Of a stretch of 64,000 nucleotides of DNA, positions 1 through 64,000 are shown piece after piece. The notes beneath the pieces were generated by a model, which searched no databases, was not told where the DNA came from, and was given only the letters and a program-made list of their open reading frames with translations. The stretch's first letter is position 1. The number at the start of each line of letters is the position of its first letter. Origin of the DNA: Mariprofundus sp. KV (GTDB lineage: Bacteria; Pseudomonadota; Zetaproteobacteria; Mariprofundales; Mariprofundaceae); assembly GCF_013387475.1 (NCBI RefSeq), contig NZ_VWNB01000002.1, forward strand, positions 62,001 through 126,000, written 5' to 3'. A program made the position numbers and the translations under genes.

Positions 1-721
1 CCGTAACCACTACCGAGCCAATAACAATAGAAATTGATGCAAAGGGATCAGTATCGCCAATACCAAGGAATCCATATCGGAATCCGTCAGTAAGGTAGAA
101 GAATGGATTGGCATAATTAAACTGCTGCCAAATCTCAGGCAGCTGCTTCACCGAATAGAAAACACCGGAGAGAAAGGTCAGAGGCATAATCACAAAATTG
201 GTAATCATGGCGATATTATCAAAATCCTTGGCCCACATGCCGCCAATCAGCCCCAGACCACCCATAATAATACTGGCAGCAACACCATAGAGCAGAATGA
301 TACCCGGATGCAGCAGCTGCAGATCAACAAAGGGGTAGAGCACAGCAAGGAATACCGTAGCCACAACCACAGCCCGCACCACTGCAGCAGCGAGGAAAGC
401 AGCAACGACCTCAATAGAGGAGAGTGGTGCCATCAGCAGATAGATCTGCATGCCCATTACCTTACCCATCATCATCGAGCTTGAGGTGTTGGCAAAGGCA
501 TTCTGCATCATCGCCATCATCGCAAGACCGGGCACCAGAAAGGTGAAATAATCGATCTGCATGCCCGGCACTTGCCTCTCTCCCATCGCATAACGAAAAA
601 TCACCAGATAGAGTATCGCTGTAAGTGCCGGGGTGAAAATGGTCTGCATTTTCACCTTCAGAAAACGGCGAATCTCTCGTTGAAACAGTGTCCAGGTACC
701 ACGCGGGTTAACAGGCATCAT
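1..721 (-). CDS. ABC-2 type transporter permease (3' end cut by window edge)
   Basis: Inner-membrane subunit of an ABC-2 exporter, pairing with the ATPase encoded just upstream. The N-terminal region is basic and cytoplasmic, followed by hydrophobic segments typical of ABC-2 permeases. The GDTDPF-containing stretch near the left edge fits the family. Start: ATG at 721, which overlaps the ATPase stop as ATGA and implies translational coupling; a second in-frame ATG at 718 is an alternative. About 240 residues are visible and the C-terminus lies outside the window. The substrate cannot be told. Similarity of the pair to YadG/YadH is an inference from overall architecture. Confidence 0.85.
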   Translation of the reverse strand, partial: MMPVNPRGTWTLFQREIRRFLKVKMQTIFTPALTAILYLVIFRYAMGERQVPGMQIDYFTFLVPGLAMMAMMQNAFANTSSSMMMGKVMGMQIYLLMAPLSSIEVVAAFLAAAVVRAVVVATVFLAVLYPFVDLQLLHPGIILLYGVAASIIMGGLGLIGGMWAKDFDNIAMITNFVIMPLTFLSGVFYSVKQLPEIWQQFNYANPFFYLTDGFRYGFLGIGDTDPFASISIVIGSVVVT

Positions 722-1662
722 CGCTCTTGATCCTTACTCTGTTTGGCTGTCAGACGCAGGAAGACATCCTCCAGATCTTCAGAGCGCACACCCGCATCAA
801 TGGGTGGGCCAAAGCGGCCTACAGCCGCCTGATAGGCATCATGAAAGGTTGTTTTCCCCCCTTCCAGCTGTCCAAGTTTCAAACAGACCCCATCGTCATG
901 ACCTCTGGGCTCAAATCCAGCCAGAGCCTGTTGATCATCAGCCGTAAGCTGAATCTCCCTGCCATAATTCAGCCAGAGGTGTGAAGAGGCAATATCAGAC
1001 ATCATCTCTTGCATTGGACGCGCCGTCAGAAGATTGCCCTGATCAATAATAGCCACATGGTCACACAGCTCCTCCGCCTCATCGAGATAATGGGTGGTGA
1101 GCAGTATGGTGATGCCCTTCTCATTAAGCTCACGCATAAAGGTCCATAGACGCTTGCGCAGCTCCACATCAACACCAGCTGTCGGCTCATCAAGAATAAC
1201 CAGCTCAGGGCGATGTACGAGTGCTTGAGCCACCAGCAGTCTGCGCCGCATGCCTCCTGAGAGCTGGCGGGTATTCTTAGCCTGATGCTGTGTCAGTTCC
1301 AGGCGCTCTAAAAGTTCATCAATCCAGGCCTCATCAGGTTTGCAACCAAATAGTCCTGAGGTGAAACGCAGCACTTCGCGGGGTGTGAAAAAGGGATCAA
1401 AAGCGATCTCCTGGGGCACTACACCCATACGCCTTTTACACTCTTCCCGTTCCGCAAACAGGTTGCGACCAAAGAACTTCACCTCTCCGGAGGTAGAGCG
1501 AACGATATCGGCCAGCATATTGATCAGGGTACTTTTACCCGCGCCGTTGGGTCCAAGCAGTGCAAAAAAGCTTCCCTGCGGCACCGTCAGTGTCACATTG
1601 TTCAAGGCAGTTTTACCGTTGGCGTAGGTTTTGGTCAGACCATTTATTTCAAGCGCGCTCAT
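718..1662 (-). CDS. ABC-2 exporter ATP-binding protein
   Basis: Cytoplasmic ATPase that drives the adjacent ABC-2 permease. All signatures are in order: Walker A GPNGAGKST (residues 37-45), Q-loop VVPQ (about 81-84), signature LSGGM (134-138), Walker B LVILDEPT (154-161) and the switch histidine in TTHYLDEAEE. Its 314 residues match YadG/CcmA-like drug or polysaccharide exporters. It overlaps the permease start by four bases, so the two form an operon. The roughly 100-residue C-terminal extension after the ATPase core is normal for this subgroup. Substrate unknown. Confidence 0.92.
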   Translation of the reverse strand: MSALEINGLTKTYANGKTALNNVTLTVPQGSFFALLGPNGAGKSTLINMLADIVRSTSGEVKFFGRNLFAEREECKRRMGVVPQEIAFDPFFTPREVLRFTSGLFGCKPDEAWIDELLERLELTQHQAKNTRQLSGGMRRRLLVAQALVHRPELVILDEPTAGVDVELRKRLWTFMRELNEKGITILLTTHYLDEAEELCDHVAIIDQGNLLTARPMQEMMSDIASSHLWLNYGREIQLTADDQQALAGFEPRGHDDGVCLKLGQLEGGKTTFHDAYQAAVGRFGPPIDAGVRSEDLEDVFLRLTAKQSKDQER

Positions 1663-1693
1663 GCAGGCAATCCTACTCCCAAATGTGACATAA

Positions 1694-1723
1694 ACAAAAA
1701 GGCGGCGCTAATAGCCCCGCCTT
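1694..1723 (-). terminator. Rho-independent terminator after erpA
   Basis: On the minus strand a 7-bp GC-rich stem (AAGGCGG at 1717-1723 pairing with CCGCCTT at 1699-1705) is followed by a run of five T (A on the plus strand, 1696-1700). It lies 20-50 bases past the erpA stop and before the ABC ATPase start, so it separates the two transcription units. Confidence 0.75.
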
Positions 1724-1743
1724 CTGTCGTAACAAAAAAACTA

Positions 1744-2106
1744 TCAGTAACCGGCGTTCGCACAACCGCCACCGGAATCCGATGGTGTAAAGGATTTGCC
1801 ACAACCGCATGTGGATGCGGCATTGGGATTGCGGATGACAAAGGATTCACCCTGAATCGAGGTCTGATAATCGATCTCGGCACCATTGAGCAGATCAAGA
1901 CTGGACTGATCAACCAGCAGTTTAACGCCATGATTTTCAACAATGGTATCGTTGTCATTGATCTGGTCATCAAATGTAAAACCGTACTGGAAACCGGAGC
2001 AGCCGCCACCGGAGACAAAGACGCGCAGATTCAGCTCATCATTATTCTCTTTATCCAGCAGTCCCTGCACCTTATCGGCAGCAGCCTGGCTTAGCGTGAC
2101 TGTCAT
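1744..2106 (-). CDS. erpA: Iron-sulfur cluster insertion protein ErpA
   Basis: A-type carrier that delivers Fe-S clusters to apo-proteins in the cytoplasm. The three ligand cysteines are in place: Cys36 in [10 protein letters not shown], then Cys100 and Cys102 in TCGCGKSF. The 120-residue length fits, with a short extra tail after the CGC motif ([12 protein letters not shown]) that carries a fourth cysteine and is longer than in E. coli ErpA. The gene is monocistronic, with a terminator behind it, and divergent from apbE. IscA is the alternative, but the sequence around [10 protein letters not shown] is closer to ErpA. Confidence 0.92.
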
Positions 2107-2244
2107 ATACTCACCTCACAAACGGATCAGCAAAAGCTCTCATCCAGATATCTGAGCGGAAATCTCGGTTATTTCAGTCAGGATATCAAACCCAGAAGAA
2201 TTATTGTCTCTTGCTTACGCCTGTTTTGAGACAACAATGGCGCC

Positions 2245-3195
2245 ATGATTCGCCTCTGCATATCCATTATGGCACTTCTTCTTGCCGCCTGCTCTGCACC
2301 TGCCGATATACGCGATAGCCGCTTTATTATGGGGACGCTGGTGGAGTTTACCGTTGCTGGCGCAGATGAGGCTGCTTCGACCGTTGCGATTACAGCCGCA
2401 GCCAATGAGATGCAGCGCATCGAAAATGCGTTCACGATCTATGGTAATCAGAATAATAGTGTGAAGCGATTTAATCGCAGTCAGGTTGGAGCGAGTGTTC
2501 AACTGCCCGAAGAGATCAGCACACTGCTTGCAACTGCGCTGACCATTAAAAGGGAGAGTAACGGTGCCTTTGATCCGGCACTGGGCAGACTCAACCGGCT
2601 CTGGGGTTTTTCTCTACCGGAAGCACCAACGTCCCCTCCATCGTCCCGGGCGATCGAACAGGCTATGCCGCCAGCGACCTGCATTGAAAAACGCAATTCG
2701 GGCTGGGCACGTTTGCATGAGACATGCATGCTGGATTTCGGTGCCATTGCCAAAGGATATGCTATCGATCGCGGTATTGAGATACTGCGCAATCACGGTA
2801 TTGCAAACGCGATTATCAATGCCGGTGGCGATATCCGGCTCATCGGTTCGCACGGGGATCAGCCGTGGCGCATCGGCATCCGCCATCCCCGCAACAGAGG
2901 TGAAGTGATCCAGTCGCTGGAGCTACAGGGTGATGTGGCGGTGGTAACCTCTGGTGATTACGAGCGTTTCTATATCTTTAAGGACAAACGTTATCATCAT
3001 ATCCTCGATCCAAAGAGTGGATGGCCAGCCAATACAGCGCAAAGCGTTACGGTCATCGCCAAATCTGCGATGCAGGCAGATGCATGGAGCACGGCACTGT
3101 TTATTTCAGAAGGTCACCCAGATATTTCAAGGAACCTTAACATAAGGTTGTTAATAGTGAATAACAGAGGAGAAATAACTAAGAATACTCTTTGA
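2245..3195 (+). CDS. apbE: FAD:protein FMN transferase (ApbE), lipoprotein
   Basis: Transfers FMN from FAD onto Thr/Ser of target proteins such as Rnf/Nqr subunits, on the outer face of the inner membrane. A lipobox LLAAC puts the modified cysteine at residue 16. ApbE hallmarks follow: FIMGT (28-32), DFGAIAKGYA (164-173), NAGGD (192-196) and the metal-binding DAWSTALF near 278. The C-terminus is slightly short compared with typical family members. It stands alone; the next gene is convergent with only one base between stops. The RnfD-like domain at 14046-16919 is a conceivable but unproven client, since no flavinylation motif was identified there. Confidence 0.9.
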   Translation: MIRLCISIMALLLAACSAPADIRDSRFIMGTLVEFTVAGADEAASTVAITAAANEMQRIENAFTIYGNQNNSVKRFNRSQVGASVQLPEEISTLLATALTIKRESNGAFDPALGRLNRLWGFSLPEAPTSPPSSRAIEQAMPPATCIEKRNSGWARLHETCMLDFGAIAKGYAIDRGIEILRNHGIANAIINAGGDIRLIGSHGDQPWRIGIRHPRNRGEVIQSLELQGDVAVVTSGDYERFYIFKDKRYHHILDPKSGWPANTAQSVTVIAKSAMQADAWSTALFISEGHPDISRNLNIRLLIVNNRGEITKNTL

Positions 3196-3196
3196 C

Positions 3197-4768
3197 CTAC
3201 CTGGAAAACAGAGTGAAATTATAACCAAGTGAGAGACTAAGAACTCTGGCCCTGAAATCCCCTTTGGGTGCCGCCATATAACCATATTGAGCAATCAAAC
3301 TGAATTCATCTGAAAGCTGATATCCAAGGCCTGCGTTAGTCTGCCATACCAGACCACCACCGACAGCCAGACCGCCACCACCGGCAGCGCCTGCAAGCAG
3401 TTCAGCAGTGATAAACAGCGGTGTAGAAAACATTGGCAGAGAGAGACCACCGCCAACAAGGCCTGTCATGTAAGCGCCAGCCTTACCTTTGTAGGCAGCC
3501 AACCCCTGCCCGGTCAGATAGAAGTTATCATGAAGGAAATAGTCCATCTGCATACCGAGAAGATCAACATTGAGATTGGCATGATGACTGCGCCAGTTGG
3601 CAGCAGCTTTATAATAGGTTTGATGCGTCGTTCGCATGCGGATATGGGAGGCATCAAAGCCACTGAGATCGGAAAGATTAACCCTCTGGCTGCGGACGTT
3701 CGGGGTAAAGAAGTGATAACCTACTTTACCCGCATAACTGATAGCTTTGAATGAGGTTTCAGGGACCTTTACATAACCGGCAGAGACCTCGGCAAACAGG
3801 TTCTCTCCCAACCTCTGCTGCAGGGAGCCAACGGCATCAATGATGAGGCCTCCACCAGTGGCAACACCCCCGCCTCCGGCCACGCCCAGTGATGATGAGA
3901 GTTTGAACCATGTGCCATCCAGAAGTTCAAAACGATAGCCGAGGCCAAACAGAATCTGCATATAACCATTACTTTTGCCGCCCATGGCACCTTCGGATTC
4001 AATCTTCACAAACAGGTTATTATCGAGATAGCGGTTCCACTCAATACCCATCAGATTAATTGTCTTATACTGCACAGCACCACTATCTGTCAGTACGCCA
4101 GCGGGGATTTGATAGGTACGGTAGACAGTTGCAAGCTCTTGCTCGGCCATGTGGCCGCTACCAACCATTGTCCCCTCCCACTCCGGAAGATCACGCCTGC
4201 CAGAAGCAATCAGCGTGGTAAAAGGATACTCATAGGAGAAATAGGGCTGACTGCTATGGATTGTACCGTCAGGGAAGTCGATATAGCTGATGCCAGCGCC
4301 AAAACCGCCCAGAAAGGTCTTCAGTTTGGCGCCCATATGGTAGCGCAACATGAGTCCGCCGCCGGCAAGCTGGAAGCCTCCACGCCCACCGCCGGCGCCA
4401 ACAAACATGCCGGCATTGACCTCAATATTATCCAGAAGCTCTTTTCTGAGCTCAGTTGCCATGCCTAGTGTGATAAAACCGCCTCGCTGGCCGACAAGGG
4501 CACCGTATGCGGCAGGGCCAAGGGACAACCAGTCGTTCACATCAAATAGCGCCGTGCTACCAAGAAATCCCATTTTTTCACCAGCTGGAAGACTCACATT
4601 GTCGTAGGTGTAGCGGAATTTTGCCGGCACGGTAGCAATGGATGAAACATCCTCTTCAGCAGAGGCAAAGAGAGGCAGTGTGAAAAGCACTGAAATAAAA
4701 AGTGAAAAACCGATAAGAGCTAATCGGACTTGTGGCAAAGCGCCTTCTGATCTAATAGGGAAAGACAT
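3197..4768 (-). CDS. Predicted outer-membrane beta-barrel protein with Gly-rich internal repeats
   Basis: Unrecognised family. From the chosen start at 4768 there is a signal peptide with a long hydrophobic core ending ...LFASA. The rest is amphipathic beta-strand-like sequence rich in Tyr/Phe/Gly, ending in an aromatic-containing NFTLFSR strand. A Gly-rich motif recurs three times (AGGGRGGFQLAGGGL, AGGGGVATGGGL, AGGGGLAVGGGL), each inside a similar roughly 100-residue block, suggesting internal duplication. Alternative starts are ATG 4783 or TTG 4804; none has a strong SD. It is convergent with apbE. Role unknown; a porin-like or adhesin-like barrel is possible. Confidence 0.7.
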   Translation of the reverse strand: MSFPIRSEGALPQVRLALIGFSLFISVLFTLPLFASAEEDVSSIATVPAKFRYTYDNVSLPAGEKMGFLGSTALFDVNDWLSLGPAAYGALVGQRGGFITLGMATELRKELLDNIEVNAGMFVGAGGGRGGFQLAGGGLMLRYHMGAKLKTFLGGFGAGISYIDFPDGTIHSSQPYFSYEYPFTTLIASGRRDLPEWEGTMVGSGHMAEQELATVYRTYQIPAGVLTDSGAVQYKTINLMGIEWNRYLDNNLFVKIESEGAMGGKSNGYMQILFGLGYRFELLDGTWFKLSSSLGVAGGGGVATGGGLIIDAVGSLQQRLGENLFAEVSAGYVKVPETSFKAISYAGKVGYHFFTPNVRSQRVNLSDLSGFDASHIRMRTTHQTYYKAAANWRSHHANLNVDLLGMQMDYFLHDNFYLTGQGLAAYKGKAGAYMTGLVGGGLSLPMFSTPLFITAELLAGAAGGGGLAVGGGLVWQTNAGLGYQLSDEFSLIAQYGYMAAPKGDFRARVLSLSLGYNFTLFSR

Positions 4769-4932
4769 CGTGGCATATTGCATAATGCGGATGATAACGT
4801 CCAATGATGTGATTCAAGATATGCATATAGTTGGCGATAAATAGTTGTTCATGTGTAAGCTTTGCGCTGTCGGTGAATTAGACTAGAATATATACAGCCT
4901 CATTCTAACATTAAGGATTTAAATAGTTATTT

Positions 4933-5682
4933 ATGTACGAATACAGTTATCTCTATGGAATTATCGCCTTCGTCCCGATCTGGCTATACTGCTTTATTGT
5001 CAGGCCTGACTTGCGGCCTGCCATGCTGATCCTCTCCTTTCTGTTTGGCATTGGCGGCGTTCTTTCCAACTTTTTTGTCTATGGCCATGATTGGTGGGAA
5101 CCGCAATTTATTACGGGCACAACCATCGGTGTTGAAGACTTCCTGTTCGGCTTCTTTTTCTCTGGATCGGCAGCGGTTTTCTATGAAATAGTTTTCAATA
5201 AAACATATAAAGAGCGGGATCAGGCTCCCAGATTTCCCATTAGATTCAGGTATATTGCCCTGACTGTCTGCTCCCTGTTTTTCGGTAGCGCCTTAATTTT
5301 TAATTTCCACTCATTCAGCGCTACAGTATTGACCTTCGGAATAAGTACTTTATATCTGTTAAGTCAGAGAAAGGATCTGATTCCCAACTCCATTTTTGGC
5401 GCCCTATTTGCCGCCTTTCTGGCTTTTCTGTTTTTCGGTATCCCCGAGTTGTTAACGGCCGGGTGGGTTGAATCAACCTGGTCTTTCCAGAACCTCTCCG
5501 GCACCTTTATTCTTCACGTTCCCATGGAAGACTTTGTCTGGTTTGTCATGGCCGGAGCTTTTATCGCACCACTATATAAATTCTGGAAGAATTTCAGATC
5601 GGTTAGATTCGTTGTTCAGGAAAGTGCAGAAGAAGCCTATCAAGCTTCAAATAAAGTGGTCACTGAACCTGAGCGTGATTAA
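4933..5682 (+). CDS. Lycopene-cyclase-domain membrane protein
   Basis: Integral membrane protein of about seven helices resembling the two-domain CrtYc/CrtYd or lycopene beta-cyclase domain family. Each half carries an acidic signature: GVEDFLF at residues 66-72 and PMEDFVWF at 197-204, where family members have a conserved P-x-E-E/D motif. No other carotenoid genes (crtB, crtI, crtE) are in the window, so carotenoid cyclisation is only inferred from the domain. The stop overlaps that of the convergent transferase gene by four bases. Upstream is a 128-base AT-rich divergent spacer in which no promoter could be assigned securely. Confidence 0.7.
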   Translation: MYEYSYLYGIIAFVPIWLYCFIVRPDLRPAMLILSFLFGIGGVLSNFFVYGHDWWEPQFITGTTIGVEDFLFGFFFSGSAAVFYEIVFNKTYKERDQAPRFPIRFRYIALTVCSLFFGSALIFNFHSFSATVLTFGISTLYLLSQRKDLIPNSIFGALFAAFLAFLFFGIPELLTAGWVESTWSFQNLSGTFILHVPMEDFVWFVMAGAFIAPLYKFWKNFRSVRFVVQESAEEAYQASNKVVTEPERD

Positions 5683-7337
5683 AAGAGACTGATTGCTGAA
5701 AGAATCAGTAACGAGGCCAGAATCTGCTGGTTCCTTTTAGGCTGTCGCCTCAAAACAATTTTAGCAGCAACAAGAAAGACCACCGCCTCAATGCAAACAA
5801 CATACAGTGAGGCCTGTATATCTTCCGGAAATAGGTTGAATCTGCCGATCAGCCAGGGCGTAACCCATGAAAAAACAAGCAGTAGACTTTCCAGACCGGT
5901 TGTTAAAAAGACGCGCATATTCCTTTTGAAGTAGAGTTTAAGAACCACCCAGAGTGCCAGCAATCCAGTCATCACAACCATGTAATTCAACACCCACGAC
6001 TGCTCACTCATATTGATCTGAAACAGCTGTGCGAAAATCAGCAGGTAGATAAGCCCTTGAGACCAGGTGGCATCACGGCCTTCTCTCCAGGGATAGAGAA
6101 TAACGACCAAAACCATCATCACAGCCATGCAGAGAGTCATCGTGACCGATCGCTCAATCATCACGACAGGCAGAAGGAGCAGTGGAATCAACCATGTAAC
6201 AACGGGGATAGAGCGCCCCAGAATATGGGTCATGCTGTAGTAGGCCGAGCTGTGGTGAGCTGCAGGCGAATCTGAAACCTCCTCATCGGCAGGCATAGCA
6301 AAAGAGAAGGAACCGCGCTCCAGTAACGACAATGATAAATATGTGCCAGCCACCAGCCCGAGCAGCACCAGAGACTGTATCCATTCTGCACTTCCCGCAA
6401 AGAGTGCTGCTACAGAAGCGTAGAAAAAAATAAGGCCGTAAAATGTGGCCACCACACCTTTATGGGAGAGTCCAAGCTCAATCAGGCGATGATGAAAGTG
6501 CGTTTTATCAGGAAGAAAAGGACTTCTTCCATTCATGACGCGTTTTGTCATGACATAGAGCGTGTCAGAAAGTGGAAGCCCGAGAAGAATGCCCATACTT
6601 ATCGGTGATATAACGGCCCCCTCCCCTGACTGTAAAAGCATAAGGCAGAGGCAAGCCAATACATAACCAAGGATAAGACTGCCGGTATCGCCCATAAATA
6701 TACGGGCGGGATGCGAATTGAAATAGAGGAAACCGATCATGGATCCAAACAGAACAATGGCAATCATCAGGCTGGCTTGGTCACCGATGGATAAGGCAAA
6801 GCTACCCAGAAAATAGGCAGCAATCAGGGTAATGCCTGCTGCCAGACCATCAAGGCCATCTGATAGATTCAGTGCATTAATAAAACCGACCATGCCGATC
6901 AGTGTTAATGGTATGGCAAACCAGGCGGTTTCAATATTGCCAACGCCAAACAGATCACCCAGATCAGTTATAGCAGTTCCACTCATAATAATGAACACGC
7001 CTGTACCAGCGATAATACCTAAAAATTTATATCTGGGAGAGATATCAAAGATATCATCGGCAATGCCAGTACAGCCGATGATAAACAGGCCCAATAGAAA
7101 TCCCTGCGTGATTGGCGAAATATCGATCATCGTGAATGGAATCAGCAGCAAAGAGATCAGAAAGGCCAATCCACCCATACGTGGCGTAACATTGGCATGC
7201 ACCTTACGTTCATCCGGCTGATCAATCGCTCCAATTCTCTGAGCTAGAAGTACAACACTGGGCATAAGTAGCAAAGTTAAAACTGTAGCAGATACCAAGG
7301 GAAGAAGATAAAACAATAGTGAGTCAGATTCAGGCAT
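5679..7337 (-). CDS. WecA/MraY-type undecaprenyl-phosphate sugar-1-phosphate transferase with C-terminal membrane extension
   Basis: Polytopic inner-membrane enzyme that transfers a HexNAc-1-phosphate from UDP-sugar to undecaprenyl phosphate, starting a lipid-linked glycan. Catalytic landmarks: ADDIFD with the Asp pair at 94-95, NLSDGLDGL (157-165), MGDTGS (215-220) and the cytoplasmic DKTHFHHRL loop (277-285) that marks the WecA/TagO branch. At 552 residues it exceeds the usual 320-380. The extra 200 residues are further hydrophobic helices of unknown role. SD AAGGAG precedes the ATG. It is the only initiating transferase visible and so a candidate for the polysaccharide locus on the right. 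Confidence 0.88.
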   Translation of the reverse strand: MPESDSLLFYLLPLVSATVLTLLLMPSVVLLAQRIGAIDQPDERKVHANVTPRMGGLAFLISLLLIPFTMIDISPITQGFLLGLFIIGCTGIADDIFDISPRYKFLGIIAGTGVFIIMSGTAITDLGDLFGVGNIETAWFAIPLTLIGMVGFINALNLSDGLDGLAAGITLIAAYFLGSFALSIGDQASLMIAIVLFGSMIGFLYFNSHPARIFMGDTGSLILGYVLACLCLMLLQSGEGAVISPISMGILLGLPLSDTLYVMTKRVMNGRSPFLPDKTHFHHRLIELGLSHKGVVATFYGLIFFYASVAALFAGSAEWIQSLVLLGLVAGTYLSLSLLERGSFSFAMPADEEVSDSPAAHHSSAYYSMTHILGRSIPVVTWLIPLLLLPVVMIERSVTMTLCMAVMMVLVVILYPWREGRDATWSQGLIYLLIFAQLFQINMSEQSWVLNYMVVMTGLLALWVVLKLYFKRNMRVFLTTGLESLLLVFSWVTPWLIGRFNLFPEDIQASLYVVCIEAVVFLVAAKIVLRRQPKRNQQILASLLILSAISLF

Positions 7338-7489
7338 CCCCTCTCCTTTAACTGGTTACAAAATTGAGGGATAGTCTAAATTAAAACACCCTGTTCTGCT
7401 AACAATGTAGCATGGCATCTTTATATCTATACATCTCAATCAGATCGATTTAATGTCTCAAATGGTACTTTAATCAAAAAGGATTTAAA

Positions 7490-8662
7490 TTGAACACTTC
7501 TTCTGAGTTTCAGCTTCTTTTAGCACTCACGCACCCAAATCCTGAAATCAGCAAGAAGATGGCTGAACGCCTACTAGCTTCTGGGATCAAAATGCCAAGT
7601 TTTATTAAAATGGCCAAATGGCATCGACTTGTCCCACAAGTTTGTAGCAAATTAAAACAGTTGCAATACAAACCTTCTCCAGGAATCAGTTCAGAGATGA
7701 ATCAGCTAGAGTACAGAATTCGTAGAAAAGCGTTAAAACACCTTGCCATGTTGAGTAAAATCTCAAATCAATTAGACAAGCATAAAATCCGTTTTATTGT
7801 TTTAAAAGGCAGTGCACTTTCCCAGCTCATATATAACGATAGTGCTCAGCGCCAATCCAACGACATTGATATTCTGATTGATCGGCGTGATGTTGAAAAG
7901 GTTGAATCCATCCTGATTGAAAATCTTAATTTTTCACAGGGCGTTCCATTTTCAGGAGCGACAGCACGTCAGAAAGAGTTCATAGACTCTGTGCGTAAGG
8001 ATCGCGGCTATTTCCATCAACAGGATAGAATAATCCTGGAGGTTCATTGGGGTTTTACCGCTGTGGAGCACCCGATCAACAGATCGTTTCATGATCTATG
8101 GCAGAGCACAATAAAAGCAGAACTTCAACTTAATCAGACATTTCACACCCTGCCGATGAATCTGCTATGGCTCTATCAGTGCCAACATGGTGCTGAATCA
8201 GGCTGGTATCGACTTCGCTGGATCAATGATATCGCCATGTTACTGATCTATTACCCGCCTGACTGGGATAGCCTGCTGGAACAGGCCAGTGAATTCGGCA
8301 CCCGACGTAGCCTGATCGAAGGAGTCACACTTGCAGCCTCGGTCTACAACTTGCCGCTCCCTTCTCAGATCGAGGAACAGGGCAAGGCCGTGCAGATCGG
8401 CAATGAGATCGAAGAGGCCCGACTGTTTCTTACCCGTATGCAACTGCCATCCCCGATGGAATCAGCCAGAAGAAGTTTTCGCCACGCGCCGAAAACCAAA
8501 GCGATGCGCAATTTGCTGAAAAACATTCTCATTCAGCCCGGTGATTTTGAACGTATCCGACTACCCAACGGCCTCTTCTTTCTCTACTATCTCATCCGTC
8601 CATTCTCCCTGCTTGCCAGGCGGACGAAGTCCCAACGCCCCCGAGGAACAGCTACCCCATGA
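7490..8662 (+). CDS. Nucleotidyltransferase-fold protein, lasso-peptide tailoring candidate
   Basis: First gene of the plus-strand lasso operon. It has a nucleotidyltransferase-fold core: LKGSAL at 105-110 and the acidic NDIDILI at 124-130, matching the NTP_transf_5 type (PF14907). Related genes accompany an HPr-kinase-like gene in paeninodin/pseudomycoidin-type lasso clusters, where they are linked to tailoring of a phosphorylated C-terminus. The same pairing here suggests that role, but the reaction is inference. Start is TTG at 7490, chosen because AAAGGA sits six bases upstream. The stop overlaps the next start as ATGA. Confidence 0.8.
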   Translation: MNTSSEFQLLLALTHPNPEISKKMAERLLASGIKMPSFIKMAKWHRLVPQVCSKLKQLQYKPSPGISSEMNQLEYRIRRKALKHLAMLSKISNQLDKHKIRFIVLKGSALSQLIYNDSAQRQSNDIDILIDRRDVEKVESILIENLNFSQGVPFSGATARQKEFIDSVRKDRGYFHQQDRIILEVHWGFTAVEHPINRSFHDLWQSTIKAELQLNQTFHTLPMNLLWLYQCQHGAESGWYRLRWINDIAMLLIYYPPDWDSLLEQASEFGTRRSLIEGVTLAASVYNLPLPSQIEEQGKAVQIGNEIEEARLFLTRMQLPSPMESARRSFRHAPKTKAMRNLLKNILIQPGDFERIRLPNGLFFLYYLIRPFSLLARRTKSQRPRGTATP

Positions 8663-9570
8663 CCCCATTCCATTACCACGCATTCGGTCTGAATATCGAC
8701 AGCCATTTCGAACTGCCTGCACTGCCACAGGCAACAGACGATGCCTCTGCAGATGTCCGGATCCATACTGGCTCTGTATCGACTGAAGGACTGGATAATC
8801 CGAACAAGGCCACCCCATTCTACCAGAGTTCTGAGAACACCCTGTGGCTGAATGTTCCCGATATCGCCCGCTTCCTGGTCACCGACGGCAACAGCATCCT
8901 CGTCGACCCTTACCCCGGCAGTGATGAGCAGAGCATACGACTCTATCTGCTCGGCTCCTGTATCGGCACCATCCTGCACCAGCGTAAAACGCTGGTAATG
9001 CATGGCAATGCCGTCCGTTTCGGTGAGAAGTGCGTGATCTTTGCCGGTCATTCGGGGGCCGGAAAGTCGACACTGGCGGCGGCCTTCCATAAACGCGGTC
9101 ATGAGATTCTGGCCGATGATGTCTGCGCCATTGATGCACAAGGGCGCGTAGCGCCGGGGCTGCCACAATTGAAGCTCTGGCAGGATGCCGCCAATAAACT
9201 GGAGATCGATACAGCTGAACTTGATCGCATTCGACTGCAGGTAGAGAAATACACTTTCCCCCTGAAGCAGCCGGTAACCGAACAGCTGCCGGTGGCAGCG
9301 ATCTATATCCTCTCCAGCCATAACCTCGATGAGTTTGAGATTCAGCAGATCAAGGGCATGAAGAAGTTCAATCCACTGAAGAACAACACCTATCGCATGG
9401 GTATTCTCGAAGGGCTGGGGTTGAAGGCGGAGCATCTCGGCCTGTGCAGCAGACTAGCCAGTCGGGTGGATCTGGCCCGCATCACGCGACCGAATCATGG
9501 TTTCAAACTGGAGCAGCTGATCGAGATGATCTCGATCGATCTGCAGAAAAAGGGGATTGTTGCTGCATGA
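8659..9570 (+). CDS. HPr-kinase-like peptide serine kinase of a lasso cluster
   Basis: P-loop kinase of the HprK fold: Walker A GHSGAGKST at 130-138, then ILADDVCAI (150-158), the segment that in HprK holds the catalytic acidic residue. The N-terminal 120 residues are a separate, less conserved domain. No PTS or HPr gene is nearby, so carbon-catabolite control is unlikely. In the paeninodin pathway a homologous kinase phosphorylates the C-terminal serine of the precursor, and both intact precursors here end in serine. Coupled by ATGA overlaps to genes on both sides. Confidence 0.85.
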   Translation: MTPFHYHAFGLNIDSHFELPALPQATDDASADVRIHTGSVSTEGLDNPNKATPFYQSSENTLWLNVPDIARFLVTDGNSILVDPYPGSDEQSIRLYLLGSCIGTILHQRKTLVMHGNAVRFGEKCVIFAGHSGAGKSTLAAAFHKRGHEILADDVCAIDAQGRVAPGLPQLKLWQDAANKLEIDTAELDRIRLQVEKYTFPLKQPVTEQLPVAAIYILSSHNLDEFEIQQIKGMKKFNPLKNNTYRMGILEGLGLKAEHLGLCSRLASRVDLARITRPNHGFKLEQLIEMISIDLQKKGIVAA

Positions 9571-10457
9571 GCGAAGGTATCTTCTGGCTTGCCTCCTATC
9601 CAAAATCGGGCAACACTTGGACACGCGCCTTTATCGCCAATATCCGCCGCGAGGAGCCCGAGGAGGAGGTCGATATCAATGCCCTGCATACCGGTGCCAT
9701 CGCCAGCTGCCGCGGCTGGATTGATGAGGTGCTGGGCTTCGACTCGGCCGATCTCAGCCATGACGAGGTCGATCTCCTGCGCCCTGCTATTTACCGCTGG
9801 CATGCGCAGCAAGCAGATGATGGCGGCTATCACAAGGTACATGATGCCTACACACTCTTACCCAATGGCGAGGCACTGATTCCGGCCGATGCCACGGCCG
9901 GGGCTCTCTATATCATGCGTAACCCGCTCGATGTGGCGATCTCCTTTGCCCATCACAGCAACTGCAGTATCGATCAGTCAATCGAAAACATGGGCAGGCC
10001 AGACTTCTTCTTCTGTGGTAACACCCGCCGTATGACCAACCAGCTACGTCAGAAGCTGCTCTCCTGGTCCGCGCATGTGGAGAGCTGGGCGAATGCAGAG
10101 AAGATCGAGAAACTGATTGTGCGTTACGAGGATATGCGAAATGACTCACTAACCACATTCACCCGTATCTGTCGGTTTCTAAATCTACCTGCCGATGAGC
10201 ATTCAGTGCAGACCGCACTCGACAAATGCGCCTTCGACAAGCTTAAGCAGCAGGAGCAGGAGAAAGGGTTCTCCGAGAAAGCTCCCCACCATGAAAGTTT
10301 CTTTCGCAAAGGCAAGGTGGGCGACTGGCAGGATACACTGACGCCTGAACAGATCGAACGTGTCGTTGCCGATCATCATAAAGTGATGCAACGATTCGGC
10401 TATCTCGATGCTACCGGTCAACCGGTCACTGCACTGCCACTGGATCAGTTAGTCTGA
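9567..10457 (+). CDS. PAPS-dependent sulfotransferase in lasso operon
   Basis: Cytosolic Sulfotransfer_1-type enzyme. The 5'-phosphosulfate loop is SYPKSGNTW (10-18) and the 3'-phosphate-binding segment is RNPLDVAIS (118-126); the C-terminal RKGKVGDW motif that grips PAPS is present. Start at 9567 gives MSEGIFWLASYPKSG and overlaps the kinase stop as ATGA; an upstream in-frame start at 9444 would lie inside the kinase gene and is disfavoured. Acceptor unknown: a lasso-peptide Tyr or Ser is possible given the operon, a glycan is the alternative. Confidence 0.9.
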   Translation: MSEGIFWLASYPKSGNTWTRAFIANIRREEPEEEVDINALHTGAIASCRGWIDEVLGFDSADLSHDEVDLLRPAIYRWHAQQADDGGYHKVHDAYTLLPNGEALIPADATAGALYIMRNPLDVAISFAHHSNCSIDQSIENMGRPDFFFCGNTRRMTNQLRQKLLSWSAHVESWANAEKIEKLIVRYEDMRNDSLTTFTRICRFLNLPADEHSVQTALDKCAFDKLKQQEQEKGFSEKAPHHESFFRKGKVGDWQDTLTPEQIERVVADHHKVMQRFGYLDATGQPVTALPLDQLV

Positions 10458-10978
10458 TGGATTGGGATGCAGTCTCAGAGCTCTGCACCTCCTGCGGCAT
10501 GTGTTGTGATGGCACGCTGTTTGGCCATGCCAATATCAAAAATGATGATGACCTTAAACTGGCATCATCGCTTGGGCTCAATACGCTTCAGAAAAATGGC
10601 AGAGATACATTTGAACTTCCCTGCCACCATTTCAGTTCAAAGTGTACGATTTATGGAGAGAAGCGCCCCAATATTTGTGGTGCCTTTTTCTGTCAACCGA
10701 TTCGCGATATCAAAAATGGGCGTTGTGATCTGAGCGAAGCCAATGATCTTGTTAGCCGGGCAGTTAAACTCAGGGAGCAGTTTTCAGTAGCCTGTCTGGC
10801 TTATCCGGAATTTGCATCACAATCGATTTTCAAGATTCGCCGAGAGTTGCATTTGAATGGCATGTCTCAAGCGCAACAGGTAGGTATGAGAAAGAAATAT
10901 GCGCCGCTCTATCTGATTGGAGCACGACTGTTTCCTCTGCTTAATGCCATTGCCCCTCGGAGAAAAAAGAAGCTGTGA
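10457..10978 (+). CDS. YkgJ-like cysteine-cluster protein
   Basis: 173 residues. The N-terminus has CTSCGMCC (residues 10-17) followed by C in ELPCHHF, C in KCTIYGEKRPNIC and a further C in FFCQP, the pattern of the YkgJ/CxxCxxCC metal-binding family (zinc or Fe-S). The C-terminus is basic. It begins inside the stop of the sulfotransferase (TGATG), so it belongs to the lasso operon. No function is known for the family. In this context it may be a metal-dependent oxidoreductase or an accessory protein; that is inference only. Confidence 0.75.
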   Translation: MDWDAVSELCTSCGMCCDGTLFGHANIKNDDDLKLASSLGLNTLQKNGRDTFELPCHHFSSKCTIYGEKRPNICGAFFCQPIRDIKNGRCDLSEANDLVSRAVKLREQFSVACLAYPEFASQSIFKIRRELHLNGMSQAQQVGMRKKYAPLYLIGARLFPLLNAIAPRRKKKL

Positions 10979-10988
10979 ACTGTAGAAA

Positions 10989-12905
10989 ATGAGTACGATC
11001 CATGCCTCTCTTAACCTGATTGATCAACAGCCTGCTGGTTGTGAAAGAATTGAGAAGATGCTTGAGGCATCGGCTTACTGGAGGCCAGACGCCACGCATC
11101 AACTGAGTAGTTGCGATCATGCGTGCCGGATGGCGAGGGCCTCTCTGATTAATACCAGGCAATCCCGGCTTGAGAGTGTGCACCGTGATTCATCGGGTAA
11201 TATGATCACTGCCAATGCACGCCTTGATAATCGGGATGAATTGGCCGGGCAGCTCGAAATCCCGGCGAATGAGCTTGAGCAGCATGCCGATGGCATGTTG
11301 ATTTTACTGGCCTATAAACGTTGGGGAGAGGCATGCCCGAAACAGCTGCTCGGTGATTTTGCGTTTGTCATCTATGATGCTGTGCAGGATAAGGTTTTTG
11401 CGGCTCGGGATCATTTCGGCGTCAAGGTTCTGTTCTATACCCGAACCGAATCAGAGTGGCTTCTCAGCAACGAGCACAATGCTTTCTTTACATCCGGAGC
11501 TGTTAAGAAAGTGATCAAGGAGTCATGGCTGGTACAGCAACTATGGGCATTGAGAAGCAATCGCTTTGAATCACCTGTTAACGGAATTGAAACACTTCCT
11601 GCAGCTCACAGCATCACCCTGGACCGAACTGGTAATGCCAGCATCAGCCGCTACTGGGATCTTGAAGAGAGAGATGATTGGAACGGTTGGGATGATGCGT
11701 CGCTGATTGATGAGCTGAAGAGACGATTTGAACAGGCCGTCAGATCACGCCTGAACAGCGAATATCCGCTCGCCTCTGAGCTGAGCGAAGGCATCGATTC
11801 GAACGGTATCACAGGCTTTGCCGCCAGAGCTCTGGGAGAAGAGCCGCTTTATACACTCTCCTATGGCTGCATCGAACTGGATGATGACAACCGACATATT
11901 TGGGAAGCAACCTATCAGGACATCTACGAGATGCAGGCCATGCATGCGAACATTCAACCGATCTGGCGCAAACAGGAAAAAAACAATTCGCTTACTCTAC
12001 AGCAGCAGACGCTGAATCGGCACGCAGGAGTTCCTATGCCTGTGAAGGATGGAGCCCATATCTCCTATGGCCGGCTGGCTGCTAAGAAAGGTGTTCGAAC
12101 CCTGCTCTCGGGCTGGGGTGGTGATCACTGTGTCTCCACCTATGGTGATTTTTACGAAAGTGAACTATTGAATCAGGGAAAATTCATCACCTTGCATCGA
12201 CTGTTGCGGGAGAAAAGAGCTCGAGGGCGCAGTGGTAAACCTGCGAAAGCATGGGCTGGATTACTGTTAAAACATGCTATCCCCCCCCTCTTTCGCAGTT
12301 TGATGCGCAGAAAACGTGGTTTGGTCGATGGTCAGCATCACCTCGCACACTCGCACCCTTTAAAGCGAATCCATGTCGAGCGCTATCAACTTATGCAGAA
12401 GCAGCAAGAGTTCCTCAAACAGTATGAGCGCTACTCAGTAAAAGCGCACCATCAACGTGAGCTTTTTGATGTCGGTGTGGAGCCTCGTCTGGTGGAGTCC
12501 GAGTTGTGCAGCCGTATTTATCGAATTGAGTATCGATATCCTATGCTTGATGTTCGCCTTGTTGAGCTGGCCTACAATATGCCATCGCACCTCAAGGTAT
12601 ATCAGGGTATCGAACGCTATATGTACAGGAAGATTCTTGAGGGTGTCACAACCGAGCGTATTCGCTGGCGGGTAAAGGCTGATGTGCAACATCCCAGGTA
12701 TGATCACATAGACAACAATAACAGATCAGAAAGTCGAGAGAGCATTAAAGATCAAACAGATGATAGTGCGTTGGTAAGAGATTACCTTGATTTGGATGGA
12801 TCAAAGCAGGCGAAAGCCAGACGACTTCAAAAAGGCATCGAGTTGCTACTTGAAATTGAAGAACAACGGCAATCAGGGGAAATGGAGATCACTAAAGCTT
12901 CATAG
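10989..12905 (+). CDS. Asparagine-synthetase-like lasso macrolactam synthetase (protein C)
   Basis: Predicted to adenylate the Glu9 side chain of the precursor and close the isopeptide ring on Gly1. An N-terminal class-II glutaminase-like domain begins MSTIHAS, lacking the Cys2 nucleophile of true asparagine synthetase, as expected for lasso cyclases. The PP-loop is degenerate, SEGIDSNG at 265-272 instead of SGGLDSS, followed by LSGWGGDH (373-380). 638 residues. It is last in the plus-strand operon, 10 bases after the YkgJ-like gene. It faces the first precursor gene, 56 bases away, with only a weak hairpin between. Confidence 0.88.
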   Translation: MSTIHASLNLIDQQPAGCERIEKMLEASAYWRPDATHQLSSCDHACRMARASLINTRQSRLESVHRDSSGNMITANARLDNRDELAGQLEIPANELEQHADGMLILLAYKRWGEACPKQLLGDFAFVIYDAVQDKVFAARDHFGVKVLFYTRTESEWLLSNEHNAFFTSGAVKKVIKESWLVQQLWALRSNRFESPVNGIETLPAAHSITLDRTGNASISRYWDLEERDDWNGWDDASLIDELKRRFEQAVRSRLNSEYPLASELSEGIDSNGITGFAARALGEEPLYTLSYGCIELDDDNRHIWEATYQDIYEMQAMHANIQPIWRKQEKNNSLTLQQQTLNRHAGVPMPVKDGAHISYGRLAAKKGVRTLLSGWGGDHCVSTYGDFYESELLNQGKFITLHRLLREKRARGRSGKPAKAWAGLLLKHAIPPLFRSLMRRKRGLVDGQHHLAHSHPLKRIHVERYQLMQKQQEFLKQYERYSVKAHHQRELFDVGVEPRLVESELCSRIYRIEYRYPMLDVRLVELAYNMPSHLKVYQGIERYMYRKILEGVTTERIRWRVKADVQHPRYDHIDNNNRSESRESIKDQTDDSALVRDYLDLDGSKQAKARRLQKGIELLLEIEEQRQSGEMEITKAS

Positions 12906-12961
12906 AACAGGGCGATAATGGTGCACTATCAGCACGCTCATTCTGCAATTTTTTGAAGCTA

Positions 12962-13132
12962 TCAGGATGGACCGTAGGACGCCCCACCACCAGTTGAAAG
13001 AAACCTATGACTTTCAGTGGCGTCGACATAGGGCTTACCGTGGGTTTCTGAGCCATCAAGGCGAATCATGACCGGCGTATCCCACGACTGTAAGTTGGTC
13101 TCTTGCAAATCAGTTGCTTGATCAGTTTTCAT
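12962..13132 (-). CDS. Lasso peptide precursor 1 (A1)
   Basis: 56-residue RiPP precursor. GGAGG lies five bases before ATG 13132 (ATG 13135 is too close to it). The leader has Trp17-x-x-Pro20, replacing the Tyr-x-x-Pro that B1 proteins read. Thr30 is the conserved penultimate leader residue, then His31. Core starts at Gly32 (GKPYVDATE), so Glu40 is core position 9, giving a predicted Gly1-Glu9 nine-residue ring with a 16-residue tail ending SYGPS. Its encoded layout matches precursor 2 residue for residue in position. Too short and unusual to be called by length alone; the cluster context decides it. Confidence 0.85.
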   Translation of the reverse strand: MKTDQATDLQETNLQSWDTPVMIRLDGSETHGKPYVDATESHRFLSTGGGASYGPS

Positions 13133-13293
13133 CATACCCTCCGCATGGTAACGCAATCCAATCTGTTTTTTTTTTTGGCGTCAACCATGAAGTTTGATTA
13201 CCACAAAATAGAGTTCATGGCCGGGTCGGATATTCACCATCGATACAGATGCAGTAGCGCATCACCAGTGATGGCTGCATATTATTATGAGCG

Positions 13294-13557
13294 ATGCCGG
13301 TTCCTGTGGCCGATACAGCCTGGCTTGCCAAATCAGCTGGACAGCACCCTAGGAGCGGTCACCAGAAGCGTGATGAGAAACGTGAGCTGCGAGTGAATTT
13401 TGATAAGCTGCTGGATAGCAAACTGGTGCAGACCTACTTCGATGAGGAGAAGTTTCGTCAAATAGCGGGCGATATTCCTCCCAAAAGTTTACTGAGATCG
13501 CTTGAACTGCCGCATGAGCTCGAACGAAAGCTGAAGGAAGTGGAACAAATTTTGTGA
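13294..13557 (+). CDS. Hypothetical 87-residue protein between the precursors
   Basis: Small plus-strand ORF lying between two minus-strand precursor genes. The protein is strongly charged, mostly helical, and ends ELPHELERKLKEVEQIL. Codon use (ctg, gat, gag, cag) resembles the neighbouring genes, which argues for real coding. An in-frame TGA sits just before the ATG and no good SD is visible. I do not recognise it. It could be the intact C-terminal remnant of a larger gene or a small helical accessory protein. No homology claim is made. Confidence 0.4.
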   Translation: MPVPVADTAWLAKSAGQHPRSGHQKRDEKRELRVNFDKLLDSKLVQTYFDEEKFRQIAGDIPPKSLLRSLELPHELERKLKEVEQIL

Positions 13558-13595
13558 CCTTGCATGACAACAGGGCGCACTTGTGTTCGTGCACT

Positions 13596-13766
13596 CTAGG
13601 AGGGTCCGTAATTCTTTCCTCCTCCTCCAGAGAAGGAGGAATGACTCTCTGTTGGATCAACGAAGGTTTTTCCTTCCGTACCCGCGGAGTTCAGCAGTAT
13701 AAGCCGAGGCTGTTCCCATTGCCCAAGCTTCGATTGCAAAGTGGGTGTACTCTTCAGATCAGCCAT
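13596..13766 (-). CDS. Lasso peptide precursor 2 (A2)
   Basis: 56-residue RiPP precursor, co-linear with A1. ATG 13766 is preferred over ATG 13790 because AGGAG lies about eight bases upstream. Leader: Trp17-x-x-Pro20-Arg-Leu22, Thr30 at -2, Glu31. Core from Gly32 (GKTFVDPTE) with Glu40 at ring position 9, then SHSSFSGGGG and the terminal KNYGPS. Residues shared with A1: Trp17, Pro20, Gly27 region, Thr30, GK, aromatic at core 4, ATE/PTE, SH, and YGPS. The tail is Ser/Gly-rich. The C-terminal Ser is the expected substrate of the HprK-like kinase. Confidence 0.87.
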   Translation of the reverse strand: MADLKSTPTLQSKLGQWEQPRLILLNSAGTEGKTFVDPTESHSSFSGGGGKNYGPS

Positions 13767-13881
13767 ACTCTTTTCTCCTGATGTAATCATTATTGCTTTT
13801 CACTCTGATCCTTTCAAACATTGAGTCAACAGTTACTTCAATAATCTGAAGACAGGACGCTAAGGCCAACACCTATTCTAC

Positions 13882-13959
13882 CGCCCCCTCGGCAGGAGGC
13901 TTGAGTTGGTTCGCCTGACTACATGATAGCCTACCCGGTTAGGTCACCATCTAGGGGCG
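13882..13959. other. Possible structured RNA or regulatory element
   Basis: The 255-base gap between precursor 2 and the UnbU-UnbV gene (13791-14045) holds no ORF. Within it CGCCCC (13882-13887) can pair with GGGGCG (13954-13959), enclosing a smaller CCTA-CCCGGT-TAGG hairpin. This could be a structured leader for the downstream plus-strand gene. It does not match any riboswitch or tmRNA consensus I know, and six-base pairings arise by chance. Confidence 0.25.
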
Positions 13960-14045
13960 ATTCACCACCCAAGCGTAATCACACGTTGAATAACTTAAGT
14001 CAATTAAGCAGCCTCAACACACCCTGAAATATAGAGAGTCACTTG

Positions 14046-16919
14046 ATGATCGTAACCAAACTTGCAACTGCTGCCGTAAAGATTAAGGGAAACCTCTTTT
14101 CACTCAATCCGGCTATTATCCAACGCCACCAGTTGCTGAACCTGATCTTTCTATTCCTCATCGGGAAGGTACTTCTCAACTTTCCAATCAGCTGGCTGGA
14201 GATTGCTACAATCCTAGCCTTTGCTATTTGCATCGATCATCTTCTGATCTATATCGCCCACAGAAAAGTCGAATTCTTCTCCTATTCAGCGGTGAATACT
14301 GCGCTCGGCGTCATCTTTCTGCTACGCGCCACAGACCTCTCTATCTATATCCTTGTAGTCGCTCTGGCGATTGCCCAGAAACATTGGCTGCGCATCAATG
14401 GGCGCCATTTTCTCAACCCCTCCAATGTAGCCGTGGTGGCTGGCCTGCTCCTCTTCCCTTATGAGACCTATACTACTCCCGAACAGTGGGGTGGCATGTG
14501 GTGGCTTGGGGCGGCAATGACCCTGTTGGGTCTGCTGATCACCATGCGCGTAGGCCGGGTGTTAATCCCAATTGCATTCACTATCTCCTACCTCATCCTG
14601 ACTTATACCTTCATCACCAAGAATCCTACTGAGATCATGGCTACATTGATCTCGGGCAGCTTCCTGCTGTTTATCTATTTCATGCTAACCGACCCCCGTA
14701 CCACGCCGGATCGTCCGGGATACCAGATCCTCTATGCCACCTCGATTGCAACGTTGACCATTCTACTGGAACTGATGTTAGGCGCCCGCGATATCACCAT
14801 GTTTCTAGCCCTGTTTATTGTCAGTCTTTTTGTCCCGCTTATGCGCATTGGGCAACAGAAACAGTCTTATATATGGCAACATCTATTGGCAGCACTTGCT
14901 ACAGGCATCGCCGTGGTCGCCTTCTCACCCCTGAATACCCTGAATCATCTCCCCACAGCCTCCGCTAAAATTCAACACGGGACACCCTCGGCAGCTGTGC
15001 CCATCAATCCGGCTGCGACTGAAAAGGCTACCTGGGACCAACATCCCGAGTGGCATGAGAAAAGCTGGGATAAACCACACCTGGTTTCATCTCCATTGAC
15101 ACCACAGCCGCGCGATCACGGCTTTATCAGAATCGGAAATGCTCTGCCGGAACTGATTCCGAACGTCGAACGTAAACACTTCGGTTTTGACTTTAATTAC
15201 CATGCTCCGGTCAGCGCGGGTGATATCAATCACGATGGCCACCTCGACCTTGCTCTGGCCACCACAGGCACGTCCCTGACGATTCTGATCAACCGTGGCA
15301 ACGGAACATTTTTCGATGCCACGGCCCAGCTCTTCGATAAGATACCACACGGCTCCATCGACCAGATAGCACTGGCCGATGTTGATTCCGACAGCTATCT
15401 CGACCTGATACTCTCGTTCAACCCGTATGAAGCCGGAATCGCTCCTCCCAATCGAATCTATCGCTTCAACCCCGATAGCAAACATTTCGAAGCAAGTACA
15501 ACCTTCCCTAGCCCTGTGCACGCCACCATTGGCGGATATGCCCTGATCGACATCAACCATGACCGCTTTCTCGATCTCTATATCTCAATAGCACACAACT
15601 GGCACAAACAGGAAAACCCTCCCTTTGCATTCATGCAGTCCGATGGTGAGCCCAACCAGTTCTGGGTGAGCAGTGCGGATGGATGGAAGGAGAAAAAAAC
15701 CGACTATTTTCCTCAGCCTGACGAAAAGCATGCAAGCATGACCGCCATGTTCACCGACCTGAACAACGATGGACACCCCGACTTCCTGCTCGGCAACGAC
15801 CTCCAGCCCGACCTGAGCTACCGGATGGATGGATCCGGCCATTTTACCCTGATTCCGAAACAGCAGATCGAATACAATGCTTTCAACAGTATGGGCTATA
15901 TGGGGATCGATGCCGACAATGACGGCAAGCTGGAAATATGGGAAAACACGATTTCCCGCGACGTACTCTTGCGGCGGACCCGCTATGGAGAGCTGTTCAC
16001 TTCAGCATTCAATACGCTGAATGGTACTGTGGCTGTTAAAAATATTGAGCGCGCATTCCTCAATGGTGAGCAAAACTGCAACCGCTTCGCTTTGCCGACC
16101 GACCGTGCACTGTGCGAAGAGATTCTGGTTGGCGCGCATGCCAAGCGATCGGGAAATAGAAAGTTATGCGACAGCATCGTCAATATGGAACGCCGCTATT
16201 TCTGCCGCTACCGGGTGAATAACCCCGCTTATGCCATTGCCAGCCCCGCCCGTTTCAAACGCGATGTCGAGCTATTTCCACGCAAAGTAAAGAAGAATAT
16301 TCTGCTCAAACTGGATACTGAGGGACGCTACAGAGATGTACTGGGCAATGATAACGCCGCCCTGACCGGCTGGTCATGGGCGGCCTACCCTTTCGACTTC
16401 GACAATAATGGTTTTCAGGACATCTTTATCACCACGGGCATGGCAATCATCAATGGCCAGGAACCATCAGCCCTGCTCATGAATTACAGCAGGCCCGGAA
16501 CACCTTCCCTGATTAACAAAGCATCCTCTTACGGTGTTGACTTTATGGATGAGGGACGCGGGGTAATTGCGGCCGATCTCGATGGCGATGGCGATGGCGA
16601 TCTGGTGGTGATGAATCTCTATACGGCCCCCATCTTTCTCGAAAACCGTTTTGGCGGTGATGCCATCAAGGTGGAACTGCGATCCCGCCACGGCAACTAC
16701 TATGGTATCGGCAGTCGCGTGGAGCTGCATACCAGCCGCGGTATACAGCTGCGCGAAATGGCTGTGGGTGGGGTGTGGGACAGCATGCAGCCGCAACAAC
16801 TGCACTTTGGCATTGCAGATGGAGAATCGATTGCAAAGCTGGTGATACGCTGGCCTTATGGTGGAACAACCGAATATAAAGGACTCTCTGCAAACCACCG
16901 CTACATCATTTATGATTAG
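14046..16919 (+). CDS. UnbU-UnbV fusion: RnfD/NqrB-like membrane domain with FG-GAP repeats and ASPIC/UnbV domain
   Basis: 957 residues from ATG 14046 (numbers here count from a TTG three bases earlier). Residues 30-300 are about nine membrane helices with RnfD/NqrB-like hallmarks: NGRHFLNPSNVAV (119-131) and FMLTDPRTTP (213-222). A linker at 300-390 leads to calcium-binding-type FG-GAP/VCBS repeats (GDINHDGHLDL, ADVDSDSYLDL, TDLNNDGHPDF, ADLDGDGDGDL). The last 90 residues look like an ASPIC/UnbV domain. A four-cysteine insertion lies near 690-745. UnbU and UnbV are separate neighbours in enediyne cassettes; here they are one protein. The C-terminal part is probably periplasmic. Function unknown. 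Confidence 0.8.
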   Translation: MIVTKLATAAVKIKGNLFSLNPAIIQRHQLLNLIFLFLIGKVLLNFPISWLEIATILAFAICIDHLLIYIAHRKVEFFSYSAVNTALGVIFLLRATDLSIYILVVALAIAQKHWLRINGRHFLNPSNVAVVAGLLLFPYETYTTPEQWGGMWWLGAAMTLLGLLITMRVGRVLIPIAFTISYLILTYTFITKNPTEIMATLISGSFLLFIYFMLTDPRTTPDRPGYQILYATSIATLTILLELMLGARDITMFLALFIVSLFVPLMRIGQQKQSYIWQHLLAALATGIAVVAFSPLNTLNHLPTASAKIQHGTPSAAVPINPAATEKATWDQHPEWHEKSWDKPHLVSSPLTPQPRDHGFIRIGNALPELIPNVERKHFGFDFNYHAPVSAGDINHDGHLDLALATTGTSLTILINRGNGTFFDATAQLFDKIPHGSIDQIALADVDSDSYLDLILSFNPYEAGIAPPNRIYRFNPDSKHFEASTTFPSPVHATIGGYALIDINHDRFLDLYISIAHNWHKQENPPFAFMQSDGEPNQFWVSSADGWKEKKTDYFPQPDEKHASMTAMFTDLNNDGHPDFLLGNDLQPDLSYRMDGSGHFTLIPKQQIEYNAFNSMGYMGIDADNDGKLEIWENTISRDVLLRRTRYGELFTSAFNTLNGTVAVKNIERAFLNGEQNCNRFALPTDRALCEEILVGAHAKRSGNRKLCDSIVNMERRYFCRYRVNNPAYAIASPARFKRDVELFPRKVKKNILLKLDTEGRYRDVLGNDNAALTGWSWAAYPFDFDNNGFQDIFITTGMAIINGQEPSALLMNYSRPGTPSLINKASSYGVDFMDEGRGVIAADLDGDGDGDLVVMNLYTAPIFLENRFGGDAIKVELRSRHGNYYGIGSRVELHTSRGIQLREMAVGGVWDSMQPQQLHFGIADGESIAKLVIRWPYGGTTEYKGLSANHRYIIYD

Positions 16920-16962
16920 ATGTGATTGTATGAATCAATTCTGAGGTAGCAGGCACGACAGC

Positions 16963-17093
16963 CTAGGAGGGACCGTAGGATGCTTCTTTACCTGAAACAC
17001 TGGTGTGGCTTTCGGTTGCAGTTTTAAAGAACTTTCCTTCCGTACCCGATGAATTCAACTGAATGAGCATGGGGCGCTACCCTGATTTATCAT
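16963..17093 (-). pseudogene. Frameshifted third lasso precursor (A3 remnant)
   Basis: The minus-strand frame ending at 16963 encodes LNSSGTEGKFFKTATE then SHTS...SYGPS, with Thr(-2), Gly1, Glu9 and YGPS conserved (24-residue core). Upstream, that frame hits TAG at 17077-17079. The leader match continues in the other frame (MINQGSAP from ATG 17093) and rejoins across one missing base near 17068, aligning to Gln-Trp-x-x-Pro of A2, with Trp replaced by Gly. Only an internal ATG at 17070 could start the core frame, leaving no recognition motif. A one-base deletion (or sequencing error) makes it a likely pseudogene. Confidence 0.7.
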
Positions 17094-17142
17094 CCACTAT
17101 AGACCCTCTGTTCTATACAGTGGTTCACTATGGAGGCGAGCA

Positions 17143-17205
17143 ATGGCGACAAATTATTCCGGTGAGAATAGTGGAGTGAACGAGTCTAAACGCTCGCAAT
17201 GGTAG
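17143..17205 (+). CDS. Possible 20-residue peptide ORF
   Basis: Lies downstream of the UnbU-UnbV gene in otherwise non-coding sequence (16920-17341). GGAGG is placed six bases before the ATG, a good ribosome site. The product begins MATNYSGENSG and ends SQW. No homologue recognised. An ORF this short can be chance; the SD is its only support. Confidence 0.2.
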   Translation: MATNYSGENSGVNESKRSQW

Positions 17206-17279
17206 TCAATAACCAGTCGTTTCAATGCACACAAAGCGAGGAACTTCATCAATGCCGATGGCTACAGGAGAGTACATGC

Positions 17280-17345
17280 ATGGCTGCCAGTGAGCCCTTT
17301 GCGGATCAATATTCTGACTATTCCCCGGATTCCGGCTGGGTTTAA
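17280..17345 (+). CDS. Possible 21-residue acidic Tyr-containing peptide ORF
   Basis: Second tiny plus-strand ORF in the same gap, with AGGAG nine bases before the ATG. The peptide is acidic and has Tyr next to Asp (QYSDYSPDSG), then ends GWV. Tyr flanked by acidic residues is typical of tyrosine-sulfation sites, and two sulfotransferases are in the island, but any link is speculation. An overlapping ATG at 17276 gives only five codons. Confidence 0.2.
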   Translation: MAASEPFADQYSDYSPDSGWV

Positions 17346-18583
17346 CAACCAGTGCGTACAACTTTCCCGTAAGTTGAAAAAAGGTCACCATCCAGTGCCG
17401 GGGCATCCATGATCAGTTGATGCTTCTCCACATCCCACTGCAGATTACCTTCCAGCAGACAGGGCCCATCCGGCGTAACCGCCACATCCCATCCGGAAAC
17501 GGGAAGATCCGGAACAAGAGAGTGGGCCTCTAAACAAAGATCGACTGCCTCCTGCCAGAACGGCAGAACCTTGCCTTCGAGCCGGTCGATCAATTGACGA
17601 TAGTCACCGGACTGATCCGGATGACGACTGAACAGCTTGCCCGATGCCAGCTGGATATTCATACAGTAGCTGGCCCTTGGCACATCGCTGTACGGCACCT
17701 CAAGCAGTGCGAACATTGCCTCGGGCTGTCCTTTCAGCAAGCCGCTGACAAGACGCAGCGTCACCAGCCGTCCGGTAGTGCACAGGGATGAAATCCGAGG
17801 ATGGTTTTGCAGCATCGGTTGCAACAGGTAGTCGTAATCAAGCAGACGCAGGCCAACCTCGGCCAGGATCAATTCCGGCTCGATCAAGCTCACATTTCGA
17901 TCGGTATGGAGCTGGTACTCACCAGTATTCCGGTCAAAATGCAGCGCCATACAGCCGACACTGTTGCGTGCAGCATTCGGTTTAAGAAACAGCGCGCGCT
18001 CCTGAAACAGAAACTCGGGATCGACCCTCTTCCCTCTTGGCAACAACGTCACTGTCGGCACCGTGGCAATGCCCGCTGCTGCCATTTTCTTGGTGAAGGC
18101 ATGCTTATCCCACAGCAGGTCGATCGTCTCACTGCTGACACCCGCTGCAAACACGGCATGCCAGTTCTCGGCCGTATTGGAGTAGATATAGTGCATCAAC
18201 TGACTACGCGACTTCCGCCACAGGCCGTACATATAGTAGTAGCGCGGCGGGATGCCGTGCGGAATGATCAGACTCAGTAGATCGACCACCTGCCGCCACA
18301 ACGGCAGCTCGCACGGATAGGTCCGGTAGGCCGCTTCCCTCCCCTTCAGGCGGTGATAGCTCATCTTCCAGGCGAAAAAAAGCAGCCACGACAACCAATT
18401 GTAGAGGCCGATCAGTGCCCACTGCCAGCGAGGCAGATGCGGCCAGGCATTCAGGAAGAGATGCCGCTGCAACTGCACAGCACGGCCTTGCCCTGGTAGC
18501 AGAAAACGCCAGCTGACCATGGTGAAGGGCTGGCGATTATAGAGCGCACGACTGTTTCTGAGTTTGTACCACAGTGCTTTCAC
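17342..18583 (-). CDS. Sugar-transfer-associated ATP-grasp protein, copy 1
   Basis: 413 residues. N-terminal hydrophobic/amphipathic region (about 25-90: SWRFLLPGQGRAVQL, then a Trp-rich helix) suggests membrane association. The ATP-grasp core has ALFLKPN for ATP binding and the metal-binding GWDVAVT...LLEGNLQWDV near the C-terminus, as in the ATPgrasp_ST family (PF14397). Paralogous to the gene at 20239-21435, sharing the SWRFLLPGQGRAVQL block. Likely ligates a carboxylate to an amine or other nucleophile using ATP. It starts within the stop of the fusion gene (ATGA) and is last in the B1-B2-exporter operon. Confidence 0.75.
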   Translation of the reverse strand: MKALWYKLRNSRALYNRQPFTMVSWRFLLPGQGRAVQLQRHLFLNAWPHLPRWQWALIGLYNWLSWLLFFAWKMSYHRLKGREAAYRTYPCELPLWRQVVDLLSLIIPHGIPPRYYYMYGLWRKSRSQLMHYIYSNTAENWHAVFAAGVSSETIDLLWDKHAFTKKMAAAGIATVPTVTLLPRGKRVDPEFLFQERALFLKPNAARNSVGCMALHFDRNTGEYQLHTDRNVSLIEPELILAEVGLRLLDYDYLLQPMLQNHPRISSLCTTGRLVTLRLVSGLLKGQPEAMFALLEVPYSDVPRASYCMNIQLASGKLFSRHPDQSGDYRQLIDRLEGKVLPFWQEAVDLCLEAHSLVPDLPVSGWDVAVTPDGPCLLEGNLQWDVEKHQLIMDAPALDGDLFSTYGKVVRTGC

Positions 18584-20229
18584 CAGGCAGATGGTTCCAC
18601 TACTTCACGATCCAAACTCCATGCCACACTTAATCGGCACTCCGCCAGCATCGCCTTTGCCTCATCGCTGAGCAGCTTCTGCGCAATCCCCTTCATGCGT
18701 TCGATCTGCGCTTCAGACAGGTAATCGGCATAGCCACCAACCTTCCCTTTGCGCACCTTCATCATTTCGGGGTTGCCTACCGTTTTCGGCATACCGGCAT
18801 GCCCGGCCACCTTCTCGGCCTGCCGCATCTTCTCGAAGCTGGAATCGGCAACGGCAGCCTGCACATCCGCATCGTCGGCATAGAGATTCAGATGCGCCAG
18901 CAAGCGCTTGAGCTCACCCGCCGTATCACCGTGCAATCCCTCGTAGCTGAGCAGATACCTGCGCCGCCAGCCGCCATCTTCAGTCCGGCGATTCAGGTAA
19001 CGGCAGTAGCGTTGCAGGCTACCCTTTTCGGCATCGATAAAGGCGTCCATATCGCCATCAAAAGCCCCCAGCTTCTGCTGCTGGAAATAGTCGGAGACCA
19101 CCACATCGGGAATCGAGCGCAGCAACAGGATATCGCCTTCATTGCACTGGGTGTTCACAGCATGGCTGGCCAACAGTAGCGGCATATCGCTTATATGGCC
19201 GAACTGGTAGTGCTCACACCCCTTCAAACCGGCATGCGCATTGGGGATGATCGTGAACAGGCTTTGCATATCCACCTGTACATGCAGTGAAAAGTGTCGA
19301 TTGAAATAGTTCGCCAGCAGCGTACGTAGCCATGTACGGCCGCACTTGGGAAAGGAGTGGATCGTTGCTGCAGGTCTTGGCTCGGGTAGAACACTGTTTA
19401 CAGCAACCTTCGCCGCCCGGTTGCGTAGAAAACGGTCGGGATCGCCACTGTTGCTCGGCACCACCTTGAAGTGATGGAAGCCCATGGCTGCCAGCTTGTC
19501 GACATCGAAAAAGGTGTGGCCGACATCGGGCCTGGGCATCCACGCCTTCGAGCAGGATTTGGAGTAGTCCTTTCCCCAGTGGGTTTGCGAAATCGCCGCA
19601 TAACAGGTGCGCGCCGGACAGTTGTAGGCACAGTTGGCATTGGCGAAGAGCACGATGCGATGCTTCTCCGGCAGGCTTTCGAGGAAGGCATCGTCGTCAT
19701 TCTTATCCATCGGAATCACGACACGATCATAGATTGATAACGCCCGCTCCACCTTCTCCAACGTATTGAGATGCTTGATCAGGCTCGCCTTGAGCAGATA
19801 GTCGGGAAATTCCTGGCGAATTCTCTTCGCCAATTCGTCATTGGTGCAGACAATGGCGTTGCCTGGCCTATGGAAACGTTTCAGGAAATGACGATTGGCT
19901 AGAAAAACCTCCTCATCAAAGTGGTGGCCGGTCAGCGTAAAACTCACCCCTTTTCCATGATTGTTCAGAGTCTCGATCTGATGATCGGTAAGGCTATGTT
20001 CCAGGTTGTAACTGCGGCCGCCATAGAAGCGCGAAGGGTATACTGCATTGCCGAATACCGAATCGATCTGGTCGATATCGAGATAGGGATAGTAAATCTT
20101 GAGATAATCAATCGCATCGGCTGCCGGAACAATCTTGCGCGACGAGACCTCGAAACGGTAGTCAGGATTACGAAACATGCCGTGATTGGCAGCGAAATCG
20201 ATCACATTGGTTCCTACGTAGCTTTCCAC
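18580..20229 (-). CDS. Fusion of cysteine-bearing N-terminal domain (U32/TIM-barrel-like) with sulfotransferase
   Basis: 549 residues. Residues 1-280 form an unrecognised alpha/beta domain whose core NANCAYNCPARTCY has Cys200, Cys204 and Cys209, with Cys226 following, a likely Fe-S or zinc site; overall order loosely recalls U32-peptidase-like TIM barrels. Residues 288-549 are a Sulfotransfer_1 domain: PSB loop HSFPKCGRTW (291-300), 3'-phosphate segment RSIPDVVVSDYF (371-382) and C-terminal RKGKVGGY. Nine bases after ATP-grasp copy 2 and ATGA-coupled to copy 1. Possibly modifies the lasso peptide before or after sulfation; the N-terminal activity is unknown. Confidence 0.75.
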   Translation of the reverse strand: MESYVGTNVIDFAANHGMFRNPDYRFEVSSRKIVPAADAIDYLKIYYPYLDIDQIDSVFGNAVYPSRFYGGRSYNLEHSLTDHQIETLNNHGKGVSFTLTGHHFDEEVFLANRHFLKRFHRPGNAIVCTNDELAKRIRQEFPDYLLKASLIKHLNTLEKVERALSIYDRVVIPMDKNDDDAFLESLPEKHRIVLFANANCAYNCPARTCYAAISQTHWGKDYSKSCSKAWMPRPDVGHTFFDVDKLAAMGFHHFKVVPSNSGDPDRFLRNRAAKVAVNSVLPEPRPAATIHSFPKCGRTWLRTLLANYFNRHFSLHVQVDMQSLFTIIPNAHAGLKGCEHYQFGHISDMPLLLASHAVNTQCNEGDILLLRSIPDVVVSDYFQQQKLGAFDGDMDAFIDAEKGSLQRYCRYLNRRTEDGGWRRRYLLSYEGLHGDTAGELKRLLAHLNLYADDADVQAAVADSSFEKMRQAEKVAGHAGMPKTVGNPEMMKVRKGKVGGYADYLSEAQIERMKGIAQKLLSDEAKAMLAECRLSVAWSLDREVVEPSAW

Positions 20230-20238
20230 TCTATCTCC

Positions 20239-21435
20239 CTATCCGTATGCCCGAATCAAATCGCTTTCCAGCGCAGCCGTGCCGGTTGCCACCTGATGGG
20301 CGGCGACACCCCAATTGATATTACCTTCCAGCAGCTTCACATCCCCATTACTGATCACTACATCCCAGCCGATAGCGTTCAGATCCTCAAAGTGATGATG
20401 CGCGTTAGTGCATAAACTCGCCACTTTGGACCATTGCGGCAAGCACCAGCCGATAAGGTCGCTCAATTCATCCCGTACCGATGGATGTGCCGCCATTAGA
20501 GAGCCCTGCCCTACATCGACCATCAGCATGCGCACACCACCCTGCTTAGCAGGCAGTTCCAGATTGGCCATCAACACCTCTGGAACGCCATCAATCAGGG
20601 CTGAAATCACCCGCAGCGTGGCCAGCTGATCCGATCCGGTAATTGCCGTCAGATCCGGGGCATTTTGCAATAGCGGCTGGACAAGATAGTCGACCGCAGT
20701 CAGGCAACCCCGTACATGATCGATTATCGCAGATCGTCCTTCGATGCGTTCATTGCCAACCTGAAGTTGAAGTCTGTATCTCTCTTTATCAGCATCATAA
20801 TCGAGCACCATGCATCCCTGTGCCCTGGCGCCACATCTCGGTTTCAGAAACAGTGAACGATCCGTAAAAAGTTGCTGTTCACTCACCTCATCTCCTTGCT
20901 GCAGTAATGCAATGGTCTCAACCGTGGCGATGCCCTGCTCGACCATTGCACGAGCAAAATCGTGTTTATCGGTCATCAGATGCAGGCTCTGTTCACTCAG
21001 TTCCGGAGACATCAGCCAGTGCCAGTGCGGCAGTTCCTGCTCGTAGATGTATAACAGCCACTGCCGTTCAGGCCGTTTATAGAGGCCATAACGATAGTAG
21101 TCGCGCGGCGCGATGCCATGTGCAAAGGTGGCCAACATTAAACCAAGCAATTGCCTGCCGAATGTGACGCCTTCCGATTCAGCAGCCCGCCTCCACTGCC
21201 TCTTGAGATTACGGTAGAGCATAAGCCAGCCCCAAAAAAGCCACCATGTCCCTGCACTGTAAAGAAAGATCAGCAGCCACTGCCAGCGCGGCAGAACCGG
21301 CCAGGCGCCTAGCAACACCTTGCGATGCAGCTGCACAGCCCGCCCCTGCCCCGGCAGTAGAAATCGCCAGCTGATTAGGCAGTGCGGCAGACGACGTGTT
21401 AATACCCGTTGTTTCAGTGTCTGCCAGCGGCTCAT
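20239..21435 (-). CDS. Sugar-transfer-associated ATP-grasp protein, copy 2
   Basis: 398 residues, paralogue of the 17342-18583 product. Shared blocks: SWRFLLPGQGRAVQLHR near residue 25, GIAPRDYYRYGLYKRPE, SLFLKPRCGARAQGCM and the metal site GWDVVISNGDVKLLEGNINWGV. Start ATG overlaps the exporter stop as ATGA. Two divergent copies around a sulfotransferase fusion imply two related ligation steps or two substrates, for instance the two precursor cores. Acceptor and carboxylate are unknown. Confidence 0.75.
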   Translation of the reverse strand: MSRWQTLKQRVLTRRLPHCLISWRFLLPGQGRAVQLHRKVLLGAWPVLPRWQWLLIFLYSAGTWWLFWGWLMLYRNLKRQWRRAAESEGVTFGRQLLGLMLATFAHGIAPRDYYRYGLYKRPERQWLLYIYEQELPHWHWLMSPELSEQSLHLMTDKHDFARAMVEQGIATVETIALLQQGDEVSEQQLFTDRSLFLKPRCGARAQGCMVLDYDADKERYRLQLQVGNERIEGRSAIIDHVRGCLTAVDYLVQPLLQNAPDLTAITGSDQLATLRVISALIDGVPEVLMANLELPAKQGGVRMLMVDVGQGSLMAAHPSVRDELSDLIGWCLPQWSKVASLCTNAHHHFEDLNAIGWDVVISNGDVKLLEGNINWGVAAHQVATGTAALESDLIRAYG

Positions 21436-23159
21436 GTGGCGGGCACGTCACCACCACTCAGTACAATGCGCTGCTTCACATGGGCGATGGTGGTTTCACG
21501 ATGGGCTATGATCAATATGGTCAGCTTACCATCGAGTTGCAGAAGTGCCTGGTGAATCTTCTGTTCGTTGTCATGATCGAGCGCGCTGGTCGCTTCATCG
21601 AGGATCAATAGCTGAGGTTTAGAAAACAGTGCCCGTGCCAGCGCCAGTCGCTGGCGTTCACCACCGGAGAGGCGAATGCCGCGATCACCGATCACCGTAT
21701 CCAGTCCATCCGGTAGTGCGCGCACAAAATCAGCCGCAGCAGCCATTTCCAGTGCCTGCCATATCTCTGATTCTGGAACGCCATCCGCTACCCATTCCAG
21801 ATTGGCGCGAATCGTATCGTGGAAGAGAAACACTTCCTGGGTGATATAAGCAACACCCCGCCGCCATGCCATACGTTGCTCGCCGCTCAGGGGGGTATCG
21901 TCACAATAGATTGTACCGGAATCGGGCACCAGCAGGCCGGCAATCAGGTCTGCAAGCGTCGATTTTCCAGCTCCTGATGGGCCGGTCAGTGCAACCGTAG
22001 CATTCTTTGCAATATCCAGCGTGAGATTATCAATCACCTGCCGGTTTCCCCTTTCGTAGCGAAAACAGATATGCTCCAACCTGATCTGTCGCTCCAGCCT
22101 AGGCGGCTGCAGATCGGCACCAGGCTTTGTTTCAGCAGCCGCATCGCACGCCTGCATCAGGCGCTGCACATCCTCAAATGCGGGCAGCTGATGCAGCAGA
22201 CGTTGATAGGAGGATTGAATGGATGCCAGCTGCGGCATCAGGCGCGAGAAGATCAGTAACAGCAACAACAGCGTAGCCAGTGAGACTGAAAACCACGCCA
22301 GAGCAAAGTAGAAGCAGATCGAGAAGGAGATCACACCACCGATTGTGGTCACCAGCTGAGTTGTGCCGTTGATCCGCGTCATACGTACCGACTGCGCCTC
22401 CATCATCCGGCTCTCTTCGTCCATTCGGGCCAGATAGAGCGATTCGCTACCATAACTCTTAATCATCTTCAGACTGCCCAGTTGCTCGGCAAACATCTGC
22501 ATCAGATTCTTGCCACCACCCAACTGCATCTGGCCGGAACGCAACACAAGCCGGTTCAGCGGCAGCAGAAGTGCCATCAGCGCCAGTGCACAGGTGATGG
22601 CAAGCAGGGTCATATGCCATGACAGCAGCAGTGACAGACCGACATAGACGGCAACAAGGATCAACTGACCTGTCAGCCCAAGGATCGTGTTGGCGCACTG
22701 CCCCAGTGTGGAGACCTGCTGCAGCAGGCTATACATGAAATCACTCATTTTACGGCTGATAAAGAACTGCCAGCGACTATGTAGCAGCGAATCGTAGAGA
22801 TCGTGACGAAGCCTGCAGGTATAGGCTTGCTGTACTGCCACCGTCGCGACATTCTGCCAGTAATTCATAGCCGCCATCAGCGATACGATCAGCACATAAC
22901 AGAGCAGAATTGAGGGCAGTGTCAGCTCTACTCCGATTGCTGTAAAAATCCGGGAAATAATTCCGGAAAATTCGCTCGTCATCCCTGATCCTACATCCAG
23001 CCCGACCAACTGCAGCAACGGGATCAACAATAGCAGCCCGACACCAGCGGTTAATCGCTGTGCCAGCATCAGCATAAACAGCAGCGAGATACGGGCAGGA
23101 GAGAAACGGTAAAAAGCTGAGACTGCGGCCTTCAATGCCCGCCGTTGATCAAGATGCAT
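21432..23159 (-). CDS. Lasso peptide ABC exporter (protein D)
   Basis: Half-size type-I ABC exporter: six transmembrane helices in residues 1-300, then an ATPase domain with Walker A GPSGAGKST, signature RLSGGERQRLALARAL and Walker B LLILDEATSALD. No N-terminal C39 peptidase is present, which fits lasso exporters whose leader is removed by B2. ATG 23159 is preferred; it overlaps the B2 coding end by 11 bases. It lies between B2 and the ATP-grasp gene, in the usual B1-B2-D order of lasso clusters. Confidence 0.87.
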   Translation of the reverse strand: MHLDQRRALKAAVSAFYRFSPARISLLFMLMLAQRLTAGVGLLLLIPLLQLVGLDVGSGMTSEFSGIISRIFTAIGVELTLPSILLCYVLIVSLMAAMNYWQNVATVAVQQAYTCRLRHDLYDSLLHSRWQFFISRKMSDFMYSLLQQVSTLGQCANTILGLTGQLILVAVYVGLSLLLSWHMTLLAITCALALMALLLPLNRLVLRSGQMQLGGGKNLMQMFAEQLGSLKMIKSYGSESLYLARMDEESRMMEAQSVRMTRINGTTQLVTTIGGVISFSICFYFALAWFSVSLATLLLLLLIFSRLMPQLASIQSSYQRLLHQLPAFEDVQRLMQACDAAAETKPGADLQPPRLERQIRLEHICFRYERGNRQVIDNLTLDIAKNATVALTGPSGAGKSTLADLIAGLLVPDSGTIYCDDTPLSGEQRMAWRRGVAYITQEVFLFHDTIRANLEWVADGVPESEIWQALEMAAAADFVRALPDGLDTVIGDRGIRLSGGERQRLALARALFSKPQLLILDEATSALDHDNEQKIHQALLQLDGKLTILIIAHRETTIAHVKQRIVLSGGDVPAT

Positions 23160-23658
23160 GTGCAATCTCCTGATCTTTGATTGTCGCGAACAGGCCCGGC
23201 GATACAAAAGTGGAAACGATCGTGAAGGTGCGATGACCATCACGACCGGTAACTATCCATGGCCCCACAGAGAGCCAGGCGTGTGCTTTCAATGCATCCT
23301 GCACCCCATCACCTCTTGTCACCCCCAGATGGATCACATAAGGGATGCCGTATCGACGAAGCAGTATGCTGGCCATACAGGCCTGCACAAGGCATTTAGA
23401 CTCCCACGGCGTATAAGATGCCGCGAGTTCAACAATACGACCGATACGCCAGGCCTGCTGTTTCTGCTCATCGCTTGCGATAGCAGCCAGCTGCAGGTTG
23501 CTGCAATGCTCGCCGAGCATCGGTGCCATCTTGCGAAACGGCAACAGCAGCAAAGCCGCCCGGATCGGGCCGCTGATTAACCATATCCAGAAGAACCAGA
23601 ACTTCTCCCTGATCGGCATGCGCAAGAAGGTTCCGCATTTGCGCAGCAGGGCGTTCAC
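23149..23658 (-). CDS. Lasso leader peptidase B2 (transglutaminase-like)
   Basis: 170-residue cysteine peptidase expected to cut after the leader at Thr30-x31. The catalytic Cys is in SKCLVQACMAS (about 85-95), the His in KAHAWLSV (around 123), and the acidic partner probably in the segment that follows. N-terminal residues 15-40 are hydrophobic, as often in this family. Stands between B1 (two bases apart) and the exporter. A split B1/B2 organisation matches many lasso clusters. Confidence 0.87.
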   Translation of the reverse strand: MNALLRKCGTFLRMPIREKFWFFWIWLISGPIRAALLLLPFRKMAPMLGEHCSNLQLAAIASDEQKQQAWRIGRIVELAASYTPWESKCLVQACMASILLRRYGIPYVIHLGVTRGDGVQDALKAHAWLSVGPWIVTGRDGHRTFTIVSTFVSPGLFATIKDQEIAHAS

Positions 23659-23660
23659 GA

Positions 23661-23939
23661 TCAGGCGATCTCGATTACCTTACTGCTGACCATCTCATCA
23701 AGAAAGGCGAGCACCTCGCTGCGGCACTGCTCCTCTTCCACATCAAAACGACTGAGCAGTTCTGTGCAGATCGCATCCACGCTCATCTCCTGCTCGAGCA
23801 GATCCCAGATCTGAGAACCTACTCCATTCAGGCCATAGTAGTTGCCTTCGTTGACGCTCATCATCACCGTCTCACCATCCATATCGCTGTGCACTATCTC
23901 CGGATTACGGCGAATAACATTATCCATCTGCAAACTCAT
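23661..23939 (-). CDS. Lasso leader-recognition protein B1 (PqqD-like)
   Basis: 92-residue RRE of the PqqD fold that binds the Trp17-x-x-Pro20 leader region and hands the precursor to B2 and the cyclase. Recognisable features: MDGETVMMSVNEGNYYGLN, GSQIWDLLEQ and the winged-helix segment ending in SSKVIEIA. First gene of the minus-strand lasso operon, 35 bases downstream of the fcl stop, so it might be co-transcribed with gmd-fcl. Confidence 0.87.
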   Translation of the reverse strand: MSLQMDNVIRRNPEIVHSDMDGETVMMSVNEGNYYGLNGVGSQIWDLLEQEMSVDAICTELLSRFDVEEEQCRSEVLAFLDEMVSSKVIEIA

Positions 23940-23974
23940 ACTCTCTCCATGAAAATAAAAATAGTTAATTATTA

Positions 23975-24952
23975 TTAGCTATTTAACACACATGAATTAA
24001 GGTACCACTCATACGCATTATGCAACCCTTCTTTGAGCTCGATTGATGCCTGCCATCCCATCGCAGCCAGACGGGAGCTATCCATGAGCTTACGAGGAGC
24101 ACCATCCGGCTTATCGCCATCAAAAACGATTTGTCCATCGAACCCTGTTACTTCTGCAACCAGAGAAGCCAACTCAGCAATGCTCACTTCACTACCACTG
24201 CCGACATTAATGTGCGAGAGCATCGGCTCGGTATTGGCCTGGTAGATCTCGCCCGGCAGATCAAGCACAAACAGTGAGGCAGCCGCCATATCGTCGACAT
24301 GCAGGAATTCGCGGAACGGCTTACCACTACCCCAGATCACCACCTCTTCCAACCCATTCTCCACCGCATCGTGAAAACGGCGGATCAAAGCCGGTACCAC
24401 ATGCGAATTCTCGGGGTGAAAATTATCACCGGGACCGTAGAGGTTGGTTGGCATCACACTACGGTAGTCGGTACCATACTGGCGATTGTAACTCTCACAA
24501 AGCTTGATACCGGCAATCTTGGCCACAGCATAGGGCTCATTGGTCGGCTCGAGTGTGCCTGTGAGCAGTGCATCCTCACACATCGGCTGAACGGCCAGGC
24601 GCGGGTAGATGCAGGAGCTACCGAGAAACAGTAACTTCTTAACTCCGCCCCTCCACGCCTGGTGAATAAGATTGCACTCAATCATCAAATTTTCGTAAAT
24701 AAACTCGGCAGGGAGGCTATTATTGGCGTGTATACCACCCACTTTCGCAGCAGCAACAATCACGATATCAGGGCTCTCTTCTTCAAAAAAATTACGGACA
24801 GCAGACTGATCAATCAAATCAAGTTCCGAATGTGTGCGCGTTACAAGTTCAAGAGCTTCTCCGGCAGCCTTTCTAGCCTCTAACTGCCGTAATATTGCTG
24901 CCCCAACCATGCCGCGGTGTCCAGCCACATATACCTTTGATTTTTTTCCCAT
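23975..24952 (-). CDS. fcl: GDP-L-fucose synthase
   Basis: Epimerase/reductase that converts GDP-4-keto-6-deoxymannose to GDP-L-fucose. NAD(P)-binding [10 protein letters not shown] (about 11-20), catalytic SSCIYPR and the YAVAKIAG Tyr-x3-Lys pair are present; about 325 residues fits the family. ATG 24952 is chosen over the preceding TTG. It is nine bases past gmd. With gmd it indicates GDP-fucose supply for the polysaccharide, or conceivably for tailoring in the adjacent lasso island. Confidence 0.92.
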
Positions 24953-24961
24953 CAAATGCCT

Positions 24962-26077
24962 CTATTCATGTGCCACAGCCACATCATGTCCATGCTTTTT
25001 AAGCAGTGAGTACTGTTGAGCAGACTTCAGGTCTGCCGCCACCATCTCAGCACACATCTCCTGCACAGAGATCTCAGGAGTCCAACCCAATTTGCTTTTG
25101 GCCTTACTCGGATCTCCAAGCAAGGTCTCCACTTCTGCAGGGCGGAAATAGCGCGGATCAACGCGTACAATGATATCCCCTACGGAGAGAGCCGGAGACT
25201 TATCTCCTTCTATAGACACGACCACAGCACATTCATCTACGCCCTCACCCTCAAAACGCAGCGTAACGCCTAGTTCCTGAGCAGACCAGATAATGAACTG
25301 CCGTACAGAATATTGCACACCTGTGGCTATGACGAAGTCCTCAGGCTGGTCCTGCTGCAGCATCAGCCACTGCATGCGCACATAATCTTTGGCATGGCCC
25401 CAGTCACGCAGTGCATCCATATTTCCCATATAGAGGCACTCCTCGAGGCCCTGAGATATATTGGCTAAGCCGCGTGTAATCTTGCGTGTCACAAAGGTTT
25501 CACCTCGTCGTGGTGACTCATGATTAAACAGAATGCCGTTGCATGCGTACATGCCATAGGACTCTCGGTAATTCACCACGATCCAGTAGGCATACATCTT
25601 TGCTACAGCATAGGGAGAACGCGGATAGAATGGTGTGGTTTCACTCTGCGGGGTTTCCTGGACCTTACCATACAGCTCTGAGGTAGAGGCTTGGTAGAAC
25701 CGCACCTTTTTCTCCATTCCAAGCAGGCGAATCGCTTCCAGCAGGCGCAATGTGCCAATGCCATCCACGTCGGCAGTATATTCAGGTGATTCAAAACTTA
25801 CTGCCACATGCGACTGTGCACCTAGATTGTACACCTCATCTGGCTGAACCTCCTGCAGGATCCGGGTCAGATTTGAAGTATCGGTCAGGTCACCGTAATG
25901 CAATACAAAGTTCTTATTCTCCACATGGGGATCCTGATAGATGTGATCCACACGCTGGGTATTAAATGATGAAGCACGGCGCTTGATGCCATGCACCTCA
26001 TATCCTTTTTCGAGCAGAAGTTCTGCCAGATATGAGCCATCCTGCCCGGTAACACCCGTAATCAATGCTCTTTTCAT
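24962..26077 (-). CDS. gmd: GDP-mannose 4,6-dehydratase
   Basis: NADP-dependent short-chain dehydratase making GDP-4-keto-6-deoxymannose. Rossmann motif [12 protein letters not shown] (8-19), active-site [11 protein letters not shown] and [10 protein letters not shown] (Tyr-x3-Lys). 371 residues. First gene before fcl. The upstream gap to 26515 contains a glycosyltransferase remnant rather than another active gene. No mannose-activating manB/manC genes are in the window. Confidence 0.94.
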
Positions 26078-26155
26078 AATTTCATCCTAATCTACTTATT
26101 AAGGAGTCGGAACTTATCACTCCTGCACCTATAATTGAATAAAGAAATATTAGCA

Positions 26156-26386
26156 CTATTTGCACTGAAAAAACTGCTGTAGCTTACTCAGGATACCACC
26201 AATATGGTTACGTCTGAGGGAGATATAACTCTCACGCGATTTCTGAATAATATTGGCAATAGAGCTATTGCTTCCCCCCACAGTGAATTTTACTAATACC
26301 TGTGGATGTATGTAGTGGTACTCTACCTTAACTTTCAACAAAAGACGCAACATGCCGGAACAAGGAGCGGCGATCAGCGAGAACAC
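26156..26386 (-). pseudogene. C-terminal fragment of a family-2 glycosyltransferase
   Basis: The last ~70 residues resemble the C-terminus of the intact GT2 gene at 27402-28154: HYIHPQVLVKFTVGGSNSS matches HYIPQLMVRMRVGGESNRS, followed by NIIQKSRESY versus NIIRKSREDY and a shared GGI. The match runs back to an IAA near 26371 (IAADYDC in the intact gene); past 26389 the frame has a stop. N-terminal two-thirds are missing. The rest of the 26078-26515 spacer shows no other gene. Confidence 0.75.
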
Positions 26387-26515
26387 ATATCACTTCATCA
26401 TATGCCAACATCCACTTTTCAGCCCCCATGTGCCATCGATTCGAGATCCCCCCTTTTCATCAACACCAATTCCCTGCATCATCAGTATTTCAGCATAAAA
26501 GCGGGAGTGATTAAA

Positions 26516-27241
26516 GTGACCGAACATTTTCAAGCATTACTGGAATCGCTAAGTGCCGAGCTTAAAGAGATGGACTCCGGGTGGAGCGACTATTTTAATG
26601 GACTTCGTTTTTCCTATTTGGAGCATTTAAAGGAACTGTCAAGATTCCCCCCTCATGGCATCACCCTAGAGGTCGGTGGCTTTCCATTCAATTTCTCCTT
26701 TTGCCTTAAGAAACTTGGCTATGATCCCGTTGTCCTTGATCTTGCACCTGAAAGAATGCAGCCATTCATCAGCAAGCATGATCTGAATGTCATACAAGTG
26801 GATGTGGAACAGGAGGGGCTTCCACTCAGAGATGGATCTGTAAACCTGATTGTTTTCACCGATACCTTCGAACACCTCAGGATCGATCCTATCTTTGTAC
26901 TTGAAGAGATGGCCCGCGTATTGGCACCAGATGGAACACTTTACCTCACCACCCCCAACTTTTATCGCCTGGGTAATATCGCCAGAATCCTTCTGGGCAA
27001 GGGGCCAATGAACCACCCCCTCAACGAATATCTCAAATTGAGGCGAGCAGGCCATATGGGGCATGTGCGCGAATATACCGCGAAGGAGTTGGAAAGCCTG
27101 CTCAAATTTGCCGGTTTCACGGATCTCTGTGTTCAATACTCCTCGCCGGGAAGAAGTTCTCGTGGAGCTGTTGTAGATTTATTACACCGGATACTCATTC
27201 CGATGCGCCCACAACTGGTGGTGATGGCAAAAAAGAGCTAG
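26516..27241 (+). CDS. Class I SAM-dependent methyltransferase
   Basis: About 241 residues from GTG 26516, chosen because GGGAG precedes it by eight bases; the in-frame ATG at 26306 would add 70 residues that overlap the glycosyltransferase remnant. SAM site: LEVGGFPFNFSFCLKKLG with VVLDLAP as motif II acidic, then the Methyltransf_11-type VFTDTFEHL and VLAPDGTLYLTTPN. It is the only plus-strand gene in the polysaccharide region. Target sugar or lipid unknown. Confidence 0.8.
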   Translation: MTEHFQALLESLSAELKEMDSGWSDYFNGLRFSYLEHLKELSRFPPHGITLEVGGFPFNFSFCLKKLGYDPVVLDLAPERMQPFISKHDLNVIQVDVEQEGLPLRDGSVNLIVFTDTFEHLRIDPIFVLEEMARVLAPDGTLYLTTPNFYRLGNIARILLGKGPMNHPLNEYLKLRRAGHMGHVREYTAKELESLLKFAGFTDLCVQYSSPGRSSRGAVVDLLHRILIPMRPQLVVMAKKS

Positions 27242-27401
27242 CTCATCCCGAATAGTTGGTCGAATCGCTACAGAGACCGTCCTATTCATGCATCAGTATA
27301 GAACTAGATTAAGCAGAGCCTATCCACACTAACCTGATGGATGGCGACACCCTCTGTATTTTCGCCAACTTCTTCACCACCTGATCTTGCTAGGAAGATC
27401 G

Positions 27402-28154
27402 TTACTCGCCTCGTCGAAAAAATTGAGGCAATTTGCTGAAGTTTTTCCACAACAGCGCTCCGATACCGCCGACGCCGTTTCGTTTCAGAACATCGTAATC
27501 TTCACGCGACTTCCTGATGATATTGAGCAGCGAACGATTACTCTCGCCACCGACGCGCATTCTTACCATCAACTGCGGAATATAGTGGCAGCAAAACCCC
27601 GGCTGCCCCAGCATGCGCAACATGCAGTCATAATCGGCCGCGATACGAAAGCCGGTATCGAATCCGCCCAGTCGCTCGTAAAACTCTCGGCGCATATAAA
27701 ACGTAGGATGCGGTGGCATCCAACCCTGCTTCAGTTTATCCGCTCTGAAATCACCAGCCTGCCAGTAGCGAATCACCCGATCCGGCTCACTCTTGCTGAC
27801 ATAGACCAGATCACCATACGCCGCATCCACAGCCGGATCGGTGAAGGCTTCCGCAACTGTTGCCAGCACATCGTTACCGGCATAGAGATCGTCGGCATGC
27901 AGAAAACCGACAACATCACCGCTGGCGCGCGCTATGCCCTTATTCAGGGCATCGTAGATCCCCGAATCCGGCTCGCTGATCACAATATCGATCCTGTCAC
28001 GATAGGACTCCAGAACTGCCAGAGTGCCGTCAGTTGAGGCTCCGTCGATCACAATCAGTTCGATATTAGGATGTGATTGATCCAGAACCGATTTAATCGC
28101 ATCACCTATGGTTGCTGCGCCATTATAGACAGCTGTAATGATTGATATTTTCAT
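27402..28154 (-). CDS. Family 2 glycosyltransferase
   Basis: Cytoplasmic inverting transferase, GT-A fold. N-terminus KISIITAVYNGAATIGDAIKS with VIDGASTDGT, then FLHADD (metal-binding Asp pair) and the acceptor-side GWMPPHPTFYMRRE. 250 residues, WcaA-like. Separated from the upstream carbamoyltransferase by 10 bases. Weak convergent spacer 27242-27401 contains GATCTT-gctagg-AAGATC, a possible but poor terminator. The C-terminus is duplicated as the remnant at 26156-26386. Confidence 0.87.
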   Translation of the reverse strand: MKISIITAVYNGAATIGDAIKSVLDQSHPNIELIVIDGASTDGTLAVLESYRDRIDIVISEPDSGIYDALNKGIARASGDVVGFLHADDLYAGNDVLATVAEAFTDPAVDAAYGDLVYVSKSEPDRVIRYWQAGDFRADKLKQGWMPPHPTFYMRREFYERLGGFDTGFRIAADYDCMLRMLGQPGFCCHYIPQLMVRMRVGGESNRSLLNIIRKSREDYDVLKRNGVGGIGALLWKNFSKLPQFFRRGE

Positions 28155-28164
28155 TTATAGATGG

Positions 28165-29910
28165 TTATTTTCGTTCTATAAACCAATCGCCAAGAACCAG
28201 CAGATCCATTTTGGTGCGCAGGAAACAGTCCAGTGCCTCTTCCGGCCTGCAGACCACCGGCTCGTTCTCATTGAACGAGGTATTGAGCAAGATTGGAACC
28301 CCGGTCTGTTCACCGAATGCGGAGATCAGCTGGTGGTAACGTGGATTGGTATGTTCATACACCGTCTGTAATCGCCCGGAGCCATCAGCATGGGTGACGG
28401 CCGGAATCTCTCCACGCTTCTCTTCGCGAATCTGGAACACCTTCATCATAAACGGGACTTCGTCATCCTCCTCAAACCAGTCGGCCACCGCATCGCGCAG
28501 AATCGAGGGGGCAAACGGGCGGAACGATTCACGCCGCTTGATCTTCAGATTGAGAATATCCTTCATATCGTCACGACGTGGATCACCGAGAATGGAACGG
28601 TTCCCCAGCGCACGTGGCCCCCACTCCATGCGCCCCTGAAACCAGCCGATCACTTTACCCTCAGAGATTGCTATAGCTGTCTTTGTACAGAGCAGCGATT
28701 CATCTTCGATCAGTTCAACAGAGCAACCCTCTGCCATAATCTTCTTACGTTTTGAGTCGAGCAGATCAGCAATCACTGTATTGTCGAATGATGGGCCAAA
28801 ATAGGCATGATCCATAACAAATGAACGTGCAAAGCCAGGCTGATCGCAGCAGACACTATAAGCCGCACCTATGGCACCGCCGGCATCTCCTGCTGCCGAC
28901 TGAATATAGACCTGCTTAAAGGGAGTGTTCCGTCGCACTTTCCCGTTGGCAACGGAATTCATGCCGCAACCACCAGCGATACAGAGGTTATCGCTGCCGT
29001 GACGCGCATGCAGTTTGTTGAGCAGGTGGAAAAAGGTCTCCTCGTACATCTTCTGCACCGAGTGTGCGATATCCTTGTGCCGCTGGGTGAGCTCCTCCCC
29101 CTTCTCCCGAACCGGTCCCAGAAGTTCTGCCATTTTGTCCGAGAAGAGTCGACCAACGGAAGGGATGCCATTCTCCCATTCATAATCGACCTTCTCCCTG
29201 TGGTGGCGGAAGTAGTCTAGATTGAGTTTGAAGGAGCCGTCATCCTGCAGCAGCACAATTTGGCGCATCTGATCCATGTAGGCTGGTTCACCATAAGGCG
29301 CTAACCCCATCACCTTGTACTCATCGCCATAGTGTGGAAAGCCGATAAACTGTGTCAGTGCCTGATAGAAGGTGCCCATCGAATGGGGAAAATAGACCTT
29401 ATCGTCAATGCTGATCTCAGAACCACGACCGATCCCCCAGGATGCACTGGCAAAATCTCCGAAGCCATCGACGGATACCACAGCCGCTTCGTCATACGGG
29501 GATACATGAAAGGCCGAACTCAGGTGGGCCAGGTGATGCTCGATATGCCGCACCTCGCCATTGAACGACTGCTCAGGAAAGGCGTGCGCAAGCTCCTGCT
29601 CGATGGATCGGCGTTCTTTCTGGTTTTTCAAGCGATCCATGATTAGACCGAACTCAGGTCGTTTCTTCAGGGTAAAGCCGATCTTCTTCATCAGATTGGC
29701 TTTCGGATCAGAATTGATCGCAACCACCGCAACATCGCCCAGCGAGATGCCAGCTTCCTCCAGACAATAGCGGATCGATTCACTAGGAAAACCGGCCCAG
29801 TGTTTGATACGACGAAAGCGTTCCTCTTCGACAGCTGCCACCAGTTTGCCATCGACTACTAGGCAGGCTGACGAATCGCCATGATAGGCGTTGATTCCGA
29901 GAATATTCAT
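28165..29910 (-). CDS. NodU/CmcH-family O-carbamoyltransferase
   Basis: Transfers carbamoyl from carbamoyl phosphate to a sugar or other hydroxyl, through a carbamoyl-AMP intermediate. N-terminal MNILGINAYHGDSSAC, metal-site EHHLAHLSSAF, and the C-terminal WFQGRMEWGPRALGNRS characteristic of the family; 581 residues. SD GAGAAGGTG precedes ATG. A 232-base spacer (29911-30142) with no clear promoter separates it from the upstream sulfotransferase. Probably carbamoylates the polysaccharide repeat unit. Confidence 0.88.
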   Translation of the reverse strand: MNILGINAYHGDSSACLVVDGKLVAAVEEERFRRIKHWAGFPSESIRYCLEEAGISLGDVAVVAINSDPKANLMKKIGFTLKKRPEFGLIMDRLKNQKERRSIEQELAHAFPEQSFNGEVRHIEHHLAHLSSAFHVSPYDEAAVVSVDGFGDFASASWGIGRGSEISIDDKVYFPHSMGTFYQALTQFIGFPHYGDEYKVMGLAPYGEPAYMDQMRQIVLLQDDGSFKLNLDYFRHHREKVDYEWENGIPSVGRLFSDKMAELLGPVREKGEELTQRHKDIAHSVQKMYEETFFHLLNKLHARHGSDNLCIAGGCGMNSVANGKVRRNTPFKQVYIQSAAGDAGGAIGAAYSVCCDQPGFARSFVMDHAYFGPSFDNTVIADLLDSKRKKIMAEGCSVELIEDESLLCTKTAIAISEGKVIGWFQGRMEWGPRALGNRSILGDPRRDDMKDILNLKIKRRESFRPFAPSILRDAVADWFEEDDEVPFMMKVFQIREEKRGEIPAVTHADGSGRLQTVYEHTNPRYHQLISAFGEQTGVPILLNTSFNENEPVVCRPEEALDCFLRTKMDLLVLGDWFIERK

Positions 29911-30142
29911 GTTTCACCTTCTCCCTAAATACAACTCACGCACCGCAATACTAGATCATAGCACGCATTCATTCCATGCTAGCAGCCACACACTCAACAA
30001 ATGCTGTACAACATCTTCCGATATAACCAACACCAGAGCAGACAGGTCAGTGGGAACATCAATTACAAGGCTCTTCTGTAAATGGAGCAACCACCTAGCC
30101 ACTCAAAGCTAGTGAGCACATCGATACAGATCGAACGAGATA

Positions 30143-31063
30143 TCACTCCCGCCAAGGTGACAAATCGATATTCAGTAGTGCCTCCAGTCGACGATTATAG
30201 GGCTCAAAACAGCCATCCAACTCCTCGATCACCATTCGATCCCTAGCCTCCCTTTCTATGGGCCTAGAACTCTGATTTACGAGAGAATACAGCGCATGAA
30301 CGGCTTGTTTAATCCTACCCGGAATATATTTGGCAGCATATTGACTAAGAACACCATGCGTCCTGCCTCGAAGCCGATGCAATATCTTATTTCTTACCGG
30401 CCGAGACTGATTGTAGGCCACAAAATCAAAATGTTCGTAGAACGAATCATCAATATTCAAAGCCTTGGTCAATTGCTGAACTGTGCCGAGAGGATCGGCA
30501 ACCAGTTCTTCAAATAGAACCACATGAATCGACTCTCTGCCTATAGCGGAAAGCCACTGTTCCATATAATCGACATAACGACTCTGCGCGATCGCCATAC
30601 GGAGAATCGGCCGATGTTCCAGTAGCCCGCCCTGCGTTTGAATGGCATCGACGAATTCCCTGAAGGAGACAGAGAAATCAAGGGTACCAAGATTGTTGCG
30701 GGCGAACTGATACAGTGAATAGATACGCTCGGAAGGCTTTCTGAGCACTACGATAATCTGCTTCTTCTCCAGTTGGGAGATAAATTCGAGCGCAGTTCTC
30801 TGATAGAGATAATCAGGAGTCGCCTCCAGACGATAATGCTCCGAAGAACACTCAGTAAAGTATCTTGAATATCCTGCGATGCCTTGCTCGAGATAATTGG
30901 GCCAGTCATCCCGTTTCATCGGATAATCGTGATCAAGCAGGTAGTAGGTCTCTTTCTCGGATGCCCCGCAAATATCAGGATGCTCGGCAAGCCAGTGAAA
31001 CAGCGATGTTGTTCCGCACTTGGGGGCACCGATGATAAACAGGTTTGGAGCTGTTATTTCCAT
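30143..31063 (-). CDS. Sulfotransferase (heparan-sulfate-sulfotransferase-like)
   Basis: PAPS-dependent. PSB loop FIIGAPKCGTTSLF near residue 9, 3'-phosphate segment VVLRKPSERIYSLYQ, then the family's KETYYLLD and Arg-rich tail; about 306 residues. ATG overlaps the flippase stop as TAATG. Probably modifies the glycan made by surrounding genes. Not closely similar in sequence to the sulfotransferase of the lasso operon. Confidence 0.88.
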   Translation of the reverse strand: MEITAPNLFIIGAPKCGTTSLFHWLAEHPDICGASEKETYYLLDHDYPMKRDDWPNYLEQGIAGYSRYFTECSSEHYRLEATPDYLYQRTALEFISQLEKKQIIVVLRKPSERIYSLYQFARNNLGTLDFSVSFREFVDAIQTQGGLLEHRPILRMAIAQSRYVDYMEQWLSAIGRESIHVVLFEELVADPLGTVQQLTKALNIDDSFYEHFDFVAYNQSRPVRNKILHRLRGRTHGVLSQYAAKYIPGRIKQAVHALYSLVNQSSRPIEREARDRMVIEELDGCFEPYNRRLEALLNIDLSPWRE

Positions 31064-32421
31064 TACGCCTTCACATCCTTAGTCGCCAACTGCCTGCCTA
31101 GCCAAATATAGAGAAACAGGACACCGAAAATAAATTCGATATTGATAGCCCATACCGGTGCCAAATAGTTCACCGAATCAAACATTAATATAATCAGGGA
31201 TACTTTGGCCGCGCTCTCGAAAAAGGTTACGATGCACAAGCTACGCAATTTCAGAAGCGCATATGCGCATCGCACAGGCCACCGAGTGGCGCCGATCCAT
31301 ACAATCATCATACCAGCCAGCCAGTACGCTTCGTGGGCTTGAGGAATATTTGTCTCTCCCACCCAGAACGCCAAAACCCAGTGCCCAAAGAGTGCGAACC
31401 CCAAGCCCATTGCCAGACTGGCAGCAGCGGTAATCAACTGTCCCTTATGGTATATCTGCACCAGGCGTTGATGCTCTCCTCGGGAGTCGCAGTGGATGAA
31501 ATAGGGTTCTGCAGTCGAAGCGATTCTCCAGATCACCTGTACACAGAGATAAGGGATCTTCACCAATAGGGCATACAGGCCAGCAGCTTGCGTACCGCCC
31601 AGCCACCCCACCAGCATAGCATCCATCTGACCTGCTCTGGCCAACAATCCGTATATTGCATACTTCACGCCCATCCGGCCGATCAGACGCCGGAACAGAG
31701 GCATGCTGCTTCGGTTGGGAAAACGGTACCGAATCTCAGCACCTCTGCGTGCTGTATAGCGCCATCCAAACCAACTGGCCCAACGTGTGCAGAGGGTGCT
31801 AAGCACCATACAAATAAAGACCCAGTACAGCTCGCCGAACAACATCAACGCGGGCACGGCCAGAATGAAAAAAAACACTGAATTGAATATCTGAAGAAGA
31901 TTCCCGACCCAGTGATATTTTGCAGCCTGATAAGCAAGCAGCTGAAAATTGAAGTCGTATTGCAACACGATGTACAATGAGACCGATAGTGCCAATATCC
32001 AAACCGCTTCGGCATCCATCTTCTCAGGGAACAGAAACAGCGGAGAATCCACAGCCGCAACAGTTGCCATAAACAGGGCTGCAACGAAACAGCCATAAAT
32101 TATATAGATGGATCCTGCCAGACTGTATGCATTCGAAGCTTCACTCCACTCTTCATGCGCTGCGTGCTCCGCCATCACTCTGGCACTGCCGCCATCAATC
32201 CAGATCAAGCCGACCGAAGCGACATGAACCATCGAGAAAATCATAGTAGCCGCACCGAAACCTTCGGTTCCAATAGTATTCAGATAGACCGGCACCAGAA
32301 TCAATTGAACCAGTGCCGCAACCACCATCACTGCATAGTTACTGGCCAATGCAACCAGATAGGAGCGTGGATTCATCTGCGAAAGCTGCTTGAATCTGGA
32401 AATCATACCGAGATCAACCAT
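31063..32421 (-). CDS. Wzx-type oligosaccharide flippase, copy 1
   Basis: Polytopic inner-membrane protein of about twelve helices (452 residues). N-terminus NYAVMVVAALVQLILVPVYLNTIG and the conserved GFGAATMIFSM, IWIDGGSARV region of MOP-type flippases. Moves undecaprenyl-linked repeat units across the membrane. A second flippase gene lies at 47310-48809, suggesting two glycans or a merged locus. Confidence 0.85.
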   Translation of the reverse strand: MVDLGMISRFKQLSQMNPRSYLVALASNYAVMVVAALVQLILVPVYLNTIGTEGFGAATMIFSMVHVASVGLIWIDGGSARVMAEHAAHEEWSEASNAYSLAGSIYIIYGCFVAALFMATVAAVDSPLFLFPEKMDAEAVWILALSVSLYIVLQYDFNFQLLAYQAAKYHWVGNLLQIFNSVFFFILAVPALMLFGELYWVFICMVLSTLCTRWASWFGWRYTARRGAEIRYRFPNRSSMPLFRRLIGRMGVKYAIYGLLARAGQMDAMLVGWLGGTQAAGLYALLVKIPYLCVQVIWRIASTAEPYFIHCDSRGEHQRLVQIYHKGQLITAAASLAMGLGFALFGHWVLAFWVGETNIPQAHEAYWLAGMMIVWIGATRWPVRCAYALLKLRSLCIVTFFESAAKVSLIILMFDSVNYLAPVWAINIEFIFGVLFLYIWLGRQLATKDVKA

Positions 32422-32458
32422 GGCTGGCCGTTCTTATAACCAGGGCGTCGCATTAGCA

Positions 32459-32953
32459 TTAGGAATCAGCAGCCAATGCTGTAAGTAGATTTTCCACGAC
32501 CTTCACCATTGGCGGAATCTCAATATCTTTGCTGCCAGATTTTTCCTGCATTGCCCGGGCTTTGTCGACAGCCGATAGCAGAGACGCTACATCATCAACG
32601 ACAACAAGCTTTCCCTCTTCAGCCAGTGCCAATGCCAACTCCTGCTGATGATCATCTACATGTTCACCATACTTTGCTCGCCGGGGCATTACGACAGGCA
32701 CCTTCCTTTCTCGAATGGTATGTATTACTGAACCTGCGCCAGCATGCACAATCACCACTTCGGCACTACGGATCTGTTCGACAAACTGATCCATACTCAA
32801 AAATGCGTGGCCTTCGCAACGCGGATCATTGAACGGTGTATGTCCATGCTGCACTACAATCGGCTTGGGCAGCAAATCTGCGCAAGCAGTGATAGCATCA
32901 AGCAGGCGCGTAAACGGCTGATTGGCATTGCCAACAGAAACAAACGTGCTCAC
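32459..32953 (-). CDS. PssE/Alg13-like glycosyltransferase C-terminal subunit
   Basis: 164-residue catalytic half of a two-part GT-B enzyme: N-terminal STFVSVGNANQPF and UDP-binding VIVHAGAGSVIHTIRERKVPVVMPR. Works with the Alg14-like partner encoded immediately upstream, with GTG start overlapping that stop. Adds a sugar from UDP-sugar to the lipid-linked glycan at the cytoplasmic face. Split pairs of this kind are common in exopolysaccharide loci (PssD/PssE, EpsE/F). Confidence 0.87.
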   Translation of the reverse strand: MSTFVSVGNANQPFTRLLDAITACADLLPKPIVVQHGHTPFNDPRCEGHAFLSMDQFVEQIRSAEVVIVHAGAGSVIHTIRERKVPVVMPRRAKYGEHVDDHQQELALALAEEGKLVVVDDVASLLSAVDKARAMQEKSGSKDIEIPPMVKVVENLLTALAADS

Positions 32954-33393
32954 AGCAGCGGCCCTGCATATTTACCCTTGGGGAAAAATCTAGCCAGCGA
33001 TTTCCATTGATAAAAAAAGTCGTGCGCCAAAAGATGCATGATCTTGGCGGTCATTGAGGGTGCGGAGATACGCGTGATCGTCTCGATAAAGACGATACGG
33101 CAACCGAACAGATAACGCCCAATGATGGCGAACGGCACAGCTGGACCTGCACCGGTACTGAGAATCACCTGCGGCCTTTCACGACGCAGAATACGAAAGG
33201 CCTCCCAGAGATTAATCAGCTGCTTCCAGTCGCGCTCGGAGTGGACGATGAAATCAGTCCTCCCAACCATATCCGGCGGCAATTCGGCATGATTATTGAG
33301 CACATAGAAGTGCTCGTACTGCTCATAGGAAGGCATCAGACAGCGCACTTCTGTCAGATGACCACCGCAGGATGAAACAATGCAGAGCTTCAT
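32950..33393 (-). CDS. PssD/Alg14-like glycosyltransferase N-terminal, membrane-binding subunit
   Basis: 147 residues. Begins KLCIVSSCGGHLTE, with LSTGAGPAVPFA and the VFIETITR motif of Alg14 proteins. Anchors and activates the catalytic partner (32459-32953). Overlaps the methyltransferase stop by four bases (ATGA). Confidence 0.87.
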   Translation of the reverse strand: MKLCIVSSCGGHLTEVRCLMPSYEQYEHFYVLNNHAELPPDMVGRTDFIVHSERDWKQLINLWEAFRILRRERPQVILSTGAGPAVPFAIIGRYLFGCRIVFIETITRISAPSMTAKIMHLLAHDFFYQWKSLARFFPKGKYAGPLL

Positions 33394-34010
33394 TTCTTAC
33401 CGGAAAGAGTCATCGACTTCCACAAACCGCTGATACGGCCAACGCCACGAAAATCAATATTATGAAATCCCTGATCCTGCATGAATTGCGTCAATGTCTG
33501 CCGGGAGAAGAACTTGATATGACCACCATCCCAGTCGACGGTGAAATGTTTATCCCAGCCGCCAGCCAATGAGAGAGCCAGATTTTTGAGGTAACCGTGG
33601 TATGGCGTGGTTAAGATCATCCGCGCGCCGGGCTTAAGTACGCTATATCCAGCTTCCAGCAGCTTTCTCGGCCAATAGAGGTGTTCGATCACCTCCATCG
33701 AGATCACGACATCGAAATCAGTGCCGACAATATCGGCAAAGCCATCGTCATAAACCGAGACTGTTTCGAAACGGATACCGGGAAAGCGCTCTTTGGCCAG
33801 CTCAACACCATCGGCCGATGCATCCACGGCAACCACGTCGTGCCCTCTGGCCTGCAAAGCCGCAGCTAGGGTGCCATTGCCACACCCCAGATCGAGAACC
33901 CGCACCGATTCTTGCGGCAACAGCTTCAAAATTTCCGGAATCAGCATATTGTTGGCTTCGGTCAGTTCGGTATCCTGCCATCCATACTGCTGCTGAACAC
34001 TATCGCTCAT
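33390..34010 (-). CDS. SAM-dependent methyltransferase (UbiG/Methyltransf_23-like)
   Basis: About 206 residues from ATG 34010 with GAGAG in front; the longer start at 34130 runs inside the upstream glycosyltransferase and is disfavoured. SAM motif VLDLGCGNGTLAAAL, acidic VAVDAS, then SMEVIEHLYWPR and GARMILTTPYHGY. Likely O-methylates a glycan intermediate. Part of an operon with glycosyltransferases on each side. Confidence 0.85.
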   Translation of the reverse strand: MSDSVQQQYGWQDTELTEANNMLIPEILKLLPQESVRVLDLGCGNGTLAAALQARGHDVVAVDASADGVELAKERFPGIRFETVSVYDDGFADIVGTDFDVVISMEVIEHLYWPRKLLEAGYSVLKPGARMILTTPYHGYLKNLALSLAGGWDKHFTVDWDGGHIKFFSRQTLTQFMQDQGFHNIDFRGVGRISGLWKSMTLSGKK

Positions 34011-34011
34011 A

Positions 34012-35160
34012 TCAACTCTCCTTAGATACTTCAGCGACCATACCTCGGACCAGTCGCAGCGTTTTCTGTGCCGCCTCGAACCAATTGTACCGTTCAGAAC
34101 GCTGCCGCATTGCTTGCGATAGGGCCACATATCGCTCCGAATCTGTCAGCCCGACAAGCTTATCGGCCAACTCCGCTGCATTATACGGCGAAAACCGCGG
34201 CGCATCCGAGCCTGCAACCTCCCGGTTTCCCGGTACGTCGGCAATCAAAAGTGGTAGCGAATGAGCCATCGCCTCCAACAAGGGAAATCCGAACGATTCG
34301 CACAAGGAGGGGAACACAAACAGATCAAGTTGATCGTAGAGGCCGGGCACCTGATCCTGGCTCAACTCGCCGTGATTAATCACTACATCGCCAATACCTA
34401 CCGCCTCAACTTTGGCCAGAATCGACTGACATTCGGGCAGGCCCGGATTCAGGGTCAGGTGCAATCTGAAATCGATATCGCCACGCTGCTTTAATATCCG
34501 TGCAGCCTCGATCAGCACTTCGAAATTCTTCTGTACCCCGAACTTTGTGATATAACCGATATGCCACGGCCGATTCTCCTGACAGCTACGCAGCGGTGAA
34601 ATTGTCCGGGCCAGACCGCAGCCGTGCGGGATAACATGGATCCCCCGCCGTTCAATGCCTGCAGCCCCGGCAATGGCATCAGCCAGCGCAGCAGTCTGCA
34701 CGGTTACGGCTGAAGCCTGCTGCAAGGAGCGGATAATCCAGCGCCGTTTGGCACGCCATATCCATCTTGAGATGGTCGACAGGCTGGCCTGCATGCGTTG
34801 ATCAAAGATATCGGAGAAGTGCCCCGCATGTTGCTCCAGCAGCAACGTCGGGCATGCCAGTTTACGCAGCGGCAGGTAGTTGGTCTGAGAGAAAAGCAGA
34901 TCCGCCCCGATGTGCCGGACAAGTCCAGGCAAGGTGACATTGTACCACCACTGCACATGCAAAGGAGAATGTCCAATATTGGAGAAAAAATGTCCTGTCA
35001 CACGCGGGTGTGAGAACACCTCAAGATCAGCAATCGAGCCGTGAGCAGCTACATGCCACCGGATTGAATCATCTAACTTGATCATATGAAGTAGAAGGTT
35101 TTGCAACACCACTAGTGAGCCCCCCTCCTTGATCGAAATGGCATTAATCAGGACAATCAT
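34012..35160 (-). CDS. Family 4 glycosyltransferase
   Basis: GT-B retaining enzyme, about 382 residues from ATG 35160 (ATGA overlap with the next gene upstream); the 35226 start would intrude on that gene. N-terminal domain has AISIKEGGSLVVLQN; C-terminal domain IGYITKFGVQKNFEVLIEA, then VFPSLCESFGFPLLEAMA (E-x7-E nucleotide-binding motif). Builds the repeat unit at the cytoplasmic face of the inner membrane. Confidence 0.88.
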   Translation of the reverse strand: MIVLINAISIKEGGSLVVLQNLLLHMIKLDDSIRWHVAAHGSIADLEVFSHPRVTGHFFSNIGHSPLHVQWWYNVTLPGLVRHIGADLLFSQTNYLPLRKLACPTLLLEQHAGHFSDIFDQRMQASLSTISRWIWRAKRRWIIRSLQQASAVTVQTAALADAIAGAAGIERRGIHVIPHGCGLARTISPLRSCQENRPWHIGYITKFGVQKNFEVLIEAARILKQRGDIDFRLHLTLNPGLPECQSILAKVEAVGIGDVVINHGELSQDQVPGLYDQLDLFVFPSLCESFGFPLLEAMAHSLPLLIADVPGNREVAGSDAPRFSPYNAAELADKLVGLTDSERYVALSQAMRQRSERYNWFEAAQKTLRLVRGMVAEVSKES

Positions 35161-35993
35161 TCGGGTACTCGAAAGCCAGTCACAACACTCCACCTGCCGA
35201 GGAAAGAGGCTAAAGGTAGTTTGCATAGCAATTTATCTACTCGTGAATTCATGGAGATATTCATCGGTTTAATGGCATCAACAACAAAACCTTCAGGAAT
35301 CAGCTGACATAATTCCTTGTGGTGCAAACGACTGTATCTGATATTCCCATTGCTAAAGGAACCATGGATATCACCCTTCAGGTAGTTTTTTATATTTATA
35401 TTAAAACAGGATAGATAAAAGCGACCTCCTGGGATCAATGCGCGGAGGGTTTTCTGCATAAATGAATATTGTACATCCCAATCTCCGAGATGCTGCAGGA
35501 AATCAGTCATCAACACTACAGAAACACTTTTTTCTACAAAGCTCACCTCGTTCAGGTCGGCCCTAACAAACTTTGGATGGATAATGTCTAACTGACTCTT
35601 GTTCAACAATAAACTCTGTGTAGAGAAATCAATCGAAACAAGCTTCTCAAATCCATAGTCTTGCAATATCTCAGTGGAAGGGCCTGGGCCACAACCAAGG
35701 TCAAGAATCGGCCGTTGTTTGGCAAACTCTGGTAATAAACTAATAAATGTTGATAGCGATTCCCTATGGCTCCCGAACTTACAATGCTGAAGATAACCGT
35801 TGGCCTGCTTGTCACGAATCACATGTTCAGGCTTCTCAACCAATCTAGAATCAGGAGTATACAAAATAATATCCTCGAATATTTCGAGAGTATTGTTGCA
35901 ACTTTCGCACGCCATTTCATTCGATCCAAATCGCCACTTATTGCTGCCACACCGCGAACACTGCACGATTTGCATCAGTTCATTATTTATCAT
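35157..35993 (-). CDS. Zinc-ribbon methyltransferase, copy 1
   Basis: About 278 residues from ATG 35993 (AGGTG upstream). N-terminal zinc ribbon [21 protein letters not shown], then SAM site [20 protein letters not shown], and a conserved [20 protein letters not shown]. Strongly similar in layout to the 36909-37748 product, the two flanking the deacetylase. Overlaps the deacetylase stop by 11 bases. Substrate unknown. Confidence 0.83.
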
Positions 35994-36801
35994 AAACACC
36001 TCGTCTGAATCGGCTTGTCCAATACAAGAAATCCCAAGCCCCCATAACAACAGAAGCAAAATCCTTAATCGAATAGTCCTGCCTGATATCAAGTCGAGGT
36101 AAGGCAAATCGATCTGCATTGGTATTGAGTGCGCGATGAATACACGCAGTGGCCGTTTTATATCCCGTATCGCGAACTGTATTTCTGACTAACGAATTAT
36201 TATGCCCCCAAGTATAGGAAAAGTGGTCGCAGGGCATTCCAATGCGCCGTTCAATATCCATTTTGGAATCAATCAATTCTTTGGAAATCACTGACTCGGT
36301 CTGCTGAGTTAGATCCAGGTGCAGCACGCCATGCGATCCGATCGTCCAATCCTGACGCTGCAACTCCAGAACCTCATCCCAGCTCATGAACTCTTCATCG
36401 GGATAGTGCCCCTGCCCGGCATCGGAGGTTTCATGTCCATCATCGCGAATATGGCCGCTGTTGAGATAGACCGTCGCAGGGAATCCATATTCAGCCAGGA
36501 TCGGTGCGGCCGTATCGTGAACGCTGCGATAGCCATCATCAAAGGTCAGCGCTACCTTCGGGCGACCATTATTATCGCCACTCCTCTGCGCCAGCAGATT
36601 ATCGAGTGCCATCACATCCGTATGCTCTGCAAGCCAGGTCATCTGTTGGCGGAACTGCTCAACCCCGGTAGCCAGCTCCCCGCCACCCACAGAGTGATAG
36701 ATCAGAATCACCCGTCTGTCAGCGCTGCGGGAACCAAGTAGGGTGTAGATACGGCCAAGGCGACGTTTCCATTTCAGACTATTTGTTATTACGACTTTCA
36801 T
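35983..36801 (-). CDS. Polysaccharide deacetylase (NodB/CE4)
   Basis: Zinc-dependent hydrolase removing acetyl groups from GlcNAc-like residues. NodB signatures: [12 protein letters not shown] (catalytic Asp and metal Asp), SHGVLHLDL (metal His pair), and the downstream SYTWGHNN and RLDIR. 272 residues, no clear secretion signal, so it may act on cytoplasmic intermediates or be secreted unconventionally; I cannot decide. Sits between two paralogous zinc-ribbon methyltransferases. Confidence 0.87.
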
Positions 36802-36908
36802 TTACCACTCTCTTTCATGCTTTCAGAAACAAAAAACTCGATCGTTCCATCCGTCAACCGTCCCATTTCTATCAACCAAAATATCCGCGATTCCATAACA
36901 CTGTTCTA

Positions 36909-37748
36909 TCATTGCACCTTTCTTCCTGTTACCACGGTCATTCGACCTAAGAAACCGGAGAAAGGAAAGCTTCTGGCTATACGATCCAACAGCGGTGTAT
37001 GAAATATATTCATCGGATAGATATTCTCGATCGATAACTGCTGAGGAAACAGTTGATGCAACTCCAGATGATGAATTCTTTCATAAGGAATTGATCCATT
37101 GGCATATGCGCCCTGTATGTCACCCTTTATATAATTTTTTATATTGAGGTTAAAGCAGGACAGGTAGAATCGCCCTCCAAGGATCAAGGATTCCGATGCG
37201 TTCGACAAAAATTGTTTCTGAACATCTCTGTTGCCAATATGCTGAATAAAATCAGCCATCAACAGCACTCCGCAACTTTCCGGCTTGAACAAGAATTGAT
37301 TCAAATCACCTCTGACAAAGTCATAATGGCAGGAATGGGGCACGTTGAGACAATTAAGGCGTATACGTTCAAGTGAAAAATCTACTGCCGTCACATTCTC
37401 GAAACCGGCATCACATAACATAGTCGTTGCCGGCCCCGCTCCACATCCCAAATCAAAAGCTTTTTCTTGTTTAAGATGGGCAGGAACGGAGGAGAGGAAT
37501 TCCTGTATTGAAGCAACTTGCGTTGGAAGTTTTTTGTGCCTCAGAGATTTCTTCGCGGCTTCATCTCGTGCTGCCACTTCGCTTCCGACGATCGATTCAT
37601 CTTCTGTATATATCAGCCCACCCCAGTCAGTGCTCTGAATATCGAATCCGCAAGAAATACATGTACAATTATTTCCGGAACGCTTCCAGCAGCCCGATTT
37701 GCATGCGGGGCAAAGGAATCCGGGATCATTCGACAGTTTGCTAGACAA
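36909..37748 (-). CDS. Zinc-ribbon methyltransferase, copy 2
   Basis: 279 residues (start uncertain: TTG 37748 has no good SD and no ATG is available). Zinc ribbon CPACKSGCWKRSGNNCTCISC, SAM site DLGCGAGPATTML, VTAVDFS, then FYLSCFNLNIKNYIKGDIQG and PMNIF, each nearly identical to copy 1. The pair arose by duplication around the deacetylase. Small spacer 37749-37880 shows no gene. Confidence 0.8.
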   Translation of the reverse strand: MSSKLSNDPGFLCPACKSGCWKRSGNNCTCISCGFDIQSTDWGGLIYTEDESIVGSEVAARDEAAKKSLRHKKLPTQVASIQEFLSSVPAHLKQEKAFDLGCGAGPATTMLCDAGFENVTAVDFSLERIRLNCLNVPHSCHYDFVRGDLNQFLFKPESCGVLLMADFIQHIGNRDVQKQFLSNASESLILGGRFYLSCFNLNIKNYIKGDIQGAYANGSIPYERIHHLELHQLFPQQLSIENIYPMNIFHTPLLDRIARSFPFSGFLGRMTVVTGRKVQ

Positions 37749-37880
37749 CCGGGAAATCCATCTGTTGGCGACACTGATCGATGTTGTTAGTCAGCATCCT
37801 GTCGCCTGTCGCATGAAGGAGGACACGACGGTTTGGGTGTATGCCAGCCATCGAATTAAGGGGGCTGCCTGTTTTCCTGT

Positions 37881-39215
37881 TCATGTATATTGCTCCGATT
37901 GTGCTGACCTTCCCAGGTTTCTATTCCAGTCGGTCAGATATACAGCATTAACCCTTTGGCCAAAGCCGTAGGTGAGCCCGGCCATGGCCCAGAAGACCAG
38001 CGCCTCCAGCGAACCGGGCGAAACCCACCACGCCTCAAACATCGAGTGCAGCAGCATGGCGAACAGGAATGCCGTCATAATGCCCAGCAGCAGGCGCGCA
38101 TTTCCGGGTGGCGAGCGCCGATACTGGCGAATCAGCAGCCGGAATAGCATGAACAACCAGATAGTAGTAATCGCCAGACCAACCAGCCCCTGCTCCTCCA
38201 TAATCGCCAGCGCAGAATTGGCTTTTTCTCGCTTATAGCTACCCGGTTTGAAATATTTAGGTTGATTATTAATGATAACATAGTGGCCCACCTCGATCTG
38301 CGCGCCATAACCTCCGCCCAGAATCCCCCCCTCTTTCGCCGCCTTGGCCTGCTCAAGAAACGGAATAGCTCGTGATGCCAATGGGCTATCCTCCAACTCC
38401 GCGCGTTCCAGCGCCCCCTTCATAATAATCGCACCGTAAACAAAGTTACTCGCGTTCGAGATCAGTTGCGGCAGAAGTAGTGTAATGATGATCACTGCTG
38501 GAGCTGATAGTGCCGCTAAGGTCATCACGATCGTTTTGCGTTTGGCACCCATGCCGATCAGGCAGCCAAAGCCGGTAATGCCAGCCACCAACATGGCATT
38601 GCGCGAAAGTGCTGCCAGAAACACATAGATCAGCGCCAGCAAAACCGTCCACCATAGCAACCGATGCGATCCGCCATGCACAAACATTCGATACAGCACC
38701 AGCGGCACACAGAAGGCTGCGGCAATGCCAGTGAGGTTAGGATTGCCTGCACCTTCATATAGCTGCCCATAACCGGATGCAATTTCGGTAGGAATACCTG
38801 CCGTAACCAGAATGAGGAAAAAAATACCCATAAAGGGGAAGAGCAGATCCAGGGCGCGTTCACCTTGCCGCCATGCCCAGGCAGCACCGAGTGCAAACAT
38901 GGTACACGAGATCACGATAAAGCCCGTTGCCTTGAACAGCGACAGGCTCGTTTCAATCGACCAGATAACGGTAATGAAGGGCCAGGCAAACAGCAGCATG
39001 GTCACCAAAGCCAGCGGCGATCTGAAGATCATTCCCCACTGATTTCGTGATAGAACCCATAGGAACCCTAATAACACAAACCCCCAGCGGGTAGTGCCAT
39101 TAAACAGAAAGGAGAGCGATGGTGATGTGCACAGAAACAGTGCCACAAACAGAAACGGCAGCATCCATGTTGAAGGCTGACTCAGGCGATAATCAAGCAT
39201 CTTTCCAGCCTTCAA
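37881..39215 (-). CDS. O-antigen ligase/polymerase (WaaL/Wzy-like)
   Basis: Membrane protein with about eleven helices (444 residues) and a large periplasmic loop near residues 290-340. The region LAALSRNAMLVAG and the loop GGYGAQIEVGHYVI...NSALAIMEEQGLVGL match the O-antigen ligase/polymerase family. Either joins or polymerises repeat units in the periplasm. Overlaps the adjacent glycosyltransferase gene by 23 bases; ATG 39200 is an alternative start. Confidence 0.83.
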   Translation of the reverse strand: MKAGKMLDYRLSQPSTWMLPFLFVALFLCTSPSLSFLFNGTTRWGFVLLGFLWVLSRNQWGMIFRSPLALVTMLLFAWPFITVIWSIETSLSLFKATGFIVISCTMFALGAAWAWRQGERALDLLFPFMGIFFLILVTAGIPTEIASGYGQLYEGAGNPNLTGIAAAFCVPLVLYRMFVHGGSHRLLWWTVLLALIYVFLAALSRNAMLVAGITGFGCLIGMGAKRKTIVMTLAALSAPAVIIITLLLPQLISNASNFVYGAIIMKGALERAELEDSPLASRAIPFLEQAKAAKEGGILGGGYGAQIEVGHYVIINNQPKYFKPGSYKREKANSALAIMEEQGLVGLAITTIWLFMLFRLLIRQYRRSPPGNARLLLGIMTAFLFAMLLHSMFEAWWVSPGSLEALVFWAMAGLTYGFGQRVNAVYLTDWNRNLGRSAQSEQYT

Positions 39216-40134
39216 CCATAATTTCAGCTTCGGCCGACAAGTCCCACTTCCTGATCAGATCGAGGCTGTTCTGCCCCATGCTCAGACACAGATCCCGGTC
39301 ATCTACCAGCTTATGCATGGCATCCTGCAAGGAGGTTATCAAACCTGCATCAACAACCAGACCGGTTTCACCATCGACAACCAGATCGTCAACAGCTCCC
39401 ACCCGATCACTGGCGATCACCGGCAATCCAGCCGCCATTGCTTCGTTGACCACCAGTCCCCACGGCTCGAACTCAGAGGGCACCACAGCCACATCGGATA
39501 TCGCAAATGCCTCAGTCACGCCTGCAAAATCCCTGCGCCCGACATAACGGATTCGAGCATCCTGTTCGACAGCCGCCTCAACCAGACTACGGCATGTACC
39601 ATCGCCGACAATCAGCAAACCGACACCGGGCTGCTCCAGCTGTTCAAATGCTTGCAGCAGCAGCGCGAGACCTTTGTGGGCTTCCAGCCGGCCGACATAG
39701 ACGAACAGGCAGGCGGATTCAGCCACCCCCAACTCCGATCTGATTGCATCCCGCCGTCCCCTGACCTGTGCGGCCAGGCTAGGCAACTGAGTGTCGCTCT
39801 CCATACTGATTTTGCGACCATGTGCAGCTCCGATCAGCAATGCTGCGGTTAATAACGGATGCCCCCATCCGGCCAAATGCAGCCAGTCGAACTGGCCGCT
39901 TCGAATCAGGCTGGCAATGCGCCTCAACACTGCCAACCGTCCGGACGGCAGCAGCTCCAGTCCTTCATCTTCAGGCATCTCGCCCCAAGGTTGGGATGCA
40001 TTCTCGCTGATAAACAGGACATGCAACAGCAAACCGGGATGCTCTTCGCGCAGCACCCGGATGAGATCGAGGATATAGGGTGCGGGTTCAATATAGATCA
40101 TCAACACCCGCAAATCCTGCACCTCATCTCTCAT
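39193..40134 (-). CDS. Family 4 glycosyltransferase with shortened interdomain region
   Basis: 313 residues. The C-terminal GT-B domain is complete: VYVGRLEAHKGLALLLQAFE, then VVPSEFEPWGLVVNEAMAAG (E-x7-E). The N-terminal domain runs to GRKISMESDTQ, then jumps directly to RGRRDAIRSELGV, where relatives have 60-80 more residues. This looks like an in-frame internal deletion of the linker and end of the N-terminal domain. Activity doubtful. ATGA-coupled to the upstream gene. Confidence 0.75.
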   Translation of the reverse strand: MRDEVQDLRVLMIYIEPAPYILDLIRVLREEHPGLLLHVLFISENASQPWGEMPEDEGLELLPSGRLAVLRRIASLIRSGQFDWLHLAGWGHPLLTAALLIGAAHGRKISMESDTQLPSLAAQVRGRRDAIRSELGVAESACLFVYVGRLEAHKGLALLLQAFEQLEQPGVGLLIVGDGTCRSLVEAAVEQDARIRYVGRRDFAGVTEAFAISDVAVVPSEFEPWGLVVNEAMAAGLPVIASDRVGAVDDLVVDGETGLVVDAGLITSLQDAMHKLVDDRDLCLSMGQNSLDLIRKWDLSAEAEIMVEGWKDA

Positions 40135-41285
40135 TTTACTTTACCGCTTAGCATTTCAACCTGCGCAGCGATCACGCTTGCAGTATGATCCCACGAAAAT
40201 TGACGGGTATACTCAATCTGATCGCCATGATCCTGTAAATGCAACTGCTGATTGACGGCATCAACAAGAACTTCGGCAATACTGACTGCATCAGTGGGAT
40301 CAATATGGCAGACGAATGCCCCTCCCACCTCTGTTAAAGCCGAGTGATTGGGGGCAAGGCATTGTACGCCACAAGCCATCGCCTCTGCCAACTGCATTCC
40401 GAAACCTTCATGCAACGACAGCTCCAGATAGAAACTTGCCGCAGCATACAATTCACATAACCGTTGCCGATTCTCACCACCGAGAAACGGGACAAAGATA
40501 AAGTCACTGCCTTCAACCAGCGCATGTTGAGTCAACCTCTCTCTGAGCTCTCGCACGTAGGCATGATTCTCTCGAACACCGGCGATAACAAATGGCATCG
40601 TCATGCCCTGCTGTCTGGTGGCCGCAATCACTTCAGGCAGCACCGCATAGTTTTCTCTGGGGTCCCCGGTTGCAAAGCTCAGTATATAATCTTCGCAACC
40701 GAACAGGTTGCGTATATTCACCACTGCTTCTGCTCTGCAGACATCATAGAACTCGCCGGAAATTCCACAGTAACCGATTGCACTCTTCTCATCACAGATG
40801 CCATAGCGCGAAACGCATTCACGTCTGGTGAATTCCGAGTTGCAGACAACAAAGTCACTGGCCTGAATAGCTCTAATCCGAAAATGCTCCTTAACGCCAT
40901 AGATCACTTTTCGCGGTATCGACAAAGGCGTTTTCTGAGCCCGGGCAATCAACTCATTGATATCATGGCAAACGGTGATTGTCGGAACAGGATATTTTCT
41001 GCCTACGCAATCGCATAGTCTCAGGAACAGATCGCCTCCACCGCTCCGTAGCACTGCGGGAACCGTAATCAAACCAAGCTGCAAATCTGACTGATGCTCA
41101 ACCTCGATTTTCGTTAACCGCGCCGACCAGTTCAGGGGCGGCATAACCTCCCGAAACACAATCAGTCTGATCATCCATGATGACGGCAACATGCGATCCA
41201 GGCGAGAAATCACCTCATAAGCATACTTGCCAACACCTTTGGGGTTGACGCTAAGCGTAGTTGCATCCACCAGAAGGGTCGGCAT
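40131..41285 (-). CDS. Family 4 glycosyltransferase
   Basis: 384 residues, GT-B fold. The N-terminal domain has VDATTLSVNPKGVGKYAYEV and TITVCHDINE; C-terminal FATGDPRENYAVLPEVI, then YLELSLHEGFGMQLAEAMACG (E-x7-E). Overlaps neighbours at both ends. Acceptor unknown. Confidence 0.87.
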   Translation of the reverse strand: MPTLLVDATTLSVNPKGVGKYAYEVISRLDRMLPSSWMIRLIVFREVMPPLNWSARLTKIEVEHQSDLQLGLITVPAVLRSGGGDLFLRLCDCVGRKYPVPTITVCHDINELIARAQKTPLSIPRKVIYGVKEHFRIRAIQASDFVVCNSEFTRRECVSRYGICDEKSAIGYCGISGEFYDVCRAEAVVNIRNLFGCEDYILSFATGDPRENYAVLPEVIAATRQQGMTMPFVIAGVRENHAYVRELRERLTQHALVEGSDFIFVPFLGGENRQRLCELYAAASFYLELSLHEGFGMQLAEAMACGVQCLAPNHSALTEVGGAFVCHIDPTDAVSIAEVLVDAVNQQLHLQDHGDQIEYTRQFSWDHTASVIAAQVEMLSGKVK

Positions 41286-41980
41286 TAGCCTGCCTTGACC
41301 ATTTCGACATAAATGCTCTCGGCAATCCGGTGCTCGTCATCCCTGTCAATATGTAACGATGCATCATCACTGCTGTTTACTGCCGATAACACCACCTTCT
41401 CAAAACCGGCAGCACGCCCGTAACGCTCCAGGGTTTCAAAGTCATAGATACTTCTGTGATCTCCGCCCCAGTTCACAATCGAATAGATCGCGTCAATGGC
41501 GTGCTCCTCCCACGGATGCGCCAACGCAATAAAATCGACGTCGCCTTCAGCATATTTACGCATAAACTTACCCGTATCCGGCACCACCACCCTGTAAACC
41601 CCACCAGGTTTGAGCACGCGATATACATCGCTCAGATGTTGCTTCGCCTCAACCGGTAGCAGGTGCTCCATGAAATGTTCTGAATAGCAGCGCGCAATGG
41701 ACTGGTTTTCAAACGGCAACCTGCGCCTTAAATCAAACACCAGATCAACATGGTCAGCAAAAAAGCAGTCCATGTGGGTCCAGCCCGGATAACTTGTATC
41801 GCCACAGCCAAACACGATTGCCGGCTCGTCATTCAGCATGGCCGTGGACAAGCGTTTCCTGAACATTGGCAGCCAACCGTACAGTCGAATGAACATCATT
41901 CTGACTTCAAAAAACAGATTCCGAAGAAAATATGTCGGGATACCGGTTACACCGCAGAAGCGTTTCAATAAATCTTTCAT
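41285..41980 (-). CDS. SAM-dependent methyltransferase (Methyltransf_11-like)
   Basis: 231 residues. Variant SAM motif VFGCGDTSYPGWTHMD with VFDLRRRLPFENQSIARCYSEHFMEHL, and the PGGVYRVVVPDTGKF region typical of type-11 methyltransferases of surface glycan loci. Start overlaps the FemAB-like stop (ATGA). Target unknown. Confidence 0.8.
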   Translation of the reverse strand: MKDLLKRFCGVTGIPTYFLRNLFFEVRMMFIRLYGWLPMFRKRLSTAMLNDEPAIVFGCGDTSYPGWTHMDCFFADHVDLVFDLRRRLPFENQSIARCYSEHFMEHLLPVEAKQHLSDVYRVLKPGGVYRVVVPDTGKFMRKYAEGDVDFIALAHPWEEHAIDAIYSIVNWGGDHRSIYDFETLERYGRAAGFEKVVLSAVNSSDDASLHIDRDDEHRIAESIYVEMVKAG

Positions 41981-42942
41981 ATTTTCCCCAAAACTTTACC
42001 AATTTTCAGAGCACATCCCCCAACCCTATTCAACGGTATGTACTCCTTTCCGGCAAGTGAGACCTCCTCGCCGCCCATCTTCTTCTTGAAGGCGTAAACG
42101 CCCGGATTATTGATTGGATCGATCCCCTCAAGGTCATAGCGGCTGCAGCCCATACCAATGCCCCACTCGATCACCGCCCACTGTACTGCCTCACCGACAC
42201 GCTGACGCGACAGTTCGCGATCAGATGCGCCCCAGAAGTAGTGCAGATGTTCACCAGAACGGGCAACAAATGCACCGGCACCGATCTTGCCTTCGTGTTT
42301 GGCCAGGAACAGCTGCATCTCACAACCATCGGTTTGTGGCGAAAGGAGAAGCTGCTGCATTAACACTTCAGAACCGGGAAGCTCAAAGTCCTTGTCCTGG
42401 CTGATCTGTGCACACATGCGAAAGAACTCGGTTACCTCTTCGGGCGTTGTGGCTCGCACCACCTCCACACCTTCGCGCCCGGCCCGGCGCACGCCGTACA
42501 TCCACTGCTTGTCGATCCGCCTCTTCAGGCCATCGGTGCCGAGTGTCAGGTCGATCCAGATCGTATGCACCGACGATTCGGATTCGGCCGGCCGGTAGTG
42601 ATCGAAAATGGCGACTGCAAAACCGCGCTGTTTCAGCTCCCTGCACAGCGACTGCTGCATCGCTTCACTAGCATCACCAGCCACGACAGGACCGCGCGGA
42701 ATCCAGGCCACCTTACCGAGCAATGGCAGGCGCCGGGTTTCCACTCGCGCCATGCCGTGCGGCATCCCATTCTGCTCACTGATCAGATAGATGCTCTCCA
42801 GCCTGTCCACATGCTGCCGGGCTTCGCCCCAGGCGGCCGACTGCAGAGGGTGACCGGACAGTCTTGCCAACCTGTGATCCCACGCATTGGCATCAACCTG
42901 ATGCCAGCCGTTATCGGCTATTGCTTGCTTCTCCCTGCCCAT
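41977..42942 (-). CDS. FemAB/GNAT-like acyltransferase
   Basis: 321 residues resembling the FemAB/peptidoglycan-bridge GNAT family: GHPLQSAAWGE in the N-terminal lobe, then GVRRAGREGVEV and YFWGASDRELSRQRVGEAVQWAVIEWG, and RYDLEGIDP near the C-terminus. In polysaccharide loci such proteins probably attach an amino acid or acyl group to a sugar amine. Donor and acceptor not identified. Confidence 0.78.
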   Translation of the reverse strand: MGREKQAIADNGWHQVDANAWDHRLARLSGHPLQSAAWGEARQHVDRLESIYLISEQNGMPHGMARVETRRLPLLGKVAWIPRGPVVAGDASEAMQQSLCRELKQRGFAVAIFDHYRPAESESSVHTIWIDLTLGTDGLKRRIDKQWMYGVRRAGREGVEVVRATTPEEVTEFFRMCAQISQDKDFELPGSEVLMQQLLLSPQTDGCEMQLFLAKHEGKIGAGAFVARSGEHLHYFWGASDRELSRQRVGEAVQWAVIEWGIGMGCSRYDLEGIDPINNPGVYAFKKKMGGEEVSLAGKEYIPLNRVGGCALKIGKVLGKI

Positions 42943-42948
42943 CGGATA

Positions 42949-43791
42949 TCAGGAAGCCAGTTCCGGATAGAGCTCTGCAGGGCAGGCGAAGAGATTGATA
43001 CAGGGCTCGGCAATCGCCGCCTCATCGGTTGTCGTATGGAGACCGCTGATGACACGGAAAATGGTATAGCCACGTTGTTCAAGAAAGCCGCGCACACTTT
43101 CGAGATTGGTTCGTCCCAAGCGCTCGAACATCAACAGTTTCACCCGCTGTGCGGCAAACAGTTTATCCGCTCCGGCAAACACCTGCTCCTCAAACCCCTC
43201 CACATCGATCTTCATTACCAGACTTTCGCCATCGACACCAAGTACGTTGTCCAGCGTATCAATGGCAACACGGATGGTATTCTCTCCGGCCTCAGGCACA
43301 AAACGACTGGTGGTGGAAAAATCATACTGATCATCGAAATAGAGCTCTCCCGGCTCCGCCCCAACACCGATATTGTGCAGTTCACACGCCACCTGCGGAT
43401 TGAGCGCGCAGGTCTCCGATAGTGCCCTGAAGGATGATGGTGCCGGTTCGAAACAGATTACCTTTTTGAAGCAATCGAACAGACTGGCTGAAAAAAGACC
43501 GACATTGGCTCCAACATCGACAAATGTGTCTGTCAGGGCGCAATGCTTGCGGAGAAACAGCATATCATCGCCTTCCGGATTACGGGCGTAGAAGATGCCG
43601 CTGTAGGCCGTTGAAGGGTGAACCTGCACTGCCGCTCCATTATCCAAATTACAGACAAAGCTGTGACCAAGCCTCTTGCGAAGCTGCCACTGCATGCCCT
43701 TAATGAGGTAGACCACACAGTCAAATCCTCTATTCCCCTCTAAGATCGCACTTAAAACATTGAAGATTCCACTCATTGCATTGTCACCCAT
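42949..43791 (-). CDS. FkbM-family methyltransferase, copy 1
   Basis: About 280 residues. ATG 43791 is chosen because AAGGTGG lies just in front and it overlaps the previous stop; ATG 43776 is possible. SAM site FVDVGANVGLFSASL, VICFEPAPSSFRALSE, and the FkbM hallmark VMKIDVEGFEEQVFAGA. Likely O-methylates a sugar. Followed by a neighbour of the same family (43784-44785). Confidence 0.86.
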   Translation of the reverse strand: MGDNAMSGIFNVLSAILEGNRGFDCVVYLIKGMQWQLRKRLGHSFVCNLDNGAAVQVHPSTAYSGIFYARNPEGDDMLFLRKHCALTDTFVDVGANVGLFSASLFDCFKKVICFEPAPSSFRALSETCALNPQVACELHNIGVGAEPGELYFDDQYDFSTTSRFVPEAGENTIRVAIDTLDNVLGVDGESLVMKIDVEGFEEQVFAGADKLFAAQRVKLLMFERLGRTNLESVRGFLEQRGYTIFRVISGLHTTTDEAAIAEPCINLFACPAELYPELAS

Positions 43792-44785
43792 CCACCTTCG
43801 TGAGGGAGACGAACTGCACATCGTTCTGCAATGAGGCATAACTGAGAAAGTTCGGAATCCCCTTCAACTGCTCTTTGGGCACAAACAGAAAATCTGTGAA
43901 AGGTCTCGGCTTAAAGAAATCATCTCGACTGAATCTGAACAACCCTGCAGGTGTAACTGCATAAATAGCGTAATCCAGTTCCTCAATAATGTTAACCGTC
44001 TCCTGATTTCCGTGTTCCCGCCTTAGCATCTCACATATCACAATCGGGCGAAGTTGCCTCATAAAGGCCCTTCCTCCTGAAAACACCGAGGCCTCAAAAT
44101 CCTCAACATCTACTTTAATCAAGACTCTGTCACCTTTTGTATACTTTGAAAGACCAAACTCATCTAGTGTCACTGTCTTAACGGTCATGGATATTTTGGA
44201 TGCAGACCTTTGTTGCCACGAATCTTCCCGAAGCGTTGCAGTTGCCTCTTCTTCTATCCCGGAAGATCTTACCGGAAGAAAAATTTCAAACTCGCCATTC
44301 TTGTCACTCAGTGCCGCATGATGCAGTTCGTAGCTGGAGTGATTTTCTTTCATAAACTCATGGTTCTTAGAGTATATCTGAGGGATTGGTTCAAAGGCAT
44401 CAATAGAAAGCCCGGAATTCACCTTACTAGCCAATACTGAATAGAAACCTATGTTTGATCCAACATCCACGAAGGCATCAACCCTTTCAAGAAAATGTCT
44501 CATCGTTTTCCAAGTATGTGGTTCGAAACCCTGTACACCATTCCAATAGACACCACTTGAGATATACAAACCAACATCCTGAGGAAACTTAAGCGGAACA
44601 TTGTCATAAACGACTTTACGTCCATTAACCCATACTTTCATGCGAATCTGTCGATCCAAAGTACTACATAGCCACTGCACAGGAAGCAGCAAAGTAGATG
44701 ACACCAGCGAGAATAAGTAATTTCCTCTCAACTTATTGAGAAATTTCAACACAATAGCCCTCCCAACGGCCGATTCTTGCAGCAT
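43784..44785 (-). CDS. FkbM-family methyltransferase, copy 2
   Basis: 333 residues with FVDVGSNIGFYSVLA, IDAFEPIPQIYSKNHE and LIKVDVEDFEASVFSGG. More distant from copy 1 than a recent duplicate. It precedes copy 1 in the operon and overlaps it by eight bases. A 65-base spacer separates it from the upstream sulfotransferase gene. Confidence 0.85.
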   Translation of the reverse strand: MLQESAVGRAIVLKFLNKLRGNYLFSLVSSTLLLPVQWLCSTLDRQIRMKVWVNGRKVVYDNVPLKFPQDVGLYISSGVYWNGVQGFEPHTWKTMRHFLERVDAFVDVGSNIGFYSVLASKVNSGLSIDAFEPIPQIYSKNHEFMKENHSSYELHHAALSDKNGEFEIFLPVRSSGIEEEATATLREDSWQQRSASKISMTVKTVTLDEFGLSKYTKGDRVLIKVDVEDFEASVFSGGRAFMRQLRPIVICEMLRREHGNQETVNIIEELDYAIYAVTPAGLFRFSRDDFFKPRPFTDFLFVPKEQLKGIPNFLSYASLQNDVQFVSLTKVDG

Positions 44786-44850
44786 GAATACAATAATGAG
44801 AATTCGTTTTTCATCAACACTAGCTCAAGCTTTAGAGGCTGTATAATCAA

Positions 44851-45681
44851 TCAAAAGAGTTTGATTTGACTATTTAAGCCGGGGGCAACTTTCTCAACTT
44901 CTTTAAGTATAAACTGGTCATCTTCGTTGTTAAAACTGTCCACTGTATAGCGTCTGGATTCATAGGACATAATCGCAGTACTTGTGGGCTTTCTGGAAAA
45001 GAACATCGCACCTCTTCGGGAGAGCAGACTTTTAGGAGCTTCAGGTAGTAACGGCATCCTCAACAGTGGCCTTTGATTGATAAAACTGCCGATACTGGGC
45101 AAAAATCTCTCGGGACTCTTTAGCAATTCATCATAATCTAGCGACAATACATCATCGCGTTCCAGCCACCGTGCCATCTGGTAGGCCCAGAAGCCGATCC
45201 GGCTTAATTGCCGTTTGCCTCGCACCTGTCTAATAAACTCATGAATTGATCCACCGCGATCTGATTCAGGAACAAAATAATACAACGAAACCATCGTACT
45301 TTTGATATTTCGATGCACAAATATTTTAAATGCATGCTGTTCAAGATACTTGGAAAGTTCAGCACGAGACTCTGGGATAGGATTCAAATATTGGAAAGGC
45401 TCATCGAATGAGGGCAACCGATGCGTTTTGATAATTGGAATCTTTGCTCTATTAAACCATTTGACTTCACGGGAATCGACTTTGGTATTCTTAGAGAGAA
45501 ACTCATCCAAGTTAATATATGGCGTGTCGCGGAAAGAGAATAACCGTTTATTTACTTCGCAAGCCGAGAACTGCCGTCTAAGTAGATCCATCGTCAAATG
45601 AGTGCCTGACCTAGGATGAGAAGCAACAATCACCGGCCGGTTCATCTCATCAAAATCAATATCCCCAGCTAAAGAAATCAC
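44851..45681 (-). CDS. Sulfotransferase
   Basis: 276 residues. PSB loop VIVASHPRSGTHLTMDLL near residue 17; 3'-phosphate segment FVHRNIKSTMVSLYYF. PAPS-dependent Sulfotransfer_1/3 type. First of three consecutive sulfotransferase genes (44851-47326) with mutually overlapping ends, implying stepwise sulfation of one glycan at different positions. Confidence 0.85.
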   Translation of the reverse strand: MISLAGDIDFDEMNRPVIVASHPRSGTHLTMDLLRRQFSACEVNKRLFSFRDTPYINLDEFLSKNTKVDSREVKWFNRAKIPIIKTHRLPSFDEPFQYLNPIPESRAELSKYLEQHAFKIFVHRNIKSTMVSLYYFVPESDRGGSIHEFIRQVRGKRQLSRIGFWAYQMARWLERDDVLSLDYDELLKSPERFLPSIGSFINQRPLLRMPLLPEAPKSLLSRRGAMFFSRKPTSTAIMSYESRRYTVDSFNNEDDQFILKEVEKVAPGLNSQIKLF

Positions 45682-46358
45682 TTCATACCCTCTGGAAACT
45701 CATAACCGAACAGCTCAATATCATTGGCATAGACACGCCTAACAATCTCCTCGCTTTCTTCACTATAAACGGGGACTCTGCTCGACTCTGATTTATGAGT
45801 GACGTTTATCCTGTTTAAAGGCTGTATCGGCAAGCTCAACCTCTCCTGAACAGAAGCTATATCGCAGTCCATGCTTTCAAATTGCCCCACAAAATCCATT
45901 TTTAGATTCAAAGCATCGTCACAAACAAAGTAGTGCTGCGGATAGAAATGGATCCAGCTTCGAATATTCTCAGGCGTCACCCACTCTTTCACGAAGCTAT
46001 CGAAATCGGAGAGTCCAGCCAGATGCTCAGCTGCCCATGTTCTGTCCATCTCATTCATCCCCCCCTTTTTGAGAAAACTATAGGCAGAGTATAGACGACT
46101 CCAGGGATTGCGCACGAAGGTGAACTTGAAGTACTCCCTGAACTTACGTGGGTTAGCCTGCTCGTATTCGCTGTATCGCAAGTGTCGCGAACCCTCACCA
46201 AATAGGGTTTGAGCCACACTGGTACCAGCAGCTTTGGGGATATGAATAAAAATGCATCGATGGCGATCGGCATAACCACTGTATACTCCTCGACCTCGCA
46301 TATCAGCGATGCGGCTCCTTAATGAATCAGGAAGCGAAAATTCAATCATCGACTTCAT
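45678..46358 (-). CDS. Sulfotransferase family 2 protein
   Basis: 226 residues from ATG 46358, which makes an ATGA overlap with the upstream gene. PSB loop CIFIHIPKAAGTSVAQTLFG and 3'-phosphate segment FKFTFVRNPWSRLYSAYSFL are hallmarks of Sulfotransfer_2 (chondroitin-type). Different in sequence from its two neighbours. Confidence 0.87.
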   Translation of the reverse strand: MKSMIEFSLPDSLRSRIADMRGRGVYSGYADRHRCIFIHIPKAAGTSVAQTLFGEGSRHLRYSEYEQANPRKFREYFKFTFVRNPWSRLYSAYSFLKKGGMNEMDRTWAAEHLAGLSDFDSFVKEWVTPENIRSWIHFYPQHYFVCDDALNLKMDFVGQFESMDCDIASVQERLSLPIQPLNRINVTHKSESSRVPVYSEESEEIVRRVYANDIELFGYEFPEGMK

Positions 46359-47326
46359 CTTACGTTCTTCCCTGTCAATCTCATCCAAGCTAACCGACTG
46401 AAATTATTCATTAGCAGAATTAGAGCATTGGTAGATAGACGTCGACCTTGGAATTGCTTTTGATAGCCCATGCGTTCGAGTTGTTTGGTTGAGAAACATT
46501 CAATAAGTTCAATTCGCTCGGGAGCAAGTTCACGCGCCCATTTATTGAAATTATTCTTCATTACAGGTGAAAGCGTATTTTGATGCCCCCATTCAACCCG
46601 ACTATGAGGAACCAGTTCCTTCTGCTTATTCATGGTATGGTATTGGAGCATGGAAGCTTCAAATTCGAGATTCAGAAAATCACACACTTTCTGCAACTCA
46701 GTTTCGGGATTAGTCAGCAACTCCTCATACTTTAGAAATGCCACATGATCATCTGCTACGCTATTCTCAATGAGATCAATCACCTCATTCCATACATTAG
46801 TGATATTGCGAATATTCCAACAATTGCTGGAATTAACTTTGAACATTGAGAGATACACATCCCGAATATCACGGACAATTACAACAAAACGAGCATCCGG
46901 AAAAATTTTTCGGATCGCATCCATGTCCCACAGATAGGCCGGATTTTTATCACCCCAGACATCGGCATCAGGGTGACACTTTTTGGCATAAGCCCAATAG
47001 ACCTCAGCAATCGCATCGGCAAGCGGTATTTCACCCATTGCGCGCAACTTCTTATCAATTTCATTACGATCAAGCCTCCACTCTGGAAGCTTCAAATCCT
47101 TCTCGTCCCAAACAATATCAAGAAAACACTGCCTGTTTGAGTCATTGATAATCGTCCTTTCATCTAAGTTGTTCTGCAACAACCGGTGAATAAACGTAGA
47201 TTCCGGGGGAATCGAAATTCTGGAATGAGCAGTCAACATCAGTCTAAGAAGTGTCGTGCCGCAACGGCTCAATCCACTCACCACGAATATCGGACCATGC
47301 TGACTGTTGTTATTTAACGACACCAA
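46355..47326 (-). CDS. Sulfotransferase
   Basis: 323 residues. PSB loop VVSGLSRCGTTLLRLML near residue 16 and 3'-phosphate segment VVIVRDIRDVYLSMF. Start is TTG 47326, supported by AAGGAG five bases upstream; it lies inside the end of the flippase gene. Sulfotransfer_1/3 type. Together with the two following genes it makes a triple. Confidence 0.85.
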   Translation of the reverse strand: MVSLNNNSQHGPIFVVSGLSRCGTTLLRLMLTAHSRISIPPESTFIHRLLQNNLDERTIINDSNRQCFLDIVWDEKDLKLPEWRLDRNEIDKKLRAMGEIPLADAIAEVYWAYAKKCHPDADVWGDKNPAYLWDMDAIRKIFPDARFVVIVRDIRDVYLSMFKVNSSNCWNIRNITNVWNEVIDLIENSVADDHVAFLKYEELLTNPETELQKVCDFLNLEFEASMLQYHTMNKQKELVPHSRVEWGHQNTLSPVMKNNFNKWARELAPERIELIECFSTKQLERMGYQKQFQGRRLSTNALILLMNNFSRLAWMRLTGKNVR

Positions 47327-48809
47327 GCTTTCTCCTTACCGCATCCAGAATCATTTGATCATCTTCATGGATCCCCAATAACAGGTGGATACCATGGAAC
47401 AGCACATAAACACCTATAAGCAGCGCGATCAAAGAGAGTGCATCAATAGGCCCGGAAGATAGCAGGTTGACCGCCACAGTTGAAATGACGCACACCAACA
47501 TCGGCAGCAACCATTTTTTGAATCGCACATCCCACCAGGACAGACCCATTTTCCGCCTTGCAATCAGAAGGCTGAACAGATTGCCCAGAAAGATGGTGGA
47601 AACAATTCCCAGGCCAACCCCGACCAAGCCGAGGAATTTTGTTCCAATCAACAGAATAATCGCCCCCACGATGGTAGAAAGAATCGTCGCCCGGAACTTC
47701 TCTTTTTCCAGGCCGCACATATTCAGTACATTCCCCAAGGGGCCGCACACAGTATTTACCAGTTGCGCGACCAACAACAGCTGCAGCAACCGAGTCCCCT
47801 CATCAGCAAACTTCTCGCCAAAGTAGAGCAATACATCGTGGGCAAAGCAGGCAAGAAACAGCAGCAGTGGGAAGGAGAGGCGAACCAGCCAATCTGTGGT
47901 CATATGATAGAGGTGGGCTATCTCTTCCTTGTTTTCATTGGCATGCGCTGCCGAAAGCATAGGTGCAGCGATAGAGAGAAACATTTGCAAAAACATCGCA
48001 GGCAGGGAAAACAAGGTCTGCGCAATCATCAATACACCGACTGCACTGTTGTCGACAAACGCCGCCGCAGCAAAGCGCTGCAACGGGTTGGCCCAAAACA
48101 TCAACATTGAATTGCCATACATCACCTTCGCATAAGCTTTCCATTCGGATGGGGTCGATTTCGGTGCTTGGTCCTCAATCGACAAATTGCGCAAATATTT
48201 CCTGACACCAAACAGCAGCCAGAGCAGTGCGACGATGGATGATATCACCACCGCCCACACATATCCGATCAAGCCGTAGCCGATATAAAAGAGCCCGATT
48301 GTGGCAACAACCTTGGCAATCAGGCGCACAAAAGAGTTGGCAATCACGAAATAGCGAATATCCATGAACCCACGCAAAATTTGCGAGCAACAGAAGATCA
48401 GCAACCCCAATGGAATCATCAACGCCATCCAGCGGATCTCAGCTTCGTAGCCTTGCAACTGCGGCACCAATTTAGTGATCAATGGCGTGAGCAGCAAGAC
48501 AAAAAGCATACCGCCAGCACCCACCCAAAACAGATAGATCAATCCCTTTCTTATTAACGCTCTCGCCTTACCTGTTTCTTTTTTTCGTATATGGGCGGGA
48601 AGAAAGCGGAGAACTGTCGGTGCAATACCTAATCCAAGGATCGCTGTGGCAATAGCTATCGACGATTCAATCAGGCCGAATGTGCCCAAGCCTTCCGCCC
48701 CAAGAACTCGGGCGAGATAAACCTGGAATGCAAAGCCGACGACAAGGGTAAAAACATTGCCAATCAGGAAATAGGATGATTGCTTGGCAATAGTGATATG
48801 AGAGCTCAT
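47310..48809 (-). CDS. Wzx/MOP-type polysaccharide flippase, copy 2
   Basis: 499-residue polytopic protein with fourteen-helix MOP layout: N-terminal SSYFLIGNVFTLVVGFAFQVYLARVLGAEGLGTFGL and a Polysacc_synt_C half. Similar in type but not closely in sequence to copy 1 (31063-32421). It overlaps the next glycosyltransferase by four bases. Moves lipid-linked units across the inner membrane. Confidence 0.88.
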   Translation of the reverse strand: MSSHITIAKQSSYFLIGNVFTLVVGFAFQVYLARVLGAEGLGTFGLIESSIAIATAILGLGIAPTVLRFLPAHIRKKETGKARALIRKGLIYLFWVGAGGMLFVLLLTPLITKLVPQLQGYEAEIRWMALMIPLGLLIFCCSQILRGFMDIRYFVIANSFVRLIAKVVATIGLFYIGYGLIGYVWAVVISSIVALLWLLFGVRKYLRNLSIEDQAPKSTPSEWKAYAKVMYGNSMLMFWANPLQRFAAAAFVDNSAVGVLMIAQTLFSLPAMFLQMFLSIAAPMLSAAHANENKEEIAHLYHMTTDWLVRLSFPLLLFLACFAHDVLLYFGEKFADEGTRLLQLLLVAQLVNTVCGPLGNVLNMCGLEKEKFRATILSTIVGAIILLIGTKFLGLVGVGLGIVSTIFLGNLFSLLIARRKMGLSWWDVRFKKWLLPMLVCVISTVAVNLLSSGPIDALSLIALLIGVYVLFHGIHLLLGIHEDDQMILDAVRRKLGVVK

Positions 48810-49912
48810 GTAGCTGATCCGGCTCTCATGTTTTCTCTAAGCTCTTCAAGCCACTGCACGGAAATCAATGACCACTCCCATGCCTTTGCCATCTCCCTGC
48901 TAGACATGGCCATGCAACTCAGTTTCTCTCTATCTCTAATTAACGTTCCAACCGTTGAAATCAACTCATCGTCATCCCATACAACCACACCATTTTTTCC
49001 ATCGATAAGAGTCGGCGCCTCGTAAAACCCGAATAAAATCAATGGCAAGTCGCAAGCTGCAGCCTCCTGCGCCACCTTTGGCACACCTTCAGAGAGCGAT
49101 GGCAAGACAAAAAGATCGGCCTTACGGAAGGCTTCGGCTAGCTCTTCAGGTGATACTCCACCCACAAATTCGAGGTTGGTAATCCGCTGCATCCGCTGCT
49201 CGGCTTTTAATCGTTCGAGCAGTCCATCGCGGTCTCCGCCATACCACTTGAAATCGGCATCGGGAATAGCCTTGGCCAAGGCCAGAAAAAGCTCCGGGCG
49301 CTTCAGCGGATAAGCAGTGCCAGCGCATACGACCGTGATACGTTCCCTCTTCTGGGAACCAACAGCAGGATAAAACACCTCCGTATCAACCCCCAGAGGA
49401 ATCACCGAGAATTTATCCCCGAAAAGAAATTTCCCGATTTCAGCAAGGAAGGGACTGATGGCAACCACATGATCTGCCATAGCGAGCACTTTTACATAGT
49501 GCTTACTAGCCTCGAATGAGAGAGTGTGAATCTCATGCCCTACCTTTTTTTCAAGTTCCATTTTTGTCTCTGGCGGCATCCATGGAATACCTTCCAGAGT
49601 GGCAATCACCGGCACCTTTTTGGCGATCAGTTTTCTTAGTCTTATCCCCCATGCATCGAACCATTGATGTCCGGGGTAAAAAATCGCGTCGTAACTTCCG
49701 AGATATCGTATTAGACAATCCCACTGCCAAAAACGGCCTTCAATAAGCCGGAAAATATGGTGTCTCGATATCTCCGGCCGGATATCATCCGAGTCAGCGA
49801 AAGCGGCAAACTGGATATCAGAAGGAGCCCACGCCTTTAGTAATGCGCGAGCATTGAGATTTTGAGCATTATGGTTGCTTTCATCGACAAGCCTAGGAAT
49901 TAGTACTTTCAT
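48806..49912 (-). CDS. Family 4 glycosyltransferase
   Basis: About 368 residues from ATG 49912 (AAGGAG ten bases upstream; longer start at 50101 overlaps the SGNH gene heavily and is rejected). Donor-binding domain VCAGTAYPLKRPELFLALAK and VLPSLSEGVPKVAQEAAACD (E-x7-E). N-terminus KVLIPRLVDESNHNAQNLN is unusual for the family. Builds repeat unit; sugar unknown. Confidence 0.85.
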   Translation of the reverse strand: MKVLIPRLVDESNHNAQNLNARALLKAWAPSDIQFAAFADSDDIRPEISRHHIFRLIEGRFWQWDCLIRYLGSYDAIFYPGHQWFDAWGIRLRKLIAKKVPVIATLEGIPWMPPETKMELEKKVGHEIHTLSFEASKHYVKVLAMADHVVAISPFLAEIGKFLFGDKFSVIPLGVDTEVFYPAVGSQKRERITVVCAGTAYPLKRPELFLALAKAIPDADFKWYGGDRDGLLERLKAEQRMQRITNLEFVGGVSPEELAEAFRKADLFVLPSLSEGVPKVAQEAAACDLPLILFGFYEAPTLIDGKNGVVVWDDDELISTVGTLIRDREKLSCMAMSSREMAKAWEWSLISVQWLEELRENMRAGSAT

Positions 49913-51041
49913 GAAACGCATGCTCCTTGGCGCCCTTAACTGTTTCAACAATTCCTTCTGCTGCCCTCTTGCCCATGGCTTGGATTCCTTGTTTAGACCA
50001 GTGCATCCAGTCTCCAGTTCTGTATTGCGATCCATCGAACCGCCCCGGATCCAGCAATAATGCCTGGGAAAACTCCCGGCATACCTCACGAATGATCTCA
50101 TTGTTTTTTTCGAAAAGAGCTATGAATCTAATGATCTCATTATCATCAAGGTCGTGGCCAAGAGGAGAGGTCACGTTATCCTTGTCATAACAATACAATG
50201 AAAGAACCGGAATGATCCCGTTTTCAACACTCAGGGCACAGAAGGATCGGAGATTGTTTCGATATGTCGAGAAATGCTCTTCAGTCAGCTCAAGATTGCT
50301 TTTGAAATGCATATTTTTTACTAGATATGAAATCAGAGCTCCGCTACCTGATGACAGGCGCATTTTCAGATACTGATACACATATGACACCCTGATATCA
50401 GGAAGGTGTATACCCTGCTCGAAACAGACGGATTTCCGATTGTGCGAGTAATCCGGTTTAAATCCAGCAACACTCTGGCAAAGCCATGCATCGGTAAGAT
50501 TTTGGTGGAATATCGCCATATCGGGTTTCAAAGGCAGGCCCTTAAGCTGAAAGTCGATCAGGCTTTCGATGGATGTATAGGCGCTAACTCCTGCATTGAT
50601 AACCTCGACAGGGGTTCCGGTCATTTTTTCCAGTTCTGTCTCCATAACAGAAGGCCAGGTTAATTCCGGATCAAAGGGCGAGATCATATCGTAATCGTTT
50701 TGCTCTACACTCGAATCACCACAGACATAAATCCGGTATCCCCGGGGATTCTTCGGGTCGATCTCTTTTCTGCCTGCAAATCCCAGGCTGTTCGATGGGT
50801 ATCTGATCGAGTCGCAATTATCCTTTTTTGTATAAGAAAGGAAGGGGTGGGACTGGTAGTAGTTGGTTTTTGAGTATCTGTTGGTCCAGCTGACGGGGCA
50901 GTACAGGAGATACTCGAGCTTGTACCTTCCAGTGCCCCTACGTGAAAGATAAAGAACCATGCGCAATCCCAGCTCTATTAGCAAAAACAGAATTCCGGCG
51001 GCAGCCAGAAGGTTGATATTCATCAGGTCAGCGGGATGCAT
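49893..51041 (-). CDS. Membrane-anchored SGNH/GDSL-hydrolase-like protein
   Basis: 382 residues with one N-terminal membrane helix (8-30). SGNH blocks: GDSSVEQ with the nucleophile Ser (about 110), NAGVSAYTS, and Asp/His in DWMHWSKQG near the C-terminus. Could de-O-acylate, or transfer acyl groups to, the glycan; periplasmic placement is inferred. It overlaps both flanking genes by 19-20 bases. Confidence 0.7.
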   Translation of the reverse strand: MHPADLMNINLLAAAGILFLLIELGLRMVLYLSRRGTGRYKLEYLLYCPVSWTNRYSKTNYYQSHPFLSYTKKDNCDSIRYPSNSLGFAGRKEIDPKNPRGYRIYVCGDSSVEQNDYDMISPFDPELTWPSVMETELEKMTGTPVEVINAGVSAYTSIESLIDFQLKGLPLKPDMAIFHQNLTDAWLCQSVAGFKPDYSHNRKSVCFEQGIHLPDIRVSYVYQYLKMRLSSGSGALISYLVKNMHFKSNLELTEEHFSTYRNNLRSFCALSVENGIIPVLSLYCYDKDNVTSPLGHDLDDNEIIRFIALFEKNNEIIREVCREFSQALLLDPGRFDGSQYRTGDWMHWSKQGIQAMGKRAAEGIVETVKGAKEHAFHESTNS

Positions 51042-52324
51042 TTCAAATCTTCCTCGGATGACACGGCGATAGTAGAACTTCCAAAGGCTGGAATAAAATA
51101 ATCATACAGAGAGCTGTCGATAAAGCAGACGCCTTTCACACCCATCGCCTCGGCATCAAGCACGGCCGTGGACCATGACGTCCAGACCATGGCCGGCTTC
51201 AGGCGACTCAGACATTCAGCGAAGGTCTCCTGCTTCGGGATGCTCATCTCATCCCAGCCGCACTGCAATCCCCGGGCAAAGGCATCCTCATCGTAGTTGC
51301 GACCACGAAAAACGACCCGCCAACCCTGCGCTTTGGCCATGGCCAGTGCGGCATTGAATCGATCCGCCACGCGGGAGATACCCCACTGCGGCCAGTCTTG
51401 CAAGCTGGCAACGACAATCGTTCGCTGCTTCTCGCCGATCTCTGTTTTGGGGAAGTAGTCGATACCGAGCTCCTCGATCTCAATGGTCGCATCAAAGGCG
51501 CGCAGATAATCAGCATACTGTTTGCCATAAACATACTGCTTGCAGGCCAAAGGCGGAATATCGCGACGCGGAAAGCCATGCTCGACATAGGCGTGCTGAA
51601 TATCCGGTAGTGCCGCCATAAACGACGCTTCTAGCATCGAGTTCATGGTGAAATAGAGATGCGTTAGCTGCGATTGCGGCTGCAAATAGAGTTCCGCCCA
51701 GCGGCGATAGATACACATCTTTGGTGCTGTGCGCGCCAGAAGAACCAACCATACAGGCGGCAGCACCCGGCAGATGGCATCATTCATCTCGCCATTTCGC
51801 TGCATTTCGAGAATCGAGCCCGTCAGCGCCCGGGCAAGCCCGGCATAATGGTATATCAGTCCGGGAAGATGGCGCAGCGCAGCGACTTTGGCTCCGGCCT
51901 GCTCGTTAATGGCAAGCATCGACACGGCCTCGCCACCATGCTTATCCGACAGCCAGCCGGCGATATTGGGCTCGTTGGAGACGCCGGTGCGCAGTAACAG
52001 GATTTTACGATTCCGCTCACCGGAAAACAGCTGCTCCTGCATCCGCAGGCACTGACGAACCAACAGCGGTAGCCCGACGAAAAACCAGATCATAAAATTC
52101 AGCCGCAGGGCCGTGGCAAATCCAAGCGGCAGTAACATCTTCCAGCTGCTCTCCGCCATGCGCACAATTGCCCTGTCACTCACCGCATAATCGGGCTGAA
52201 GGTGATGGCGCCATTGATCGGCCACGGCATAGGTGGCCAGCAGCGGCTGGATCATTTGTCCAGCCGAATAGCGATAGAGGCGATGCATCAGTGCATCCAC
52301 CTGTTTCGTAATCTCAGATGGCAT
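51023..52324 (-). CDS. Hypothetical GT-B-like surface glycan protein
   Basis: 433 residues, no confident family. Features: one or two hydrophobic segments at 68-90, a central AYVEHGFPRRDIPP, a Rossmann-like TIVVASLQDWPQWGISRVADRFNAA, and a C-terminal MVWTSWSTAVLDAEAMGVKGVCFI resembling donor-binding ends of GT-B glycosyltransferases. Located between an SGNH protein and an epimerase, so a glycan-building role is likely but unproven. Confidence 0.5.
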   Translation of the reverse strand: MPSEITKQVDALMHRLYRYSAGQMIQPLLATYAVADQWRHHLQPDYAVSDRAIVRMAESSWKMLLPLGFATALRLNFMIWFFVGLPLLVRQCLRMQEQLFSGERNRKILLLRTGVSNEPNIAGWLSDKHGGEAVSMLAINEQAGAKVAALRHLPGLIYHYAGLARALTGSILEMQRNGEMNDAICRVLPPVWLVLLARTAPKMCIYRRWAELYLQPQSQLTHLYFTMNSMLEASFMAALPDIQHAYVEHGFPRRDIPPLACKQYVYGKQYADYLRAFDATIEIEELGIDYFPKTEIGEKQRTIVVASLQDWPQWGISRVADRFNAALAMAKAQGWRVVFRGRNYDEDAFARGLQCGWDEMSIPKQETFAECLSRLKPAMVWTSWSTAVLDAEAMGVKGVCFIDSSLYDYFIPAFGSSTIAVSSEEDLKCIPLT

Positions 52325-53258
52325 CGTTCATCCAGGCCATCAGACGAGCGAGACCAGTATCGTTTGAAGTCTTAGGCCGCCAATCAATAGCACTGAAAAT
52401 CGCCGAAATATCGGCTTGAGAATGAACGATATCGCCGCTGCGCGGTTCAAGATAACGCACCTCGGCAGACTTGCCCTGCAACCGCCCAAGCAGTTCGATC
52501 AGTTCATTTATCGTGATTCGTGTTCCCGAGCCGACGTTAAAGCGTGAAAATCCGAGAGTTGAACATTGCATGGCCCGAACCATCGCATCGGCCACATCTC
52601 CGGCATAGACGAAATCGCGACTCTGCTCCCCATCGCCATACACCTGCAACGGCTCCCCCTGCAGCATCCGGTCGATAAAGATAGAGATCACCCCCGAGTA
52701 GGAGGATGCCGGATCCTGCCGTTCGCCGTAGACATTGAAGAAGCGAAGTCCGGTCGACGGCAGGCCATAGCTCTCGGCATAGGTCGCAGCCAGTGTTTCA
52801 GCATAAACCTTATCACAGGCATAAGGCGTCAGCGGCTTTAATGTGGCATCCTCAGAGAGCGGCAAAGCATCATTATCACCGTAAACGGCTGCAGAACTGG
52901 CGAACACAACGGGAATATTGTCGCTCAGTCTCGCCGCCTCGAACACATTAAAACTGCCCGCGATATTATTGGAGAAGCTCTCTTCAGGATATTCAAGCGA
53001 GCGAGGTACTGAAACCAGCGCCGCCAGATGAAATATGCCATCAATACCAAGGGCTGCATCCCGAACCACCTCCGGATTGCGAACATCGCCCTCTACAAAT
53101 TCGATAGCACTACTTATTTCCGCTAGGTTATCGAGCGATCCCCCACTTAAGTTATCCAGCACCCGCACACGGCAACCATCGCGCACCAGCGCCTGCGCCA
53201 GATGCGAGCCGATAAAACCGGCACCGCCGGTCACCAGATAATGGGGCTGTTTCGTCAT
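52314..53258 (-). CDS. NAD-dependent sugar epimerase (GalE/WbpP-like)
   Basis: SDR enzyme with [37 protein letters not shown] (Tyr-x3-Lys) and FFNVYGERQDPASSYSGVI. 314 residues. Resembles UDP-glucose/UDP-GlcNAc 4-epimerases, so likely interconverts Glc/Gal or GlcNAc/GalNAc forms. Substrate cannot be fixed by eye. Overlaps the hypothetical gene downstream by 11 bases. Confidence 0.85.
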   Translation of the reverse strand: MTKQPHYLVTGGAGFIGSHLAQALVRDGCRVRVLDNLSGGSLDNLAEISSAIEFVEGDVRNPEVVRDAALGIDGIFHLAALVSVPRSLEYPEESFSNNIAGSFNVFEAARLSDNIPVVFASSAAVYGDNDALPLSEDATLKPLTPYACDKVYAETLAATYAESYGLPSTGLRFFNVYGERQDPASSYSGVISIFIDRMLQGEPLQVYGDGEQSRDFVYAGDVADAMVRAMQCSTLGFSRFNVGSGTRITINELIELLGRLQGKSAEVRYLEPRSGDIVHSQADISAIFSAIDWRPKTSNDTGLARLMAWMNDAI

Positions 53259-53265
53259 GATAAAT

Positions 53266-53994
53266 CTAACGTTTCTGCTCGTCGTCCCAGCCGGCCTCTT
53301 TCAACCAAGCCTCGGTATAGGCGATATCCTCGACTGTATGGATATCGATAGCTCCCTTGTTGGGCACACCGAGGATCCGGTTACCCATGAAATTCCAAGG
53401 CTGCTGCCCTTTCATATACTTACCAAAACAGGTGGAAACGCGCAGCGCCCAGAAGGTGTGGTCAAGAAAATAGCAGGGCTCCAGATCCTGGCGATTGGTC
53501 GAGATCTCACCCTCGGTCTCCATAAACGGCTGCATAAGGCCGCTATCGTCCATACGCTTGGCGCGCAAGGGGTGATACTCGTTGCGCTCATCGACGGTCA
53601 CCACCGAATCGAGTTCAGGGTTATCCATCAGCAGCTTGACGCAGTGATCGATCAGCCCTGGACGATGCGTACCAACGTTGCAGAGCAGCACAACCAGAAT
53701 CTCAGGATACACGCCACCCTCGGTCATCACCTTCAGCGCATGCTCGATGGCATCGCGATGTTGCGAAGTCGGCAATGCCAGCTCTTCGGGACGATCGATG
53801 ATTTTCAGATCCAGCTCTCTACCGACCCGTTTGAGCGCTTCACCATCGGTAGAGAGGTATACATCATCGATCAGCTTCGCCTCTTTCGCCATCAATGCAG
53901 GGTAAGCCATCATCGGCCGACCGAGTACCGGCAACACATTTTTATCGGGCAGGGAAACGCTCCCGCCTCGCCCCGTTAACAATGCAATATTCAC
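53266..53994 (-). CDS. Acylneuraminate-cytidylyltransferase-family nucleotidyltransferase
   Basis: 242 residues. The N-terminal CTP-binding motif is LLTGRGGSVSLPDKNVLPV, a variant of the usual RGGSK-x-I-P-x-KN, followed by VYLSTDGE and LVVLLCNVGTHRPG. Expected to form a CMP-sugar from a 2-keto-3-deoxy acid. Eight bases after the epimerase start. Neighbouring HAD phosphatase and KDPG-type aldolase suggest the substrate is made locally. Confidence 0.8.
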   Translation of the reverse strand: MNIALLTGRGGSVSLPDKNVLPVLGRPMMAYPALMAKEAKLIDDVYLSTDGEALKRVGRELDLKIIDRPEELALPTSQHRDAIEHALKVMTEGGVYPEILVVLLCNVGTHRPGLIDHCVKLLMDNPELDSVVTVDERNEYHPLRAKRMDDSGLMQPFMETEGEISTNRQDLEPCYFLDHTFWALRVSTCFGKYMKGQQPWNFMGNRILGVPNKGAIDIHTVEDIAYTEAWLKEAGWDDEQKR

Positions 53995-54006
53995 AAATTC
54001 CTCCCG

Positions 54007-54828
54007 TCAGAAAATCTCATAGATCAAATCTACAGCCTGTTCGACCCGACTAACACGTCTGAAACCAGCAGATGCCCAGTCCTCATCCAACCCGTAACCG
54101 TAGCCAGCATGTATCACTCGCATTTCTGGGCACAATGGCTGCAGTGCTGCAGGTGCCTTGACCTGATCCTCAATCACCACAAACGGCTGAGTGAGGCCGC
54201 CGTGAAGATTAAGAATTTCAAGTATTTGCTCAGACTTGTCCAGTCCGGGATTGACACGTCCTGCACAGTAGTCCTGGGTGTATATCCGATCAGCCGGCAG
54301 TTCGATCCGATGACGTCCCAAAATCAAATCCAATGCCTGTCTGTCACGAGCCGAGCAGATAAAGGTTTCATACCTTCCAAGCGATGCGCGCAAAGCATGA
54401 ATAGCCCCCTGATAGGTAGTAAATAGTCCAATATATTTGCTACCCAGCAGCTCAATCAACAGTTTGCGACTGCTGTAGAAAAGCTCACGATATTCGGCAT
54501 CACGCTCCGCTTCAAACTCCGCCTCGAACACTTCCATATATTCCTGAATTGATGAAAAATGACGGTCAAACAGCGAACGATTGAAATACTGCCAGAGATA
54601 GTCCTGCCCACGCACAATAAATGGCCGTAACGGCCGCATCCAACGCTCCAGCTCATTTATCTTTTCTGCACTGCAGATATCAACCAGATCAGCAGCTGTT
54701 AGTTCAACAGCAGGATGAAGGTATCTATAAGTAGCCACACTCACAACTGTCAGGCACTCGTGCAGCGAATCACTGATCACACCATCGAAGTCCCAGATAT
54801 AAAGCGTTCCTGACAAACCGTATCTCAA
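54007..54828 (-). CDS. HAD-family phosphatase
   Basis: 273 residues. DFDGVISDS (motif I, two Asp) near residue 13, a helical cap with FEAEFEAERDAEYRELFYSSRK, motif II FTTYQGA, and acidic motif IV VIEDQVK. ATGA-coupled to the aldolase gene; 12 bases from the cytidylyltransferase. Plausibly dephosphorylates the aldolase product before cytidylation. Confidence 0.78.
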   Translation of the reverse strand: MRYGLSGTLYIWDFDGVISDSLHECLTVVSVATYRYLHPAVELTAADLVDICSAEKINELERWMRPLRPFIVRGQDYLWQYFNRSLFDRHFSSIQEYMEVFEAEFEAERDAEYRELFYSSRKLLIELLGSKYIGLFTTYQGAIHALRASLGRYETFICSARDRQALDLILGRHRIELPADRIYTQDYCAGRVNPGLDKSEQILEILNLHGGLTQPFVVIEDQVKAPAALQPLCPEMRVIHAGYGYGLDEDWASAGFRRVSRVEQAVDLIYEIF

Positions 54829-55499
54829 TCAGTGTGCGTATTGCGAATGGTCTTTTCCACACGTCGAATGGAATCTGCAATGCCATCAAAATCACCGGCT
54901 TTAATCTTCACCCCGGAAATCACGTTTGAGCCCAACCCAACCGCCTTTACGCCCGCATCGAACCAGCGGGCGAGCTCTTCCGGTTCCGAAGATACGCCAC
55001 CTGTCGCCATCAGTTTCAACCATGGACATGGGGCCAGTAGTGCCTTGATATAGTCAACTCCACCAAGACACGATGCCGGGAATACCTTGATCAGCTCCAC
55101 ACCTAATCGCTCTGCCTGCAGAATTTCATTCAGGGTCGAACAGCCTGGCACATAGAGCACACCTGCAGCCTCACAGCATCGTAATGTCTCCTCACACATA
55201 GCTGGACCAACGATAAAATCAGCGCCAGCAGCGATAAATGATGCCGCAGTGTCGGCATCGATAATTGAGCCGGCTCCTACAGCGAGGTGCGGGGATAACA
55301 ACCGGCAGGAATCGACTAGGCTAGCAAACAGCTCAAGTGCTCCCTCACCACGGTTGGTAAACTCAATCAATCGACTTCCACCCTCCAAGCAGGCTTTTGC
55401 CACCTGTGCATTTGCATCAACGGCGCTGTAAAAGAAAAGCGGCACATAGCCCTGAGTGCAGATCTGTTCCTGCACATGGTCCTTCGAAAAAACAGCCAT
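54825..55499 (-). CDS. KDPG/KHG-type 2-keto-3-deoxy aldolase
   Basis: Class I aldolase, 224 residues. The catalytic Lys is in LIKVFPASCLGG, the conserved Glu in LIEFTNRGEGA; TIM-barrel elements AVGAGSIID, FIVGPAMC, MATGGVSSE follow. Normally Entner-Doudoroff, but no edd is nearby; instead HAD and cytidylyltransferase genes follow directly, suggesting synthesis of a ulosonic acid for the glycan. Confidence 0.85.
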   Translation of the reverse strand: MAVFSKDHVQEQICTQGYVPLFFYSAVDANAQVAKACLEGGSRLIEFTNRGEGALELFASLVDSCRLLSPHLAVGAGSIIDADTAASFIAAGADFIVGPAMCEETLRCCEAAGVLYVPGCSTLNEILQAERLGVELIKVFPASCLGGVDYIKALLAPCPWLKLMATGGVSSEPEELARWFDAGVKAVGLGSNVISGVKIKAGDFDGIADSIRRVEKTIRNTHTD

Positions 55500-55548
55500 T
55501 ACACCCCCACTCCCATCCAGAAGACATCATTTATAGCTATCCGCCCGC

Positions 55549-56457
55549 TCATATGTTCGCCTTGGCAACTTCCCTAGTCTCACGCAACTTCTCCCGCCCC
55601 AATAGCAGTAACGAAATCAACAGGCCTGAAATTAGAATAGCTCCCAGCACAATCTTTAACCTTTTGGGCGCAACCTTCACGTCAGGAGTGATGGCTGCAT
55701 CAATCACCTTGAAGACGTACTGCTTCCGCGTATTAAGCAGCATAAGCTTCTGCTGCTCTTTTCTAATGAGATCAAACAACACCAAGCGCATCTCATCCAC
55801 CTTTGTATTCCGCAGCTCTTTATTTAGATAGGTCAAATTAGCACTAGTGTTCGTGACCTCCTGAAGGCGAACATAATCATTCAATCTGGAGGCCAGTGCA
55901 TTGGCTAACCTGGCCGCAAACTCAGGATCTTGATGAGTCACTGAGAGGGCAATCAGACCTGTCATTTTATCTTCGTTAACATCGATGATGGCTGAAAGCC
56001 TACGATAGACCTGCCAAACAGTAGGATCAGGTCGCGGATTACCTTCCTTGTCCAGCTTGGTGAACAGATTATCACGAAGTTTCTCATCTTGATAAAACTT
56101 CCATAGAAACTCGCGCGACTCCAACATGGCAAGGCTTTGATTCATATCACCCTGAGGAATACTGATCCCCGCCATAGATGCCAAACCACCAAATTTCCCC
56201 AGAAACGAGGACATGCGACCTCCACCACCGCCAGACTGATCATCGACCTGAGCCAACAGCACCTCTGCCCGATAGATATTGGGCATGCTTTTAGCATATA
56301 GAGCCGAGATGATACCAACCACTACCATCACGGTAAGAATAAGCCATTTGTGGCTCCAGAGGAGCTTCGCATACTTCTCAAAATCAATCTCACTCTCTTG
56401 AGGAAGGCCACCAAATTGCGACTGAAGCTGAGGCTGATCTTTTGTAGAAGGCTCCAT
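55549..56457 (-). CDS. Wzz-type chain-length/polysaccharide co-polymerase protein
   Basis: 302-residue bitopic inner-membrane protein with helices at 37-55 and about 268-288 and a periplasmic coiled-coil middle. Wzz signature IDFEKYAKLLWSHKWLI, then YRAEVLLAQ, a Gly-rich turn and the PKRLKIVLGAILISG near the end. Lacks a C-terminal kinase domain. Abuts the exporter gene with a one-base stop/start overlap; together they form the trans-envelope export module. Confidence 0.88.
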   Translation of the reverse strand: MEPSTKDQPQLQSQFGGLPQESEIDFEKYAKLLWSHKWLILTVMVVVGIISALYAKSMPNIYRAEVLLAQVDDQSGGGGGRMSSFLGKFGGLASMAGISIPQGDMNQSLAMLESREFLWKFYQDEKLRDNLFTKLDKEGNPRPDPTVWQVYRRLSAIIDVNEDKMTGLIALSVTHQDPEFAARLANALASRLNDYVRLQEVTNTSANLTYLNKELRNTKVDEMRLVLFDLIRKEQQKLMLLNTRKQYVFKVIDAAITPDVKVAPKRLKIVLGAILISGLLISLLLLGREKLRETREVAKANI

Positions 56458-59234
56458 TAGAAAACCCCTACGGTAACCATCGCAGCTGAGAACAGTGCGA
56501 TTTGCATCATGACCTTTGTCCAGTCGAGGGCTGTATCAAGCATATTGAAAGTTTCAAGCTTTTGTGGAACAACAACCGTATCTCCCGGATAAATATCCAG
56601 ATTTCTACTCCAACCTCTGCCTGAATCGACGTATCCGTTTGCTCTGATAATATATACTCTATCTGCATCAGCCATTGCAGTCATACCACCAGCCAACTCA
56701 AGAACATCGTCTCTATTCAAATCCTGTCGATACAGAAGAGCAGTCTGGTTAAACACCTCGCCCATCACCATCACCTGATCCGGGCGTTTAGGGATATACA
56801 GCGCATCACCATCTGTAAGTTTGAGTGATGACCCCGCCCTTAGCTTCCCGGTAGCATCCATATCAATAAGAAGGCGCCCCTGCGGCTCTAGCTCAAGAAG
56901 CGTATCGAGCACATTTTGTGCAGATGTTAAGCCTTGCATCTTATTTGCCAGGATTTTGGGGTCATTGATTGAACTGTACGCAGTCTCCATCTGAGCTATT
57001 TCACGCTGCAATCTTGTCGCAGCCTCCTTCATCTGCTTTTCCTGCTCTACTCTAATTGATTCTCTGGTAAAAATGGCGGCCTGTACATAAGCATAATCAG
57101 TTAACCCACCTGCTCGCTGCAACAGCTGCTCAATGGTTTCTCCATTTTCAATGGTATAAACACCAGGAAATTTAACCTCACCTTTCAATTCCACCTGCTC
57201 AGATGGACGCCAGTTACTGATGGAGCGAACCATCAACACATCATCAGCTTTCAAAGATACATTTGCATCGGGATCACCTGCCAGCGCCTGCTCTAGATTC
57301 ACCACGATATGTTTTGTTGTTCTGACATCATTTTGATTGATCTCATATCTGGTTAGTTCTGCCTCTTTAAGATAGGCCTCCTCTTTTGGCCCGCCTGCTG
57401 CAAGAAGAAGATCCGACACCCTCATTTTTTTTCCTAACGGATATTCTCCCTCATATTGAATTGCTCCCTGAATATTTACACTGGCCATGGGTCGCATCGC
57501 TTTGTTCGACAGTACAAACACCTTGTCGCTGGCGTGCAATAGAGGGTTCTCTGATTGGAAATCACTACGCAACATCTCACCCAAAGATGGTTGTAGTATT
57601 GTTATCTCACCACTCAAAGGGTCTGCACGTTGAATAATCAGATAATCGAGAAATGTCGATGGCAGAAGGTCTGCTTCAGAACCGATAAGATCTGAGAGGT
57701 GCATGTCCTCTTTCAAACCGAATGATCCTGGGCGCTTCACATGACCACTTAAGTGCACCAATTGCTGTTTGATGCCGGGTACTGGATATATAAGCAACAG
57801 GTCACCGTCAGTTGCCAGTTCAGATTTCTTCACGGTGAGGTCCAGATCAAGAAGAGTGTTATCGCCCGTTTTCTTGATGCGATCAATTTGAATATGCTGG
57901 ATATCAGCTGTAGCCAGGGTGCCTCCTGCCAATTTCAAAATATCACTGGTAGGGTACGAACGCCCTTTCTTCAACTCATAGATGGCAGGACGTACGACCT
58001 CACCTGCCACAGCGACAACTTGTCCAATTGGTGGAACAAAGACGACATCACCAGGCTGCAGACGAACATCATGCCTGCTGTCGCCTTTTAGCAGGAAGTC
58101 ATAGAGGTCGAGTTCGGCTATATTTCTTCCGCTGCGCTTCAGAATCACATGACGTAAACTACCTTTCTTACTTACGCCGCCAGACACAAACAATGCATTT
58201 GAAATTGTTGAAAGACCACTGACCAGATAGGAGCCGGGGTTGTTCACATCACCGAGCACAAATACGCGCATCGAGCGAAGGCGCCCCATGGAAACCGACA
58301 CTGTAGCACCTATAATATTCTGACGTATCTTTTCCGAAATTAATGCTTTGACCTGCATATAATTCTGCCCCGCCACATTCAAAGGCCCCGCAGATGGAAG
58401 CTCGATCACCCCTTCACGGTCAACGACCAGTTCAAGTGAATCATCCCTGCTCCCATACAGTTGGATAGCAAGCTCATCACCCGGTCCAAGCACATACTCA
58501 GGAGGAATGGGAATCTCTGAAGCGGGCTCAAAGGTTGTTGGTGTTCCTGCAAACAGATTATACCCATATTGGAGCAGTTCATTGCTCACCTGAACCTTCG
58601 TCATCACCTCATTACGTTCATCGTTCCAAACTGACTGTAATCGTTTTCTATCAGCTAAATTAATTTTTCGCTTGCTGTCAGCATTTAGATGCCCTACCCA
58701 AGCTGACTGTAAGCGACGATCATCATTGATATACTCACCAGTACCCTGAGGCTTTCTGCTATCTTCAGGCTTTCTGCTATCTTCAGGCTTTCTGCTATCT
58801 TCAGGCTTTCTGCTATCTTCAGGCTTTCTGCTATCTTCAGGCTTTCTGCTATCTTCAGGCTTTCTGCTATCTTCAGGCTTTCTGCTATCTTTAGGCTTTC
58901 TGCTATCAGCCTCCTGATACTGTAGAGCATCATTGCTCATAGCAGAGAATTTCATTAGTCTTTTATGGATTGATAATTCTATCGAGCTAGGGTCAGACAA
59001 TAGCTCCACATCAAATGGCTCAACTGAACTGTCAGGTTTCTGAAGCTCTGCCCCCCTTACCCGCGTGCTTTCAGCACTGAATCCAGCCTCTTTCGCCAAA
59101 GCTCTCTGATCCTTCTTAGAAAGCGAAGTCGCCATTTTCAGCTGCTCATCCTGCATGGATGCTGCACTGATCAAGGCAGGGACTGATAAGACTCCAGCCA
59201 GAAGGCACACCAACAATTTACCATAACGATTCAT
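56457..59234 (-). CDS. SLBB-domain polysaccharide export outer-membrane protein (large Wza-like)
   Basis: 925 residues from ATG 59234 (GGAGAG upstream). Signal peptide MNRYGKLLVCLLAGVLSVPA, no lipobox. Residues 80-150 include nine DSRKP units. A Poly_export domain starts at PPEYVLGPGDELAIQLYG, followed by several SLBB repeats (for example VNNPGSYLVSG, GEVVRPAIYELKKG, GHVKRPGSFGL, GEVKFPGVYTIE). A C-terminal helix VMMQIALFSAAMVTVGVF may cross the outer membrane. It is much larger than E. coli Wza (379). Passes polysaccharide through the outer membrane. Confidence 0.9.
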   Translation of the reverse strand: MNRYGKLLVCLLAGVLSVPALISAASMQDEQLKMATSLSKKDQRALAKEAGFSAESTRVRGAELQKPDSSVEPFDVELLSDPSSIELSIHKRLMKFSAMSNDALQYQEADSRKPKDSRKPEDSRKPEDSRKPEDSRKPEDSRKPEDSRKPEDSRKPEDSRKPQGTGEYINDDRRLQSAWVGHLNADSKRKINLADRKRLQSVWNDERNEVMTKVQVSNELLQYGYNLFAGTPTTFEPASEIPIPPEYVLGPGDELAIQLYGSRDDSLELVVDREGVIELPSAGPLNVAGQNYMQVKALISEKIRQNIIGATVSVSMGRLRSMRVFVLGDVNNPGSYLVSGLSTISNALFVSGGVSKKGSLRHVILKRSGRNIAELDLYDFLLKGDSRHDVRLQPGDVVFVPPIGQVVAVAGEVVRPAIYELKKGRSYPTSDILKLAGGTLATADIQHIQIDRIKKTGDNTLLDLDLTVKKSELATDGDLLLIYPVPGIKQQLVHLSGHVKRPGSFGLKEDMHLSDLIGSEADLLPSTFLDYLIIQRADPLSGEITILQPSLGEMLRSDFQSENPLLHASDKVFVLSNKAMRPMASVNIQGAIQYEGEYPLGKKMRVSDLLLAAGGPKEEAYLKEAELTRYEINQNDVRTTKHIVVNLEQALAGDPDANVSLKADDVLMVRSISNWRPSEQVELKGEVKFPGVYTIENGETIEQLLQRAGGLTDYAYVQAAIFTRESIRVEQEKQMKEAATRLQREIAQMETAYSSINDPKILANKMQGLTSAQNVLDTLLELEPQGRLLIDMDATGKLRAGSSLKLTDGDALYIPKRPDQVMVMGEVFNQTALLYRQDLNRDDVLELAGGMTAMADADRVYIIRANGYVDSGRGWSRNLDIYPGDTVVVPQKLETFNMLDTALDWTKVMMQIALFSAAMVTVGVF
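58750..58907. repeat. 18-bp tandem repeats inside the exporter gene
   Basis: GGCTTTCTGCTATC recurs at 58750, 58768, 58786, 58804, 58822, 58840, 58858, 58876 and 58894, giving nine 18-bp units that are mostly exact. On the minus strand each encodes D-S-R-K-P plus a Glu/Lys/Ala. The unit is a multiple of three, so copy-number change keeps the frame. Typical of slipped-strand variation. Confidence 0.9.
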
Positions 59235-59271
59235 GTTTGATCTCTCCATATTATTTTGCAGCGCATTGATC

Positions 59272-60438
59272 TTAATCGCTGCCAAACAAGTCGCGCGTAT
59301 AGACCTTGTTCTCAACATCTCTGAGATTCTCGGAGATTCTGTTAGCGACAATAACATCCGACCTCTGTTTGAAAAGCTCCAAATTCTCAATAACTTCGGA
59401 GTTGAAAAAGTGTTTCTCTAACAGGGCTGGCTCATAAATAATAACTTCAACGCCCTTGGCCTTGATGCGTTTCATAATACCCTGAATGCTGGAAGCACGA
59501 AAATTATCGGAACCGCTTTTCATAATCAGGCGATAAACACCTACCACTTTCGGCTTAAGCTTGAGAATGGAGTCGGCAATAAAATCCTTGCGGGTGGTGT
59601 TGGCATCCACAATGGCGTTGATCAGATTCTGTGGCACATCCTGGTAGTTGGCCAGCAGCTGCTTGGTATCCTTGGGCAAGCAGTAACCGCCATAACCAAA
59701 TGAGGGGTTATTGTAAAAGTCACCGATGCGCGGATCGAGACAAACGCCCTGAATAATCTGCCTAGAGTCCATGCCATGTGAAGCGGCATAACTATCGAGT
59801 TCATTGAAGTAGGCTACGCGCATGGCCAGATAGGTGTTGGCAAACAATTTAATCGCTTCAGCCTCACTGGAATCAGTAAGGACTATCTCAACATCCTGTT
59901 TTTCTGCACCCTGCTTAAGAAGAGAGGCAAATTTCTCGGCGCGATCAGAGCGCTCGCCCACCACAATACGTGAAGGGTACAAATTGTCATGAAGAGCCCT
60001 GCCTTCGCGAAGAAATTCGGGCGAAAAAATAATATTGTTACAATTGAATCTGGCGCTTGCCTTGGCTGTGAAACCAACAGGAATGGTGGATTTAATAATC
60101 ATCACAGCATCCGGATTGATAGACAGCACATCTTTAATCACCGACTCCACGGAGCTGGTATTGAAGCAGTTGGTCTCAGGATCATAATCTGTAGGTGTTG
60201 CAATAATGACATAATCGGCATCAGCGTAGGCAACCTGTTTATCTAGAGTCGCCCGAAATTGAAGTACTCTATTACTCAGGAAATCTTCAATCTCATCATC
60301 GGCAATCGGTGACTTCCTGCTGTTAAGCATATCAACCTTCTCAGCGGAGATATCGAGTGCAACGACATCATTGTGCTGGGCCAGCAACATGGCGTTGGAG
60401 AGACCGACATACCCTGTTCCGGCAATGGCAATTTTCAT
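59272..60438 (-). CDS. ugd: UDP-glucose 6-dehydrogenase
   Basis: 388 residues from ATG 60438, the length of E. coli Ugd; an upstream in-frame start (60588) would add 50 unrelated residues. NAD-binding [16 protein letters not shown], substrate region [20 protein letters not shown] and catalytic Cys in [14 protein letters not shown]. Oxidises UDP-glucose to UDP-glucuronate in the cytoplasm, the substrate of the epimerase at 62549-63556. Downstream of rmlB, upstream of the exporter (37-base gap). Confidence 0.92.
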
Positions 60439-60588
60439 TAACTTGATAAACCCTCTCTTAATGATGTTTTCCTGAAACATTATCCTGCAGGCTTGCACGC
60501 TACCGCAATGATAGAAAATGCCAATAAAATTTGAAACAACATGACTTAAGCGACATAACATAATGATATATAGAATAAAAACCTGCAA

Positions 60589-60604
60589 TATAACTTATGT
60601 TATA
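60589..60604. promoter_or_regulatory. Perfect inverted repeat upstream of ugd
   Basis: TATAAC-TTAT-GTTATA sits in a 234-base AT-rich spacer (60439-60672) between rmlB and ugd, next to ATAACATAATG-like elements. It could be an operator for a promoter that drives ugd and the exporter genes. AT-rich DNA yields such repeats by chance, so support is weak. Confidence 0.3.
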
Positions 60605-60672
60605 ATGATCTCAGCATACATTACAATGGAGGCCTAAATATAACAGTTACTTAGCAACAACTCGCGGAAAAG

Positions 60673-61680
60673 CTATCTGTCCAGATACCAGTTCAGAGTT
60701 TTTCTGATCCCTGTCTCAAACGTCTCTGCAGGCGCCCAGTTCAGGGCCTGCATCATCTTTGTCGCATCAATAGCATAACGCCAGTCATGTCCGGGACGAT
60801 CTTTTACAAACGAAATCAAATCATCATGTGGCCCGTTCTCCGAAGCCGACTCATCCATCAGACTACAGATCGTGCGCACAATATTGATATTACTCCACTC
60901 ATTAACGCCTCCGATATTGTACACCTCACCTGCAACACCGTTACGAACAACCGCATCGATACCGGCGCAGTGATCCTCAACATAAAGCCAGTCACGGATA
61001 TTGGAGCCATCACCATAGACAGGAATCGGGGTGCTATTCAGGCAATTGCGAATAATGGTTGGAATCAACTTCTCACTATGCTGATAAGGCCCGTAATTGT
61101 TGGAACAGTTGCTGGTTGTCACAGGCAGCCCATAGGTATGAAAATAGGCGCGTACCAGGTGGTCTGATCCGGCCTTGGAGGCTGAATATGGCGAGTTAGG
61201 AGCATAGGCTGTTGACTCACTAAATGCCGGATCTGATGACTGCAACGTCCCATATACCTCATCAGTGGAGATATGGTGGAATCGACAAGCTGCCGAGTCC
61301 CATTGCCTCTCCTGCAACCAGTAATGACGCACCGCTTCCAGCAGCGTGAAGGTACCAAGAACATTTGTCTTCACAAAGACTTCCGGTCCTGCAATCGAAT
61401 TATCCACATGTGATTCAGCCGCAAAATGGACGACTGTATCAACCTCATATTCACGCAGCAGTCGACCAACCAGCTCCCGGTCACAGATATCACCCTGCAC
61501 AAAGTGATGCCGCGACTCGTCAGGTAAATCTGTGAGATTTTCCAAAGAACCCGCATAGGTCAGCATATCCAGATTGACAATCTTCACATCCGGATCACTG
61601 GCCAGCATATAACGAACAAAGTTGCAGCCGATAAAGCCTGCACCACCTGTGATTAGCATATTACGGGGTGCAAACATCAT
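60673..61680 (-). CDS. rmlB: dTDP-glucose 4,6-dehydratase
   Basis: 335 residues. [52 protein letters not shown] (Tyr-x3-Lys) and [11 protein letters not shown] leave little doubt. Forms dTDP-4-keto-6-deoxyglucose. Start overlaps the rmlA stop by four bases. The RmlC and RmlD partners for rhamnose are absent from the window. Confidence 0.94.
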
Positions 61681-62552
61681 CCATATTCCCTCATCAGAGA
61701 GTGCAGATAGTCGCCATAGCCACTTTTACCCAGTGCAGTTGCAAGTAATTTCAATTGATTATTATCAATATAGCCCAAACGCCAGGCAATCTCTTCGGGA
61801 CTTCCTATCTTCAAACCCTGCCTGCGTTCAACCACCTCAACATAACGGGCGGCATCCATTAACGACTCATGGGTACCGGTGTCGAGCCAGGCAACACCTC
61901 GACCAATCTGAACCACTTCCAGATCACCCCTTTTCAGGTAAGCTCGATTCACATCAGTAATCTCCAATTCGCCGCGTGCTGACGGCTTGAGATCTGCGGC
62001 TATATCGACAACGCAGTTATCATAAAAATATAGTCCGGTAATCGCCCAGTTACTTTTAGGGTTTTCCGGTTTCTCCTCAATTGAAACCGCTTTGCCCTGC
62101 GGGTCGAATTCAACAACGCCATAATGTTTCGGGTCTTGAACGCGATAAGCGAAGACCGTTGCCCCGCATGCCTGATCTGCAGCAACGCGCAACTGCTGCA
62201 CCATTCCCTGACCATAAAAAATGTTATCGCCAAGAATGAGGGCGACCGAATCATCACCAATAAACTCTCTACCAATCGTAAAAGCTTGAGCCAGACCATC
62301 GGGTGAAGGCTGCTCAGCATAGGAAAATTCCAACCCCCACTGCCTGCCATCACCAAGCAAGCGCTCAAAATTTGGCAAATCAGCAGGTGTAGAGATAATA
62401 AGAATTTCGCGCACACCAGCCAACATCAGGGTGGATAGAGGATAATAGATCATTGGTTTGTCATATACAGGCATCAGCTGTTTACTCACTGACAGGGTTA
62501 GCGGATGCAAACGGGTGCCGGAACCTCCGGCCAGAATTATACCTTTCATCAT
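61677..62552 (-). CDS. rmlA: Glucose-1-phosphate thymidylyltransferase
   Basis: 291 residues. [21 protein letters not shown] nucleotide site, [30 protein letters not shown] and [20 protein letters not shown]-like C-terminal motif. Makes dTDP-glucose for RmlB. Overlaps the epimerase stop (62549-63556) by four bases. Confidence 0.94.
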
Positions 62553-63556
62553 TTATAGTACTCCAAGTACCAGTCGACAAAGTTTTTTACGCCTTGTTCA
62601 ATAGAGGTGTCGGGCTTGAAGCCCACATCGCGCATCAGATCATCGACGTTTGCAGCTGTCGCTGGAACGTCACCAGGCTGCATGGGCAGGAAGTTTTTCT
62701 TTGCCTCCACACCGAGCGCATTTTCAATAGCCCCTATAAAATCCATCAATGCAACAGGTGTAGAGTTGCCTATATTATAAACACGCCATGGAGCCCTACT
62801 CGTTGCCGGATCTGGCTTCATACCATCCCAACCGGGATTCTCTTCAGCAACACAGTCAAGGGTGCGTACAACACCTTCAACAATATCATCAATATATGTA
62901 AAATCCCGCTTCATCTCACCATGATTGAAGACATTGATCGGGTTGCCTTCCAGTATCGCCTTAGTGAACAGGATGGGGGCCATATCAGGCCTGCCCCATG
63001 GGCCATACACAGTAAAGAAGCGCAGCCCGGTGGTAGGGACCCTGTAGAGATGTGAATAGGTATGTGCCATCAGCTCGTTCGCTTTTTTACTGGCGGCATA
63101 GAGGGAGAGCGGATGATCGACATTGTCATGTACCGAGAACGGCATCGTTTCGTTAGCACCATAGACTGATGATGATGATGCATAAACCAGATGTTTCACC
63201 TTATTGTGGCGACAGCCTTCGAGAACATTGGTGAAGCCGACAATATTGCTGTCGATATAAGCATGGGGATTCTCAAGCGAATAACGAACACCAGCCTGCG
63301 CAGCAAGATTCACTACTTTGTCGAACTTCTCTTCGACAAATAGTGTTTCCATGCCTTCACGATCGGAGAGGTCCATCTTCACAAAACGGAAATTCACGTG
63401 ATCAGAAAAACGGGCCAGTCGCGCATCTTTCAGGCTAACCTCATAATAGTCGTTGAGGTTATCCAGCCCAACCACCTCATCGCCTCTTTCAAGCAGGCGA
63501 ACAGTCAGATATGACCCAATGAATCCGGCAGCACCTGTAACAAGAATTTTGGCCAC
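62549..63556 (-). CDS. UDP-glucuronate 4-epimerase (NAD-dependent SDR)
   Basis: 335 residues. [63 protein letters not shown] (Tyr-x3-Lys) and [15 protein letters not shown] match the UDP-glucuronate 4-epimerase group better than GalE. Would turn UDP-GlcA from ugd into UDP-galacturonate, an acidic sugar for the glycan. 13 bases after the cysC stop. Confidence 0.85.
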
Positions 63557-63569
63557 GCTTACTCCTTTA

Positions 63570-64000
63570 TCATGCTATGATTTTCCTGCTCACCAGTTCG
63601 GCGATCACCTGATCCACACTGGCTTCCAGATCAAGGCTGCCGGTCTCAGCGACCACCTCTGGTGATTCAGGTTCCTCATAGGGTGATGAAATTCCGGTAA
63701 AGGCAGCAATCTCCCCCGCCCGCGCCTTGACATACAGCCCCTTCACATCGCGTGATTCACACACTTCCAGAGGCGTATTGCAGTAGACCTCAATGAAGTC
63801 ACCCTCTGCAAGCAGCGAACGCACTTTGGCACGGTCAGATCTGAATGGTGAGATAAAGGCTGTCAGCACGACCATGCCCGACTCGACAAACAGCTTGGCC
63901 ACCTCGCCGACGCGGCGAATATTCTCAACACGGTCTTCATCTGAAAAAGTGAGATCTCCACAGAGGCCATGGCGCACATTATCGCCATCAATCACAAAAG
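63570..64000 (-). CDS. cysC: Adenylylsulfate kinase (partial, N-terminus beyond window)
   Basis: C-terminal 143 residues of APS kinase: [58 protein letters not shown] and [13 protein letters not shown]. The P-loop lies outside the window. The first visible codons continue upstream, so no start is seen. Whether the gene is stand-alone CysC or a CysNC fusion cannot be judged. It makes PAPS, the donor for all six sulfotransferase domains in this window. Confidence 0.9.

Follow-up and report, generated by a model that had tools for sequence, protein, structure and literature searches.

A complete lasso-peptide cluster, comprising B1, B2, a cyclase, an exporter and two precursors, occupies positions 7490–23939 of the window (the whole 64-kb stretch of DNA analyzed here), and together with its tailoring genes it probably forms one pathway that makes a class II lasso peptide with multiple modifications. 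The same kit also accompanies lasso genes in bacteria that are only distantly related, which suggests that this is one real pathway and that its peptide is heavily modified. The most novel element of the island is a U32-like N-terminal domain fused to the second of two sulfotransferases (ST2).

Profile searches with Pfam and NCBIfam models recovered the full lasso core and all of the tailoring genes where the original prediction had placed them (Table 1). That prediction had described two divergent operons; instead, we find four transcription directions or units, and the genes inside each operon overlap or almost touch. The precursors, whose presence had been proposed, are placed only now; they lie between the genes for the cyclase and UnbU-UnbV and are encoded on the minus strand. 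Gene positions are unchanged, with the likeliest starts revised for sulfotransferase 1 (ST1; ATG 9567, overlapping the kinase stop) and for the exporter (ATG 23159).

Table 1. Features of the lasso-peptide island, by position in the window
Feature	Position	Strand	Evidence or remarks
Nucleotidyltransferase (PF14907, putatively pseudomycoidin PsmN-type)	7490..8662	+	NTP_transf_5 168.5 bits; KG...DIDIL motif
HPr-kinase-like peptide kinase (paeninodin type)	8659..9570	+	PF07475 32.1 bits
Sulfotransferase 1 (stand-alone)	9567..10457	+	PF00685 (Sulfotransfer_1) 119 bits
YkgJ-like CxxCxxCC protein	10457..10978	+	PF03692 26.6 bits
Lasso cyclase C (asparagine-synthetase-like)	10989..12905	+	NF033535 6e-85; PF00733 103 bits
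Precursor A1, predicted core GKPYVDATESHRFLSTGGGASYGPS	12962..13135	-	start codon 13135 or 13132 uncertain
Second-cyclase C-terminus remnant, between A1 and A2	13294..13557	+	
Precursor A2, predicted core GKTFVDPTESHSSFSGGGGKNYGPS	13596..13766	-	
UnbU-UnbV fusion: NQR2/RnfD-like membrane domain, FG-GAP repeats, UnbV/ASPIC	14043..16919	+	
ATP-grasp protein 2 (PF14397)	17342..18583	-	ATPgrasp_ST 54.3 bits, cut-off 31.4; 4-bp overlap with ST2 stop
Fusion of a U32-like 4-Cys barrel (N-terminal, about 1-260) with sulfotransferase 2 (C-terminal, about 289-522)	18580..20229	-	PF00685 66.6 bits
ATP-grasp protein 1 (PF14397)	20239..21435	-	ATPgrasp_ST 80.3 bits, cut-off 31.4; overlaps exporter stop by 4 bp
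ABC exporter D	21432..23159	-	ABC_tran, ABC_membrane
Lasso B2 leader peptidase	23149..23658	-	NF033537 90.2 bits, cut-off 33
Lasso B1 (PqqD-like leader-binding RRE)	23661..23939	-	NF033536 96.1 bits, cut-off 80

The core genes are readily recognized. B1 is an RRE and B2 is a transglutaminase-like protease, and both exceed the curated NCBIfam lasso cut-offs; the cyclase has NF033535 as its best NCBIfam model, with 286 bits against a cut-off of 525, and scores above the cut-off for PF00733. The leaders of A1 and A2 carry a WxxP motif (SWDTP and QWEQP, respectively), and both precursors have a Thr at position -2, a Gly1...Glu9 ring and a C-terminal Ser. Their predicted lasso masses before tailoring, as computed, are 2522.183 Da for A1 and 2481.120 Da for A2. 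The [WY]xxP leader and C-terminal Ser are kept in precursors of five lineages (the window, a genome from another class designated G078, two Bacteroidota and the planctomycete Scalindua), the Thr at -2 is conserved across all of these except Scalindua, and every intact precursor found (7/7) ends in Ser.

Kinase and nucleotidyltransferase tailoring, which the original prediction regarded as known in lasso clusters, has indeed been described, as has the presence of a sulfotransferase (PMC8498205, PMC4289311, PMC9266682). The window kinase's PF07475 C-domain falls just under the cut-off of 33.3 bits and its catalytic motif is intact; specifically, the His-Lys-Asp-Asp motif reported to be required (PMC9266682) corresponds to H115, K136, D153 and D154, which are invariant among seven sequences. 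Both sulfotransferases contain all three PAPS motifs (5′-PSB, 3′-PB and RKGxxGxW), those of ST1 being SYPKSGNTW, RNPLDVAIS and RKGKVGDW. ST1 and the kinase are adjacent nearly everywhere and form a single fused protein on the lasso contig of Scalindua, suggesting that the two act together at the same end of the peptide. Orthologs of the YkgJ-like protein are present in two other lasso clusters, L008 and L015.

The fused nature of ST2 had been recognized, with its partner left unidentified. Neither Pfam nor NCBIfam has a model that matches this N-domain, and comparison with PF01136, the U32 Pfam family, gives no match even at E 10; searches of PDB sequences with alignments of the U32-like and ATP-grasp proteins returned nothing useful. 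Its AlphaFold model (pLDDT 83.8), used as a Foldseek query, falls on the U32 fold, with 5d88 as the top PDB hit (E 2.4e-7, TM 0.59/0.62) and the next hit at 7e-4. Four cysteines (C200, C204, C209 and C226) are invariant in 11 N-domain sequences, as are many polar residues of the barrel, and their CX3CX4CX16C spacing departs from the CX6CX15CX3/4C pattern that recurs in U32 proteins (PMC6747719). Outside of lasso loci, a U32-like gene adjoins a sulfotransferase in L016 and in L037-L041, the latter with CysD/CysN-APS kinase, genes of PAPS synthesis.

These characteristics bear on what the domain does. It may define a new sulfation module, an Fe-S enzyme that installs the sulfation acceptor by O2-independent hydroxylation, or otherwise activates it, for a fused or adjacent sulfotransferase; the substrates would be lasso peptides in several phyla and, in other settings, secreted TPS/GLUG exoproteins; the peptides encoded here would then be the first lasso peptides phosphorylated and sulfated at installed sites. 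We regard this full proposal as doubtful. An alternative, to which we give close to an even chance, is that the domain is a substrate-docking or Fe-S structural partner that performs no hydroxylation, with sulfate being placed on an existing Ser, Thr or Tyr or on a sugar. This is consistent with its being fused with or beside sulfotransferases in every context seen, exoprotein loci included, with a sequence and cysteine spacing far from those of known hydroxylases, and with predicted cores that are already rich in hydroxyl residues; however, the four invariant cysteines and the many invariant polar residues of the barrel suggest catalysis, and the four-cysteine U32 proteins UbiU and UbiV participate in hydroxylation (PMC6747719).

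Whichever role the domain has, the reading of the island as one pathway draws on the related loci. G078 is the sole comparison genome from another class, and order and class searches around it gave only G078 itself. Its orthologous cluster contains the fused sulfotransferase (65% identical to ST2 over the full length), YkgJ, ST1, one or more kinases, B1, B2, the cyclase, an ATP-grasp protein, the exporter and the nucleotidyltransferase. The window has two ATP-grasp genes and G078 has one, and none was seen in any further relative; the G078 gene separates C from D, following the former by 11 bp and overlapping the latter. Two genomes of the same genus as the window (G051 and G052) preserve the order nucleotidyltransferase-kinase-sulfotransferase-YkgJ-cyclase, in a lasso half-cluster that has no match for ST2 or UnbU-UnbV. 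In Scalindua and on two Bacteroidota contigs, the kinase, a sulfotransferase and the fusion N-domain are retained beside lasso cyclases; with this conservation across phyla, what looked like an odd gene becomes a defined module for tailoring. When genome contigs were scanned with only the cyclase as query, no relative was confirmed, and plasmid searches found no cyclase and no ATP-grasp protein, with ST2 retrieving only unrelated stand-alone sulfotransferases.

The UnbU-UnbV fusion is one 958-aa ORF (Pfam PF03116, 43 bits; PF07593, 45.9 bits) and occurs in two of the 398 genomes of the phylum, those of the window and G078 (67% identity), both of which also carry the ST2 fusion. After that search we rejected the idea that this gene is unrelated. 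In G078, it is found on contig C32, where about 140 bp separate the end of the gene from that of the contig, and the lasso cluster is on C93; the two contigs have no end overlap and no shared k-mer. Co-conservation with the lasso core, which the original prediction had set as its own test, holds for the fused sulfotransferase and, as a single copy in G078 only, for the ATP-grasp protein, with UnbU-UnbV on a separate contig. These genomic comparisons tie the rarer genes to the lasso core, and the prediction of a multiply modified peptide is supported by a tailoring kit of which parts are co-conserved with that core in G078, G051/G052, Scalindua and Bacteroidota.

Downstream of the island, the window contains a polysaccharide locus with four further sulfotransferases and an APS kinase. 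This neighborhood, the name 'sugar-transfer associated' borne by PF14397, and the G051/G052 half-cluster without ST2 or UnbU-UnbV would all be expected if an ordinary phosphorylated or glycosylated lasso cluster stood by chance next to a sulfated exopolysaccharide locus to which the ATP-grasp, fused sulfotransferase and UnbU-UnbV genes belong. We consider this improbable, as the G078 ATP-grasp gene is inside the lasso operon, the flank of that cluster is of the hemC/hemB housekeeping type and not polysaccharide, and in the window ST2 and the ATP-grasp genes overlap the exporter operon; the location between C and D likewise led us to reject the ATP-grasp protein as a polysaccharide gene. Very little credence attaches to the view that the locus is decaying, rearranged and non-producing, which would explain its two-direction layout, the cyclase remnant (29% identical to the cyclase of L008 at E 2e-9, and matching that of the window at 1e-6), a cyclase pyrophosphate loop that reads SEGxDSNG as opposed to SGGxDSS, and an L008 precursor that looks truncated and adjoins a reverse transcriptase, but the main window ORFs are all open and intact with catalytic motifs retained, the L008 cyclase, which is 59% identical, has the same SEG loop, as one would expect of a tolerated variant, and the two intact precursors are of near-identical core design.

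For the single pathway that we favor, the best reading of the sequence is that the product is a sulfated lasso peptide that also bears a phosphate, and perhaps a sugar, at its C-terminal Ser. By homology, B1 would bind the precursor leader, the HPr-like kinase would act as in paeninodin and phosphorylate the still linear precursor at its C-terminal Ser, the PF14907 enzyme would add a hexose or nucleotide onto the Ser phosphate as in pseudomycoidin, and ST1 would work with the kinase at that peptide end; the leader would be removed by B2, the Gly1-Glu9 ring closed by C, and the peptide exported by D. We infer three further roles more speculatively: the U32-like barrel may prepare the group that ST2 then sulfates, O2-independent hydroxylation being one way to do so; the ATP-grasp proteins may attach a carboxylate, such as an amino acid, to the tail or to the sugar on it; and UnbU-UnbV may be a membrane-anchored extracytoplasmic partner for display, binding or immunity. 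The island supplies complete operons and two defined cores whose exact masses are known, which opens sulfation, ligation by the ATP-grasp proteins and the function of the U32-like/sulfotransferase fusion to testing.

In the openly licensed literature searched, we found no report of a sulfated lasso peptide and none that connects lasso biosynthesis with ATP-grasp, UnbV or U32-like proteins. Lasso clusters of anaerobes and Firmicutes have been reported with an HPr kinase and one sulfotransferase, sulfation not having been demonstrated (PMC4289311; PMC8498205); the two predicted tailoring types are the same, but those reports do not include a U32-like fusion, ATP-grasp or UnbU-UnbV. The U32 family, including the O2-independent hydroxylases UbiU-UbiV, shares the predicted barrel and four conserved cysteines with the window domain, which in contrast has no PF01136 match, has another cysteine spacing, is shorter, and is fused or linked to sulfotransferases. 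Compared with the ATPgrasp_ST proteins of polysaccharide loci, both window proteins exceed the Pfam cut-off and keep the EGN motif, but they are encoded in lasso operons and have an N-terminal segment with a conserved RFLLPGQ. Neither has the RimK-type ATP-grasp domain of graspetide pathways, their matches being confined to PF14397 and a weak one to the STM4014 family. The pseudomycoidin cluster likewise combines a kinase with a nucleotidyltransferase, PsmN, to whose type the PF14907 protein of the window would belong; in the window this gene is separate and comes first in the kinase-ST-YkgJ-cyclase operon, with further tailoring genes. Finally, paeninodin-type clusters share the split B1/B2, the HPr-like kinase with His-Lys-Asp-Asp and the Ser-ending precursor, and to these the window adds two sulfotransferases, YkgJ, the U32-like fusion, the ATP-grasp pair and UnbU-UnbV.

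Within the lasso island, the genes of the plus-strand unit are spaced by -4 bp (NTase/kinase), about -4 bp (kinase/ST1), -1 bp (ST1/YkgJ) and +10 bp (YkgJ/cyclase), and those of the minus-strand unit by +2 bp (B1/B2), an overlap (B2/exporter), -4 bp (exporter/ATP-grasp 1), +9 bp (ATP-grasp 1/ST2) and -4 bp (ST2/ATP-grasp 2). Between the units lie two minus-strand precursor genes, A1 and A2, which flank a second-cyclase remnant, and, divergent from A2, the plus-strand gene for the UnbU-UnbV fusion. The cyclase pyrophosphate loop reads SEGxDSNG, not SGGxDSS, here and in the cyclase of the same-genus locus L008. The adjoining polysaccharide locus encodes four further sulfotransferases along with a carbamoyltransferase, plus an APS kinase for PAPS supply.

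Positions of the island's two units and of associated features
Feature	Locus	Coordinates	Strand
PF14907 nucleotidyltransferase (NTase), HPr-kinase-like protein, stand-alone sulfotransferase (ST1), YkgJ-like protein, lasso cyclase (in order)	window	7490-12905	+
B1, B2, ABC exporter, ATP-grasp 1, ST2 fusion, ATP-grasp 2 (in order)	window	23939-17342	-
Lasso cyclase	window	10989-12905	
Remnant of second lasso cyclase C-terminus	window	13294-13557	
Polysaccharide locus	window	28168-63995	
Lasso cyclase	L008 (same genus)	2645-4558	
Reverse transcriptase	L008	1792-2694	-
B12-binding radical SAM protein	L015 (G078)	2228-4252	
NTase-methyltransferase fusion	L018 (Scalindua)	13680-15200	
Degenerate reverse transcriptase	L036 (Scalindua)	6829-7278	

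The extra genes other than UnbU-UnbV recur beside the lasso core in G078, the sole genome of another class in the comparison. A single contig carries a precursor, the ST2 fusion (65% identical to the window's over its full length), a B12-radical-SAM protein, YkgJ, B2, B1 and ST1, followed by two kinases, a second precursor, the cyclase, an ATP-grasp gene, the exporter and a nucleotidyltransferase; the ATP-grasp gene sits between cyclase and exporter. The radical SAM gene directly follows ST2 and is absent from the window cluster. Two same-genus genomes, near-identical at this locus, keep the order NTase-kinase-ST1-YkgJ-cyclase (37, 77, 74, 53 and 58% identity to the window), but neither has a match anywhere to the ST2 fusion or UnbU-UnbV. 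Their precursor is apparently truncated and lies beside a reverse transcriptase gene that overlaps the cyclase end, with a contig end nearby; a maturase-like reverse transcriptase lies farther out. In a different phylum, Scalindua has near its lasso cyclase a degenerate relative, 34% identical, of the reverse transcriptase that overlaps the cyclase end.

Among 398 genomes of the phylum, UnbU-UnbV occurs in only two, that of the window and G078 (67% identity). The G078 gene stops about 140 bp short of the end of contig C32, and the lasso contig begins with the lasso cluster; the two contigs could not be joined.

When the ST2 alignment was run against 84,980 species, three loci matched, a lower bound given the strict patterns, and each lies on a contig with a lasso cyclase. 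A 40,978-bp Ca. Scalindua contig (JABHIW010000016.1) encodes a full-length ST2 fusion (42% identity), a kinase, an ST1-kinase fusion, an NTase-methyltransferase (its nucleotidyltransferase being PF14907) and the cyclase. Two Bacteroidota contigs encode the ST2 N-domain alone (47-48% identity), together with kinase, ST1, B1, B2, cyclase, exporter and nucleotidyltransferase.

At predicted cleavage sites, the A1 leader ends in QSWDTPVMIRLDGSETH before core GKPYVDATESHRFLSTGGGASYGPS, and the A2 leader in GQWEQPRLILLNSAGTE before core GKTFVDPTESHSSFSGGGGKNYGPS. Related precursors, similarly divided by prediction, are AKTTVAPIESGTAVGPS and GKIYSTKEATGYFGIVGVS in G078 and GGSHSWTKEDAHYYDSGGGGGGYYS and GGGHPWTKEDAHYTDPYGS in Bacteroidota; the Scalindua precursor is probably GGMNMKNQEKTTGGVSYNNS, which lacks Thr at -2 of its putative site. 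Each of them has a C-terminal Ser, which is where paeninodin-type kinases add phosphate (PMC9266682); the His-Lys-Asp-Asp kinase motif is invariant in 7/7 homologs.

The N-domain of ST2 matched no family in Pfam or NCBIfam. An AlphaFold2 model from 11 sequences (pLDDT 83.8, pTM 0.84, with low confidence around C204-C226) had as its top Foldseek PDB match the U32 protein MK0906 (5d88; E 2.4e-7, TM 0.59; second-best 7e-4). C200, C204, C209 and C226 are invariant in 11/11 sequences; in the U32 proteins UbiU and UbiV, which have a role in O2-independent hydroxylation, four cysteines bind 4Fe-4S (PMC6747719). Outside lasso clusters, the N-domain gene adjoins a Sulfotransfer_3 gene in one genome (G138), and in five sampled genomes of the Bacteroidota group it mostly accompanies Sulfotransfer_3, CysD, CysN-APS kinase and a TPS/GLUG exoprotein, possibly a sulfated-exoprotein system. 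Because of these sulfotransferase and PAPS-gene neighbours, the domain is taken to track sulfation rather than lasso chemistry as such.

The genes present, their motifs, the packing of the operons and the co-conservation are direct observations, and the island very probably encodes one lasso pathway with kinase, NTase and sulfotransferase tailoring. By homology, the C-terminal Ser would be phosphorylated first, with hexose or nucleotide transfer next, after which the leader would be removed, the macrolactam closed and the product exported. ST1 may act at the kinase's end, because the two are adjacent nearly everywhere and fused in Scalindua. The U32-like domain could prepare a second site for sulfation by ST2, and ATP-grasp could attach an amide- or ester-linked group; a role for ATP-grasp and the ST2 fusion in the pathway is likely. 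That the U32-like domain supports a hydroxylation is doubtful. UnbU-UnbV, a candidate envelope partner, is somewhat more likely than not to belong to the pathway.

Lasso tailoring by kinase and nucleotidyltransferase is established, as the original prediction stated, and sulfotransferase genes in lasso clusters have been noted (PMC8498205, PMC4289311). Among the many lasso modifications catalogued in a 2026 review, sulfation does not appear. The combination of ATP-grasp, UnbU-UnbV and U32-like/sulfotransferase proteins was not found in the openly licensed papers searched. Set against these known systems, the island is a real, conserved lasso pathway, new in form, that includes a domain family outside all Pfam and NCBIfam models.
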